A DNA stretch of 40,556 bases from a virus. This document shows, piece by piece, positions 1 through 40,556 of the stretch. The number at the start of each line of letters is the position of its first letter. Position 1 is the stretch's first letter. The stretch lies in IMG/VR virus record IMGVR_UViG_3300032053_000183, positions 1 to 40,556 of that record. The stretch is one strand, 5' to 3'. The translations under genes and the position numbers were made by a program. The notes beneath the pieces are model-generated. The model saw only the letters and a program-made list of their open reading frames with translations, ran no database searches and was not told the DNA's origin.

Positions 1-276
1 CTCCACCTGCGACTTCTGCGCTGAGCCAAGCTACAACATTCTCCCATGTCAAAGTTGCATGTGCATTGTGGACAAAGATGCAGCGGTACTCAACGTCAGA
101 TGCGGCATTTTCGTCACCAGTAATATCATCAAAGAGATTGTTCAGCGTGTTGTCAGTGAGTTCTGTAGTGGAGATATATTTCCCCAGAGACTCATTAACA
201 TCTGGCTGAGCAGAAGCGTTGCCTGCCACACCAGTCTTTAGACTTAGTTTGAACTTGATGTCGGAAGCTGCTATTG
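1..276. repeat. Terminal direct repeat, left copy
   Basis: This stretch matches 40281-40556 base for base except at positions 128 (A/G), 143 (C/T), 214 (A/C) and 227 (C/T). It lies inside one late gene, which becomes intact when the ends are joined. It is therefore best read as the overlap of a circular assembly or of a terminally redundant or permuted genome. A true tandem gene duplication on a longer molecule is the alternative. Confidence 0.93.
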
Positions 277-280
277 CCAT
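1..280 (-). CDS. Virion protein, N-terminal part (continues at 40280)
   Basis: The gene starts at ATG 280, behind a GGAGG-type site just upstream, and runs off the left end in frame. Joining base 1 to 40280 continues it to the stop at 40012, giving 182 residues. It begins MAIAASDIKFKLSLKTG and contains VEYRCIFVHNAHATLTWENV, a beta-rich soluble protein with no signal peptide or membrane segment. It lies in the string of small late genes between the capsid and fibre genes, so a small virion (head or tail decoration) role is inferred. I do not recognise a named family. Confidence 0.85.
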   Translation of the reverse strand, partial: MAIAASDIKFKLSLKTGVAGNASAQPDVNESLGKYISTTELTDNTLNNLFDDITGDENAASDVEYRCIFVHNAHATLTWENVVAWLSAEVAGG

Positions 281-297
281 TTTTATTTACCTCCAAA

Positions 298-687
298 TTA
301 CGTTTTGATTACTCTTGGGAACAGGTTTGCGCTGGAAGAACCTGCTGCGGCCATGTGAATTGTACCAGCAGACCAAGTCATTACAACTCGGAATCTGCGC
401 CAGAAGCCTAAGATTTGATAGACCTTAGTGGCAGTATCGGTAGTCAATGATAACTGAGCCACGGCTGGTGTCTGCAAGGCTAGAGCATCTTGACGGATAT
501 ATGGGACATTGACCCAAGATGATAGGTCACTTAATTTGCCTTGGATGTCGATTGTGCCTGAGAAGCCAACTGTTTCCATCTGGAGTACAACAAGTTGGCA
601 ACGCTCAAATTCTGTGTCGAGGTTCTTGGTTTCTGTAGCAGCGGCTACATCGAATATGATTTGCGATTTTACGTATGGGAGACTCAT
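298..687 (-). CDS. Small late protein, probable virion component
   Basis: 129 residues starting at ATG 687 behind a strong AGGAGGG site. The sequence is beta-rich: QIIFDVAAATETKNLDTEFERC at the start, a central FSGTIDIQGKLSD segment and a final GTIHMAAAGSSSANLFP. There is no membrane helix or catalytic motif. The FSGTIDIQGKLSD... pattern resembles small tail or capsid-fibre beta-sandwich proteins in which a mean and an imposed value are compared, but this is only a loose resemblance. It sits 18 bases from the next late gene, in one transcription unit with the capsid genes. Confidence 0.8.
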   Translation of the reverse strand: MSLPYVKSQIIFDVAAATETKNLDTEFERCQLVVLQMETVGFSGTIDIQGKLSDLSSWVNVPYIRQDALALQTPAVAQLSLTTDTATKVYQILGFWRRFRVVMTWSAGTIHMAAAGSSSANLFPRVIKT

Positions 688-741
688 GGTTTGCTACCCT
701 CCTATATATTTTCTGGAGCAGCTATTTTATTTTCTACTCCG

Positions 742-1092
742 TTATGGTGTCTTAAATTCGTGCATGATTCCGTGTTTGAATTTCAGTGTTCCCACTCCGG
801 GGATTACCACTGTAGCGTTTTCTCCTTTCTTGTCCTCGGCATATAGGTTGCCAGAAATAGTTACATTACCAGAGAAATTCACATCTGAGGACAGGAGTGC
901 GGATATGGCACTAGCTAGTGTTTCTGGAGTCACACCCTCCGGAAAATCTGCTGCTTCAATCCAACCGCCAGCGCCATCCATTGTGAAGAACTGCTGTGTG
1001 CTGGGTTTGAGCCAGACATAGGTGTAGTATATTCCAGTAATAGATAAATCTGGTGCGGTTTCTTGTATGACCAATCCAGTTCCTAGCTTCAT
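742..1092 (-). CDS. Small late protein, probable tail/fibre-associated
   Basis: 116 residues from ATG 1092, with AGGAGA nine bases upstream. The N-terminal half (YYTYVWLKPSTQQFFTMDGAGGWIEA) is followed by a short helix (TPETLASAISALLSSD) and then a beta strand run, VNFSGNVTISGNLYAED. A VxFxGxVxIxGxLxA strand run of this kind is common in phage fibre and adhesin shafts. The C-terminal GTLKFKHGIMHEFKTP resembles the end of phage tail-fibre-associated small proteins. Function is inferred from composition and position only. A strong hairpin (1114-1146) precedes the gene in the transcript. Confidence 0.78.
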   Translation of the reverse strand: MKLGTGLVIQETAPDLSITGIYYTYVWLKPSTQQFFTMDGAGGWIEAADFPEGVTPETLASAISALLSSDVNFSGNVTISGNLYAEDKKGENATVVIPGVGTLKFKHGIMHEFKTP

Positions 1093-1113
1093 TATATTTA
1101 TCTCCTGTTTAGT

Positions 1114-1146
1114 GGGAGAGGGCGGATTTTATTTCCACCCTCTCCC
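1114..1146 (-). other. Strong RNA hairpin between late genes
   Basis: GGGAGAGGG at 1114-1122 pairs perfectly with CCCTCTCCC at 1138-1146. Two further G-C pairs follow after a single mismatch, around an AT-rich loop. On the minus strand it follows the zinc-ribbon gene and precedes the gene starting at 1092. No T-tract follows on either strand, so it is not a standard intrinsic terminator. It may stabilise the upstream capsid mRNA or mark an RNA-processing point. Confidence 0.6.
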
Positions 1147-1154
1147 TGCTCAGT

Positions 1155-1277
1155 TTAGTCGTCAGTCTTTTCAGACTTGGACTTCTTTACGGGCTTCTCT
1201 TTTGGAGCAGCCTCGATGGCACAAGTCGGGCAAATCCCGAACTTGATGTCGCCTTTGCAATTAGGACACTTTTCCAT
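1155..1277 (-). CDS. 40-residue zinc-ribbon protein
   Basis: A longer frame exists, but the start at 1277 is preferred because TAGGAG lies just upstream and the preceding gene stops at 1291. The product is MEKCPNCKGDIKFGICPTC followed by an acidic-lysine-rich tail (APKEKPVKKSKSEKTDD). The two CxxC pairs (CPNC and CPTC, ten residues apart) predict one zinc site. It lies directly after the decoration-protein gene. A role in virion assembly or as an adaptor is a guess. Confidence 0.75.
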   Translation of the reverse strand: MEKCPNCKGDIKFGICPTCAIEAAPKEKPVKKSKSEKTDD

Positions 1278-1290
1278 GTTCGTCACACTC

Positions 1291-2130
1291 CTAGCTATCC
1301 AGCTGAAGCATAATGGTGTTGTCACCATAGTCGCTTGCAGTTCTGAACAGCAGATAGCCAACCCTCTGTTTACCGGCGCTGTAGGTCAGAAGTGAGCCAT
1401 CAGTGTTGGCATATACATCACGGTAATACTGAGTTTGGCCGGGCCAAGTGCTGGCACCAGTTACGCCTGAGATTCGACCTGCGGTCTGAAGCCAGAAGAA
1501 GTAGGCTGTGGTCACCGGGAACTTTGCATACCCCATCGCTGAGGAGTAGCCTCCGCCTGTGGAAAGTTGCCTGATGTTGCGGTATGGGCTGAGATAGGCG
1601 TCAATGCCCATTGCGGTAGTCAGCGCCACTTTGAGACCGGGCGGTTTGATGTACAGGGTGGTGGTGGTTGCATCAGTCGCATCATTGCCGATTATTTCGT
1701 AATCGGAGTAGATGTGTTCGGTGTCGTCATAGATGGTCAGAAGTCCACCCTGATAGTAGTTCTTGACAGCAGCAGTGTCCGCTATCTTAATTGCTGTGGC
1801 ACCGATGGCACATGCGGCATAGGCAGCACCCTCAAAGCCAAATCCGGCGCTGTTTCCAGACTTGCCCGGAATCTGAGTATAGCAGCCTTTCATAAAGCCG
1901 TACTGTGTCATTGTTTCACCAGCATGGCAGTAGCGAGCGATGAAATCCTTTTTGACGAGTTTGGTGCCAAGAGGATACATCTGCGTTACGCAATGCTCCA
2001 GCAGTTCTGCCTCAGTCGGTATGTCGGTATTCTGCAATGTCGGCATAACGTAGTCGGGAAGCCAGAGTTCAGCGTTACCGGCACGTACTATGGGATTGCC
2101 AATGTGTACTAATTCAGTAGCTACAGTCAT
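1291..2130 (-). CDS. Probable capsid-associated structural protein
   Basis: 279 residues. The longer frame from 2214 overlaps the capsid gene. ATG 2130 lies two bases after the capsid stop and is served by GGGGAG, so MTVATELVHIGNPIV is taken as the start. The protein is Gly/Thr/Tyr-rich and beta-rich (YYQGGLLTIYDDTEHIYSDYEI, TTTTLYIKPPGLKVALTTAMG), with no membrane segment or signal. Immediate position after the major capsid gene and tight coupling suggest an abundant head decoration or head-fibre protein. I do not recognise a defined family, so the functional label is inference. Confidence 0.82.
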   Translation of the reverse strand: MTVATELVHIGNPIVRAGNAELWLPDYVMPTLQNTDIPTEAELLEHCVTQMYPLGTKLVKKDFIARYCHAGETMTQYGFMKGCYTQIPGKSGNSAGFGFEGAAYAACAIGATAIKIADTAAVKNYYQGGLLTIYDDTEHIYSDYEIIGNDATDATTTTLYIKPPGLKVALTTAMGIDAYLSPYRNIRQLSTGGGYSSAMGYAKFPVTTAYFFWLQTAGRISGVTGASTWPGQTQYYRDVYANTDGSLLTYSAGKQRVGYLLFRTASDYGDNTIMLQLDS

Positions 2131-2132
2131 GG

Positions 2133-3062
2133 TTATACTCCCCACGCTGCATCGGTAAGACCATCGTACCGAGCCAACGCTAATGTATTGAACAAGGCCA
2201 GTGATACGTACCACTTAATCCTTGTCCTTGTGGCATCCTTGGTTTCGAGGTCACCAAGGTCTTTGACTTGGATGCCTCCATTCTGGCAACCTGCGAGCAG
2301 CTTCTCACCGAGCTTTGCAGCGAAGATGGAAGTGCAAGCGCCGCCAATCTTGAGTGCATAGGTCGAGCTTGCAATGGTTTCGGTTTGCAGAATCCAGTCG
2401 GTGCAGATGATGGGAACGCCACCGAAGTACATTATCGGTTTGCCCATATCGTCACGGCCGTTGATAGTTACTGGACTCTCATTGCGCTCTGCATAGTCGC
2501 TGAGATTGTCACGGGTGGTTCTGCTCATGATGAGATAATCGGGACCATTGGGTTTTACCATCCTGAGTAGAGTCCTGAGTTTCTTGATGGAACCGGCTGC
2601 GCCAGTAGTAGTCGAACCGGCGTTCACTACCATTGCAGAGTTCACCAGCTTGTGAAGGCCGTTGAAACTCTTTGGGTCAGTTGCTACGTCACCGTAAACA
2701 AACGTGTCCTCGAAAGTGCGGGCGATTGCTTTGCTCTTGAGGTCGGTGACTATGGCTTTGAGATTCTGGACATTGCTCCGAGTCTGTCGAAGGAACTCGT
2801 CAACATCGGCATCGCCACCGAGGATTTTCAGGGTGGCAGTTGCCTGTACGAAGGTGGGAGTAGATTCAATCCACGTGTCATTGACATCGTAGAAACCTGC
2901 TCCTGGAAGTGTATTCTCCTGATTATAGGTGAGTCCGTTGCCAATAATGTCGATGAAGGGCAACTTCTTGAGAACCTCTGACTCTGTAATTATGGTCTCA
3001 ATCACACCTTTCAAGAGAATGTCATTGGACAGTTTTGCGGCTTCTGTAAGTAAAAGCGCCAT
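2133..3062 (-). CDS. Major capsid protein (HK97-fold type)
   Basis: 309 residues from ATG 3062 behind AAAGGAG. The N-terminal part (LTEAAKLSNDILLKGVIETIITESEVLKKLPF) is the helical arm typical of HK97-fold capsid proteins of this length. It is followed by NTLPGAGFYDVNDTW and the LKILGGDADVDEFLR spine-helix region. The C-terminal P-domain and A-domain strands include PIMYFGGVPIICTDW and end in LFNTLALARYDGLTDAAWGV. The scaffold-like gene lies directly upstream and no maturation protease is seen, so assembly probably uses a separate scaffold. The sequence is consistent with phage major capsid proteins and the assignment is firm at fold level. Confidence 0.9.
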   Translation of the reverse strand: MALLLTEAAKLSNDILLKGVIETIITESEVLKKLPFIDIIGNGLTYNQENTLPGAGFYDVNDTWIESTPTFVQATATLKILGGDADVDEFLRQTRSNVQNLKAIVTDLKSKAIARTFEDTFVYGDVATDPKSFNGLHKLVNSAMVVNAGSTTTGAAGSIKKLRTLLRMVKPNGPDYLIMSRTTRDNLSDYAERNESPVTINGRDDMGKPIMYFGGVPIICTDWILQTETIASSTYALKIGGACTSIFAAKLGEKLLAGCQNGGIQVKDLGDLETKDATRTRIKWYVSLALFNTLALARYDGLTDAAWGV

Positions 3063-3074
3063 TTACATTCTCCT

Positions 3075-3938
3075 TTAAGTTTTTCTTGCGGCTTCCTCTT
3101 GTTGGAAGGCATAGGTTAGTTTCTCGAATGGGGTCATTTTGTTTGTGTCAGGCATACCAGCTCCGCTCGCACCGGCTGTGGATATTCTATCGACGCCAGT
3201 CTTTTTGCGAATCTTGCTGATTTCCTTTTCCCCATTGTTCTTGACTTCTTGGATAGCCTTTGTTTGGTCTTCCACTAAGGCTTTCTTTATACTAGCTGTG
3301 AAGCGAGTATAGCCTACCTGTGGGTCAGTAACATCTGGCGCCCAGTCAATTCTCTTGTCGTCAACCCGCAGACCAACTGCATCTACGACATTGGCAAGAT
3401 ACTGTATGAACTGGGAGGATTGTTCTTGTACGGGTTGCTGCATTTGGATTTTAGGCATTTGACCGCCTTTCTCCAACCTCTCTAAACGCTTCATAACCTG
3501 TTCTTCCTGTGGAAGTCCACTTAGACTTACTGCCTCTTGGGTTTGGAAAAACTGATTGAGAGCGTTTACAGTTTGGTTCATCTGCATATTAAGAGCAGAA
3601 ATCTTGCGGTCCATAATGGACTGAAAATTCCTGCTGGCTTGGTCAACTAATTGAGCGATTTCCTCTTTGGACACGGCTTGCGCTTTTGCCTGTTCATAGG
3701 TTTCCTCAGTGGTTTTTTCTATATCGGCTTCCTGCTCATCTTCGGCTTCGTCTGGAAGCTGACCTTTTATCTGCCCTTTCATCTGACCATCAAGGCGTTT
3801 CTGAAGTGGGGCAGAAGGAGTCTCGGTCTTTGGAGTTAATTCCTCAACCTTGATTTCTCGGTCTGGTACACCGATATTCTTCAAGGCTTCGGCTATTACG
3901 CTATTCGCCATCGCATCTGCACTACCATTGTCGGGCAT
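3075..3938 (-). CDS. Scaffold-like protein
   Basis: 287 residues directly upstream of the capsid gene, starting at ATG 3938 behind AAGGATGG. It is highly charged, Gln-rich and lacks hydrophobic core segments. An acidic low-complexity region (about residues 60-85, DEAEDEQEADIEK) leads into a long predicted coiled coil (about 85-135), then Met/Gln-rich linkers. The lysine-rich C-terminal helix (KKALVEDQTKAIQEVKNN) and the last AFQQEEAARKT segment resemble the capsid-binding tails of scaffolds. Position, composition and absence of other scaffolds support an internal scaffolding role. No protease motif is seen. Confidence 0.82.
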   Translation of the reverse strand: MPDNGSADAMANSVIAEALKNIGVPDREIKVEELTPKTETPSAPLQKRLDGQMKGQIKGQLPDEAEDEQEADIEKTTEETYEQAKAQAVSKEEIAQLVDQASRNFQSIMDRKISALNMQMNQTVNALNQFFQTQEAVSLSGLPQEEQVMKRLERLEKGGQMPKIQMQQPVQEQSSQFIQYLANVVDAVGLRVDDKRIDWAPDVTDPQVGYTRFTASIKKALVEDQTKAIQEVKNNGEKEISKIRKKTGVDRISTAGASGAGMPDTNKMTPFEKLTYAFQQEEAARKT

Positions 3939-4111
3939 TATTCACCATCCTTCTTATTCTTATCAGAATTTGTTTCAGTTTTATGAACCTCTCCGTGTAC
4001 GGGTGGACCACTTGTAGGATAACATACTTTTATATAAACATCTGGTCGTGGTTTTATGGTCTTAATCTTTCCACCACGTCTCACGCAGCGGTCAAAATTA
4101 GCTGGAGACAT
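3938..4111 (-). CDS. 57-residue late protein, FDRCVRRGGK type
   Basis: A short gene from ATG 4111 with AAGGAG eight bases upstream. Its stop overlaps the scaffold start (TAATG at 3938). The product begins MSPANFDRCVRRGGKIKTIK, continues with PRPDVYIKVCYPTSGPPVHG and ends with a charged EVHKTETNSDKNKKDGE tail. The FDRCV...GG(K/R) opening and the later cysteine are shared by many tiny phage proteins of unknown role that I have seen near capsid genes. The tight coupling suggests co-expression with the scaffold. It lies just downstream of a consensus promoter. Confidence 0.78.
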   Translation of the reverse strand: MSPANFDRCVRRGGKIKTIKPRPDVYIKVCYPTSGPPVHGEVHKTETNSDKNKKDGE

Positions 4112-4163
4112 TTGAAAACTCCTTCCTTAAGAGGGTGCCGCACTGCTCGCAATACTTGTTCAA
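4098..4163 (-). CDS. Possible 21-residue peptide with CxxC
   Basis: TTG 4163 is preceded by AGGAG and opens MNKYCEQCGTLLRKEFSNVS, ending at 4098 inside the next gene in another frame. The CEQC pair looks like half of a zinc ribbon. The promoter at 4182-4211 would start transcription at about 4175, right at this ribosome site, so efficient translation is uncertain. It could be a leader peptide, a relic, or chance. Confidence 0.3.
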   Translation of the reverse strand: MNKYCEQCGTLLRKEFSNVSS

Positions 4164-4181
4164 CTAAACTCTCCTATACCT

Positions 4182-4211
4182 ATTATAGAGCGATTTGTGC
4201 TGCTTTGTCAA
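4182..4211 (-). promoter_or_regulatory. Consensus sigma70 promoter for the scaffold/capsid genes
   Basis: On the minus strand the perfect -35 hexamer TTGACA (4206-4211) and perfect -10 hexamer TATAAT (4182-4187) are separated by 18 bases, with an expected start near 4175. It lies in the only gap of any size between the 1745-aa gene and the scaffold cluster. It would boost scaffold, capsid and decoration protein over the large, less abundant internal protein. Confidence 0.8.
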
Positions 4212-4245
4212 TAGCCTTCCCTACCTTATATATATGCTCGCTGAT

Positions 4246-7200
4246 TTAGCTATTCCAGTACCTTAGTATCCTGTCGATATTTGGATACTGTGTGCGATAC
4301 TGGTCTTTCATTGTGCGAACTCGGCGCAAAGCTAAGAGTGCTTGTGGACTCCTTGCTAAGTATGCCTTTTGGATTACTGGAGAAAATTGTTGTGCGTATT
4401 CGATTAGCTGCTTTATGTCAGGCGGATATTGTGCAAGGACTTGGTCTTGGATGTCATAGTATGGGCGAACCTTCTCCATGTCATTGCTGTATGTGGCTCG
4501 AAGCGGAGTCTTGTAGCGGTCTTTCCTTGACTGGATATAAGCTGCTTGTTCGGGAGTGACGGTTGCCAAGAAATTCTGCTCTGCGGTGCGGTAGCCGTCA
4601 AAGTTAAATGCACCAGCTTCGTCTGTGTATTTGGAAGAGTCCAACTCGTCATAGTAGGCATCTAGCTTTTGGTCATCGGGATGACGGATTGGTGTATCCC
4701 AACCAAGCATCTTGCGATATGATTCCCAATCGGCATCTGTCTTAGGAGCTTTGCTGTAGAGCTTTGTGGCCTCGTCAACTCGATTTTTGTATTCGTCATA
4801 ATTCTGACGGTAGAGAGCTTTCCACTCTCTCGGAGTAATTTTGCCTGTTCGTAGTGAGCGGTCAATAGCTTGCTCTACATAGAGTCGGGAACCTTTATCT
4901 GGTTTACTTGGGTCAGACCCATAGAGTAACTTCTCACGCTCCAACTTTAGCTTGATATAGTCTTGCCAAATCGGTCTGCTCTCGGCAGTAAGTCCTGCTG
5001 GTCGAATATAGCGCCAGAGCTTAGCTGCGGGAATATCCTTATATACGGCTTCAAGCTGGTCTTGGCGAAGTCCTGTAAATGGACTCTCATTCAAGTCTCG
5101 ATATGTGGTTCGCTGTTCTTTAGTGAGACCCATATCCTTTGCTTTCTGATTCATTGCTTGGAAGCGAGCTTTCTCTGTGGGATTCATTGTCTTTACTGCG
5201 CCACCGGGAATACTCCAAAGTTGACGAGTGTAGTATTTATTCCAAGCGGCTTGTATAACTTCTGGAGTTGCAGTTTGAGGATTGAAGCCCATGTCAACGA
5301 TTGTCTTTTCCACTTCCCTCTTTGAGTATTCAGCAACGGTTTCACCATATACTGCTCGTAGGTAAGCATCGAATGGCTGATTTAAGGCATCAGCAACACC
5401 AGATACTAACTGACCTGCTAATCCAAATTGGGGAAGTTTAAGACCTGCTACGGCTTGCAGCCATCTTTGCTGAGGGATTATTACTTGTGGTTCTGCTGTT
5501 AGAGCGGTGTTACCAGTCTGACCAGCAATTATGCGCTCTACCATCATGGAGGCGATTTTCCATTGTGGACCAAGACTGACTCCCAGATTATTTCTCAGGA
5601 AGTTGTCACCCTGCTCTAGCCCACCTGCTCCTGCTGCATTGAAACTCTTGGACATGGGATTTGTAAGCTGCCACCACATGGTAGATTGTAGTGGATTGTA
5701 CCAGTAGTCAGAGGGTTTTCCATCTAGTCCCGGAAGATTGATAGCACCAAATAATCTACTTGGAGTATCGGACTCATTAGCTTCCTTCTGCATACTGAGA
5801 GTTTCGATACCAAGTCCCGGATGCTTAATAAGCTGAGTGGTATAGTAGGGTATGCTGCGACTTGGGAAGAACCAGAATGGTGCACCCATCCCTGTCATAA
5901 ATTCATCGAGATTTGTTCGCTGTGCGTAGTTGCCGTATGTGCCATGGGTGGTATTCAAAGCAGTATTGCTGGCTTGATTGTGTATGGTCTTGGACTGTAG
6001 GGCGATGGACTCCTTAGCAGATATGACCTTTTCACGGAAATCATCGAGGATTTGGTTCTTGGTCAAACCCACCTTTGCAGGGCGTTCCATGACGGTGGCT
6101 ATTCCTGCTGTGGACTTGCCTACTGGTTTGTAGCCGAGTTTGGTGTACCATGCTTCAAGTTGCGCCTGAGTCATATTAGGATTTTTTAATGATGGTTTAT
6201 AGTTGTTAAAAACCAAATACTCCAAATCTTGGTCTAAACCACGATGTTTAAGATTTTTATAACTGGCAAATATATCCTTTATATCAAATTCCTTGGTTAA
6301 GATTTTGGATTTAGGAACTCCTCCGCTTGTTAACCAGTCAATATCATCTGACCAAGATATTATTTTATTAGCTTCTGAGCGTGGACTTTTTTGTAACCTA
6401 TATAAAGTAATTTTTCCAGTTGGATGAATATCTCTCAAAACATCTTGAGTGTTCTGATATATGATGGAAGCTCTATCTGGATATTTCTCAATTTTATCTA
6501 TTAAATTTTGTCTTGTTATTCCACCACCTTTGGTAGCCACATCTTTGACGGCTGCATCTAATGGGTTATCTACCCAATCAAGAGGTTTTGCTGGGTTTCT
6601 TAGAGGCTGTGCGTGGACTTTGACAGCGACTCCGTGCTTGTCCGCTATGTCATGTATCTCTTTCAGAACGGCTGAACCTGAGCCGCTCTTTGGAGTATTC
6701 GATTTTATTACGTCAATTTCGAAGCCATTTTTATTGATGGTGTAGTTGATTTGGACTCCCTTGTATTCTGTATTGTTGGGAATCAATGCACCTAATTCTG
6801 TCTTTAGTCCAACTAGGTCATTGGCAGCAGAGGGAATGCCCACATTATGCCTCTTGTCCCACGCATCAACTATGCGGTCTTCCCAACTTTTTAGTGCCTT
6901 TAACTGTTCTTGTAGGAAATCCATCTGTGTCAGAATTTTTCCATCTGGGCCAGCTACCTTTGCTAAATCTCCAGCATCCAAACCCATTGCCATTAGTTTA
7001 TCTTGACCCACCTTGAACCATCTGCGCTCCTGAACCTTATAGTAAGCGTTCCATAAGTCGTCATTGTTCGGAGCAAGTACCGACTTCAAACCTTCTGCCA
7101 CTTCGGGGAAGTCAGATTGTATGCTCATAATATAGTTGTCCCAAGCAGACTGAAGTTTAGCTGGGTCTTTGGCAAATCTTATTGTTTCAGCGGTATTAAA

Positions 7201-9483
7201 TGTTCGACCAACAAGTTCTCTACCAGAAATTCGTGCTACCTTGTTTATTTCTGTACTGGTTCTATGCCAAGCATCCAGTTCTGCTGGACCGACATTGCCT
7301 TCCAAAGCTCTGGTAGTCATTAGAACTTCCGCAATATCCTCTAGTTCTTGGCGACTGGCTACATGGGCGTCAAATATAGCTTGCTGAAAATCCGTCAAAC
7401 TACCTTTGATTAAATCCTTGGACTCTTTCTCCACTACTCTGTCAGCTTTGAAAACGTTTATAGCTTTGGTAAGCATACTACGATTTTCAATGGAAAGTTT
7501 AGATTTGGCTAAATCTCTATACGCCTTCATTTCTCCAAGCATTTTCTGCTTCTGATAGCTCTCTACTCGCTGTGGCAGAGTTCGCTTCAATTCTTCAAAT
7601 AGATTAGTGATTCCACGAAAATCACTCCTTGCCCATAGACGTGGCAAATCATATTTGATTTTGTCTTGGATTGCCATAGGAATACCTTTTTCCAAATTAT
7701 TCATAGGTCGGGTAATAGTTAGAGTTTTGTTCTTCTGCACTTCTGCCATAGCTTTGACAAAATCATCTGTATTGCTGGATATCGCCAGTTGACCCAACTG
7801 TTCTGCAAGTTTGGGTTCTACTTTACCAGCAAGGTCTTTCACTAATGCTTGTATGTCCGACAATGCCTTTGCTGTTTCTGGGCTACCTTTCTCCATCAGT
7901 GTTTTTACAATAGAATCGTAGTGATGGAAGTATGTATTGACCAGAGACATATCATCTAAATAAGCGGCTAAAGTAGTGGCTGGCATCTTATGCCCTCTAG
8001 CCAAATTACCTGACAAAGCCTCGGATATATTGCCAGCAGATGGAGTCCTTGCAAATATAGAACCTGCCTCTGGTTGCTTATTAGCCAACCTATCTCCAAT
8101 GCTCACTATCTTTCTCTGTATATCAATTGGATGCTCCGAAAGATTTATTACTTTGGAAAATTCAGTGATGTCGAATATTGGACTTATACCGTCAAGTATC
8201 TGACGCACATTATTTTCCACTACTTGTTGCAGGACATAATAGGGAGTTTGTAGAACCATTGGGCGCCACCAGTTATAAAGTCTCTGTGCAAGTCCGAACA
8301 TACCGGGAGCTTTTATACTAGACTTAACTCCAAGTTGTCGGGTTACTATATCCTGCAACTCTTTACTCATTCCTACCATGGCACTTTTAGGGTGGGTAGC
8401 TGAGAACTTAATCCAAACATCCATATCCATTTTGTCTAGATTTTCCTGTAGATGCCCCAATGCTCTTTTCTGTAATGGGCTTTGTATTGTACCAAGGAGT
8501 TCTTGGTCAGGTATACCCATACGGAAGTCCTCAAGGATTTGGTTTAGCGGCTTACCCTTCTCTGCACCAGCACGCTCTAGGCTAGCCAGAGTATCAAAGG
8601 TATGGGTTGCTGTGTTGCTTGCGATGGTTCTATTGGATTCCTCAAAAGGTTTGCCCCATTTACCTGTGAAGAATTTACCTGTGGCACCAAATTCTGCCCA
8701 GCTGGTTTGAGGAACTTTGAATGGTAGAGCCTTCAATGCCGCTCCAGCACCTTTTATGGGAAGATTGGCTGCCTTCACAAACATATCTTCTGGTACTGTT
8801 CCAAGTGCGTGTATGCCACCAGCAAGTCCTTTATAGCCAGCTTTCAATGCAGCTTTCTCAGCAATGCCGGGAAGTCCCCAACCTATGTAACTGATTGGGT
8901 CAACACCCATCTCCATGGCAGTTCGGACAATCCAAGGAATCTGCTGATTTTCTTCCCACATAGCAGAGCGTTCTTCTGGAGATACATCGAATGTACTCCT
9001 TCCTTGTAAGCCTTCTCGAAGCTGTGACGAGAATGGTTGTGCGAGACCCATAGCTGCGGGTTTTATCCAACTGTTCTCGTGCTGCCCATACATATCTATG
9101 ATGGGCTTTATTATTGGCTGCTCTGCTATAGTCCTCAGTATTGGTTGCTTTCCTACTGCTTCCATTAGATTTGCTACTGGCTTCAGAAGAGGCTGTTCGG
9201 CAAGCCATGGGATTGGATTCTCATATGCACTTGGCAGCTTTGTAATGTCAGGGATATTTGGTTCGGGAACTGACACTGGCTTACGGACGTCAATGACCGG
9301 CCCCGCTACGGCTGAGGCAAATTCGGGGCCGTACTCATTTGTTAGTCTGGTTAAGGCTGCGGTATAAGAATCCTGTGGAAGTTTTCCTAGATATTCTTGA
9401 TATGTGGATAGGTACTTCTCCCTCTCCTCATCGGGGAGTCTGCCTAATGCCCCCATTATGTCTGACTGTTGTGGTTCAGCCAT
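4246..9483 (-). CDS. Giant internal virion protein with ART-like and GNAT-like domains
   Basis: 1745 residues, the largest gene, starting at ATG 9483 six bases after the previous stop. It is mostly helical and Gln/Lys/Glu-rich, without signal peptide or clear membrane helices, as expected of a polyvalent protein packed in a short-tailed virion and injected. Around residues 905-965 a GNAT-like half (INKNGFEIDVI...GSGSAVLKEIHDIADKHG) is seen. Its likely second half, QAQLEAWYTKLGYKPVG, lies at about 1105-1140. Between them is an ADP-ribosyltransferase-like segment with ITLYRL (R1029), SWSDD (S1043/S1045) and DLEYLVF (E1088). The C-terminal third contains repeated Tyr-rich helices. No peptidoglycan hydrolase motif was recognised. 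Domain calls rest on motif reading only. Confidence 0.88.
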   Translation of the reverse strand: MAEPQQSDIMGALGRLPDEEREKYLSTYQEYLGKLPQDSYTAALTRLTNEYGPEFASAVAGPVIDVRKPVSVPEPNIPDITKLPSAYENPIPWLAEQPLLKPVANLMEAVGKQPILRTIAEQPIIKPIIDMYGQHENSWIKPAAMGLAQPFSSQLREGLQGRSTFDVSPEERSAMWEENQQIPWIVRTAMEMGVDPISYIGWGLPGIAEKAALKAGYKGLAGGIHALGTVPEDMFVKAANLPIKGAGAALKALPFKVPQTSWAEFGATGKFFTGKWGKPFEESNRTIASNTATHTFDTLASLERAGAEKGKPLNQILEDFRMGIPDQELLGTIQSPLQKRALGHLQENLDKMDMDVWIKFSATHPKSAMVGMSKELQDIVTRQLGVKSSIKAPGMFGLAQRLYNWWRPMVLQTPYYVLQQVVENNVRQILDGISPIFDITEFSKVINLSEHPIDIQRKIVSIGDRLANKQPEAGSIFARTPSAGNISEALSGNLARGHKMPATTLAAYLDDMSLVNTYFHHYDSIVKTLMEKGSPETAKALSDIQALVKDLAGKVEPKLAEQLGQLAISSNTDDFVKAMAEVQKNKTLTITRPMNNLEKGIPMAIQDKIKYDLPRLWARSDFRGITNLFEELKRTLPQRVESYQKQKMLGEMKAYRDLAKSKLSIENRSMLTKAINVFKADRVVEKESKDLIKGSLTDFQQAIFDAHVASRQELEDIAEVLMTTRALEGNVGPAELDAWHRTSTEINKVARISGRELVGRTFNTAETIRFAKDPAKLQSAWDNYIMSIQSDFPEVAEGLKSVLAPNNDDLWNAYYKVQERRWFKVGQDKLMAMGLDAGDLAKVAGPDGKILTQMDFLQEQLKALKSWEDRIVDAWDKRHNVGIPSAANDLVGLKTELGALIPNNTEYKGVQINYTINKNGFEIDVIKSNTPKSGSGSAVLKEIHDIADKHGVAVKVHAQPLRNPAKPLDWVDNPLDAAVKDVATKGGGITRQNLIDKIEKYPDRASIIYQNTQDVLRDIHPTGKITLYRLQKSPRSEANKIISWSDDIDWLTSGGVPKSKILTKEFDIKDIFASYKNLKHRGLDQDLEYLVFNNYKPSLKNPNMTQAQLEAWYTKLGYKPVGKSTAGIATVMERPAKVGLTKNQILDDFREKVISAKESIALQSKTIHNQASNTALNTTHGTYGNYAQRTNLDEFMTGMGAPFWFFPSRSIPYYTTQLIKHPGLGIETLSMQKEANESDTPSRLFGAINLPGLDGKPSDYWYNPLQSTMWWQLTNPMSKSFNAAGAGGLEQGDNFLRNNLGVSLGPQWKIASMMVERIIAGQTGNTALTAEPQVIIPQQRWLQAVAGLKLPQFGLAGQLVSGVADALNQPFDAYLRAVYGETVAEYSKREVEKTIVDMGFNPQTATPEVIQAAWNKYYTRQLWSIPGGAVKTMNPTEKARFQAMNQKAKDMGLTKEQRTTYRDLNESPFTGLRQDQLEAVYKDIPAAKLWRYIRPAGLTAESRPIWQDYIKLKLEREKLLYGSDPSKPDKGSRLYVEQAIDRSLRTGKITPREWKALYRQNYDEYKNRVDEATKLYSKAPKTDADWESYRKMLGWDTPIRHPDDQKLDAYYDELDSSKYTDEAGAFNFDGYRTAEQNFLATVTPEQAAYIQSRKDRYKTPLRATYSNDMEKVRPYYDIQDQVLAQYPPDIKQLIEYAQQFSPVIQKAYLARSPQALLALRRVRTMKDQYRTQYPNIDRILRYWNS
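6181..6540 (-). other. AT-rich insert encoding the ART-like domain
   Basis: By hand count 111 of 360 bases are G or C (31 percent), against roughly 45-55 percent in flanking lines on both sides. The island covers residues about 982-1101 of the 1745-aa protein. That matches the stretch from ITRQNLIDKIEKYPDRAS to FNNYKPSLKNPN, which holds the R-S-E motifs. The reading frame is intact across both edges, which suggests an in-frame domain acquisition from an AT-rich source. Confidence 0.7.
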
Positions 9484-9488
9484 AGTAT

Positions 9489-11216
9489 CTACCTACCATA
9501 AGAAGGAGTTATCTGCCTAGAGGCTAACCCCGGCATCATGCGCTGCTGCATTTCAAACCAGTCCTCAGGGCTTACTCCCATCCAGTTCAGAGCACCAAGT
9601 ATTTGCTCTTGTTCGGATGGTAGGAGATTATTCCACCATTGCATAGAGGGATGAGATAGAGGGACTCCTGAGAATTTTTCACCCGGAGCAACTTCGCCTC
9701 CAGTCAGAGCGGCTACGGCTTCTGGAGTTAGTTGTCCCATCTGTGCCCAGTATTTATATGGGTCAGCAGCGTACATGTTGGCCATATTCTGAGTAGAAGC
9801 AGCTAGTTCTCTCTGCCGCATCAGTTCATTCTGTTGGGCAGTTTGTGCTGCTTGTGCTTGGTTATTCATCTGTGCAATGCGTTCATTGGATTGAGTCTGA
9901 GCCATTATTTCTGCCATGCGGTCTCTAGCAACTTGGGCTGCATTTGTACCACCTTGGCCTTCTGCTCCTCCACCACCTGATATTTGCCGCCACTCACTTC
10001 CATTCCAGAAGAACCTACCATCAGGACTAATTTGCAAACCACTTGCTCCTTGTCCTCCAGTATTATTTCTAGCGGCGTCTAATATGGCTTTATCCGCAGC
10101 TTGTTGAGCTGCCAAATCGGCTGCTGCCTTGTCTGCTGCGGCTTTATCCGATGCAGTTTTGTCCGCTGCGGTCTTTGCAGTCTCGGCTGCCCCAACTCCA
10201 AACCAGTCAGGAAAGCCACCTCCTATAGAGTTTACTGCTCCTGCACCTGCTAGTCCTGTGGGAACCGCAAGTTTTGCCCAGTTGGGGAGATTAGTTGGAC
10301 CCATACTTGAACTCTTTAACCAGTTACCTGCACCGCTGAGCCATCCCGGAACTTGACCTGCGGCGGCTACGGTTGGTTCAGCCTTTCCTGCGAGTGCTAA
10401 CAAGTCCTTCCCTTGGCTTCCAAGTTGGGCAGCCTTCTGTGCATCGGTCATGGCTTCCCATAAAAGTCTTCCACTAGATAAATTGCTAGACCCAAATGAC
10501 CGAACTCCGCCTATTCCCGGCAAAGACTGTGCCGCCATTAACCAAGATTCAGGACCACCAGTAGGATTGCCACTTGTATTAAATCCGGGCGTGTTTGAGC
10601 CTCCGGGCGGTACATACAAGCCGCCTCCGGGTTTAGTCAAACCAGCAAACCAGTCTCCCATGCCTTGCCAGTTCGGCGTGACCTGCGCTTGCTTGGCAAC
10701 AGGAACGGCATTGAAGCCGCCTTGAGCAGTTTGTTCTGCGCCGCCATATTCCTCACCTGTTATTTGCTGATATAGGTCTTGGGCTCCAGGCTGCTGCATT
10801 GTATTAACTGCTTGTTGGCTCAACTGCGCTGGCTGCTGAGGTTGAAAGATGTTTTGTAGCCAACTCGGTTGCTCAACTATCGGCTGATTCATCATTGGCG
10901 TCGGAGGCCGATATGCAGCTGGTTGATTATAGTTCTGGAATTGACTTAGCTGATTTCTTGTAGCTTGTACGTTGCTGATAGGCGTTGGAGGTCTAGGAGT
11001 GGGCAAAGTAGGAGGCTTGGGAGTTGGTGCTCGTAATGCTGCTGGTGTCTGAATAGTATTGTAGCCTCCAGAACCAGTAGGAGTCATGCCAAGATATTCA
11101 TTTCCAGTTATTTTCTTATAGAGACTTTGGGCTCCGGGATTCTGCATAGTGTCGAACGCTTTTTGGTTCAACTGAGCTCCAGCTTGAGGTTTGAATAAAT
11201 CATCCCACCATGCCAT
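9489..11216 (-). CDS. Virion protein with internal duplication and coiled coil
   Basis: 575 residues from ATG 11216 behind AGGAGGG. A module of about 55 residues occurs twice: residues 3-58 (WWDDLFKPQAGAQLNQKAF...TMQNPGAQSLYKKITGNEY) and about 118-172 (WLQNIFQPQQPAQLSQQAV...TMQQPGAQDLYQQITGEEY), joined by a Pro-rich linker. A Gly/Pro-rich middle, a short hydrophobic stretch (LAVPTGLAGAGAVNSIGG) and an Ala-rich coiled coil (AADKTASDKAAADKAAADLA) follow. There is also a DGRFFWNGSEW motif and a Gln/Ala-rich helix. It lies between the portal and the giant internal protein, so it is probably ejected with the DNA or lines the portal. I know of no enzyme motif in it. Confidence 0.83.
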   Translation of the reverse strand: MAWWDDLFKPQAGAQLNQKAFDTMQNPGAQSLYKKITGNEYLGMTPTGSGGYNTIQTPAALRAPTPKPPTLPTPRPPTPISNVQATRNQLSQFQNYNQPAAYRPPTPMMNQPIVEQPSWLQNIFQPQQPAQLSQQAVNTMQQPGAQDLYQQITGEEYGGAEQTAQGGFNAVPVAKQAQVTPNWQGMGDWFAGLTKPGGGLYVPPGGSNTPGFNTSGNPTGGPESWLMAAQSLPGIGGVRSFGSSNLSSGRLLWEAMTDAQKAAQLGSQGKDLLALAGKAEPTVAAAGQVPGWLSGAGNWLKSSSMGPTNLPNWAKLAVPTGLAGAGAVNSIGGGFPDWFGVGAAETAKTAADKTASDKAAADKAAADLAAQQAADKAILDAARNNTGGQGASGLQISPDGRFFWNGSEWRQISGGGGAEGQGGTNAAQVARDRMAEIMAQTQSNERIAQMNNQAQAAQTAQQNELMRQRELAASTQNMANMYAADPYKYWAQMGQLTPEAVAALTGGEVAPGEKFSGVPLSHPSMQWWNNLLPSEQEQILGALNWMGVSPEDWFEMQQRMMPGLASRQITPSYGR

Positions 11217-11217
11217 T

Positions 11218-11499
11218 TTATATTCCCTCCTTTTGGTCTTGCTTTAGTTTCATTAGTTCCATGCGAGCCATCCAGTCACATATTGGGCAGGGTTCTTGTT
11301 CGCCCTCGGTGTGGTAGATGTCCAGTAGAGCAGCTATCTCTTGTTCGGATAGTGCATCGTATGGCTTGTTCAATATCTTCCATGGCGCATCTGGTATCTG
11401 CATAGTCTGGCTTATCTCGTCTTTGAACATTGCGATGGCGCCAAGAACAGGTCTTAGGGTTTCAGCGACTAGTCGTTCCAAGTAAGTTTTTTCTGCCAT
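11218..11499 (-). CDS. 93-residue late protein with CPIC motif
   Basis: Starts at ATG 11499 with GGAG nine bases upstream, two bases after the portal stop, and ends two bases before the next start. It is mostly helical (KTYLERLVAETLRPVLGAIAMFKDEIS, then SEQEIAALLDIYHTEG) with one CPICDW pair near the C-terminus that could bind metal only as a dimer. Its place between portal and internal virion protein suggests an assembly factor or small internal protein. No family is recognised. Confidence 0.75.
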   Translation of the reverse strand: MAEKTYLERLVAETLRPVLGAIAMFKDEISQTMQIPDAPWKILNKPYDALSEQEIAALLDIYHTEGEQEPCPICDWMARMELMKLKQDQKEGI

Positions 11500-11500
11500 C

Positions 11501-13393
11501 TTACTGCGCTCCGGGATAAGGATTTGAGCTTGGGATTCCTTGTACTGCCATTGAGCCTCCTGTACTTGGCTTGCCTTGACCAGCTATGAGGGCAGCCATC
11601 TGCTCTGGACTACCCGGCATCGGAGGTCTGAAGCCTCCCATATTCTGCCTTGCCATAGCTGATACTGCTTGTGCCATTCCCTCTCCAGATGCTAGAGGCT
11701 GGCCGGGGATGCCTTGACCTGGCTGTTGACTCTGCATGGGCGGCAGTTGTCCACTCTGTAGAGCTTTAATTTTGCCGAGTCGAGCCATCTCTCCGGCCAA
11801 CTCTTGCGAAACTAATTGAGCCACTACCTGTCTGATGGCTGGGTCATTGCGGAGCTTTTCAGCTTCCACTCTGATGTCCTCAGCTTCGGGGTCAATGTGG
11901 CTCATGTATCGCCTTCGTGCTGTGGCAGAAGAAATTATGCCCGTCTTGACAAGGTTTTCCATGTCTGCGTGTCGTCTGGCTTCTTCTTCTGCGGATACGG
12001 GTGTGAACTCCACAAATGTAGTATAATGATGCTTGATTTTCTTCCTCTCTACTCGGAAGTCGAATTCTTCATTGGGAGTCCTTGCCCAGATGTGAAAGTC
12101 CTCTGGGACCACTCTCTCTGCAATCTTGGTGCAGTTGCTCATGACCTTGGCAGTTGAGAGTTGCAGCTGCTCCATGATACTGTCATAGCGAAGTCTGGCT
12201 TCCGATATTACCTGCGCTCTGTCGGTGCCCGACCTTACGCCAGTTTCTCCCAGACCTCTGACAGACCTCGGTGCACCAGAGGCAGCGAGTATCGAGCTTG
12301 TATAAGCCAAATGCTGCATGACGAACTCAGGCGGTGGAGCTTTGACGTATTCCTCCATTGTCACACCTGCGGGTTTTTCATAAATCTTCCCATACTTCAT
12401 CTTTATCGTGGTCAGAGCAGCGGCTCCTGGACCAGAGACGAATGTTATGGGCCAACTCTGCGATTTCAAAACGATGTTATAAACTGAGTAGGCAAAGGAT
12501 TCTGAACGAAGTAGCGGGAGCAGATACCTGACCAATCCCACTGCCTTTATCTCAGACTTGGAAGATTTGCTCTGATTGCCAAGACCTGAGTAGCCAACGA
12601 CATACGGGACAAATCCGTAATCATGCTCAATTATTCCCTCTTTGTCACCGGCAGTTAGCATGGGTTCGTTGTTGACGTAGATGGCTCTCCACTTCTTGTC
12701 AATATATGAGACTTGCACCACATCTTGATAGTTGCCCGCACCTGCTGTGGCGACTCCTACAACGGGGGCAGTCCAGTTCGACCACTCTGCCCTTGCTTGA
12801 CTGATGGTCTTTGTCTCCTCAATAATCATATAGTTGCCAGATGGGTCAGGATAGACATTGCGTGGATGAACGGAGCGAATACCTATTGGCAGAACATCGT
12901 AGAGTTCGCCATTGTAGATATCCATTCTCTCCTTGAACTCATCGTCCGATTCACCTTTCTCTTGTTCTGGCTCTTCTGGCACCTTGTTCTCGTCAAAGAC
13001 GGTTTCAAAACACCACATGCCGTATAAGCAGCCATGCTTTGCGGCAGTGCGCCATGGACTTATATCCGACTCTATCTTGGTTCTATAGAACATTGCCATG
13101 TCGAATTTGCGCAGCATTTCTGCTTGGTCTTTTGCCACTGCATCAGTCCCTCGCATGGGTCTAAAGAAGCGTGCATAGACAGTGGATATGTGATTGGTGC
13201 CAGCATCAACTATGTCCCTAACTGTGGGCAGGACTATTCCATCCTCTTTGTACTCCTCTGGCAGTCCGAGTTTGTCTCGAAACTGCATTTCGTAGTAGAG
13301 GTCGTCTTGGTCAAAGGCGATATTTCTGGCACTATACAGGCTCTTTAGGCTCGCCAGTTTGCCAAATATCTCGGACTTCGTAGGTTTGTCCAT
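11501..13393 (-). CDS. Portal protein
   Basis: 630 residues. ATG 13393 is chosen because GGAGG lies nine bases upstream, even though the gene then overlaps the preceding one by 62 bases. The layout fits podovirus-type portals: an N-terminal helical wing (RDIVDAGTNHISTVYARFFRP), an insertion with an acidic loop (EEPEQEKGESDDEFKERMDIY), and a stem/clip region ending in YPDPSGNYMIIEE. A long helix then includes LVRYLLPLLRSESFAYSVYNIVLKS, and the crown region is Gln/Met/Pro-rich. It forms the dodecameric ring through which the terminase pumps DNA. It lies directly after the large terminase block, as expected. Confidence 0.9.
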   Translation of the reverse strand: MDKPTKSEIFGKLASLKSLYSARNIAFDQDDLYYEMQFRDKLGLPEEYKEDGIVLPTVRDIVDAGTNHISTVYARFFRPMRGTDAVAKDQAEMLRKFDMAMFYRTKIESDISPWRTAAKHGCLYGMWCFETVFDENKVPEEPEQEKGESDDEFKERMDIYNGELYDVLPIGIRSVHPRNVYPDPSGNYMIIEETKTISQARAEWSNWTAPVVGVATAGAGNYQDVVQVSYIDKKWRAIYVNNEPMLTAGDKEGIIEHDYGFVPYVVGYSGLGNQSKSSKSEIKAVGLVRYLLPLLRSESFAYSVYNIVLKSQSWPITFVSGPGAAALTTIKMKYGKIYEKPAGVTMEEYVKAPPPEFVMQHLAYTSSILAASGAPRSVRGLGETGVRSGTDRAQVISEARLRYDSIMEQLQLSTAKVMSNCTKIAERVVPEDFHIWARTPNEEFDFRVERKKIKHHYTTFVEFTPVSAEEEARRHADMENLVKTGIISSATARRRYMSHIDPEAEDIRVEAEKLRNDPAIRQVVAQLVSQELAGEMARLGKIKALQSGQLPPMQSQQPGQGIPGQPLASGEGMAQAVSAMARQNMGGFRPPMPGSPEQMAALIAGQGKPSTGGSMAVQGIPSSNPYPGAQ

Positions 13394-13610
13394 TCTCTTT
13401 TTCCTCCATGGTCAGATTGGTCTCTATTTGTCTCAGACGTGCAGGCTCGGCTAGCTTCAAGAACTCCTCAAGAATACGGCTTGCGGTTGCCTCAATGACC
13501 TGCTCTGCGTGGGTTCTATAACGCATCGCTGTACCCCAGACAAAAGGAGTCTCTTCAAGTTTCATCTTGATTGCGGTCCAGTTCTCAGGTCTCCAGTCTT
13601 TATCTATCAT
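13332..13610 (-). CDS. 92-residue late protein between terminase and portal
   Basis: Starts at ATG 13610 behind AGGAG and is separated by two bases from the large terminase stop. The C-terminal 20 codons overlap the portal start. The product is charged and helical (YRTHAEQVIEATASRILEEFLKLAEPARLRQIETNL), without membrane or metal-binding motifs. Genes in this slot in other phages are often head-tail or terminase accessory proteins. I cannot assign it further. Confidence 0.75.
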   Translation of the reverse strand: MIDKDWRPENWTAIKMKLEETPFVWGTAMRYRTHAEQVIEATASRILEEFLKLAEPARLRQIETNLTMEEKENGQTYEVRDIWQTGEPKEPV

Positions 13611-13612
13611 TA

Positions 13613-15148
13613 TTAAAATCTCCTGTTGCTGAATGTGGCATAATCCCCTACTGCCAGTGTACTACCTGTGAAGTGTTGTGGGCTGACGGCGATGGCACCC
13701 ATAAACGCCATTGCTCGGTCGTCATGTATCTTGCTTATTATCTTGCCGTCTTTGTAGACCATAGCCTTGAGTTGCCGAATCAGTTTGCGGTCATAGCTTA
13801 CTATTGACCCATTCCTTATTGCAGATATGGTGTCACCTACCATTCCCGCCTTATTGCTGTGATTAGTGACCCAGCCCCACTTTCCTGTTAGCTCGCCATT
13901 AGCCGACCTCTCAGGATATAGATTCTTGTAAACGATGTCATTGACCAGATAGTTTAGGACACCAATGCCGACTCCATTCCTCTCTACTATCAACAGGGCA
14001 TTGTTGTATTTGGTCGCAACATCTGCCACTTTATATGCAAATGACTTTTGCTCCATCTTGCTCTGCACAGCGGCGACTTGTTCAAGACCGCCTGCCGTTA
14101 GCTTCAAGACTACACCATCATGTGGGTCACTTCCTGTTGCACCTTCGCCGCCACATGGGTCAACCCAGAATATATATCTCGCCCCAAGTTCAGGTTCTCG
14201 CCAAATCTCAAGTATCCCGTCTTGCTTGATTGGGTCACGGGACTTGAGACTCCAAGATTGAAGCTGCTCATCCACTTCGCTGAACACTTTGTCTGGAGGA
14301 CCAAGCCAGCAAGATTCCAAATCCTCGATGTATTCTTGCGGAAACAAGTTGCCTTTATTGTCGCTCCGCATACTCCTCATCTTCCAACGCTTCCATCTTA
14401 TCTGGTCTTCATTCAAGCCTTTCTCAAGCATGAGTTCCATCTCTTTCCCCGTGAAGTCCAGCTCTCCACGTTCTTCTTCTGCTACCAACTCACTGCCTCT
14501 CTCAATCTTATAGTCGTCTGCGAGCCACCAGTAGAAAGGAACTAGCTTGTAGTCGGACTCGCCATTTATGCAGTCCTGTACGGAAGAATAAAAATAGCCA
14601 CTGTCGCCCAGTGGAGTAGATTCCCTTACCAAATACCCCGACATCGGCACCGCCTCAGCCAAACCACTTAGGAGCTTTTCTGCATCCGTATAATGTGCCT
14701 CTTCCGAAATATGCGCTCGATGAACTGTGTCGCCTCTCCCAAATGCTCGCTGTCCTGCGGTGCCGATATACATAGTGCTGCCATTCTCGAATACTTTTTC
14801 GTTGTCCGAATCATGAAACATCTTGCTCTGCATGTCTTTGGGCAAATGCTTGTGATAAATGTCCACCTTGTCGAGCAGTCGCCTTGTGGCATACTCCTCA
14901 TGGCTGACTATTGCTACCACTAAGCCCGGTATGAGTTGTGCCTCGATGAAGAACAGAGCCAGAATTGCCGTACTAATACCTTCCTGACGGCTCTTACACA
15001 GAATCATTCGGTGAGACCAATTCGAGAACAGCCATTTCTGCGCCTTGTTCAGCTTGAATCTCTGCATAGTAGCATCCTTGTCTACTATCCACAGCAGATT
15101 TTCGACCAAGGCTAACTTGGTTGCCAAGTCTGTATTAGGCGCAGTCAT
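13613..15148 (-). CDS. terL: Terminase large subunit
   Basis: 511 residues from ATG 15148 behind AAGGAG. The ATPase domain shows the terminase-type Walker A segment CKSRQEGIST (residues 51-60) and, in the Walker B position, RAHISEEAHY with E149/E150 as candidate catalytic acids. A coupling-type motif follows (ESTPLGDSGYFY). The C-terminal RNase H-like nuclease has YIFWVDPCGGEG (D330), LLIVERNGVG and KIHDDRAMAFMGA as its metal-binding acids. It cuts and translocates DNA through the portal. Both catalytic domains look intact. The neighbouring upstream genes are a membrane protein and the small-subunit candidate. Confidence 0.93.
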   Translation of the reverse strand: MTAPNTDLATKLALVENLLWIVDKDATMQRFKLNKAQKWLFSNWSHRMILCKSRQEGISTAILALFFIEAQLIPGLVVAIVSHEEYATRRLLDKVDIYHKHLPKDMQSKMFHDSDNEKVFENGSTMYIGTAGQRAFGRGDTVHRAHISEEAHYTDAEKLLSGLAEAVPMSGYLVRESTPLGDSGYFYSSVQDCINGESDYKLVPFYWWLADDYKIERGSELVAEEERGELDFTGKEMELMLEKGLNEDQIRWKRWKMRSMRSDNKGNLFPQEYIEDLESCWLGPPDKVFSEVDEQLQSWSLKSRDPIKQDGILEIWREPELGARYIFWVDPCGGEGATGSDPHDGVVLKLTAGGLEQVAAVQSKMEQKSFAYKVADVATKYNNALLIVERNGVGIGVLNYLVNDIVYKNLYPERSANGELTGKWGWVTNHSNKAGMVGDTISAIRNGSIVSYDRKLIRQLKAMVYKDGKIISKIHDDRAMAFMGAIAVSPQHFTGSTLAVGDYATFSNRRF

Positions 15149-15157
15149 GGAAACTCC

Positions 15158-16024
15158 TTACAGGTCTTCCATTGTTTCCCAGCTAACTCCTGCACGGGCC
15201 CAAGGGTCGAAACCCATAGGATAGGAGCCGCTGAACTGTACATTCCTTGCTTCGGCTGGACTATACCCAAATTCCTGCAATGCCAGACGGCTTTTCTCGT
15301 TGCCCTCTCCAGCATACACCCTCGTCACGGCTTCATCGACTGTGGACTTCACGGCGTACCAAATCGCTCTTTTCATGAAGGCGGCTTTCATATACGCCAA
15401 TGCTGGCTCCTTGTCAATGGCTGTGAAAAGGTCGGAGATAATCTGGATGTCCACCTTGCTCGACATTGCACCGAGGAATCCCGGCTGCTGGCTCAGCTTT
15501 TCGCAAGTTTTCTGGTCCAGCATAACGCCTACCACTTCCTCGATTGCCTGACGAGCGACTTCAACTGGAGTGCCTCCTATGCTGGCAAATCTCCGCAACG
15601 CCGCTTCAAAACGCTCCTTGAAAGTCCCAAGCAGTAGTGCCTTGGCTCCCTCCCATGTACTGAACGTCTGCCGTGCTATATTTATTCTATCCTTGACAAG
15701 AGAGATGGGAGCTACCATTGCCACTGTCTCAGGTGCCGCAATGGCGATTGCAACCTCTGGTGCCGTAATCGCAAGTGTTTTTATCATTTCGGTCTTGGTT
15801 TCCAAAGCTGTCTGTGCCGCCACAGCCTTTCCTTTTGCGGCGCTCTGATTGACCAGCGCAAATATGAGTGAGGCAAGTATCGGCGCAAGTATGGCGATGA
15901 GTTTTACCCACACATCAATATTTTCCTGTGCAATGCCGAACGCCAATGCCACTGTACCAGCTATGCCTACCAGTGACATTATGAACTTTTGTATTCCAGC
16001 TGGTGTGGTGAAATCAAAATCCAT
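15158..16024 (-). CDS. Two-helix membrane protein, possible holin
   Basis: 288 residues from ATG 16024 behind AGGAGAAGG. Two hydrophobic helices lie near the N-terminus (about 15-32, MSLVGIAGTVALAFGI; and 41-58, LIAILAPILASLIFALV), separated by a short acidic loop. They are followed by an Ala-rich, mostly helical soluble domain of about 220 residues. The N-terminal hairpin resembles small holins, but the large C-terminal domain does not. The position between the terminase subunits is unusual. It could act in host membrane permeabilisation, in packaging at the membrane, or in superinfection exclusion. I cannot decide. Confidence 0.8.
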   Translation of the reverse strand: MDFDFTTPAGIQKFIMSLVGIAGTVALAFGIAQENIDVWVKLIAILAPILASLIFALVNQSAAKGKAVAAQTALETKTEMIKTLAITAPEVAIAIAAPETVAMVAPISLVKDRINIARQTFSTWEGAKALLLGTFKERFEAALRRFASIGGTPVEVARQAIEEVVGVMLDQKTCEKLSQQPGFLGAMSSKVDIQIISDLFTAIDKEPALAYMKAAFMKRAIWYAVKSTVDEAVTRVYAGEGNEKSRLALQEFGYSPAEARNVQFSGSYPMGFDPWARAGVSWETMEDL

Positions 16025-16035
16025 ATTTCCTTCTC

Positions 16036-16641
16036 CTAGTTTCTTATTTCGCTGAGGATGTCCCCAACGATTGATTCTGCCAGCCTTTGCTGTTCGGGAT
16101 TTGGAGACGTAATCTCTTTAGCCGTTATTGAACGCTCTAATCCATTCTCATTGACCTCCTTGATGACCAATTCTCGCTGTACCATAGTGTTCTGAATTGA
16201 GTTGGCAAGTTTCTCCCATGGATTCCCTGACTCCTCTTTCGCCATCATCATAGGAACACGGAGACCAGCCAGCTTTGTCGCATATGCCCACATGTCTGAA
16301 CTCACGCCTTTGCCACCGCCGACAATTATCTTATTGAAAACAATAATCCCTGCCTCAATAATTGAGATATCCAGCATCGCCGTTCGAATGACCCGTGCCT
16401 CGCCTCCAAACCTGACCTGCATAGCTGGTATTGCGTCATCCAGCCTCAAGAAGTCCTCGTCTGTTGAGCGCCACGCCTGCCAAGAACGGTACTTCCGATT
16501 CACCAACTTCAAGGCAGTTCGATTATCCGCACCACTCACCCTCAACAGCAAAAAAGTACCCTTGTGGTTATCATCAGCCTCAAAAGGCTTGAGGGCGTCC
16601 AGTACAGTTGGAGCCGCAATCAATAAAGCATTTTCTGTCAT
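16036..16641 (-). CDS. Terminase small subunit candidate
   Basis: 201 residues, first gene of the late strand, starting at ATG 16641. A helix-turn-helix-like stretch (about residues 33-58: SGADNRTALKLVNRKYRSWQ) near the N-terminus fits DNA recognition by small terminases. A central helical part (about 80-150) could mediate ring formation, and the C-terminal tail is acidic. It lies two genes upstream of the large subunit and beside a repeat-rich region that could hold the packaging site. No ribosome-binding site precedes the ATG, and the promoter geometry predicts a leaderless mRNA. Family assignment is by position and HTH pattern. Confidence 0.72.
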   Translation of the reverse strand: MTENALLIAAPTVLDALKPFEADDNHKGTFLLLRVSGADNRTALKLVNRKYRSWQAWRSTDEDFLRLDDAIPAMQVRFGGEARVIRTAMLDISIIEAGIIVFNKIIVGGGKGVSSDMWAYATKLAGLRVPMMMAKEESGNPWEKLANSIQNTMVQRELVIKEVNENGLERSITAKEITSPNPEQQRLAESIVGDILSEIRN

Positions 16642-16647
16642 GCTCTA

Positions 16648-16676
16648 ATCTTAGCACTCTGAAACTCGCTTGTCAA
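16648..16676 (-). promoter_or_regulatory. Late (terminase) promoter, leaderless geometry
   Basis: Minus strand: perfect -35 TTGACA at 16671-16676, 17-base spacer, -10 TAAGAT at 16648-16653. The start codon ATG (16641-16639) lies seven bases beyond the -10, exactly where transcription should begin. Two head-to-tail copies of the TTGACTCGT motif abut the -35 on its upstream side. Confidence 0.78.
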
Positions 16677-16680
16677 GTTT

Positions 16681-16698
16681 TACGAGTCAACGAGTCAA
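16681..16698 (-). repeat. Tandem operator-like motif upstream of late promoter
   Basis: TACGAGTCAA (16681-16690) followed directly by CGAGTCAA (16691-16698), i.e. two TTGACTCGT copies in tandem on the minus strand. They end four bases upstream of the late -35 box. This placement suits an activator, or a repressor blocking RNA polymerase. Further exact 10-base copies are at 16832-16841 and 16876-16885. Confidence 0.65.
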
Positions 16699-17008
16699 TA
16701 GTATAGCCAAATCAGTTCTGGACGCTTTGCATGGGAATTATTATGTCAAGGATTCTATACGTCTTATTATTATATATATACTATGTATATAACTAAAAAC
16801 GCATAGAAAGCATACACTTGTGCTAGTTTGCTACGAGTCAATAATTAAAAAATCACTATTGACCTATTGAAGCTATACGAGTCAAAAAAAGCCCTGCCTT
16901 CAATCCACGTTTTCATTTCCACCTTGCCTTTCGGCTAAATCCTGACTCGATGGCGAGTGAATCCACCTCTCTTTTCCCTGACTCGTACGCTCTCCAGCTC
17001 CTTGCCCT

Positions 17009-17230
17009 CTATGCCCTTCTGCTTACAATACTCGAAAACTCATAGACTACTCTCAAAGTCTGCTCAACTCGCATATATATATACTCAAACTCGCATAGAA
17101 TCCCTCTTGACTCGCAGAAGGCAAATCCCATATCCACTATCTCCATCTCGCCTCTCTGTCGGCTAGCTCACGGGCCCACAAGTCATCTATCCTCCAACAC
17201 TGTACGGAGTGCAGGAATTGAAATGGGCAT
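17009..17230 (-). pseudogene. Possible broken small gene with two in-frame TGA codons
   Basis: From ATG 17230, with GGGAGG six bases upstream, the frame reads MPISIPALRTVLEDR, TGA (17183-17185), LVGP, TGA (17168-17170), then ASRQRGEMEIVDMGFAFC and on to a stop at 17009. The last 45 codons could also start at ATG 17146 behind a weak GAGAGG. The frame is open for 74 codons apart from the two TGAs. Standard TGA stops are used elsewhere in this genome, so recoding is unlikely. It may be a decayed gene or an artefact of the purine-rich strand. Confidence 0.22.
17067..17116 (+). repeat. Iteron-like ACTCGCA repeats
   Basis: ACTCGCA occurs at 17067-17073, 17089-17095 and 17110-17116, that is 22 and 21 bases apart (about two helical turns). 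The first two share the longer form CTCAA(A)CTCGCATA. Related ACTCG words occur at 16945, 16981 and 17030. Same-face spacing is typical of replication-initiator or terminase binding arrays. Confidence 0.5.
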
Positions 17231-17411
17231 CCTAGCCTCCCAGTAAATAGTGGAAATCCCCTATCAGAAACTTGTCAGTGTGATTTGAAGCTATGATTGC
17301 GGCATTTGAAGCTAATATATATTTGCGAGCTTTTGATATGGGACCATCATATGTGAGGATTGAGGATAGGCAAAATAATGAGTCAATAATTAGTGAGTCT
17401 ACTCATTCTGA

Positions 17412-17633
17412 TTAGTCGATATGATTGTGCTCGATAGCTTTTGAAGGTACCGCAAAATTCAATTCTTGACGCTCTTGTTGACGCGCAATTCTAAATTGTC
17501 TGCGCTCATATTGACTGCGCTTTGTGTCTACTCTTATCGTTGAAGGTACTGTAACATTCTTCAATAACTCCTGTATTTGAGCTTCAAGCTCATCAGTGTC
17601 AATTCTGATATTTATTGTCATATTCTGATTCAT
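17412..17633 (-). CDS. 73-residue leftward protein of unknown role
   Basis: ATG 17633 follows a TATAAT-like run and only a weak AGG site. A second ATG four codons on (MTINIRIDTDELEAQIQELL) is equally possible. The first half forms a beta strand and a helix (DTDELEAQIQELLKNV). The second half is strongly basic (KRSQYERRQFRIARQQERQ), suggesting nucleic-acid contact. It is one of two leftward genes in the control region and lies 80 bases downstream of the 203-residue gene, separated from it by an inverted-repeat arm. A small DNA-binding regulator is a guess. Confidence 0.65.
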   Translation of the reverse strand: MNQNMTINIRIDTDELEAQIQELLKNVTVPSTIRVDTKRSQYERRQFRIARQQERQELNFAVPSKAIEHNHID

Positions 17634-17672
17634 AAAATTATACCTATTTATGAGTAGTTTAGATTCCCAATA

Positions 17673-17705
17673 ATTATTGACTCAATGTAGCAGTCAATCA
17701 CGCTC
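17673..17705. repeat. Left arm of inverted repeat around 203-aa gene
   Basis: Bases 17673-17697 are the exact reverse complement of 18359-18383 (25 of 25). After one base, CACGCTC (17699-17705) is the reverse complement of GAGCGTG at 18344-18350. The arm contains the near-perfect palindrome ATTGACTCAAT and the dispersed TAATTATTGACTC word. Confidence 0.85.
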
Positions 17706-17712
17706 AAGCTAT

Positions 17713-18324
17713 TTAGCTTTGTGTTTCTTCGGTGGTAGCTTCAACGGGCATTTTGTACTCAAAACCTGTGAGATTGTGAGCCTTCACAAATTCATCAAAC
17801 TTTGCTTTTGTATCGGCTTGTGTGTGAGGATATTTGAAGGCTGCTGTAGTCAATTCTGCTGCTGTAGCATTTGCCTTTATGAAGGCTGTAACTGATTGCT
17901 CCTGGCCTTGGGCATCTACAATCTTAACATGTCCCTTACCCACTTTGCCAGTACCAGTTCCCTTCGAAGCAAGTTTTGTGATCTTGTTGATATTGACTGA
18001 TACTTTGCCTTCACTATCGACAACGTACACAACTGTTTTGACGGGCTCTTTAATGAGGTCAGCAATCTTATAGGCTTCAAGTAATTTTGAGATTGTAGTT
18101 CCTATTGTGATGCACTGTTCCTTGACTGCGTTTTGAGCTTCATCAATCTTTGCCTTGTCAAATTCTGCATCGATTTTGGTCAAGTCATTCTTTGCTTTGA
18201 GGTACTCGCTCATTAGCTTGTCAAAATCATCGGAAAACGGCTTCAAACCTTTGAGCTTTGCTTGCGATTCCTTGACTGTATTTTCCAGATTAGCTTTGCG
18301 TTCCGTAACTTCAATAACTGTCAT
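17713..18324 (-). CDS. 203-residue leftward protein, candidate regulator
   Basis: Starts at ATG 18324 with GAGGG nine bases upstream. The N-terminal 75 residues form a charged coiled coil (NLENTVKESQAKLKGLK... LMSEYLKAKNDLTKIDAEFDKAK). The middle holds beta strands (VKTVVYVVDSEGKVSVNINK), then a Gly/Lys-rich basic linker (LASKGTGTGKVGKGH). A C-terminal small domain (VKIVDAQGQEQSVTAFIKAN) follows. The coiled coil plus basic linker resembles nucleoid-associated proteins, but I recognise no family. It faces away from the early operon, has its own promoter and is enclosed by inverted repeats. That fits a regulator of the early/late switch, as inference. Confidence 0.78.
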   Translation of the reverse strand: MTVIEVTERKANLENTVKESQAKLKGLKPFSDDFDKLMSEYLKAKNDLTKIDAEFDKAKIDEAQNAVKEQCITIGTTISKLLEAYKIADLIKEPVKTVVYVVDSEGKVSVNINKITKLASKGTGTGKVGKGHVKIVDAQGQEQSVTAFIKANATAAELTTAAFKYPHTQADTKAKFDEFVKAHNLTGFEYKMPVEATTEETQS

Positions 18325-18343
18325 AATAATTTACCCTCATTAT

Positions 18344-18383
18344 GAGCGTGTTTTTATTTTGACTGCTACATTGAGTCAATAAT
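18344..18383. repeat. Right arm of inverted repeat around 203-aa gene
   Basis: Counterpart of 17673-17705: GAGCGTG (18344-18350), an eight-base T-rich spacer, then 25 bases at 18359-18383 identical to the reverse complement of the left arm. It lies in the 5' leader of the 203-residue gene and includes ATTGAGTCAAT. A separate palindrome, CTCATTATGAG (18336-18346), touches it. Confidence 0.85.
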
Positions 18384-18440
18384 CGATATATTCTTTTGTT
18401 AAAGTGCACCTGTGAGTCAAAATTTATTGACTTCAAATAC

Positions 18441-18469
18441 ATTTTACACTCTCACAATGCACTTGTCAA
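18441..18469 (-). promoter_or_regulatory. Leftward promoter for 203-aa gene
   Basis: Minus strand: TTGACA at 18464-18469, 17-base spacer, TAAAAT at 18441-18446. The start is expected near 18434, giving a leader of about 110 bases that carries GAGTCAA words, an inverted-repeat arm and the CTCATTATGAG palindrome. The upstream edge AAACTTGACAAG is identical to that of the terminase promoter. Confidence 0.78.
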
Positions 18470-18701
18470 GTTTCTGATAGCTATGATTGCAAAATATTTT
18501 GAGATTTTGACAAGGGAATTGTAAAATTTTTACGTATTTTGCGCATTGAACGTGGTGTAGCTTCAAAAGCTCTCTATTGTGTCACATGCGAGAAATTCAA
18601 GAGTGGAAATAGCGAGTTTTATTGGCAGACTCTTCTAACACTGGGGGCATAAATGCGGCGCGGAAATTCTGATTGGAGCCAGAAGGTTGTTGCGGAGAAT
18701 T

Positions 18702-18727
18702 TACGAGTCAGAATAAATTGACTCGTA
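18702..18727. promoter_or_regulatory. Perfect operator-like dyad before the early promoter
   Basis: TACGAGTCA (18702-18710) and TGACTCGTA (18719-18727) form a perfect 9-base inverted repeat with an 8-base spacer. The right half, extended by one base (18718-18727), is an exact TTGACTCGTA copy. It ends 17 bases upstream of the early -35 box, a position suited to a dimeric regulator. Confidence 0.7.
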
Positions 18728-18744
18728 GACAGCCTCAGAAACGC

Positions 18745-18773
18745 TTGACTATAGTTGTGGGGCATGATATACT
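18745..18773 (+). promoter_or_regulatory. Early rightward promoter
   Basis: TTGACT (18745-18750), 17-base spacer, TATACT (18768-18773) with an extended -10 TG one base before it. Transcription should begin near 18780, just before the first early gene. The position rules out the upstream ATG at 18755 as a start. Confidence 0.78.
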
Positions 18774-18790
18774 TATATCAGAGGCAGAAT

Positions 18791-19075
18791 ATGCCCAAAA
18801 ATAAATTTAAGGATGGTACCATGAAGGACAAAATGACAGTACAATACCCGCAGGACTTCGACCACAACCCGGCAGCCCGCATTGACAATACATTGGTTCA
18901 GAATTACTTAGAGGGATTGATTGCGAATGGTGAAGTGGACTCCATTGACTCAGGTGATGTATTGGTGAAGATAGATGAATTGGGCTTTGCAAGTATCTAC
19001 CGCTTAGAATGTTCCGTTGACCTATATAATAAAATTGACCCAAAGTTATATGATAGCATAGTGAAGGTCAGTTAA
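18791..19075 (+). CDS. First early protein, 94 residues
   Basis: Starts at ATG 18791 behind GAGG, about ten bases into the predicted transcript. An internal ATG at 18821 behind AAGGAT is an alternative that would give 84 residues. The protein (MPKNKFKDGTMKDKMTVQYP ... DNTLVQNYLEGLIANGEVDS) is acidic and soluble, with a predicted helix followed by strands (GDVLVKIDELGFASIYRLEC). First genes of phage early operons often encode host-takeover factors. No family is recognised here. Confidence 0.75.
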   Translation: MPKNKFKDGTMKDKMTVQYPQDFDHNPAARIDNTLVQNYLEGLIANGEVDSIDSGDVLVKIDELGFASIYRLECSVDLYNKIDPKLYDSIVKVS

Positions 19076-19076
19076 T

Positions 19077-19292
19077 ATGGACCCACGTTGTCAAGGTTGC
19101 CGTTATCGAACCCCGCAAAGAGTAGGCGGTTATGGCATACTATGCCAAAGTCAGGACTGCCAGTGTCCTAAGTGGATAATTCACAATGAGCTTACTTATG
19201 GCAGGCTCAGTCCTTTTGTTGAAAGCCCAAAGACCACTGACGCTCAGAGGGAAGTGTGGAAGGAGAAGTTACTGGAGGAGTTACGGATATGA
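19077..19292 (+). CDS. 71-residue cysteine-rich early protein
   Basis: Starts one base after the previous stop. The N-terminal half carries five cysteines (CQGCRYRTPQRVGGYGILCQ, then CQC), enough for one metal site, and the rest is a helical tail (DAQREVWKEKLLEELRI). The stop overlaps the next start (ATGA). A probable small zinc-binding protein, function unknown. Confidence 0.72.
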   Translation: MDPRCQGCRYRTPQRVGGYGILCQSQDCQCPKWIIHNELTYGRLSPFVESPKTTDAQREVWKEKLLEELRI

Positions 19293-19579
19293 AGGTCAGT
19301 TGTCCTGATTGTGGACTCTATATCCGTGAATCCTACTCTGAGGTTGTGGCAGAATTACTGATTCGAGACCATCAAGAATTTAATTGTAAGGAGAGTGGAA
19401 AGATGGAGTGGATATGTCCAGTTTGCAAACATGTGTTTTATTCTAATGGTCCAATGCTACATTGCCCCGAATGTATGAGCCAGAAGGCTAAGAGGGAAGC
19501 GCAGTATTGGGCTGACAAGGCAGCCGTAAGCAGGTCGATTGCGGACGATATAGTAAATAAGATATTGGAGGCAAAATGA
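19289..19579 (+). CDS. 96-residue double zinc-finger early protein
   Basis: A longer frame opens at 19256, but ATG 19289 in an ATGA overlap with the previous stop is preferred. The first finger is CPDCG...H..FNC (residues 5-35) and the second is WICPVCKHVFYSNG..LHCPEC (about 42-62). A charged helix follows (KAKREAQYWADKAAVSRSI). The C2HC plus C4 layout suits nucleic-acid or protein binding. It belongs to the cluster of small cysteine-rich early proteins. Confidence 0.75.
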   Translation: MKVSCPDCGLYIRESYSEVVAELLIRDHQEFNCKESGKMEWICPVCKHVFYSNGPMLHCPECMSQKAKREAQYWADKAAVSRSIADDIVNKILEAK

Positions 19580-19663
19580 ATGGAAGAAATTCGTAAAGGT
19601 TGCACAAAGCGCAATCATCCACCACACTCAATTTGTAAGAAGTGCCCGTTATTCAACACGTAA
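19580..19663 (+). CDS. 27-residue cysteine/histidine peptide
   Basis: ATG 19580 directly follows the previous stop and lies eight bases after GGAGG. The product MEEIRKGCTKRNHPPHSICK continues KCPLFNT. C8, H13, H16, C19 and C22 could bind one zinc. It is too short for certainty, but its ribosome site and metal-ligand spacing match its neighbours. Confidence 0.5.
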   Translation: MEEIRKGCTKRNHPPHSICKKCPLFNT

Positions 19664-19705
19664 AATTGCCCCGTAAAATAAATCGAATAGATGGAGAAAA
19701 TTATT

Positions 19706-19945
19706 ATGACCCGTCAAGAATATGAGCTAATTGCAAAAGTGGTAGCTGGTCTGGACGAGACCAAGAATTCTAAGCATGAAGTGGCGTTTGCTTTTATCAA
19801 AGCACTACAGCAGGAATATGGCAGATTCAAGGTTGAAAAGTTCTGGCATCAGTGTCTTGGGGTCAAGATGCCTACTGACGACAAGGAATCACTGGACAGG
19901 CAAGATGTTCAAGCTGAGTGGACAGGCAAGGAGTTGGGAATATGA
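19706..19945 (+). CDS. 79-residue early protein
   Basis: ATG 19706 is chosen over 19691 because GGAG sits nine bases before it. The product (MTRQEYELIAKVVAGLDETK ... VAFAFIKALQQEYGRFKVEKFW) is a compact helical protein with one cysteine, of a kind frequent in phage early operons and with no known activity. Its stop overlaps the start of the MoxR-type ATPase, so the two are translationally coupled. Confidence 0.75.
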   Translation: MTRQEYELIAKVVAGLDETKNSKHEVAFAFIKALQQEYGRFKVEKFWHQCLGVKMPTDDKESLDRQDVQAEWTGKELGI

Positions 19946-20772
19946 TACCGACCAAAAAACCGTACTTCATTAGCCAAGGCAACAAGAGTATGATAGAGTC
20001 GATTATGGCGACTCGAACTGCCCATCCAGTCAATATCCTCATAGAAGGCAAACATGGTATGGGCAAGTCAGAATGTAGTCGCCAGATTGCGGTGAACTTT
20101 GGGTTCGATGATTATATTCCAGTACCTATAGGCTCATTGCAGGAAACTGGACAACTCATGGGCCGCTATGAACTAATCAATGGCGAAACTAAGTTTGTGA
20201 GCGGTGCGTTTCCAAAAGCCGTGCAGACTCCAAATGTACTGATACACTTGGAAGAGTTGAATCGGCCAGAGTCACCCAAGGCTCTGAATGACCTATTCCC
20301 TTTACTGGACGATAGCAGGGAATTGGTGCATGAGCAACTTGGAGCTATTAAGGTGGCAGATGGGGTCGTCTTTATCGCCACTCTCAATGAGGGTTTTGAG
20401 TACACGGGAATTGACCCGCTCGATGCGGCACTGAAAGATAGGTTCCACATTCTCAGTCTGGATTACCTGCCACTGGAGCAGGAGTCCATGCTCGTCACTG
20501 TAAAAACGGGGATTACTGACGAATGGGCAAATAAGTTACTGGCTTTCGTCAATAAGCTGAGGTATGACGGGCAGGACCCAATTCATGTCTCAACCCGCAA
20601 GGTCATTATGATGGCTGAATTGATGGTCGCAGGACTTGACCTCAGAGGAGCAGTGGTCAGCAATGTCGCTTTGGACAAAGACAAGCTGGAAACAATCCTT
20701 CTGCATCTGGACTTACGTGGCGAGAATCATATAAATGGCGCACTTAATGACAGCTCTTTTGTGGTGCTATGA
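19942..20772 (+). CDS. MoxR-type AAA+ ATPase
   Basis: 276 residues. ATG 19942 (ATGA overlap) is used rather than the in-frame GTG at 19918. Walker A is GKHGMGKS (residues 36-43) and the Walker B region is VLIHLEELNR (E104/E105). Sensor 1 is FIATLNE and an arginine-finger-like DRF follows a LDAALK helix, all in the order and spacing of MoxR/CbbQ/NorQ ATPases. These act as chaperone-like remodelling motors with VWA-domain partners, and such a partner is encoded two genes downstream. MoxR/VWA pairs are known from N4-like phages, from memory. The target in this phage is unknown. Confidence 0.88.
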   Translation: MIPTKKPYFISQGNKSMIESIMATRTAHPVNILIEGKHGMGKSECSRQIAVNFGFDDYIPVPIGSLQETGQLMGRYELINGETKFVSGAFPKAVQTPNVLIHLEELNRPESPKALNDLFPLLDDSRELVHEQLGAIKVADGVVFIATLNEGFEYTGIDPLDAALKDRFHILSLDYLPLEQESMLVTVKTGITDEWANKLLAFVNKLRYDGQDPIHVSTRKVIMMAELMVAGLDLRGAVVSNVALDKDKLETILLHLDLRGENHINGALNDSSFVVL

Positions 20773-20909
20773 TGGACGACTTACAATACAAAAGAGATAT
20801 TCGAGCCAAACTCGAACTGCTGCTCCAAGAACTTCTGCCTGAGATGGAAGACCAGACCATGAACAAACTTGTTAGGAAGATAATGGAGATTTGCCATGTC
20901 ACGAAGTAA
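20769..20909 (+). CDS. 46-residue helical protein between MoxR and VWA genes
   Basis: Starts at ATGATG 20769, overlapping the ATPase stop, and ends 14 bases inside the VWA gene. The product begins MMDDLQYKRDIRAKLELLLQ and is predicted entirely helical (ELLPEMEDQTMNKLVRKIME). Overlaps on both sides tie its synthesis to the two partners, so a small adaptor between ATPase and VWA protein is a reasonable guess. Confidence 0.65.
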   Translation: MMDDLQYKRDIRAKLELLLQELLPEMEDQTMNKLVRKIMEICHVTK

Positions 20910-22686
20910 TAACTGGCGTATCAACAAAAGCTCGATTATGGCAGTCGAAGGTGCCCAAGCACTAAAAGCCTTGCGAAAGGTGGCTGGTGCTTCTGGACTT
21001 CCAAGCGATTACAAAGTCCACTTTAGCTCTGAGAGTATTGGTGCAGGGATAGACTTGGACGATAAGGAAGTTCACATTGGTGGAGGTCGCTTATTTACTG
21101 AGGCTCCAATCCCGCCTGAGAAGTTTGACGTATTGGTCGGCTTGACCATGCACGAAGTTGGGCATCAGCAAATCCAGACAGATGCAGTTTGGCGCTCACT
21201 TCAAAGCAGGATTTATCAGTTGCCACAAAACGAGAAACTGATTCTAAAAGAGTTTGTGAATGTGGGCGAGGACATAGCTATCGAATCAAGATTGGCTCAG
21301 AATCCAGCCCTGCAAGACTATGGCGATGCGCTCTTTAATTGGGCTTCTGCTCAGTCAAGAGGAGCCAAAGAGCATAAGTTGATGGAATTGTGGGTTGAGT
21401 ATGGTTTACTCCACAAAGCCGATAAACTGCTCAATTTGCCTACTGAGATGGACGCACCTATGTCTTTACTGGCTGCTCTTACGGGTTGGCTACGTAATGA
21501 CCATGGATACGATGAAAGAGCCAGCGCATACCTTGATTACTGGACTCAACTTAAAGAGGACTTCATGAGACCAGAACCACCTAAAGAGCCAAAGACAACT
21601 CAGCCGGAAAAGGACAAACTTGGTGACAACACTGATGGAACCAACACTACCGAGCCATCTGAGGAAACTGAGGACTGGTCAAAGGAATGGGGCAACGATT
21701 CTGAGAAGGAGAATGAAGAAGATGGAGAGGAAGATTCTGAGGAGAAAAAGGCGGGAAGCGGTGGGCTATCGTCAGGAACGGAAGGTGAAGATGGAGATGA
21801 AGTTACTGGAGACGAAGATGATGATGGAGAACTGAAAGCGCCATTAACAGAGAAAGATGGTGACAGAATATCTGACGACTTGGCTGATGCAATTAGAGAG
21901 GCTATGGAAAACAACCGTGAGGACATAACGAGCCAAATTCTCGATGAGTTCTCAAAACTTAGTGGTAAGCAGGAATTTTCCAATGCTATTATCAGAAGTC
22001 GAGAGTCCAAGAGCCAGCTTATACAGCCAAATTCCAATCTATGCAAGAAACTGTCAAGAATTTTGACGATTAAGAAACGGCTACAATCCCGCACTATGCA
22101 CGGGGAACAGTATGGACACATTGACAAGAGGCATTTGGCAAGAGTAGGAACTGACAAGCGGATATTCTCCCTCAAGTACAAGTTTCCTGATGGGTTCCCA
22201 AATACTCGAATCCTGATTGACCTTAGTGGGTCTATGAGTGGAACCCAAGCTACCAGTGTTCTACAAGCTGCTGGAGCCTTGCAGATGTTGGCAAATGCAG
22301 AAGTTTGGGGATACTATCAAGATGGGAATATTGGGAATATACAGTTAATTAGGCTGGACGAGGGCAAACTGGTACATCACTTCGACCCAATAGGTTCGAC
22401 ACCTTCGGGACTTGGGATTGTAGGTGTCTCGCTTGGGATGAAGAAGAATGGCTTAGTCATACACTTGACAGACGGCGAGCATAATTACGGGCAAGAGCCT
22501 TGGAATGCTCACTGGGTACTACAGAAGCGGGGAATACAACTGGTCAACTTGATATGGGGTCGTGTGACCAAGCACTATGACCTGCCGGGATTGAACTTCC
22601 GAAAGCTAGATGGACTCGCTGACTTCCCCGATGCTCTGTATGAGATACTGGTTCAACAGGCAAAGTTAGGAAATATTGGAGGCTAA
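20896..22686 (+). CDS. VWA protein with metallopeptidase-like N-terminal domain
   Basis: 596 residues. The N-terminal domain has HEVGH (residues 86-90), an HExxH zinc-site pattern, and a downstream FVNVGEDIAIES with E125 as a possible third ligand, as in DUF2201_N-like proteins. A very acidic, low-complexity linker (about 230-330) follows. The C-terminal VWA domain has the MIDAS motif DLSGSMS (D442) and LTDGEHN (D526). Partner of the MoxR-type ATPase, by analogy with CbbO/NorD. Whether the HExxH site is catalytic is unknown. Probably a substrate-recruiting or metal-dependent remodelling factor in the host cytoplasm. Confidence 0.87.
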   Translation: MSRSNNWRINKSSIMAVEGAQALKALRKVAGASGLPSDYKVHFSSESIGAGIDLDDKEVHIGGGRLFTEAPIPPEKFDVLVGLTMHEVGHQQIQTDAVWRSLQSRIYQLPQNEKLILKEFVNVGEDIAIESRLAQNPALQDYGDALFNWASAQSRGAKEHKLMELWVEYGLLHKADKLLNLPTEMDAPMSLLAALTGWLRNDHGYDERASAYLDYWTQLKEDFMRPEPPKEPKTTQPEKDKLGDNTDGTNTTEPSEETEDWSKEWGNDSEKENEEDGEEDSEEKKAGSGGLSSGTEGEDGDEVTGDEDDDGELKAPLTEKDGDRISDDLADAIREAMENNREDITSQILDEFSKLSGKQEFSNAIIRSRESKSQLIQPNSNLCKKLSRILTIKKRLQSRTMHGEQYGHIDKRHLARVGTDKRIFSLKYKFPDGFPNTRILIDLSGSMSGTQATSVLQAAGALQMLANAEVWGYYQDGNIGNIQLIRLDEGKLVHHFDPIGSTPSGLGIVGVSLGMKKNGLVIHLTDGEHNYGQEPWNAHWVLQKRGIQLVNLIWGRVTKHYDLPGLNFRKLDGLADFPDALYEILVQQAKLGNIGG

Positions 22687-22687
22687 C

Positions 22688-22894
22688 ATGGAACAAACAG
22701 TAACGCCGAAAGAGGCAGCCAGAATACTCGGCATATCGTACTCAACAATCTATCGCTGGATAAAGAGAGGCTGGATAAATGTAGTCATAATGCCTAATGG
22801 CTACATGCGATTGTCCAAGCCTGTCATTGAAGAACTGTCAGAAAAAGGAGTGGAAGATTTAGTTAGTGCTTATGCTGGGTCGGCTAAGTGGTAG
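22688..22894 (+). CDS. Excisionase/MerR-like helix-turn-helix protein
   Basis: 68 residues from ATG 22688, one base after the VWA stop, with TTGGAGG upstream. The sequence TPKEAARILGISYSTIYRWI is a textbook winged HTH opening, followed by the wing (INVVIMPNGYMRLSKPVIEE). Such proteins bind DNA as excisionases or small regulators. With no integrase here, a regulatory role or a role at the origin with the adjacent helicase gene is more likely. Confidence 0.85.
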   Translation: MEQTVTPKEAARILGISYSTIYRWIKRGWINVVIMPNGYMRLSKPVIEELSEKGVEDLVSAYAGSAKW

Positions 22895-22905
22895 GTCATA
22901 AATAA

Positions 22906-23655
22906 ATGGTCGATGTATACGATGGAGCAAACTATCTGCTCCAGAATTTCCCTGAGCCACCGTATATAATCAGCGGGGGTATCATGCCAACAGCTATGAA
23001 GGCGATTATGTTTGGGCCACCAAAGAAAGGCAAGAGTTTACTGCTCAACCAGCTTGCAATGGCAGTAATACATGGTCAGCCATGGCTCAACTTCAAGACC
23101 AATCAGAAGAAGGTTCTTTATATGAATTTTGAAGTGGGACATAAGAGCTGGCAAATACGCCTCAAGAAATTCTCAAGAGGTAATGGGATAACCTTGACCA
23201 GTAACCTCTGCCTTGTAAGTGACCTTATGGGAGTCCGCGTTGACACACCTACTGGGCAGGCAGAAGTTGAGAAGTTGATTGCGGTACACAAGCCACACTT
23301 AATTATCTTTGACCCATTGAAGAAGATTCTGAGCGCAGGAGCGACTAATGAGGAGTCAGTATTGGCAGCTACCGACTTCTGCGACAAGATGATATGGAAT
23401 TATGGAGTCTCAATCTTCATCTGTCACCACACAAGAAAGTCGAAAGTGGTTCAGGCTGGAGTCGTAGACTTGGGCTCACAAGAAATGACAGGCGTATATC
23501 ATCTGGCACAATGGGTAGATTCTATCATTAGTCTGGTACCAGTAGCCGAAGATAAGATTCGATTGGAATTTGAACTGCGACATGCGGAAGATATTGTAAA
23601 GCCAATAAACTTAAAATTGAATAGACAACTGGCAACCTTTGAGGTAGTACCATGA
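22906..23655 (+). CDS. RepA/AAA_25-like helicase ATPase
   Basis: 249 residues, RecA-fold. Walker A is GPPKKGKSLL (from residue 37) and the acidic strand after it is VLYMNFEVG (candidate catalytic Glu). Walker B is LIIFDPLKKI and a basic tip follows in FICHHTRKS. The arrangement matches hexameric RepA-like replicative helicases of plasmids and phages. Neighbours are an HTH protein upstream and a DNA methyltransferase overlapping at the stop. It is the only replicative helicase candidate. No primase domain is fused or found nearby. Confidence 0.82.
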   Translation: MVDVYDGANYLLQNFPEPPYIISGGIMPTAMKAIMFGPPKKGKSLLLNQLAMAVIHGQPWLNFKTNQKKVLYMNFEVGHKSWQIRLKKFSRGNGITLTSNLCLVSDLMGVRVDTPTGQAEVEKLIAVHKPHLIIFDPLKKILSAGATNEESVLAATDFCDKMIWNYGVSIFICHHTRKSKVVQAGVVDLGSQEMTGVYHLAQWVDSIISLVPVAEDKIRLEFELRHAEDIVKPINLKLNRQLATFEVVP

Positions 23656-24191
23656 GCAACATACCATCTGGAAATTTGGCAGGCAATCGTAGTAATGTAT
23701 CAGAACTGGACTCCTATGCTACTCCATCATCTGCTACCCATAGTCTAATGAAGCGTATAAAATTTGAAGGAATAATATGGGAACCAGCCTGTGGAGACGG
23801 TGATATGCTAAGAGTTTTGGAACAGTATAATCCATCTATGGGAAGTGATATTGTTACTGGCGATGATTTTTTGAAGGCAAACTCTATGCTATCAGTCCCA
23901 AATATCATTACTAATCCACCTTATAAATTGGCTGAACAGTTTGTTAGACAAGCCAATAAATTAGCTTCTGAAAAAGTAGCTATGTTTTTGAGGTTGAATT
24001 TCTTGGAAAGCCAAGGAAGATACCAAATGTTTAAGAGTTTACCATTGGAATGGGTACTGGTTTTCTGCAAAAGACAAACACTACATCCAAAAGATGTAAT
24101 AGTAACTACTGGAGGAACGATTGCCTATGCTTGGTTTATATGGAATAAAACTTATAAAGGAAATCCACAAATAGATTGGATTAACGATTAA
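23652..24191 (+). CDS. DNA adenine methyltransferase-like protein
   Basis: 179 residues, ATGA overlap with the helicase gene. The AdoMet-binding motif I is WEPACGDGDML (residues 43-53), and the catalytic motif IV is NPPY (88-91) after strand NIIT. The C-terminal strands end in AYAWFIWNK, which often closes such small NPPY enzymes. It is short, with no separate target-recognition domain visible. Probably an orphan methyltransferase that modifies phage DNA against host restriction. The base composition looks slightly lower in GC than its neighbours. Confidence 0.83.
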   Translation: MSNIPSGNLAGNRSNVSELDSYATPSSATHSLMKRIKFEGIIWEPACGDGDMLRVLEQYNPSMGSDIVTGDDFLKANSMLSVPNIITNPPYKLAEQFVRQANKLASEKVAMFLRLNFLESQGRYQMFKSLPLEWVLVFCKRQTLHPKDVIVTTGGTIAYAWFIWNKTYKGNPQIDWIND

Positions 24192-24204
24192 GAAGGAGAA
24201 AAAG

Positions 24205-24354
24205 ATGAATAGAGATTGGACGCAACCCAAAGTCTACTGCAAGTATTGTGGTGAAGAAGCCCAAGACTGCACTTGTCAGAGAGTTCCGTTACTGGTAGCT
24301 CCAAAGGACATCGAGATTGATGCGAATTATGAGAACTGGATAGCTTCATTATGA
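24205..24354 (+). CDS. 49-residue zinc-finger-like protein
   Basis: ATG 24205 follows AAGGAG. The stop forms an ATGA overlap with the next start. The product MNRDWTQPKVYCKYCGEEAQ continues DCTCQRVPLL. CKYC and CTC give four cysteines within thirteen residues, a compact metal site, followed by an acidic tail. Confidence 0.65.
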   Translation: MNRDWTQPKVYCKYCGEEAQDCTCQRVPLLVAPKDIEIDANYENWIASL

Positions 24355-24725
24355 AATTCACATTCGCAATGGTCTACAAGCCAGCATATCAGAAGCGGTA
24401 TGGCAAATGCCATCACTGCGAGCAGGGTATAGTGGCAGGTGAGAGGATTATGATGGGCAGTGCCTTCTGGCAGTCCCATATTTTCCTCCGCCGATTACAT
24501 TTTGCATGTTACTTGGAAACCATGCAAAAAGCAGCGAGCGACTGGTTCTTCGAGAACGATTTTGTGGCAAAGAGAATGTTACCAGAACAGAAAGCCGCAT
24601 TGAATCGTCTCAGAGCCAAGAGATATTATCTAAAAAAGAATGGAGGTGACAAGAATGAATTAGATGCGAAGTTGGCGGAGGTGGAGAAGCAGATAGCTTT
24701 TATTAAAGCGGAAAAAGTAAATTAA
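24351..24725 (+). CDS. PARP-type zinc-finger-like protein with coiled coil
   Basis: 124 residues. C20-x2-C23 and H50-x2-C53 with aromatic residues between (GERIMMGSAFWQSHIFLRRL) follow the C-C-H-C layout of PARP-type zinc fingers, which recognise DNA ends or nicks in other systems. A charged coiled coil (residues 80-120) follows. It stands just before the ssDNA-binding-like gene, so a role at DNA ends or forks is a reasonable inference. Not a confirmed family member. Confidence 0.7.
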   Translation: MKFTFAMVYKPAYQKRYGKCHHCEQGIVAGERIMMGSAFWQSHIFLRRLHFACYLETMQKAASDWFFENDFVAKRMLPEQKAALNRLRAKRYYLKKNGGDKNELDAKLAEVEKQIAFIKAEKVN

Positions 24726-24739
24726 AATTTGGAGGAAAA

Positions 24740-25567
24740 ATGACTTACGGACAACAGCAACCACAGCAACCTTCCTATGGCGCACCGGGCATGCCAGTAC
24801 CTATGCCTCATGGTCCAGCACCTATGCCCTCAGTGGTAAAGTGGGGCGGACTATCAGCAGGTGGCAGCAATAAGATTCCAGTAGTCTGCTTCATTGGCAG
24901 GCTGACGGACATCCTCTTTGTGCCTGATAACTTTGGCAACTATCAAGTCCAAGAGAAGTATGACCAAGTACAGATTCTTGAGTCGCCGGCACCGTGGCCG
25001 TGGGCTACTCTCGACCTGCCAATCAAATACTCAGAGCGTGAGGATTCTGGATGGGGTCGTCATGTTGGTAGCGCAAAGACACTTGGCTTGGCACAGAACG
25101 CAGCCAGCCTTGATGAAGCCAAAGCAGACCTAATCGGCAAAAGCTATGAGCTGCGCCAGAAAGAAGAGGATTATGGCGAGGACAAAAAGACTGGACAGAA
25201 ATTCAAGGGTGATGTGTGGAGGTTCGTCAGAATCGTACAGGCTGGCGGTCAACAGCAGAGTTTTCCGCAACCTCAGTATGCACAGCCAGTAGCAGCGGCA
25301 GCACCTTCGCAAACGACTGCTGCTCCAGCACCCACAGGAAATTTTTCGCCCATAGTCGCACCTACTGATACGGCAGCAGTCAGAGCCAAGAAGCTACTCC
25401 ACGGCAAAACTCTCAATGAGTTCTTGGGCGTCGCTCTTGTTGACGACAAAATCAAGGCGGACTCGGCGTTCACAAACTCAATCTTTGACCAGAGCTTTAT
25501 TGTCGGATTGAAAGCTGGCGGTCAGGTAGTCCTTGGCGCAGATGGCAAGTTCAACGTAATAGCGTAG
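24740..25567 (+). CDS. Probable ssDNA-binding-like protein
   Basis: 275 residues from ATG 24740 behind TTGGAGG. A Gln/Pro-rich, flexible N-terminus (MTYGQQQPQQPSYGAPG) precedes a beta-rich core (VVCFIGRLTDILFVPDNFGNYQ ... SYELRQKEEDYGEDKKTG ... VWRFVRIVQAG) of OB-fold appearance. A second Pro/Ala/Gln linker and a C-terminal helical/strand domain (VRAKKLLHGKTLNEFLG) follow. Disordered linkers and position among recombination genes support ssDNA binding. The usual acidic SSB tail is missing. I cannot confirm the fold. Confidence 0.72.
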   Translation: MTYGQQQPQQPSYGAPGMPVPMPHGPAPMPSVVKWGGLSAGGSNKIPVVCFIGRLTDILFVPDNFGNYQVQEKYDQVQILESPAPWPWATLDLPIKYSEREDSGWGRHVGSAKTLGLAQNAASLDEAKADLIGKSYELRQKEEDYGEDKKTGQKFKGDVWRFVRIVQAGGQQQSFPQPQYAQPVAAAAPSQTTAAPAPTGNFSPIVAPTDTAAVRAKKLLHGKTLNEFLGVALVDDKIKADSAFTNSIFDQSFIVGLKAGGQVVLGADGKFNVIA

Positions 25568-25593
25568 TAAAATAAATTGGAGGATAATCAAGT

Positions 25594-25917
25594 ATGTTCG
25601 GAAAGAAGAAAGACAAGAGAATAGCTGGCGCACCAGTAACCAAACTGCCCTCAGTTGATGGCTCTGACCAGACCATTGCGAAAGTACAGGGTTTGGGAAT
25701 GGAGATAGTCACTCTTAGGTCAGAGTTGGACAAGGCGAGATCTGAACTGGCAAGGGAACTGAAAGCCAATGACGACCTTACTGCTCATTTAGATATGGCT
25801 AATGGTCGAGTAGCTATATTAGAGGGCATAATTGCCAACACTTTCAACTCGGTCATGGTAGCAGATGCGCCAAAGACTGTAGCACCAGTACAGGAAGCCG
25901 AAGCTCTTAACTGGTAG
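25594..25917 (+). CDS. Coiled-coil early protein, 107 residues
   Basis: ATG 25594 behind TTGGAGG. The basic N-terminus (MFGKKKDKRI) is followed by a long heptad coiled coil (about 35-85: ITLRSELDKARSELARELKA-like) and a short tail. It is probably an oligomerising accessory factor. Nothing links it to an activity except position beside the ssDNA-binding-like gene. Confidence 0.72.
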   Translation: MFGKKKDKRIAGAPVTKLPSVDGSDQTIAKVQGLGMEIVTLRSELDKARSELARELKANDDLTAHLDMANGRVAILEGIIANTFNSVMVADAPKTVAPVQEAEALNW

Positions 25918-25974
25918 AAATCAAGTGGGGTGCGCATACTGGAACCACGCACAATAAAGTAGGAGAATAAAAAT

Positions 25975-26163
25975 ATGGCAGGCATAGTAAGAAAGGACAC
26001 ATATTGCCCATTGGAATCGGGAGAAACTGGGCTTAAATGCAATTCGGCATGTGAATGGTTCATTAACGACACACGAGCAAGTCATGTTGGATGTATAATC
26101 CACAAGATTGCTTCTTCAATAGCATCATTGGAAATACTTATAGATGAAAGGATGGAATCCTAA
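25975..26163 (+). CDS. 62-residue cysteine-rich protein
   Basis: ATG 25975 follows TAGGAG. Cysteines at CPLESG, KCNSAC and GCIIH (one His) could bind zinc or an iron-sulphur cluster. The stop overlaps the next start (TAATG), coupling it to the Cas4-like nuclease. Possibly a cofactor or small zinc protein. Unassigned. Confidence 0.68.
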   Translation: MAGIVRKDTYCPLESGETGLKCNSACEWFINDTRASHVGCIIHKIASSIASLEILIDERMES

Positions 26164-26828
26164 TGGAAATCCACGACTACCCCGAACTTATTGACAAGAC
26201 ATACGAGTGGATAACAAAGCGTGTCTGGGACATGACTACTGAACCAAGGTCAGCTGGTATCCATCTAACAGAATTGATATACTGCCTGACCGCTTCATAC
26301 TATACAAGAATAATGCCACTACCATACGACAAACAAGCAGCGTTGACTATGGCACTGGGCATTGGTCTTGAACGTGTTATTGTCCCAGAAGAAAATCGAG
26401 CAAAGCCGGGAACATGCGAAGGTGTGGACTACTCACCTGACTTCTGGTACTCAGGCTCTTTGCCCGCAGAATTGAAAACTACAAGGATGGGCAGTCGCAA
26501 AACCAGAGAGCGGGAATTTCCTGAGAGCTGGATGCAACAGATTCAAGGCTACTGCTATGCGGAAAAGAAGTTAGAGTATGGACTCTCTGTTGTGCATCTG
26601 ATGGGAAACTACAAGCCGCCATTCCCTGAGATACTGGCAGTTAAATTCACCTTCACAGAAAAAGAATTGCAGGATAACTGGGACTTCCTGATGTGGCGAA
26701 GAACAGTTCTTATTGGTTCATTCGCTGACCAGAAGCCGCCTGAGAAAACTAAATGGTGCAAGGATTGGGAATGTAAAATGTGCAGATATGGAGACAGCTT
26801 AATCCACTGCAACTTGAGGACAAAATGA
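26163..26828 (+). CDS. Cas4/RecB-like PD-(D/E)XK nuclease with Fe-S cysteines
   Basis: 221 residues. A Cas4-like opening (GIHLTELIYCLTASYY, with C41) precedes the PD-(D/E)XK core: D93 in VDYSPDFWY and E103-L-K105 in PAELKTTR, followed by MQQIQGYCYAEK. Near the C-terminus C204, C207 and C216 (with C199 spare) complete a likely four-cysteine Fe-S cluster with C41, as in Cas4 and AddB nucleases. No CRISPR array is present. A phage DNA-end-processing exonuclease working with the Sak4-like and ERCC4-type proteins nearby is the natural reading. Confidence 0.83.
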   Translation: MEIHDYPELIDKTYEWITKRVWDMTTEPRSAGIHLTELIYCLTASYYTRIMPLPYDKQAALTMALGIGLERVIVPEENRAKPGTCEGVDYSPDFWYSGSLPAELKTTRMGSRKTREREFPESWMQQIQGYCYAEKKLEYGLSVVHLMGNYKPPFPEILAVKFTFTEKELQDNWDFLMWRRTVLIGSFADQKPPEKTKWCKDWECKMCRYGDSLIHCNLRTK

Positions 26829-27085
26829 CAAAAGAACAAGCTAAAGCGGAATTTGAAAAGCTGCTAGAGTGGGTCGAATCTGACAAAGACCTAATGGAAT
26901 TGGTAACTCAACCACATGTACACAACCTGCTTGCATTTATAATGTATAGATATATCATGAGCGGTTCCAGTCTGACTATTCTTAGTTCTGGAACTATGGA
27001 TGCTCTCGTCTTAGTCGCCCAAGCCTCGTACATGGCAGGATACAAGAGAGGATTGGAGACAGGCAAACTGGAGAAATTAAAATGA
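26825..27085 (+). CDS. 86-residue helical early protein
   Basis: ATG 26825 (ATGA overlap) is preferred over the earlier in-frame start inside the nuclease gene. The product (MTKEQAKAEFEKLLEWVESD ... YIMSGSSLTILSSGTMDALV) is helical and soluble, with a mildly hydrophobic middle. The stop overlaps the start of the Sak4-like gene. Role unknown. It is probably co-translated with the recombination proteins. Confidence 0.72.
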   Translation: MTKEQAKAEFEKLLEWVESDKDLMELVTQPHVHNLLAFIMYRYIMSGSSLTILSSGTMDALVLVAQASYMAGYKRGLETGKLEKLK

Positions 27086-27876
27086 GCCAAGTTATAGCAT
27101 ATCATGGACTGGAAAAAACAGGCAAGACTACGTTTGGCTTCTCATCAATCAAGTCGTTTGCGGAAGGCATACTTGTCCACTTCGACTTCGACCTCGGCAG
27201 AGAGAGAGCGATTTGGAGATTTCAACCTGCGATAGTTGAGCGTATTCAATCTGTCCAATTCGCAGAAGTCCCTACTTGGACAATGGGTTCTGGCGCAATA
27301 ACTCGTCAGTGGGCAGAGTTCGAGAGGATTTATGAGCAGGCATTGGCTGACCCAAATGTCAAAGTCCTATTCATAGATACTGGTTCACAGATGCACCGCC
27401 TTAATGCGGATGAGTATCTGGAAAACTATGTCAAAAGGAATAAGCCGAATCGGCATCAGTTACAGCAGATGGAATATCGTATTCCAAATTCCCGTACAAG
27501 GGCAAAGATAATGGCAGCAAGGCAGGCTGGCAAGCTACTAATCATAAGCCACTATGAGACTGACGTATATTCGGAGCAATTTGTCCAGCACCCTGATGGC
27601 TCAATGAGCAAGGAATCTGTAAAGTCTGGGCAGAAAACTCATGCTGGATTTGGCGAGATACCTTACCTTGTGGACTACAATTTGCAGCTACTATTACGGA
27701 ATACTAATGTAGACCCAAACACTGGCAAAGAATTGCAGCCTCCAAAGCTCAAGACAGTTGCGAGAATCCTGACACCCAATCCGCCTGATGCACTTGGTGT
27801 CGAAATACTTGAGCCAGACTTTACTAAGCTGAATCAAGTGGTTGATGGAATCAAGAAGATGAATATGGAGACTTAA
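27082..27876 (+). CDS. Sak4-like RecA-fold ATPase
   Basis: 264 residues. Walker A is GLEKTGKTT (9-17) and Walker B is VLFIDTGSQM. A basic middle (PNSRTRAKIMAARQAGKL) leads to LIISHYETD, where DNA contacts and a sensor are expected. This is the AAA_24/Sak4 type of phage ATPase, thought to promote ssDNA annealing or strand exchange with an SSB. The neighbouring nucleases and ssDNA-binding-like protein complete a plausible recombination set. Strand-annealing activity is inferred from family only. Confidence 0.8.
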   Translation: MSQVIAYHGLEKTGKTTFGFSSIKSFAEGILVHFDFDLGRERAIWRFQPAIVERIQSVQFAEVPTWTMGSGAITRQWAEFERIYEQALADPNVKVLFIDTGSQMHRLNADEYLENYVKRNKPNRHQLQQMEYRIPNSRTRAKIMAARQAGKLLIISHYETDVYSEQFVQHPDGSMSKESVKSGQKTHAGFGEIPYLVDYNLQLLLRNTNVDPNTGKELQPPKLKTVARILTPNPPDALGVEILEPDFTKLNQVVDGIKKMNMET

Positions 27877-27877
27877 T

Positions 27878-28603
27878 ATGGCACACATAGTAATTGATGT
27901 CTTTGAACCTGATTATATGGAACACCTACTCTCCGCTTTTATGCAAGTGACAAGGCATAATTTGGTTCAGCAGGGTTTGTCGGACTATTACTGGACCGCC
28001 ATTGACGGGCACTCAATTACTATCGAGAGGAAATCTTGGCTTGATTTGCTGAATAGTCTGGACAGGCTACAGAAGCAATTAAGAACGGCTACCAATCATG
28101 CAGATGAAGTTGGACTCTTGGTCGAAGGCGTAGCTGTCCCTCTTGATGGAGGCGAAATCGCCATCTACGAGCAGGGCAAAACGGACAAGTATCTCAGGCA
28201 AACAAAAATCAGTGGTACCAAATACAACAACATCATGGCATATCTATGGGAACTCGACAAGCTGGGAATCTCAGTCTACCATACCTCTACTATCAAAGGC
28301 ACAGCTTGGGCATTGAAGGCATTTGTGGATAATAGCCAAAAGACCGAACACACTTTGCTCAAGCATTATGTCCGCACAAAGGCAATCAAGTGGCAGAGTA
28401 ACCCCATGATTGAGACTCTCATGGGAATCCGTGACGACAAGGGAACTTTCATTGGCGAGAAAACTGCTCAGGAATTGGTAAAGAAACTTGGAAGCCTGTA
28501 TGACATCATGCAGTTGCAACCAGAATCCATTACCTACGAGTGCAGCGGAGTTGGTCTCGCCACAGCCAAACGAATAATAAATGCGATTAAAGGAGTGAAA
28601 TGA
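27878..28603 (+). CDS. ERCC4-type (XPF/Mus81-like) nuclease
   Basis: 241 residues from ATG 27878. The nuclease core has an IERKSWLDLL segment (E50-R51-K52, D56), which is the ERKxxxD motif of the XPF family, with D7 in IVIDVFEPD as an upstream acid. The C-terminus has a helix-hairpin-helix region (FIGEKTAQELVKKLG ... CSGVGLATAKRI), so DNA binding is by HhH, as in archaeal Hef or phage ERCC4 nucleases. It would cut branched or flapped DNA in replication and recombination. Confidence 0.86.
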   Translation: MAHIVIDVFEPDYMEHLLSAFMQVTRHNLVQQGLSDYYWTAIDGHSITIERKSWLDLLNSLDRLQKQLRTATNHADEVGLLVEGVAVPLDGGEIAIYEQGKTDKYLRQTKISGTKYNNIMAYLWELDKLGISVYHTSTIKGTAWALKAFVDNSQKTEHTLLKHYVRTKAIKWQSNPMIETLMGIRDDKGTFIGEKTAQELVKKLGSLYDIMQLQPESITYECSGVGLATAKRIINAIKGVK

Positions 28604-28821
28604 ATAAAGCAACCAAAATTATCAACGAGTCAGAGTATCTATTGGACTTTCAGAAAAAGCAGCTAATACTGGACTTGGGAATGGAATCGAATACAGGCAT
28701 AATGGATACCCTTGATTGGGTATGGTTCAAACTGTTCGGCAAGAGCATTGATAGCTTATCACCAACAGAAATGCACCGCCTAAAGCTGGCACTACAGGAG
28801 CATGGATATGAAATCAACTGA
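28600..28821 (+). CDS. 73-residue early protein
   Basis: ATGA overlap with the nuclease gene, AAAGGAG upstream. The product (MNKATKIINESEYLLDFQKK ... IMDTLDWVWFKLFGKSIDSL) is helical. It may be an accessory protein. No family recognised. Its last codons carry the ribosome site (AGGAG) of the next gene. Confidence 0.7.
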   Translation: MNKATKIINESEYLLDFQKKQLILDLGMESNTGIMDTLDWVWFKLFGKSIDSLSPTEMHRLKLALQEHGYEIN

Positions 28822-29224
28822 GCCAATGAAAATAGTCTTTACAAGTTTTCGGGATAGCATGACTATGGAAGGCATGAAGATGTCCATTGATAAACATACT
28901 CCGAAACTCTGTGCCTACCCGACATTGACGTACATGGTCATTCCCTCTGCCAGTAAGAGCGTGAGTAAGGATAGTATGGAGCGAATCTGTGAGACGATAA
29001 TGGACAACAACTGGACTCTGATTCGAGACTTCATTGTGGAAGCCTACGATACTCTTGGTGTCCGTCAGATTATTCTCTGCGATTGGGCAACAGCAGAGCA
29101 GATAGCCACTGGGAAACCTTGTATGGCAGGTACTATAGCAAGGTACATTGAGCGGGAAGTAAAGAATCTGGAGTTCACATTTCCTGTGGAGATTGAGCTT
29201 AGGGATGGAAGGAGTGCATTATGA
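28808..29224 (+). CDS. 138-residue early protein, DUF488-like possibility
   Basis: ATG 28808 is chosen because AGGAG lies seven bases before it, whereas the ATG at 28802 is too close. The sequence includes MKIVFTSFRDS near the start, then CAYPTLTYMVIPSASKSVSK, and ends with IILCDWATAEQIATGKPCMA, whose LC...C pattern near the C-terminus recalls DUF488 proteins. Activity is unknown. The likeness is weak and only visual. Confidence 0.72.
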   Translation: MKSTEPMKIVFTSFRDSMTMEGMKMSIDKHTPKLCAYPTLTYMVIPSASKSVSKDSMERICETIMDNNWTLIRDFIVEAYDTLGVRQIILCDWATAEQIATGKPCMAGTIARYIEREVKNLEFTFPVEIELRDGRSAL

Positions 29225-29511
29225 ATAATGAACGGCTACTGAGTGAGCAGGAAATATATGACATTATTGCACGATTAGATGTAGCCAAGTTTCAATCTGA
29301 GGGTATTGTTTGGCCTTTATTTGAAGCCCAGGATGCCAAGTCCATCGCTGCCCGTGATAAGTGGTGGGCCAAAACAGTAGATGCACTTATGAATGAGCCG
29401 CCTTGTTATGCCCCTGATATTGAACCTTGCACAGAACTTAATTGCGAAGTTTACCCATGTGCTTTTATGAAGTGGCAATCCCTCAAGCAGTCTTTGGGGG
29501 TTAAACAATGA
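29221..29511 (+). CDS. 96-residue early protein with four cysteines
   Basis: ATG 29221 behind AAGGAG, overlapping the previous stop. An N-terminal helix (LSEQEIYDIIARLDVAKFQS) precedes cysteines in PPCYAPDIEPC and LNCEVYPC, a possible metal site. The stop overlaps the methyltransferase start. Function unknown. Confidence 0.72.
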   Translation: MNNERLLSEQEIYDIIARLDVAKFQSEGIVWPLFEAQDAKSIAARDKWWAKTVDALMNEPPCYAPDIEPCTELNCEVYPCAFMKWQSLKQSLGVKQ

Positions 29512-30332
29512 TTCACATTGAAAGTCTAAACATGGACGTCCCATCCGAAGGCAAGTTAATAAAGTTTCCAAGTGACGTTGACCTTCGCAAGAAGTATTTC
29601 TCTGGTGCCGATAAAGGGCATCCAGCAAAAGCTAACTTGCCTATGCAAGCATGGCTAATTGAGTACCTAACAAAGCCTGGCGACACAATCCTTGACCCAA
29701 CTAGCGGAGTTGGCAGCAACATGTTCGCAACTTTACTTGGTCGCAACGTAATTCACATTGAACTGGAGGCGCATCATGTCGAAACTCAGCAACTTTCTTG
29801 GGCTTTCCTTAACCAGAATCATAAACCGACTGGGACTTTTGTACTGCACCACGGAGACGCCAGAAGGTTTCTGCCCCAAAGAGCAGACCACTGCATTTTC
29901 TCTCCGCCTTACTCGGTCAACATCAGTAAGGGTGGTGCAGCGGTTGCGAAAATGGGGGCAGAGTCGGGTACATTCGTTGGAGATTACGGTCACAATCGTG
30001 CCCAACTTGCCGACCTGAGTTACTTTAATTTGGTCACAGCCATGAAGGAAATCTATCGTGGAATCTTCGACTCACTTCCTCCCGGTGGCTTCATGTGTAC
30101 CATAACAAAGGACAGCGTAAATACCAAGTCCGCTGCATTTCGAGGATTTGGAGGCATCGAACCATACTCAGCCGATAACGTCAAAGTCTGCTATGAACTT
30201 GGCTTTGAAATGTATGAGTGGTGGGAGAGAGAAGCCAAACCCAGTCTAAGACTTCAGATAGCTTGGTCACAGAACCCCGGCATACCTCATGTAATTACGG
30301 AAGATATAATAATCTTGAGGAAACCGTTATGA
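29508..30332 (+). CDS. DNA methyltransferase, SPPY class
   Basis: 274 residues. AdoMet-binding motif I is ILDPTSGVGSN (61-71) and an acidic motif II follows in VIHIELEAHH. The catalytic motif IV is SPPY (132-135), typical of N4-cytosine or some N6-adenine enzymes. The stretch between motifs IV and the next conserved strand (GGFMCTITKDS) could be the target-recognition loop. With the NPPY enzyme at 23652 the phage carries two base-modifying enzymes and no matching restriction nuclease is seen. Likely protects phage DNA. Confidence 0.85.
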   Translation: MIHIESLNMDVPSEGKLIKFPSDVDLRKKYFSGADKGHPAKANLPMQAWLIEYLTKPGDTILDPTSGVGSNMFATLLGRNVIHIELEAHHVETQQLSWAFLNQNHKPTGTFVLHHGDARRFLPQRADHCIFSPPYSVNISKGGAAVAKMGAESGTFVGDYGHNRAQLADLSYFNLVTAMKEIYRGIFDSLPPGGFMCTITKDSVNTKSAAFRGFGGIEPYSADNVKVCYELGFEMYEWWEREAKPSLRLQIAWSQNPGIPHVITEDIIILRKPL

Positions 30333-30589
30333 TAAATTATAATGAAAAATTGGATGAACTTCATACTCTAATAGACAAGGCAGATGATTATGGGGACACC
30401 ATTATTGAAGCATTGAGAAATGACAAAAAAATAAGTCCATCAGGATTGATAGTAAGGATACAGTATATTGCCAAAATACGTGACATGTTATGGGAAACTC
30501 TTACTTTCCTAGAAGATGAAAATAATATACCAGATGCAGGAATCATTCCACCAGATAAAGTATGGGATGGTGACTGGGAGGACTTATGA
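30329..30589 (+). CDS. 86-residue acidic helical protein
   Basis: ATG 30329 is used because the stop of the methyltransferase overlaps it. The longer in-frame start lies inside that gene. The product (MINYNEKLDELHTLIDKADD ... IRDMLWETLTFLEDENNIPD) is acidic and helical. The local sequence is AT-rich relative to its neighbours, which may mark a recent arrival. Role unknown. Confidence 0.7.
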   Translation: MINYNEKLDELHTLIDKADDYGDTIIEALRNDKKISPSGLIVRIQYIAKIRDMLWETLTFLEDENNIPDAGIIPPDKVWDGDWEDL

Positions 30590-30690
30590 TGAAATGCTCT
30601 AACTGTGGCCGCAACTGCATCCGCCTTCACAAATACTACCTTTGCTGGAATTGCGGGAGAATTTATGAAATTCCCAGAACTGACAGATAA
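30586..30690 (+). CDS. 34-residue zinc-ribbon peptide
   Basis: ATGATG at 30586 overlaps the previous stop. The product begins MMKCSNCGRNCIRLHKYYLC and continues WNCGRIYEIP. CSNC and CWNC, thirteen residues apart, predict a four-cysteine zinc ribbon. Complete and short. Confidence 0.65.
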   Translation: MMKCSNCGRNCIRLHKYYLCWNCGRIYEIPRTDR

Positions 30691-30778
30691 GTCAACAGTA
30701 TTCCAAGTATTTCTACTAATATGGTACCATTACTACAGCCCCGAAGCTGTAGAATTATATGGAGAAACAAGAGGTTAA
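30665..30778 (+). CDS. 37-residue peptide, aromatic
   Basis: ATG 30665 follows GGGAG and overlaps the end of the zinc-ribbon peptide in another frame. The product MKFPELTDKSTVFQVFLLIW continues YHYYSPEAVE. The hydrophobic middle is short for a membrane helix. Unassigned, moderate confidence because of the ribosome site. Confidence 0.45.
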   Translation: MKFPELTDKSTVFQVFLLIWYHYYSPEAVELYGETRG

Positions 30779-30781
30779 ACT

Positions 30782-30916
30782 ATGAAATGCAAAATCTGTG
30801 GCAAAGACTCGGCAAATGGTCACTTAGTCCAGACCATCTTCAATGAATGTTATTGCGTGGACTGCGCCTTTGACGTAGCAAATACGGAGGAAAAAGATGA
30901 CCAAGAAGAATCGTAA
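30782..30916 (+). CDS. 44-residue zinc-finger-like peptide
   Basis: ATG 30782 lies four bases after the previous stop. The product MKCKICGKDSANGHLVQTIF continues NECYCVDCAF with an acidic tail (NTEEKDDQEES). CKIC, H14 and CYCVDC give enough ligands for one zinc. Its last 20 bases overlap the next gene. Confidence 0.62.
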   Translation: MKCKICGKDSANGHLVQTIFNECYCVDCAFDVANTEEKDDQEES

Positions 30917-31136
30917 ACAGAGGATTGGTCACAACAAAAAGGACATGGTAACACGGGAGCAGAAGCATCTGCATAGCTTGGCAGAACTTGCTGGCACCAT
31001 AATAGAGGGCGAGAAGCCCAAAGAATCAAAGTTCACTGGTAATTTGGAAGACCTGACTCCAGAGGACTTGCGAGCCGAGGCTGAGAGAATGGTAGAAGGA
31101 CTAATCAATGACATAATAAAGAAAGCGGATAAGTAA
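30897..31136 (+). CDS. 79-residue basic-helical early protein
   Basis: ATG 30897 behind ACGGAGG. The basic start (MTKKNRKQRIGHNKKDM) is followed by helices (LHSLAELAGTIIEG; TPEDLRAEAERMVEGLINDI). The stop overlaps the DNA polymerase start (TAATG), so it may be a polymerase accessory factor or simply co-translated. Family not recognised. Confidence 0.72.
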   Translation: MTKKNRKQRIGHNKKDMVTREQKHLHSLAELAGTIIEGEKPKESKFTGNLEDLTPEDLRAEAERMVEGLINDIIKKADK

Positions 31137-32800
31137 TGACTGTTGAAGCATATGGCACTCTACCAGATGGCGGCTTCGGTCAGATACTCCAAGACCTGCA
31201 ATCAGCAACAATCATTGGAGTAGATACCGAAACCGTCAGCCTGGAAGACAAGTCTATGATTGGGCTAGCAATAGCTCCATCACCTTACTATGCCGTCTGG
31301 TTCAAAGAGGATAGCCCAGTATTCATGACCGCACTTGGCATATTGAGAAATCCAAATGTCACTAAGGTTTTCCATAATTCCAAATTCGACTTCGATGTAC
31401 TTGAGCCTTATGGGATTGATGAAACCAACTTCGAGGACAGCGAGATATTGGCATACACCCTCAATATGCCGCAGAAACTATACACTCTTGGGCAGCACAT
31501 GAACTGCGCACCAATTCCCGATAAGTTCCTAACATTGAAGTATCCCAAAGGCGGCACTATGCTGGACATCTATAACTCTGACCCAGACTATACAATTCAA
31601 AAGTGTTGTATTGATGCAAGCCTTACTCTCTGGTGCTGGTACGAACTTCAACAGAATCAAGTGGACAGCTACTTCATTGACCGTGATATTGTCCACATCT
31701 TGAGGCATATGGAAGACATGGGCGTACTTGTCAATCAGGAATCCGTCAATGAGTTCTATACGGAATTGGAAAGGGATACCTCATACATGCGGCAGTTAAT
31801 ACAGACCAAAGGCTGTGACCCAAATTCCAACATGCAAGTCGGCATTGCTCTGGCTCAGAAAGGCTGGAGGCTACCATACACAAAGTCCAAACGACAACTA
31901 AAAGTTGACGAGAAAACCCTCAATCAAGTGGATGACCCATTAGCCTATTCCATACTTCACTACCGAGAGAAGGCGAAATTGCTATCCACCTATGCTACTC
32001 CACTACTTGGCTTAGACAGAGCCTATACTCATTATAATAATACGAGAGTGGTAACTGGAAGACTCTCATCTTCCAACCCATTCAACATGCAGAATATCCC
32101 TCACTATTTCAGAGGAGTTTTCTTGGCAGACAATTACTTTGCCAGTCTTGATGCTAGCCAAATCGAGCTGCGAGTTATCGCTTATATGGCTCAAGATAAA
32201 AATATGTTAGCCGCCTTCGAGTCAGGCATGGACATTCATGCCGACACAATGAATCGCATGGGCATTGCAGGAAATGTCTCTGACCCAAAGACAGCGAGAA
32301 CATTAGCCAAGACTCTGAATTTTGCAGTGACATATATGGGGGCAGAAGAAACCATAATCGAGAACGCCAAGAAGCAGAACATTATAATCTCGATGGAGCA
32401 AGCACATGATTTTAGGAACCGATACTTCCAGACATACACTGGAATCCGAGACTACATAGAATCCCAACGACAGCAGATAATAAAGTATGGTTACGTTACA
32501 ACTCTTTATGGCAGAGTTCGTTATGGCGACCCGTATAGAATTGCTGAACCTAGAACTGGTGAAGCCGTTATCCGAGAACTTTTTAATATGCCCATACAAG
32601 GTACTGCTGCCGAAATTGTAAAGAAGATGATGGTCAAAGCTGAGAAGTATGACCTGAGAATCCAAGTACATGACGAGTTGGTCTATGATGGTGACTATCC
32701 ACCTGCCAGTCTTATGTCAGGCTGCGCTCCATTTGAAACGCCTCTCGAACTCAAAGTGGGCAAGTCATGGGGCGATTTAGTCAAGGCGGAGTATAAATGA
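31136..32800 (+). CDS. Family A DNA polymerase
   Basis: 554 residues. Proofreading domain: exo I VDTET (D30, E32), exo II HNSKFDFD (D85), exo III around CCIDASLTLW, where the usual Tyr four residues before Asp is Lys. Polymerase domain: motif A SLDASQIELRV (D339), O-helix motif B R388-x3-K392-x3-F396-x3-Y400 (RTLAKTLNFAVTYMG), motif C VHDE (H511-D512-E513). It is shorter than bacterial Pol I and T7 enzymes, lacking an N-terminal 5' nuclease. It is the replicative polymerase of this phage. No primase was found beside it. Confidence 0.92.
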   Translation: MTVEAYGTLPDGGFGQILQDLQSATIIGVDTETVSLEDKSMIGLAIAPSPYYAVWFKEDSPVFMTALGILRNPNVTKVFHNSKFDFDVLEPYGIDETNFEDSEILAYTLNMPQKLYTLGQHMNCAPIPDKFLTLKYPKGGTMLDIYNSDPDYTIQKCCIDASLTLWCWYELQQNQVDSYFIDRDIVHILRHMEDMGVLVNQESVNEFYTELERDTSYMRQLIQTKGCDPNSNMQVGIALAQKGWRLPYTKSKRQLKVDEKTLNQVDDPLAYSILHYREKAKLLSTYATPLLGLDRAYTHYNNTRVVTGRLSSSNPFNMQNIPHYFRGVFLADNYFASLDASQIELRVIAYMAQDKNMLAAFESGMDIHADTMNRMGIAGNVSDPKTARTLAKTLNFAVTYMGAEETIIENAKKQNIIISMEQAHDFRNRYFQTYTGIRDYIESQRQQIIKYGYVTTLYGRVRYGDPYRIAEPRTGEAVIRELFNMPIQGTAAEIVKKMMVKAEKYDLRIQVHDELVYDGDYPPASLMSGCAPFETPLELKVGKSWGDLVKAEYK

Positions 32801-32922
32801 TTCATTCGGAAGGATTGACTCGTACAGGTCATACTCTCTATAAAGCATCTGTGCGGTTTCTAGAATCGCTTGTGTCTAAATCTATGTCCAGCACTCTACA
32901 AAGCATAAAAATCAAAATTTAG
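32797..32922 (+). CDS. Possible 41-residue peptide overlapping a promoter
   Basis: ATG 32797 forms an ATGA overlap with the polymerase stop and is open to TAG 32920-32922. It reads MIHSEGLTRTGHTLYKASVR and continues basic (SLVSKSMSSTLQSIKIKI). The same DNA holds the promoter at 32815-32844, so the frame may be accidental. Confidence 0.35.
   Translation: MIHSEGLTRTGHTLYKASVRFLESLVSKSMSSTLQSIKIKI
32815..32844 (+). promoter_or_regulatory. Promoter with embedded TTGACTCGTA motif
   Basis: TTGACT (32815-32820), 18-base spacer, TATAAA (32839-32844). The first ten bases are an exact copy of TTGACTCGTA, so a protein bound there would cover the -35 box. It would drive the zinc-finger gene at 32935, giving it separate control from the early operon. 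Confidence 0.65.
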
Positions 32923-32934
32923 AGAGGTGAAAAA

Positions 32935-33225
32935 ATGCCTGATTTACGAGTCAAAAGATGTCCTGCTTGTGGAGAAAATTTCAAGACTGAACACTCTTTC
33001 CAGATATATTGTAGCCCAGAATGTAGAGCCAGCAAAGAGTCTTTCTATATCAACAGGGAATTGCTGGAAAAGAAATGTGTAGAATGTGGCACAAAATTTG
33101 AGACATACAGGAAAGCCAGAATATACTGTTCCGCAGAGTGCAAGAGTATAGTCAATAGACGTACTGCGAAAGAAAAGTATTGCCCACATTGCGGAGAGAT
33201 TATTGTTATAGAGGACTCCAATTAA
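32935..33225 (+). CDS. Triple zinc-finger protein, last rightward gene
   Basis: 96 residues from ATG 32935 behind AGAGAGGTG. Three metal sites: CPACGENF...YCSPEC (residues 9-31), CVECGTKF...YCSAEC (about 48-70) and a C-terminal YCPHCGE half. The first two are near repeats of a CxxC...CxxxC unit, suggesting internal duplication. Likely a nucleic-acid- or protein-binding regulator with its own promoter. It converges on the late nozzle-like gene and overlaps its last 20 bases. Confidence 0.78.
   Translation: MPDLRVKRCPACGENFKTEHSFQIYCSPECRASKESFYINRELLEKKCVECGTKFETYRKARIYCSAECKSIVNRRTAKEKYCPHCGEIIVIEDSN
32945..32954 (-). repeat. TTGACTCGTA motif in first codons of zinc-finger gene
   Basis: TACGAGTCAA, the reverse complement of the dispersed 10-base motif, lies in codons 4-7 of the gene at 32935, downstream of the promoter that carries another copy 130 bases away. 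The pair could allow looping or block transcription after initiation. Confidence 0.6.
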
Positions 33226-35038
33226 GCTCTTGTGCCAAAATCCTAGCCTTATAACTTGGCTGCTTGGAAGCCTCGTCAATGTCTTCCATTTCCATAGGAG
33301 AGTTACTCAGGAATGTGATGTAGCGAGTGGTTCCAAACCTCAAATCCTTGAGAGTAATTGGCTCAGATGCAACTCTTCCAGTTCTAATGAACGCCAAATC
33401 GCTTGCTACCTTACGGGTATCTGATTGTCCAAGTACAATAGCAAAATCAATCGAGCGGGTAATCTCTGGGCGTAGAATCCCACGCAAAATAAACATCTTG
33501 AGTACGGGAGTCAGAGTTGTACTGTCCGAAAAAAGTTCGACCTTCAACCGCACTCTATAACAAGATATGGAAGACAAGTCAAATGTTAAAGTGCCGGATA
33601 AATCAACCATTGATAATATGTGCCAATCTGGTTCTGTGTTTATTTGGTAATACACTTTGACATACTGATGGTTTGCGATAATCCCTTCGGTGACTAGCCA
33701 TAATTGATAGAATATCTTTGACCATATTTCATAATTCGCATCGAAGTAGCTGGTAATAAAGTATCCTGTGGAAGTAAATCTGTAGTTGGAATCTCCTATA
33801 GGAAAATTAGGACTTCTCGAAAGTATGATGTTTGCCATGTTGGTACCGTATGCAAACCACAGCTTAGGATTAACTCCATCCCTCTGCATAACTTTGATGG
33901 TGCCGCAAGCATTAGTCGAGAGGTTGGCATATGGAACCCATTCCCATCTGAGACCATACTTACTGTCTCTGCGTTCTCTGCCAGCATAGATTATATAGCT
34001 GGAACCAACCAGCAAAAGCGCATAGACATTCTTGTCGTCCGCTGCCAATCCTTTTACTGAACCTATCAAGGCTAGTTCGGGCGACTTCTCAAGTGGTCCA
34101 ACAAAGTCAACTGAGAATAGGGAACTGGAGCCACCTACTATCTCAATTATATCGCCTGAGAGTGAACCGTAGAATACAGATTGCCACATGGTCCAGAACT
34201 TGAAGTTAGTTGTATCTCGCTTCTGACGATATTCTGGCATAACGGCTACTGGTCTGCCATCAGTTCCAAGTGCATAGACGCCATCCTCTTTGCCGATAAA
34301 GAGAGTACCATTGAGAACAAAGAGACTGGTAATATCGCTATTCTCATCGCCTACATAGTAAGGTGGGTCACTCCATCCTGTTCCTGCATTTAGTGGACTA
34401 AGCGAAGTGCGCACAATGTTGGGTCTAGTGGCAAGGACAAAGACATCCTTGGTACCGCTAAACGCTGGCGATACACAGAACTGATGGGCGATGGCATTGT
34501 CAAGAGTGCATGTAGTCCATGATGTTCCATCTGCACTATACCTATATTTGTTAGTAGTAAGACCTACAAATATCTTGCCATCATACTGCGACAGGCACTC
34601 AATGGTGTCTCCAGAAATAGTTAGTACCAAGTCCCATGTTGTACTGCCCGCATTAAGGCGATAGACTTTAGTGGTACTAGCCGCATACTCACGCTCAAGA
34701 AAGAACTCCATCGCTATGATTGTATCATTTATCGCGCCTATTGTATTTATGTTTGGTCCAAGAATAACTGAATTTGGTTCTCTTGTATCAATACAGTCAC
34801 CTTCGGAATACATGTCTGGGGTAAGGAATTTATTTTTCTGACCCATTCCTCCACGCCAATTATTCTGCGCAAAGGCAAGGATTTTTTCTGCTGGAAGGTC
34901 TCCATATCCCGGCACATCTGAAGCTGCCTTCAGAGGAACTATGGGCTCTTCAACTATGGCAAATGCTTTCTTGCCTTGTTCAGTGGCAAGGTCGAAATTT
35001 CGAGTTATGCCATCAATGGTTAATTGAATATCGGACAT
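33206..35038 (-). CDS. Beta-propeller tail protein, nozzle-like
   Basis: 610 residues from ATG 35038. After a short start (MSDIQLTIDGITRNF), the NNWRGGMGQKNKFLTP...YSEGDCIDTREP segment introduces a run of WD-like/Kelch-like blades: TTKVYRLNAGSTTWDLVL, DGKIFVGLTTNKYRYSADGT, LFIGKEDGVYALGTDGRP, KNVYALLLVGSSYIIYAG. A C-terminal beta domain follows (STGYFITSYFDANYEIW). This matches tail-hub/nozzle proteins of short-tailed phages in layout, not closely in sequence. Last gene of the late strand. Possibly adsorption-related. Confidence 0.8.
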   Translation of the reverse strand: MSDIQLTIDGITRNFDLATEQGKKAFAIVEEPIVPLKAASDVPGYGDLPAEKILAFAQNNWRGGMGQKNKFLTPDMYSEGDCIDTREPNSVILGPNINTIGAINDTIIAMEFFLEREYAASTTKVYRLNAGSTTWDLVLTISGDTIECLSQYDGKIFVGLTTNKYRYSADGTSWTTCTLDNAIAHQFCVSPAFSGTKDVFVLATRPNIVRTSLSPLNAGTGWSDPPYYVGDENSDITSLFVLNGTLFIGKEDGVYALGTDGRPVAVMPEYRQKRDTTNFKFWTMWQSVFYGSLSGDIIEIVGGSSSLFSVDFVGPLEKSPELALIGSVKGLAADDKNVYALLLVGSSYIIYAGRERRDSKYGLRWEWVPYANLSTNACGTIKVMQRDGVNPKLWFAYGTNMANIILSRSPNFPIGDSNYRFTSTGYFITSYFDANYEIWSKIFYQLWLVTEGIIANHQYVKVYYQINTEPDWHILSMVDLSGTLTFDLSSISCYRVRLKVELFSDSTTLTPVLKMFILRGILRPEITRSIDFAIVLGQSDTRKVASDLAFIRTGRVASEPITLKDLRFGTTRYITFLSNSPMEMEDIDEASKQPSYKARILAQELNWSPL

Positions 35039-35046
35039 AGTTACAC

Positions 35047-35358
35047 CTACCTGTTTTCTATCTTGGTCAACCTATCTCTAATCTCGGCCATATAAGCATC
35101 AATCTTTCCGTCATTATGAGCACCCAATAACCATCTGGCATTGCAGTCACGGACTTGAGCATCAAATCGTGTGGATAAAGAGACAGCAGTTTCATCGCTC
35201 TTGTCCATTTGTTTCTGAATACCATTGTCAAAACGCTTCCGCCCATTTGATTGTGGTGCATCATTTAATTTCTTGGTAACAATTATCATAACACCACCCA
35301 TGGTGCCCAATGCAGTTACAAGTCCAGTTATAACAAGTATGATTAAATCGGGCTGCAT
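35047..35358 (-). CDS. Single-helix membrane protein, holin-like
   Basis: 103 residues. ATG 35358 is used because AGGAG lies eight bases upstream. An earlier GTG is possible. One N-terminal membrane helix (LIILVITGLVTALGTMGGVMIIV, with Gly in the helix) is followed by a charged, coiled-coil-like cytoplasmic part (DNGIQKQMDKSDETAVS ... AEIRDRLTKIENR). This matches small class III-type holins or tail-anchored assembly proteins. No endolysin lies next to it. Confidence 0.72.
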   Translation of the reverse strand: MQPDLIILVITGLVTALGTMGGVMIIVTKKLNDAPQSNGRKRFDNGIQKQMDKSDETAVSLSTRFDAQVRDCNARWLLGAHNDGKIDAYMAEIRDRLTKIENR

Positions 35359-35368
35359 GTTCACTCTC

Positions 35369-36214
35369 CTATAAGTCTAATTTTCTTTTTGGTACCAGTG
35401 CAAACTTTGACGGGTCAGTTGTATAAGTTGGCTCATCTGGTATTATAGGATATAGCGGTTCATTTATTGTTGTGAAAGTAACCCATTCTCCATAATATGA
35501 CGTAGAATCAATCTTAGCAATGGCTCTATACGAGTATAATGTTAGCGGAGTTAGTCCTGCGATGCAAGATGAAAAAGATAAGTTGGTTCCAATCCTTACA
35601 AAAAAAGTTACAGGGTCAGCACTCGAACCCACAATCCGTATTTCAACATATAGTTGCGCGGATTGGGAACCCGGATAGTTGCCATTAAGAGTCGCATTTA
35701 GATTGCTGACTCTAGTAGCTGGGAGAGTTTCAACTATGCCAGATATGACACCAGCAGCTTTAATCTCCACCTGTATAGTACATGTATATACATTTGGAGA
35801 ACTTTCTACATAGGAGCCATAAACTAATACTGAATAATAACTACCGGCAACTACGTCTAAGCTGGATATTGTTACTGTTACCCAATACCACGAATCAGTA
35901 TTATCATCCCATAATCCCAGCTTTACTTGCGTTATAGTTTGCGAAGATGCTGGAGTAAATACCTGCCAAGCTATATTTTCTCGTTCAGCATCATCGTCCC
36001 AAAAGTACCAAGCAGAATCAGGTTCTTCGGAAAAGCTATCACCAGCAATATCAAATAAAAAGTTGCCGGTGATTAAGTTAGCCTCCGCTCCTTCATCATA
36101 ACCACCTTCTCCGCCTGACACGTACTTCCATACCCAATCAGGCCTATAGTTATTGGTAACAACTACCTTTGAGCCAGAAGCTAGGACTTCACCTATTGGA
36201 TATCTGTCAGTCAT
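35369..36214 (-). CDS. Beta-sandwich/fibronectin-like virion protein
   Basis: 281 residues from ATG 36214 (TAATG overlap with the upstream gene), preferred to the longer frame at 36280. The central part (QVFTPASSQTITQVKLGLWD ... WYWVTVTISSLDVVAGSYYS) is a jelly-roll-like domain. The C-terminal part (LNATLNGNYPGSQSAQLYVE ... LTPLTLYSYRAIAKIDSTSY ... EWVTFTT) is a fibronectin type III-like domain with a typical Y.YRA.A...YGEW.TFTT ending. These are common in tail and fibre proteins and could bind host surface polysaccharide. Confidence 0.78.
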   Translation of the reverse strand: MTDRYPIGEVLASGSKVVVTNNYRPDWVWKYVSGGEGGYDEGAEANLITGNFLFDIAGDSFSEEPDSAWYFWDDDAERENIAWQVFTPASSQTITQVKLGLWDDNTDSWYWVTVTISSLDVVAGSYYSVLVYGSYVESSPNVYTCTIQVEIKAAGVISGIVETLPATRVSNLNATLNGNYPGSQSAQLYVEIRIVGSSADPVTFFVRIGTNLSFSSCIAGLTPLTLYSYRAIAKIDSTSYYGEWVTFTTINEPLYPIIPDEPTYTTDPSKFALVPKRKLDL

Positions 36215-36402
36215 TATCCACCCTGCTTGCGAAAATAGATACCAACTTCTTCTGTGCTGAACTTGCGTTTTGGCGCACACATGATAGGCTTAGATGGGTC
36301 GAGCATTAAGTTGCTGTGATTTTGCGGGATTGGTGCATTTGTACCAGAACTATAATACTCCGCACTATGCTGCTTGGATTTTGGCATCACAACTATTATC
36401 AT
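36214..36402 (-). CDS. 62-residue late protein
   Basis: ATG 36402 overlaps the adaptor stop (ATGA). The end overlaps the next start. The sequence (MIIVVMPKSKQHSAEYYSSG ... APKRKFSTEEVGIYFRKQGG) is basic and has no cysteines. A second ATG (MPKSKQ) is possible. Small assembly or linker protein. Function unknown. Confidence 0.65.
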   Translation of the reverse strand: MIIVVMPKSKQHSAEYYSSGTNAPIPQNHSNLMLDPSKPIMCAPKRKFSTEEVGIYFRKQGG

Positions 36403-37469
36403 ACAGTAAGTCCTGGTCCACTTATTATTGTCCCATCAGGCGGTTTCATGGGATACTGAATTTTCCTAGTGGCAAGTTCTGCTTCCCATTGCTGCTTTAG
36501 GGCAGTCCAGCGAGCAACATCTTGAGTACCAGCGGAACTAATTTTCTGAGAGCAGAGCCAGCATATTGCCTGAGCCGAGAGGACATAAGTATGTGGACTA
36601 TCAAGAGCAATAGTCTCACTGGCACCACTTCCTGTGAAAGCAAGAGGCTTGATGCCAACTATTGTCAATACACTATCTGCATCGAATGTGGCATTTAGGA
36701 ATAGCTTGCCATCAGGAGTAATGTCCCAATCATGTAAGGGAAGTTTCGGCGCATTGCTGTAATCGACTTCATCCATGCACTCCCATGTAGTAGGCTTACC
36801 AGCTTCAGTCACAGTTGCGCCTACTGTGGTCGGCCAAGTTGGCTCAGTAGTTGCATGAGAAGCTCCACCTACTGTGCATTTATAAACATGACCAGTGAAC
36901 TTGGCAAGTGTTGTCGGTCTTACATAGTCGCCCGCAGTATAGGTTGTTCCAATAGCCCATATACTTCTTATTGTATTCTGGGCAAGTAGAACTTGATGAG
37001 GGCGATTCTGGTAAATAGCCAGCGTACTTATGTCATACTCATACTGGCTCTCAACTACCTTTATACTGGAATCCCTGACTACAGTATGATAAGATGGAGC
37101 AAGTAGTGTGGCAGCTGCTCTCAATGCAAGTAGCTTTTGATTTCTGGTAAACAACCTATGAACCTCATATGGGACAGAAGTTAATATCCCTGCTGGAGTT
37201 ACTTGTGCGGAGAAATAACTCTTGGCGATTAGTTGATTTCCACGATTAAGGGAATCCACAATTCTTGTTTCTGCTGTCCCTGCTCCACTTGGACCAAGAG
37301 GTAAGTACACAACCATACCATCACATACCCAATCTGCAACCTTCTCATAGAGTAAGTCGTCTACCAGATATGATTTATTTGTATCTCCAGCAGCAGTTGT
37401 ATTGGAAGACCAGTAATCGTCAAGGTCTTTGCTGAGAATATCGAGTATGGCGCTCATCAATGTGGACAT
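36399..37469 (-). CDS. Head-tail adaptor with inserted carbohydrate-binding-like domain
   Basis: 356 residues from ATG 37469 behind TAGGAG. The N-terminal helical part (LMSAILDILSKDLDDYWSSN, residues 4-23) and the C-terminal helix/strand part (SAQAICWLCSQKISSAGTQD) resemble podovirus adaptors. In the middle, about residues 170-235 (AIGTTYTAGDYVRPTTLAKF ... ATTEPTWPTTVGATVTEAGK ... TTWECMDE), lies the W/Y..GD.VRPTT...Y.C..GG...EP.WP pattern seen in phage carbohydrate-binding-like inserts. That insert would decorate the tail exterior. The adaptor role is inferred from place and shape. Confidence 0.77.
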   Translation of the reverse strand: MSTLMSAILDILSKDLDDYWSSNTTAAGDTNKSYLVDDLLYEKVADWVCDGMVVYLPLGPSGAGTAETRIVDSLNRGNQLIAKSYFSAQVTPAGILTSVPYEVHRLFTRNQKLLALRAAATLLAPSYHTVVRDSSIKVVESQYEYDISTLAIYQNRPHQVLLAQNTIRSIWAIGTTYTAGDYVRPTTLAKFTGHVYKCTVGGASHATTEPTWPTTVGATVTEAGKPTTWECMDEVDYSNAPKLPLHDWDITPDGKLFLNATFDADSVLTIVGIKPLAFTGSGASETIALDSPHTYVLSAQAICWLCSQKISSAGTQDVARWTALKQQWEAELATRKIQYPMKPPDGTIISGPGLTV

Positions 37470-37478
37470 ATTTTTCTC

Positions 37479-37793
37479 CTATCCGCTTTCTATGACTTCC
37501 AAATCAAAACTGCGAGTGCTTTGAATAACACCAGAAGCGGTAAATTCCAGCTCGGCTTTGTATTTGCCAACTGTGTCAAAGTTAGTAGCTGCCACCGCAT
37601 AGCGACAAGTTCCTGCGGCACCATCTTCAATTACGCATACACCTGAGAGTAGTAGAGTTTCGGGATATTCTGGTTTCCAAACCTTCAGCGTTACAGTGTA
37701 GGCAGTTATGGCAAAGGCATCACCATTGGCATCACGAACTGTGAAATGGATATTATAGCCTTTATCGCCTTTTGGAATATATATATCAGCCAT
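37479..37793 (-). CDS. BppU-like baseplate/tail beta protein
   Basis: 104 residues. ATG 37793 is preferred, with GGAGG upstream and an 8-base overlap with the previous stop. The sequence (MADIYIPKGDKGYNIHFTVR, TAYTVTLKVWKPEYPETLLL, then VGKYKAELEFTASGVIQSTR) is the short Ig-like beta sandwich found at the N-terminus of BppU-type proteins. Those join receptor-binding units to the tail. Only this domain is present here. Confidence 0.8.
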   Translation of the reverse strand: MADIYIPKGDKGYNIHFTVRDANGDAFAITAYTVTLKVWKPEYPETLLLSGVCVIEDGAAGTCRYAVAATNFDTVGKYKAELEFTASGVIQSTRSFDLEVIESG

Positions 37794-38283
37794 TTTTCCT
37801 CCTACTGAGTTTGACAATTATGCTTTGGATATGTAAGCGAACAGTATATATTCCGCCAATGACAGTATAAGCTGCGTTCCATATAAATTTAACTGTATTG
37901 CTTACAGATGTGCGGACATCCCAGACTAGTTGAGTAGTGTCGGAAATGGCTTTCTTCACATTCCATACTAGTCTTATTTTCGGGAATGAACTGATAGCTA
38001 ATTTGGCATTCCATAGAAACTTTGCCGAATTGTCTATAGCTTTGCGTACATTCCATACTAACTGCGCTGTGCCAGAGACGGCTGCCTTTACATTCCAAAC
38101 AAGTTGGATTGTATTAGCTGCCGTTAATGCATTGACTAAGGTATTCCAAACCAGCTGAGAGGAACTACTAATCGCCTTCCTAGTATTCCAGATGGCTTGT
38201 AACGTGTTGGATACCGCTTCGGAAAAAGACGTTACATGGACAACCCTCTGTTGCGGTTGTGGCGGTAGATACCAAATAGGCAT
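37786..38283 (-). CDS. Tryptophan-repeat fibre-like protein
   Basis: 165 residues from ATG 38283 behind AAGAGGT. Eight units of 14-17 residues follow the plan (Q/K/R)-hydrophobic-hydrophobic-W-(N/D)-x-(R/K)-x-(A/S)-(I/V)-S. Examples are QLVWNVRKAIDNSA and RLVWNVKKAISDTT. Regular Trp-Asn repeats of this kind are likely to form a beta-solenoid or stacked beta-arch shaft. A Pro/Gln-rich start and a basic end flank the repeats. The two last units are the most divergent. Probably a fibre or spike shaft. Confidence 0.82.
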   Translation of the reverse strand: MPIWYLPPQPQQRVVHVTSFSEAVSNTLQAIWNTRKAISSSSQLVWNTLVNALTAANTIQLVWNVKAAVSGTAQLVWNVRKAIDNSAKFLWNAKLAISSFPKIRLVWNVKKAISDTTQLVWDVRTSVSNTVKFIWNAAYTVIGGIYTVRLHIQSIIVKLSRRKNG

Positions 38284-38293
38284 TGACTACCTC

Positions 38294-38809
38294 TTAGTAG
38301 ATTTCCTCAAAGTTTATGCTGACGTTCCAGCCATTCAAGTTACCGGGGTCGGCTGCTCCAGCTGGTCCACCAACCCTGACAACGAAGGCCACTGCGCCTG
38401 TAAGGAAGATGCGCTCTGACGGCGTGGGTATCCATAGATAACCATTCAAGGCATTGAATGAGGCGGTTATCAAGTCAACGTATGTCGGGGTTGCATCTGC
38501 GCTTCCTGTAATACCACACTTGCCAGCGGCTAACGTGCCTGCCACGCCTGCGATAGCCGATGCTGCACCGCCGTACATGGCTGGCGATGGGGTGACGGTT
38601 GCCACGGTCAGGTTGCCACCTGTCCTCGCTGACAATAAAGCCCTGACTGCCGCAGAGGTGGCATTTTCGCCCTGGGATATCTCCACTCTGTTAATGGCTA
38701 TTACAGAGCCAGCGGCAGGCGGTGTTGCAACTGGATAAATAGCCGCCAGTACATTGACCGCTGTTACGAGCGTTATATCGGTTGCCGTTATGTTGTAAGT
38801 TCTTCCCAT
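38294..38809 (-). CDS. Small structural protein, beta-rich
   Basis: 171 residues from ATG 38809 behind AAGGAGG. The opening MGRTYNITATDITLVTAVNV and later EISQGENATSAAVRALLSAR, with many Ala/Gly/Thr residues, match a frequent type of phage virion protein of 150-180 residues found next to fibre genes. The protein ends with LNGWNVSINFEEIY. It is soluble and has no enzyme motif. Possibly a capsid or tail fibre subunit. Confidence 0.8.
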   Translation of the reverse strand: MGRTYNITATDITLVTAVNVLAAIYPVATPPAAGSVIAINRVEISQGENATSAAVRALLSARTGGNLTVATVTPSPAMYGGAASAIAGVAGTLAAGKCGITGSADATPTYVDLITASFNALNGYLWIPTPSERIFLTGAVAFVVRVGGPAGAADPGNLNGWNVSINFEEIY

Positions 38810-38822
38810 GATTGACCTCCTT

Positions 38823-39764
38823 TTAATGTGCGAGAATGTGCGGGTAAAAACTAAAATGCGGTAAGAAGTATTCCTCTCCCTTGGTTAGGTCGCCCCATGT
38901 TGGTTCATTGGCTGTGTACTTACCTACCCATCCCCATAATAAATCTCCAGTACCAGCGACTCTGTAATACCACAGTCCCATAGACGAATCGGGTAATTTA
39001 GCGGTATCCGTAATTGTTGCACCCTGCTGACCGCCAGCATCTTCGTAACCTTTGAAAGATGTCCCTGATATCAATAATCCTGTTTGATTATAATATGTAT
39101 TATTGGCACAAGAAGTTGTACCGACGTTGGATTGATTTGCCCCGTTCTTGTATGAACCCGTATAAAAATGCCCATCACTGGGTGTAGCTTGTTGTAAATA
39201 TACTGCATCAGATATACTGGCTAAAACATTGGAAGCCAATCCTAACAATAAACCTGAGTTTGACCCAACAGACCTTCCTCTACCTCTGATTCTATACCCA
39301 CCAGAAGCAGCAAGTTCCACAGTTTTCAAAAACTCTGCCCCACTATAAGCCGCATTATATTGAAGAAAAGTAGCTGCCCCCATATTATCTGATGTATCTG
39401 GTGCACTTGCTCCTGCATTACCATAGTACAGGTAGATGGTGGTGTTGCCATCCCCTGCGGCATGGTCGTTGATAGTGCCAACTTCAATCCATACGGTTGC
39501 AAGGTATGATGTGCCGCTGGCTCCTGATGATTCTATCCAGTAGTCAAGTCCACCAAACGTATCATTGCCACCTGTGCCTGCCAAATTGGTGAACCTCAAG
39601 TCAGCAAAGGTATCAAGGCAATGTCCGGCGCAGTCTACATCTTCGCCCGTGGCTCCGGATGACTTGCCCACAAGCAACTTGACTTGATAGGCTGATAGTT
39701 CGCCATCAATAGACCCATGTATAACGATGGGCTTGCGGTAAAGATACCCTGTGAGCCATCCCAT
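38823..39764 (-). CDS. DUF2341-type adhesion protein
   Basis: 313 residues from ATG 39764. The N-terminal half (YRKPIVIHGSIDGELSAYQV ... FADLRFTNLAG ... LDYWIESSGASGTSYLATVW ... NTTIYLYYGNAGA) carries the W/Y, DLRF, YWIE and YYGNA signature of DUF2341, found in surface-exposed beta-sandwich proteins. The C-terminal half (NSGLLLGLASNVLASISDAVY ... SGTSFKGYEDAGG) is beta-rich and looks like a lectin-like fold. A receptor-binding or fibre role is likely. No membrane anchor or protease motif. Confidence 0.83.
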   Translation of the reverse strand: MGWLTGYLYRKPIVIHGSIDGELSAYQVKLLVGKSSGATGEDVDCAGHCLDTFADLRFTNLAGTGGNDTFGGLDYWIESSGASGTSYLATVWIEVGTINDHAAGDGNTTIYLYYGNAGASAPDTSDNMGAATFLQYNAAYSGAEFLKTVELAASGGYRIRGRGRSVGSNSGLLLGLASNVLASISDAVYLQQATPSDGHFYTGSYKNGANQSNVGTTSCANNTYYNQTGLLISGTSFKGYEDAGGQQGATITDTAKLPDSSMGLWYYRVAGTGDLLWGWVGKYTANEPTWGDLTKGEEYFLPHFSFYPHILAH

Positions 39765-39767
39765 GAA

Positions 39768-39998
39768 TTAGACCTCTTTAACTGTTACCGTCCGTAAGTT
39801 CCTTATGGCCTGCTTTACATCGTCTTTCTGCTGGTTAAGGAACGTGGTCTTTTTATTCCACTCGCCTTCATGTGTTGCCCGGTCAGTCTGTACTGCGGCA
39901 ATGGCGGCATCCAATGCCTCCATCTTCTGAAGCAGATCAGCCATAGCCGCTGTGTCCTCTGGTTTCAAGGGTGCTACTGTGTTTAATTCGTATGCCAT
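39768..39998 (-). CDS. 76-residue coiled-coil late protein
   Basis: ATG 39998 has a strong AAGGAGG upstream. The product (MAYELNTVAPLKPEDTAAMA ... LLQKMEALDAAIAAVQTDRA) is a two-part coiled coil without cysteines. It ends three bases before the DUF2341 gene. Such proteins often trimerise fibres or serve as their chaperones. Inferred only. Confidence 0.75.
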   Translation of the reverse strand: MAYELNTVAPLKPEDTAAMADLLQKMEALDAAIAAVQTDRATHEGEWNKKTTFLNQQKDDVKQAIRNLRTVTVKEV

Positions 39999-40011
39999 AT
40001 TTTCCTCCTTT

Positions 40012-40556
40012 TTATGCTCCAGTGTCGCCTTCGCATTTGATGGTTACGCCATCATTGTTAACAGCTACGGTATTTGCGGCTGTGCGCTTTATCCATATTG
40101 CTCGACAGTAACCGGGGGCAATGTCGCCAAGTGCGAGTCCTGTGACTTTACTTGTTGGTCCACTAAATGCTCCTACTCCTGCACCTGGAGCCGTGCTTTC
40201 ATTTGCAATCAAATCTGCTTGTGCGTTGGAGTCACCAATCGCACTATCGGGCAGGTCGTCAATGGCTATGGTTATTGCTGCTCCACCTGCGACTTCTGCG
40301 CTGAGCCAAGCTACAACATTCTCCCATGTCAAAGTTGCATGTGCATTGTGGACAAAGATGCAGCGGTACTCAACGTCAGATGCGGCATTTTCGTCACCAG
40401 TAATATCGTCAAAGAGATTGTTTAGCGTGTTGTCAGTGAGTTCTGTAGTGGAGATATATTTCCCCAGAGACTCATTAACATCTGGCTGAGCAGCAGCGTT
40501 GCCTGCTACACCAGTCTTTAGACTTAGTTTGAACTTGATGTCGGAAGCTGCTATTG
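40012..40556 (-). CDS. Virion protein, C-terminal part (continues from 1-280)
   Basis: Open in frame from the right end to the stop at 40012. The bases 40281-40556 repeat 1-276, so the unique part is 40012-40280. The C-terminal region includes LPDSAIGDSNAQADLIANES, then FSGPTSKVTGLALGDIAPGY and WIKRTAANTVAVNNDGVTIK. The whole 182-residue product is beta-rich with an exposed WIKRTAANTVA segment, typical of small virion proteins carried by phages of this kind. Next gene downstream is the 76-residue coiled-coil protein. Confidence 0.85.
   Translation of the reverse strand, partial: IAASDIKFKLSLKTGVAGNAAAQPDVNESLGKYISTTELTDNTLNNLFDDITGDENAASDVEYRCIFVHNAHATLTWENVVAWLSAEVAGGAAITIAIDDLPDSAIGDSNAQADLIANESTAPGAGVGAFSGPTSKVTGLALGDIAPGYCRAIWIKRTAANTVAVNNDGVTIKCEGDTGA
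40281..40556. repeat. Terminal direct repeat, right copy
   Basis: Second copy of the sequence at 1-276 (offset 40280), with four differences at 40408, 40423, 40494 and 40507. In the reading frame of the gene it covers, three differences are silent and one changes Ser23 to Ala. That is the pattern of real allelic variation rather than random sequencing error. Confidence 0.93.

What the first reader, a model, noticed from the sequence alone, without database searches (positions are those of the whole stretch)
6181..6540. ADP-ribosyltransferase-like domain inserted into a GNAT-like domain of a giant internal virion protein
The 360-base stretch has 31 percent GC by hand count against about 45-55 percent around it. 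It encodes residues about 982-1101 with R1029 (ITLYRL), S1043/S1045 (SWSDD) and E1088 (DLEYLVF), the R-S-E order of arginine-type ADP-ribosyltransferases. The flanks GSGSAVLKEIHDIADKHG and QAQLEAWYTKLGYKPVG look like two halves of one GNAT-like fold. The insert fits as a recently acquired, in-frame toxin-like domain delivered with the DNA, by analogy with T4 Alt. Family knowledge: phage-injected ARTs modify host RNA polymerase or other targets.
Basis: partly seen in the sequence, partly recalled or inferred. Interest (0 to 1): 0.85.

Follow-up and report, generated by a model that had tools for sequence, protein, structure and literature searches.

The report
Nested enzyme insert in phage protein
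A very large phage protein, probably carried in the virus particle, contains a swappable block in which a probable ADP-ribosyltransferase sits inside a loop of an acetyltransferase-like domain; a sister phage lacks the whole block, so these probable host-modifying enzymes come and go as a module.

Summary
A syntenic sister phage (L002) has the same giant gene (1575 aa, 37-53% identical) but lacks P0001 residues 882-1138 cleanly and in frame. The variable unit is therefore a 257-aa cassette, not only the 120-aa AT-rich piece. Its outer parts look like two halves of one GNAT fold: the first matches the phage acetyltransferase AcrVA5 (only PDB hit, E=0.0036); the second aligns, weakly, to the following GNAT model positions. 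The AT-rich core (989-1105) ends exactly where the second half begins. It resembles R-S-E ART-like domains of phage MuF and giant head proteins (HMM E=4e-5 on one sequence, ahead of 200 shuffles; hhalign 52% against at most 1.4% for 79 decoys). The ART fold is not confirmed: the models were too weak (pLDDT 48 and 60). The arginine-type motif (ExE) is not met; it reads D-L-E. GNAT plus ART in phage polyvalent proteins is already known; nesting one inside the other was not found in the literature searched. Verdict: new variant of a known kind. Packaging and catalysis are inferred.

The parts
4246..9483 (-). Giant protein P0001 (1745 aa), probable virion or polyvalent-type protein, encoded between a 575-aa gene and a 287-aa gene just ahead of the major capsid protein
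   Evidence: ORF; gene context TerL/MCP by PHROGs; homologue of 1575 aa in L002
6070..6840 (-). 257-aa cassette (aa 882-1138), absent cleanly and in frame from the sister phage L002
   Evidence: Alignment A1: V881 and T1141 nearly adjoin in P0002 (HEV|PTTKNKLLD); tblastn pieces 555-891 and 1137-1745
6592..6771 (-). N-terminal half of a GNAT-like fold (aa 905-964), beta-beta-GxGS-helix-beta5
   Evidence: phmmer: AcrVA5 6iuf_A is the only PDB hit, E=0.0036; GNAT HMM E=7.5e-7 on P0001; single-sequence model gives E-E-H-E here
6169..6519 (-). Low-GC segment (aa 989-1105) that holds the core of the ART-like domain (homology 1004-1072, envelope 986-1092)
   Evidence: ML segmentation; MuF-ART HMM and hhalign
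6397..6399 (-). R1029, candidate ART strand-1 arginine (TLYR)
   Evidence: Invariant with L087, L088, L094
6355..6357 (-). S1043, candidate ART serine (SWS)
   Evidence: Invariant with L087, L088, L094
6220..6222 (-). E1088, candidate catalytic glutamate; residue -2 is D1086 (D-L-E)
   Evidence: Invariant with L087, L088, L094; L087 and L088 have Q-x-E
6070..6168 (-). C-terminal GNAT half (aa 1106-1138: QAQLEAWYTKLGYKPVG...VMERP), helix 4 and following strands
   Evidence: Aligns to GNAT model positions 150-171, after the N-half (92-134); 5 of 1000 shuffles score as high, 2 of them at that place
2133..3062 (-). Major capsid protein (context)
   Evidence: phrog_212 E=1.8e-68
13613..15148 (-). 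Terminase large subunit (context)
   Evidence: phrog_2 E=8.7e-17

Best explanation
Residues 882-1138 of the giant protein are an exchangeable effector cassette of polyvalent-protein type: a RimI/AcrVA5-like GNAT acetyltransferase whose beta5-alpha4 loop holds a nested R-S-E-type ADP-ribosyltransferase-like domain of separate, AT-rich origin. Most likely the giant protein is packaged in the virion and enters the cell with the DNA, where the ART (using NAD+) and possibly the GNAT (using acetyl-CoA) modify host proteins early in infection. Shown: the in-frame cassette and its absence in a sister phage, the composition boundary, and sequence similarity to GNATs and to MuF-linked ART-like domains with R, S and E aligned. 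Inferred: that the core has the ART fold, packaging, delivery, catalysis and host targets.
For: Clean presence/absence between syntenic sister phages. GNAT halves: AcrVA5 as sole PDB hit, E=0.0036 (6IUF identified as AcrVA5 in PMC11021501); the N-half profile retrieves ordinary GNATs among its matches in 34 of 399 genomes; an HMM of those proteins hits P0001 at E=7.5e-7 and aligns the C-half co-linearly. ART: two-sequence HMM of MuF-linked domains scores P0001 at E=4e-5 (Z=1), better than 200 shuffles; with the pattern residues masked, 2 of 2000 shuffles and no natural decoy do better; hhalign probability 52% against at most 1.4% in 79 decoys. The low-GC segment ends at aa 1105, the last residue before the C-half. 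Precedent: GNAT typically next to ART in phage polyvalent proteins (PMC5512222); Tunturi_5 gp273 carries Nudix, ART-PolyVal (3 stretches) and an AcrVA5-like GNAT.
Against: No Pfam, PHROG or NCBIfam ART family matches the core; PF18760 does not match. The MuF comparison set was fetched with a motif shared with the window, and with those residues masked the signal is modest. That set itself is called ART by motif, MuF fusion and a weak DRAT match (E 0.056-0.085) only. AlphaFold models are weak (pLDDT 47.8 and 60.0) and Foldseek gives nothing significant. No peptide evidence of packaging. Only one homologue of the giant protein was found.
Confidence: 0.58

Rival explanations
1. The inserted ART is the working enzyme and the GNAT is a broken or merely structural remnant that serves as a docking site in the giant protein.
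For: The usual R/Q of the acyl-CoA loop is replaced (P-K-S-G-S-G where AcrVA5 has K-R-Q-G-I-G); the insertion interrupts the loop next to the CoA and substrate cleft (knowledge of the GNAT fold).
Against: GxGS, helix 3 and the C-half (WYTKLGY...M.R) are retained; loops tolerate nested domains.
Confidence: 0.25
2. The core 989-1105 is not an ART but an unrelated AT-rich insertion, and the R-S-E order is coincidence.
For: No family hit; weak models with no significant structural match; comparison set chosen with a shared motif.
Against: Similarity extends beyond the motif (IYQNTQDVLR against LYEETQEALR; KEFDIKDI against EEIPIDRV; DLEYLVF against QFEYVIL); masked test and decoys.
Confidence: 0.27
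3. The cassette is ancestral and was lost in L002; only the ART within it is foreign, or its composition simply drifted. This is compatible with the mechanism above and differs only in the history.
For: With two homologues, gain and loss cannot be told apart; GNAT halves have ordinary composition.
Against: L002 has its own unique about 136-aa insert at another place, which fits module gain; the AT-rich boundary is sharp.
Confidence: 0.35
4. The giant protein is not packaged and acts late, in virion assembly; the enzymes act in the producing cell.
For: No homology to known ejection proteins; location in the head gene cluster also fits an assembly factor.
Against: Size, position and enzyme domains match the polyvalent-protein pattern (PMC5512222).
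Confidence: 0.2

Closest known systems
Phage polyvalent proteins with GNAT and ART domains (Iyer et al. 2017, PMC5512222)
   Same: Very large phage protein, late/head gene setting, RimI-type GNAT and ART in the same polypeptide
   Different: There the ART is described as a neighbour, of the H-Y-D clade (Pfam PF18760); here an R-S-E-type ART-like domain lies inside the GNAT, and PF18760 does not match
AcrVA5, GNAT anti-CRISPR acetyltransferase (PDB 6IUF)
   Same: 60 residues of the GNAT N-half align without gaps, E=0.0036
   Different: AcrVA5 is a small stand-alone protein (96-residue chain in 6IUF) without an insertion; only the N-half match is statistically clear
MuF-linked C-terminal ART-like domains (L087, L088; L088 has PF04233)
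   Same: TLYR...SW[ST]xD...EY motifs, upstream helix YxxTQxxLR; HMM and hhalign support
   Different: 20-25% identity; C-terminal in MuF proteins rather than nested; Q-x-E there, D-x-E here
T4 Alt
   Same: Analogy: ART packaged and injected with phage DNA (described in PMC5512222)
   Different: No sequence comparison made here; Alt is not known to be nested in a GNAT
Tunturiibacter phage Tunturi_5 gp273 (L102)
   Same: AcrVA5-like GNAT in a giant phage protein with ART domains
   Different: ART-PolyVal domains lie beside the GNAT; Nudix also present

Membership tests
Polyvalent protein (phage) | Very large multidomain protein combining enzymatic domains of different activities | tested here: inconclusive
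   1745 aa with GNAT-like and ART-like domains; GNAT clear, ART moderate
Polyvalent protein (phage) | Encoded with head and packaging genes | tested here: met
   Between TerL (phrog_2) and MCP (phrog_212)
Polyvalent protein (phage) | Packaged and delivered with DNA | not testable with these tools
   Needs virion proteomics
GNAT superfamily (RimI/AcrVA5-like) | Motif A strand-loop-helix with GxG/A | tested here: met
   GSGS; AcrVA5 E=0.0036; GNAT HMM E=7.5e-7
GNAT superfamily (RimI/AcrVA5-like) | Helix 4 and strand after beta5 (YxkxGF motif B) | tested here: inconclusive
   Right model positions but weak; 5 of 1000 shuffles as good, 2 of them at that place
R-S-E ADP-ribosyltransferases | R, S(xS/T) and catalytic E in order, in family alignment | tested here: met
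   R1029, S1043, E1088 invariant in the 4-row alignment, though the R and S motifs were used to fetch the rows
R-S-E ADP-ribosyltransferases | Split beta-sheet ART fold with NAD pocket | tested here: inconclusive
   AF2 pLDDT 60, pTM 0.55; top PDB match 4eyy IcmQ (NAD-binding, ART-like, from my own knowledge) at E=0.28, not significant
Arginine-specific ARTs | E-x-E in the ARTT loop | tested here: not met
   D1086-L1087-E1088
ART-PolyVal (PF18760) | Match to the family model | tested here: not met
   No match in the record at E up to 10

The most novel reading that the evidence does not exclude
A bifunctional nested enzyme: an NAD-dependent ADP-ribosyltransferase built into the beta5-alpha4 loop, beside the active-site cleft of a phage acetyltransferase, so that one injected polypeptide performs or couples two modifications on the same host target, and the pair moves between sister phages as one in-frame cassette of a giant virion protein.
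Probability: 0.3. Interest if true: 0.68.

Novelty: new variant of a known kind. Interest (0 to 1): 0.5.

Why it matters
If true, it shows how phages upgrade injected effector proteins: a foreign enzyme is placed inside another enzyme's loop, and the whole module is swapped between relatives. The natural with/without pair (window and L002, 26 of 37 queried genes matching) makes a direct comparison with and without the module possible in principle. It also points to an R-S-E-like ART branch shared by MuF proteins and giant head proteins that current family libraries do not recognise.

Tried and rejected
Pfam, PHROGs and NCBIfam scans of the whole protein, the insert and its pieces: no significant family. 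tblastn and pattern searches for relatives of the insert in phages, plasmids, viral and genome contigs: none; the single genome hit (L083, Clostridium) lies in what reads as an aspartate-semialdehyde dehydrogenase gene, a chance match of 31 residues. AlphaFold without relatives: pLDDT 47.8, with meaningless matches to ribosomal S3 and others. AlphaFold of the ART with four rows: pLDDT 60, no significant match. Search of 399 Bacillota genomes for the ART: none. PHROG 4776 and 16619, which match the MuF-ART set, do not reach the window. 'Arginine-type' rejected because the motif is DxE. The C-half of the GNAT is only weakly supported when taken alone.

Full report
WHAT WAS CHECKED. The window is a whole IMG/VR virus record of 40,556 bases. 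The 1745-aa ORF on the minus strand, 9483..4246, is uninterrupted. The 360-base stretch 6181-6540 is 30.8% GC and lies in the lowest-GC region of the entire record (minimum 0.300 at 6167-6526; next lowest elsewhere 0.331 at 18279). A likelihood segmentation inside the gene places the foreign-looking stretch at 6169-6519 (residues 989-1105) with LLR 17.0, against a maximum of 11.7 in 200 codon shuffles. R1029, S1043/S1045 and E1088 are as stated.

A NATURAL EMPTY SITE. The capsid protein led to a sister phage, L002 (IMGVR_UViG_3300028837_000158; capsid 81% identical). It is syntenic over the whole genome: 26 of 37 queried window ORFs match, at 38-81% identity. Its version of the giant gene has 1575 aa. 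Residues 4-550, 555-891 and 1137-1745 of P0001 align at 37%, 39% and 53%, and the full alignment closes from V881 to T1141 with only one or two ambiguous residues between. L002 carries its own insert of about 136 aa at another place (P0001 about 551). The giant protein diverges faster than many of its neighbours, which are 70-80% identical. Gain and loss cannot be told apart with two homologues; no third was found.

THE OUTER PARTS: ONE GNAT IN TWO HALVES. Against the PDB the N-half has a single hit, 6IUF, E=0.0036 over 60 ungapped residues; this entry is AcrVA5, a prophage-encoded N-acetyltransferase (PMC11021501). A profile of the N-half with AcrVA5 and two phage relatives has matches in 34 of 399 Bacillota genomes, nearly all of which read as ordinary GNATs. 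An HMM made from those proteins, none of them the window, hits P0001 912-952 at E=7.5e-7 for a one-sequence search; the N-half alone scores better than all of its 1000 shuffles. The C-half, which played no part in fetching those GNATs, aligns to model positions 150-171, the helix-4/strand region that follows the N-half match (92-134). Taken alone it is weak: 5 of 1000 shuffles score as well, 2 of them at that place. In the ordinary GNATs the beta5-to-helix-4 link is a few residues (TTNDNxxALRFYQKRGF); here about 140 residues lie between. The AT-rich segment ends at 1105 and the C-half begins at 1106.

THE CORE: AN ART-LIKE DOMAIN. No family library recognises it, and PF18760 (ART-PolyVal) does not match. 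A motif search of viral contigs (LYR-x-SWT-x-[DE]) gave L087 and L088, C-terminal domains of which L088 follows a MuF domain (PF04233, E=7.6e-8), and L094, an ORF of at least 1589 aa. L088 has a weak match to DRAT, an ADP-ribosyltransferase family (E 0.056-0.085). An HMM of L087 and L088 alone scores P0001 at E=4e-5 for one sequence; the best of 200 shuffles is 0.0047. Because the motif was used for fetching, the shared motif residues were masked: the fragment still ranked above 1998 of 2000 shuffles and all natural decoys. hhalign gives 52% against at most 1.4% for 79 decoy segments. Similar features beyond the motif are IYQNTQDVLR against LYEETQEALR, and DLEYLVF against QFEYVIL. R1029, S1043 and E1088 are invariant in the four-row alignment. 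The residue two before the glutamate is D, so the E-x-E signature of arginine-specific enzymes is absent.

STRUCTURE. Two AlphaFold jobs were possible. The whole cassette as one sequence gave pLDDT 47.8 and no meaningful match. The ART with four rows gave pLDDT 60 and pTM 0.55. The fold is therefore neither shown nor refuted.

HOW IT LIKELY WORKS. The gene lies among head genes: terminase 15148..13613 and capsid 3062..2133 are identified, while the proteins between them are unassigned. Phage proteins of this size that carry GNAT and ART domains are described as polyvalent proteins, injected with the DNA; the literature says one GNAT family in them typically has an ART as neighbour (PMC5512222). 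Tunturi_5 gp273 is such a case here: Nudix, three ART-PolyVal stretches and an AcrVA5-like GNAT. By analogy the cassette would modify host proteins early in infection. Phage ART and GNAT enzymes are both known to act on host RNA polymerase (PMC7824862), but no target can be named here. Packaging, activity and targets are inferences.

VERDICT. The GNAT N-half is well supported, its C-half weakly, the ART moderately; nesting is the simplest reading of the boundaries, and the whole cassette is what differs between sister phages. Known kind (polyvalent GNAT plus ART), new arrangement. The literature search for a GNAT with an inserted ART found no earlier description, within an open-access library only.

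Noticed in passing
L002 (L134) about 2062-2481: The sister giant protein has its own about 136-aa insert, absent from the window, with no clear family (best PHROG E=0.014); the giant protein looks modular at more than one site.
   Followed up: partly
window about 9070-9195 (aa about 96-138 of P0001): Imperfect repeat 'EQPLLKPV...EQPIIKPII' with about 25 residues missing in L002; looks like a small internal duplication.
   Followed up: no
L094:3-4769: Another giant phage ORF (at least 1589 aa, 5' end open) begins with the same type of ART-like domain (MuF-ART HMM E=2.4e-4 among all ORFs).
   Followed up: partly
L102 (PP885688.1 225802-230271): Tunturi_5 gp273, annotated only as MutT/NUDIX hydrolase, is a polyvalent-type protein with Nudix, three ART-PolyVal stretches and an AcrVA5-like GNAT.
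   Followed up: partly
L088:4364-4732 and L087:111-482 (PHROGs 4776 and 16619): Two PHROGs (one of unknown function; one a 1440-position minor head protein) match the MuF-ART domains at the SWT region and may hold unannotated ARTs.
   Followed up: partly
window 9489-13393: The 575-aa and 630-aa neighbours, one of which should be the portal, match no Pfam or PHROG family although conserved at about 71-74% in L002.
   Followed up: no

Follow-up and report, generated by a model that had tools for sequence, protein, structure and literature searches.

The question raised by this stretch of viral DNA, a record of 40,556 bases referred to below as the window, is why one 10-base word, TTGACTCGTA, recurs around the point from which late genes run leftward (from 16641) and early genes rightward (from about 18755). 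Exact and near copies of the word ring this divergent control region, and one outlying promoter carries it as well. Six exact copies were observed against 0.11 expected under a third-order Markov model of the 40,556-base record (Poisson tail about 10^-8.7), in agreement with the figure of about 0.1 claimed in an earlier note on this DNA, whose coordinates and strands for the six copies were all correct. The word ranks first among the over-represented 10-mers of the window genome. The four near copies that the note had listed are also present, each with one mismatch. The non-coding DNA of the control region, 1.3 kb, contains eight copies at no more than one mismatch, whereas 300 permuted words gave a mean of 0.09 and a maximum of 4 in the same 1.3 kb. 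Five of the six exact copies are non-coding. The sixth is within codons 4-7 of a 96-aa gene and so is coding, not intergenic. A scatter of many further copies through genes had been named as a point against the set; just two more were found inside genes, with one or two mismatches, which is the chance level. The copies of TTGACTCGTA are a genuine set of probable regulator-binding sites at the main control switches of the virus.

On the late side, the first late gene is that of a 201-aa protein in the TerS position (16036-16641, minus strand), directly upstream of the TerL region. It is preceded by a promoter assigned by consensus match only, TTGACA-17-TAAGAT (16648-16676, minus strand). An exact site (16681-16690, minus strand) starts 14 bp upstream of the -35 of this promoter, and the near site TTGACTCGTT, in tandem with it (16689-16698, minus strand), starts 22 bp upstream, which gives the order TTGACTCG-TTGACTCGTAAAAC-TTGACA-17-TAAGAT, a tandem pair followed by the -35. 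Further upstream of the late promoter and its tandem pair are two more minus-strand exact sites (16832-16841 and 16876-16885) and two plus-strand near sites, CTGACTCGTA (16978-16987) and TTGACTCGCA (17107-17116). A lone copy of CTTGACATAA, the operator word of the relatives described below, is found at 16741-16750 on the minus strand. The region also contains an AT-rich repeat, TCTATGCG beside runs of TATATATA, at 16782-16808 and 17074-17100, which is a possible replication origin element; the same repeat occurs twice in a close relative, G001 (L007:7426-7454 and 7501-7529).

On the early side, the near site CTGACTCGTA (18702-18711, minus strand) and an exact site (18718-18727, plus strand) form the left and right arms of a dyad, TACGAGTCA-N8-TGACTCGTA (18702-18727), which is perfect over 9+9 bases, as had been reported. 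The early promoter TTGACT-17-TATACT (18745-18773, plus strand) is just downstream. Between the two promoters a 203-aa gene (17713-18324, minus strand) has its own promoter, TTGACA-17-TAAAAT (18441-18469, minus strand). A perfect 25-nt inverted repeat flanks this gene (17673-17697 and 18359-18383), and in G001 the 209-aa homologue is likewise enclosed by an inverted repeat, of 39 nt and 82% (L007:6434-6472 and 7134-7172), at the same distance of 661 nt. At the other end of the early module, the two outlying sites enclose the promoter and the start codon of the gene for a 96-aa zinc-ribbon protein (32935-33225, plus strand). The exact site at 32815-32824 (plus strand) overlaps a possible -35 and, as the earlier note had proposed, can act as the -35 of TTGACT-18-TATAAA (32815-32844), and the coding copy is at 32945-32954 on the minus strand. 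Upstream of its 96-aa homologue, G001 does not share this pair of sites.

On balance, this arrangement suggests that the copies are operators of one sequence-specific transcription regulator, specific to the branch of the window and either overlaid on or replacing an operator common to the whole phage group. The same word stands at several promoters above chance. A set of operators for a shared regulator is well supported by where the sites lie and how they cluster, and relatives support it too, through their -35 geometry and through another repeated word at the corresponding promoters. Bound over -35 boxes or upstream of them, the regulator would control both divergent promoters, early and late, as well as one further promoter. 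At 32815 the TTGAC core can double as the -35, and binding would most likely exclude RNA polymerase. Repression is thus the most likely outcome, by analogy with the relatives and carried to the window by position, and a repressor is preferred to an activator because the promoters of relatives in which the operator serves as the -35 are near-consensus. A sigma factor or -35 function alone was rejected as an explanation, several copies having no -10 at 16-18 nt.

Close relatives were informative about the word itself. G001, found by its TerL (77% identity) and not by the motif, is 39.3 kb long with the same gene order, and G003 (TerL 64% identity) is 41.3 kb long. The top 10-mer of G001 is CTTGACATAA, with five copies, all within the equivalent control region, which also has three sites like TTGACTCGTA. 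The balance in the window is the opposite, eight TTGACTCGTA-like sites to one CTTGACATAA. The control region of G003 has TTTACATAATG twice and TTGACATAAT once. At no more than one mismatch TTGACTCGTA was found eight times in the control region of the window and three times in G001 but not in G003 or G008-G011, nor in the 45 kb that adjoin the equivalent gene in other loci. Lack of conservation in relatives had been given as a reason to abandon the sites. It applies to the exact word, which is missing from all but one relative, but not to the positions, since TTGACATAA sits there; function can therefore be conserved though the word is not. The default operator word of the group seems to be TTGACATAAT, and TTGACTCGTA appears as a second word in the branch that the window and G001 form; in the window it has supplanted the first almost completely. 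This branch thus seems to have changed or added to its gene-control code relative to the many relatives with TTGACATAAT.

The wider group was recovered by searching viral contigs, on DNA letters alone, for CTTGACATAA occurring twice at close range. The phages returned share polymerase, methyltransferase, Sak4-like, helicase, TerS-position, TerL and capsid genes. Given that a search with a DNA word alone recovered distant relatives, the CTTGACATAA operator can be regarded as a marker of the group. A single-protein scan with the polymerase and a TerL search of genome contigs each gave no relative. The dyad pattern retrieved three unrelated viral contigs and the pair pattern of TTGACTCG retrieved 23 contigs, about the chance level. 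In an independent sample of 72 loci chosen by TerL (803 kb, with the motif-chosen contigs left out), TTGACATAA was present 62 times against 7.3 for permuted words, and none of 400 permutations reached 62. Successive copies are typically 13-16 bp apart, and in some relatives they mostly share one orientation relative to transcription (12/12 in G008). A TATAAT-like -10 follows 21 of 102 sites at 17-18 nt. The promoter-proximal copy is often the -35 of near-consensus promoters preceding TerS and scaffold/MCP, as in G008, G009 and G023 (e.g. TTGACA-17-TATAAT at G009 26214 and G023 17592); an operator copy is absent from the scaffold/MCP promoter of the window. About half of the sites (51/104) are within 700 bp of one gene encoding a 170-225-aa coiled-coil protein.

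Several other repeats and genes were encountered in these loci. Possible alternative words in L206 and L207 proved to be a 123-nt tandem repeat and an in-frame 21-nt coding repeat, and repeated words in L175, L193 and L212 were not convincing. A distant phage, G004 (L032-L034), has six copies of another repeated word, CTATAAGGGGTATATA. Several relatives have LexA-type GAACN4GTTC dyads (e.g. GAACATATGTTC) within their control region or close to it (L029:1140-1240, L200, L173 and L187). A Cys/His-rich 124-aa family without a Pfam match (24351-24725 in the window) is conserved in 9/9 complete or partial relatives compared, and in G008, G011, G012 and others its gene opens the early genes next to the control region. 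An Acidimicrobiia contig (L282:2039-3338) carries TTGACATAA nine times and encodes two small paralogues whose C-terminus is HTH-like; the coiled-coil HTH protein by this array has no relative in the phage group.

The identity of the regulator was examined among the window proteins. The 68-aa protein (22688-22894, plus strand), called an HTH protein in the earlier note, gives a real match to HTH_17 (E 5e-9, above the curated cut-off) and also matches PHROG 66, excisionase/regulator (E 1.2e-7), and PHROG 575, as expected of a winged-helix, excisionase-like protein. An ORF at 36294-36500, initially taken for it, has no family match. Among all fetched loci the 68-aa protein is present in the window and G001 only. 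Thus TTGACTCGTA and the 68-aa gene are both in these two phages and both absent from every other relative examined, although this co-occurrence counts as one evolutionary event and is weak evidence because it rests on two related phages. The most economical candidate for the regulator of TTGACTCGTA would be this branch-specific protein, similar to excisionase/regulator proteins whose targets are direct repeats. The main rival is the product of the 203-aa gene, since its family is the constant neighbour of the arrays. A single regulator from this family, encoded beside arrays across the group, would bind both words, its specificity having drifted in the branch of the window. A family member is by the control region in 34/80 TerL-chosen loci, an array or site adjoins the family gene in all relatives examined one by one, and within 700 bp of that gene TTGACATAA at one mismatch averages 4.0 copies, compared with 0.47 when the word is permuted and 0.63 over the remainder of these loci. 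The members in the window and G001 are just 39% identical, as drift would allow. Proteins of the family, 170-225 aa long, begin with a coiled coil that a glycine-rich linker joins to a helical C-terminal domain, but a DNA-binding domain was not recognised by Pfam, PHROGs, a PDB sequence search or a fold search. AlphaFold gave a good family model (pLDDT 87) and a poor one beyond the coiled coil for the window protein, and fold searches with the whole family model returned no credible match. That the window protein belongs to the wide family is probable, though the homology is weak: a profile built without the window (G000) branch does not reach it, and profile-profile comparison with hhalign gave E 1.5e-5 and a probability of 79%. 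Moreover, the family gene is present without TTGACATAA in L175, L216, L220 and L193. A single regulator of this kind is rather doubtful.

A host factor could instead bind the group word TTGACATAA, and perhaps the window word too, with the phages exploiting a host regulon. G015, a relative by its capsid protein, is contig MGMW01000003.1 of the MAG Chloroflexi bacterium RBG_13_53_26, which makes a host among the Chloroflexota possible for the window phage. In genomes of the class of this bacterium TTGACATAA makes up 297 of 1291 TTGACAWWW words (23% against 12.5%), and in two Chloroflexi MAGs hflX is immediately preceded by three copies 21 bp apart (L300:2433-2483 and L272:4139-4180). This twofold excess in the class, together with the hflX triple array, keeps a host factor as a live rival for TTGACATAA. 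The excess is about twofold against the TTGACAWWW control (a reversed-word comparison gave more), but it is smaller than in the phages (62/152) and may reflect -35 preference. TTGACTCGTA itself is no host word, at 0-2 per genome and below the reversed control in two of three genomes, and this explanation is unlikely. It is very unlikely that a replication initiator binds the copies as origin iterons, their overlap with promoters being incidental. The repeats do cluster in AT-rich non-coding DNA between divergent modules, beside the conserved AT-rich repeat, but TTGACTCGTA recurs 14 kb off at 32815 and 32945 and the equivalent word in relatives forms -35 boxes of late promoters.

Operators of a branch-specific regulator remain the preferred reading. 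The mixed orientation of the sites in the window, the operator-free scaffold/MCP promoter and the non-conservation of the 32815/32945 pair in G001 speak against it. If it is right, a phage group without a cultured member gains an operator code open to testing, two operator words coexist in one genome with dominance swapping between close relatives, and there are two unstudied candidate regulators. A more specific and tentative account may be that this large group keeps the promoter-overlapping word TTGACATAAT beside the uncharacterised coiled-coil family and that the window records a change of word, with both words in G001 and nearly complete replacement in the window, matching the gain of the 68-aa regulator. 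If true, this would be a natural record of site-by-site exchange of immunity or regulatory specificity.

Several known phage control systems can be compared with this one. Cluster A mycobacteriophages (L5, TipsytheTRex and Bxb1) have short asymmetric promoter-associated sites, with different words in related phages, and L5-type phages have more than 20-26 such 13-bp sites genome-wide, mostly oriented with transcription (PMC9283540, PMC6550527). The window is similar in that its short asymmetric sites are common to several promoters and its relatives carry other words. The L5 site contains the complement of the -35 sequence TTGACA. Unlike cluster A, the window has six exact sites in mixed orientation, two plus and four minus including a dyad, at one control region and one promoter, and none distributed along the operons. 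The note's description of a phage-wide operator or stoperator system is therefore retained for the operator set but not for a phage-wide stoperator. The set is not classed as the latter because number, spread and orientation all differ from at least 20 spread sites in one orientation, with six exact and four near copies in two clusters. No match to an immunity repressor like L5 gp71 was found among the part of the window ORFs scanned against Pfam and PHROGs. Apl of phage 186 recognises direct repeats that lie between divergent early promoters (PMC7498355). The 68-aa protein is, like Apl and Cox-type proteins of P2, a small excisionase-like winged-helix HTH protein, but the direct repeats of the window are 8, 14 and more bp apart and not one helix turn, and no integrase was found among the scanned part of the ORFs. 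No CI-like repressor was seen among the window proteins tested, and the sites are mostly single asymmetric copies and not dyads as in lambda-type CI operators, which they nevertheless resemble in placing several copies of one word, one a dyad, at divergent early promoters. The kind of control is that of phage operator sets in general, and what is new is the change of operator word between close relatives and the unstudied candidate proteins.
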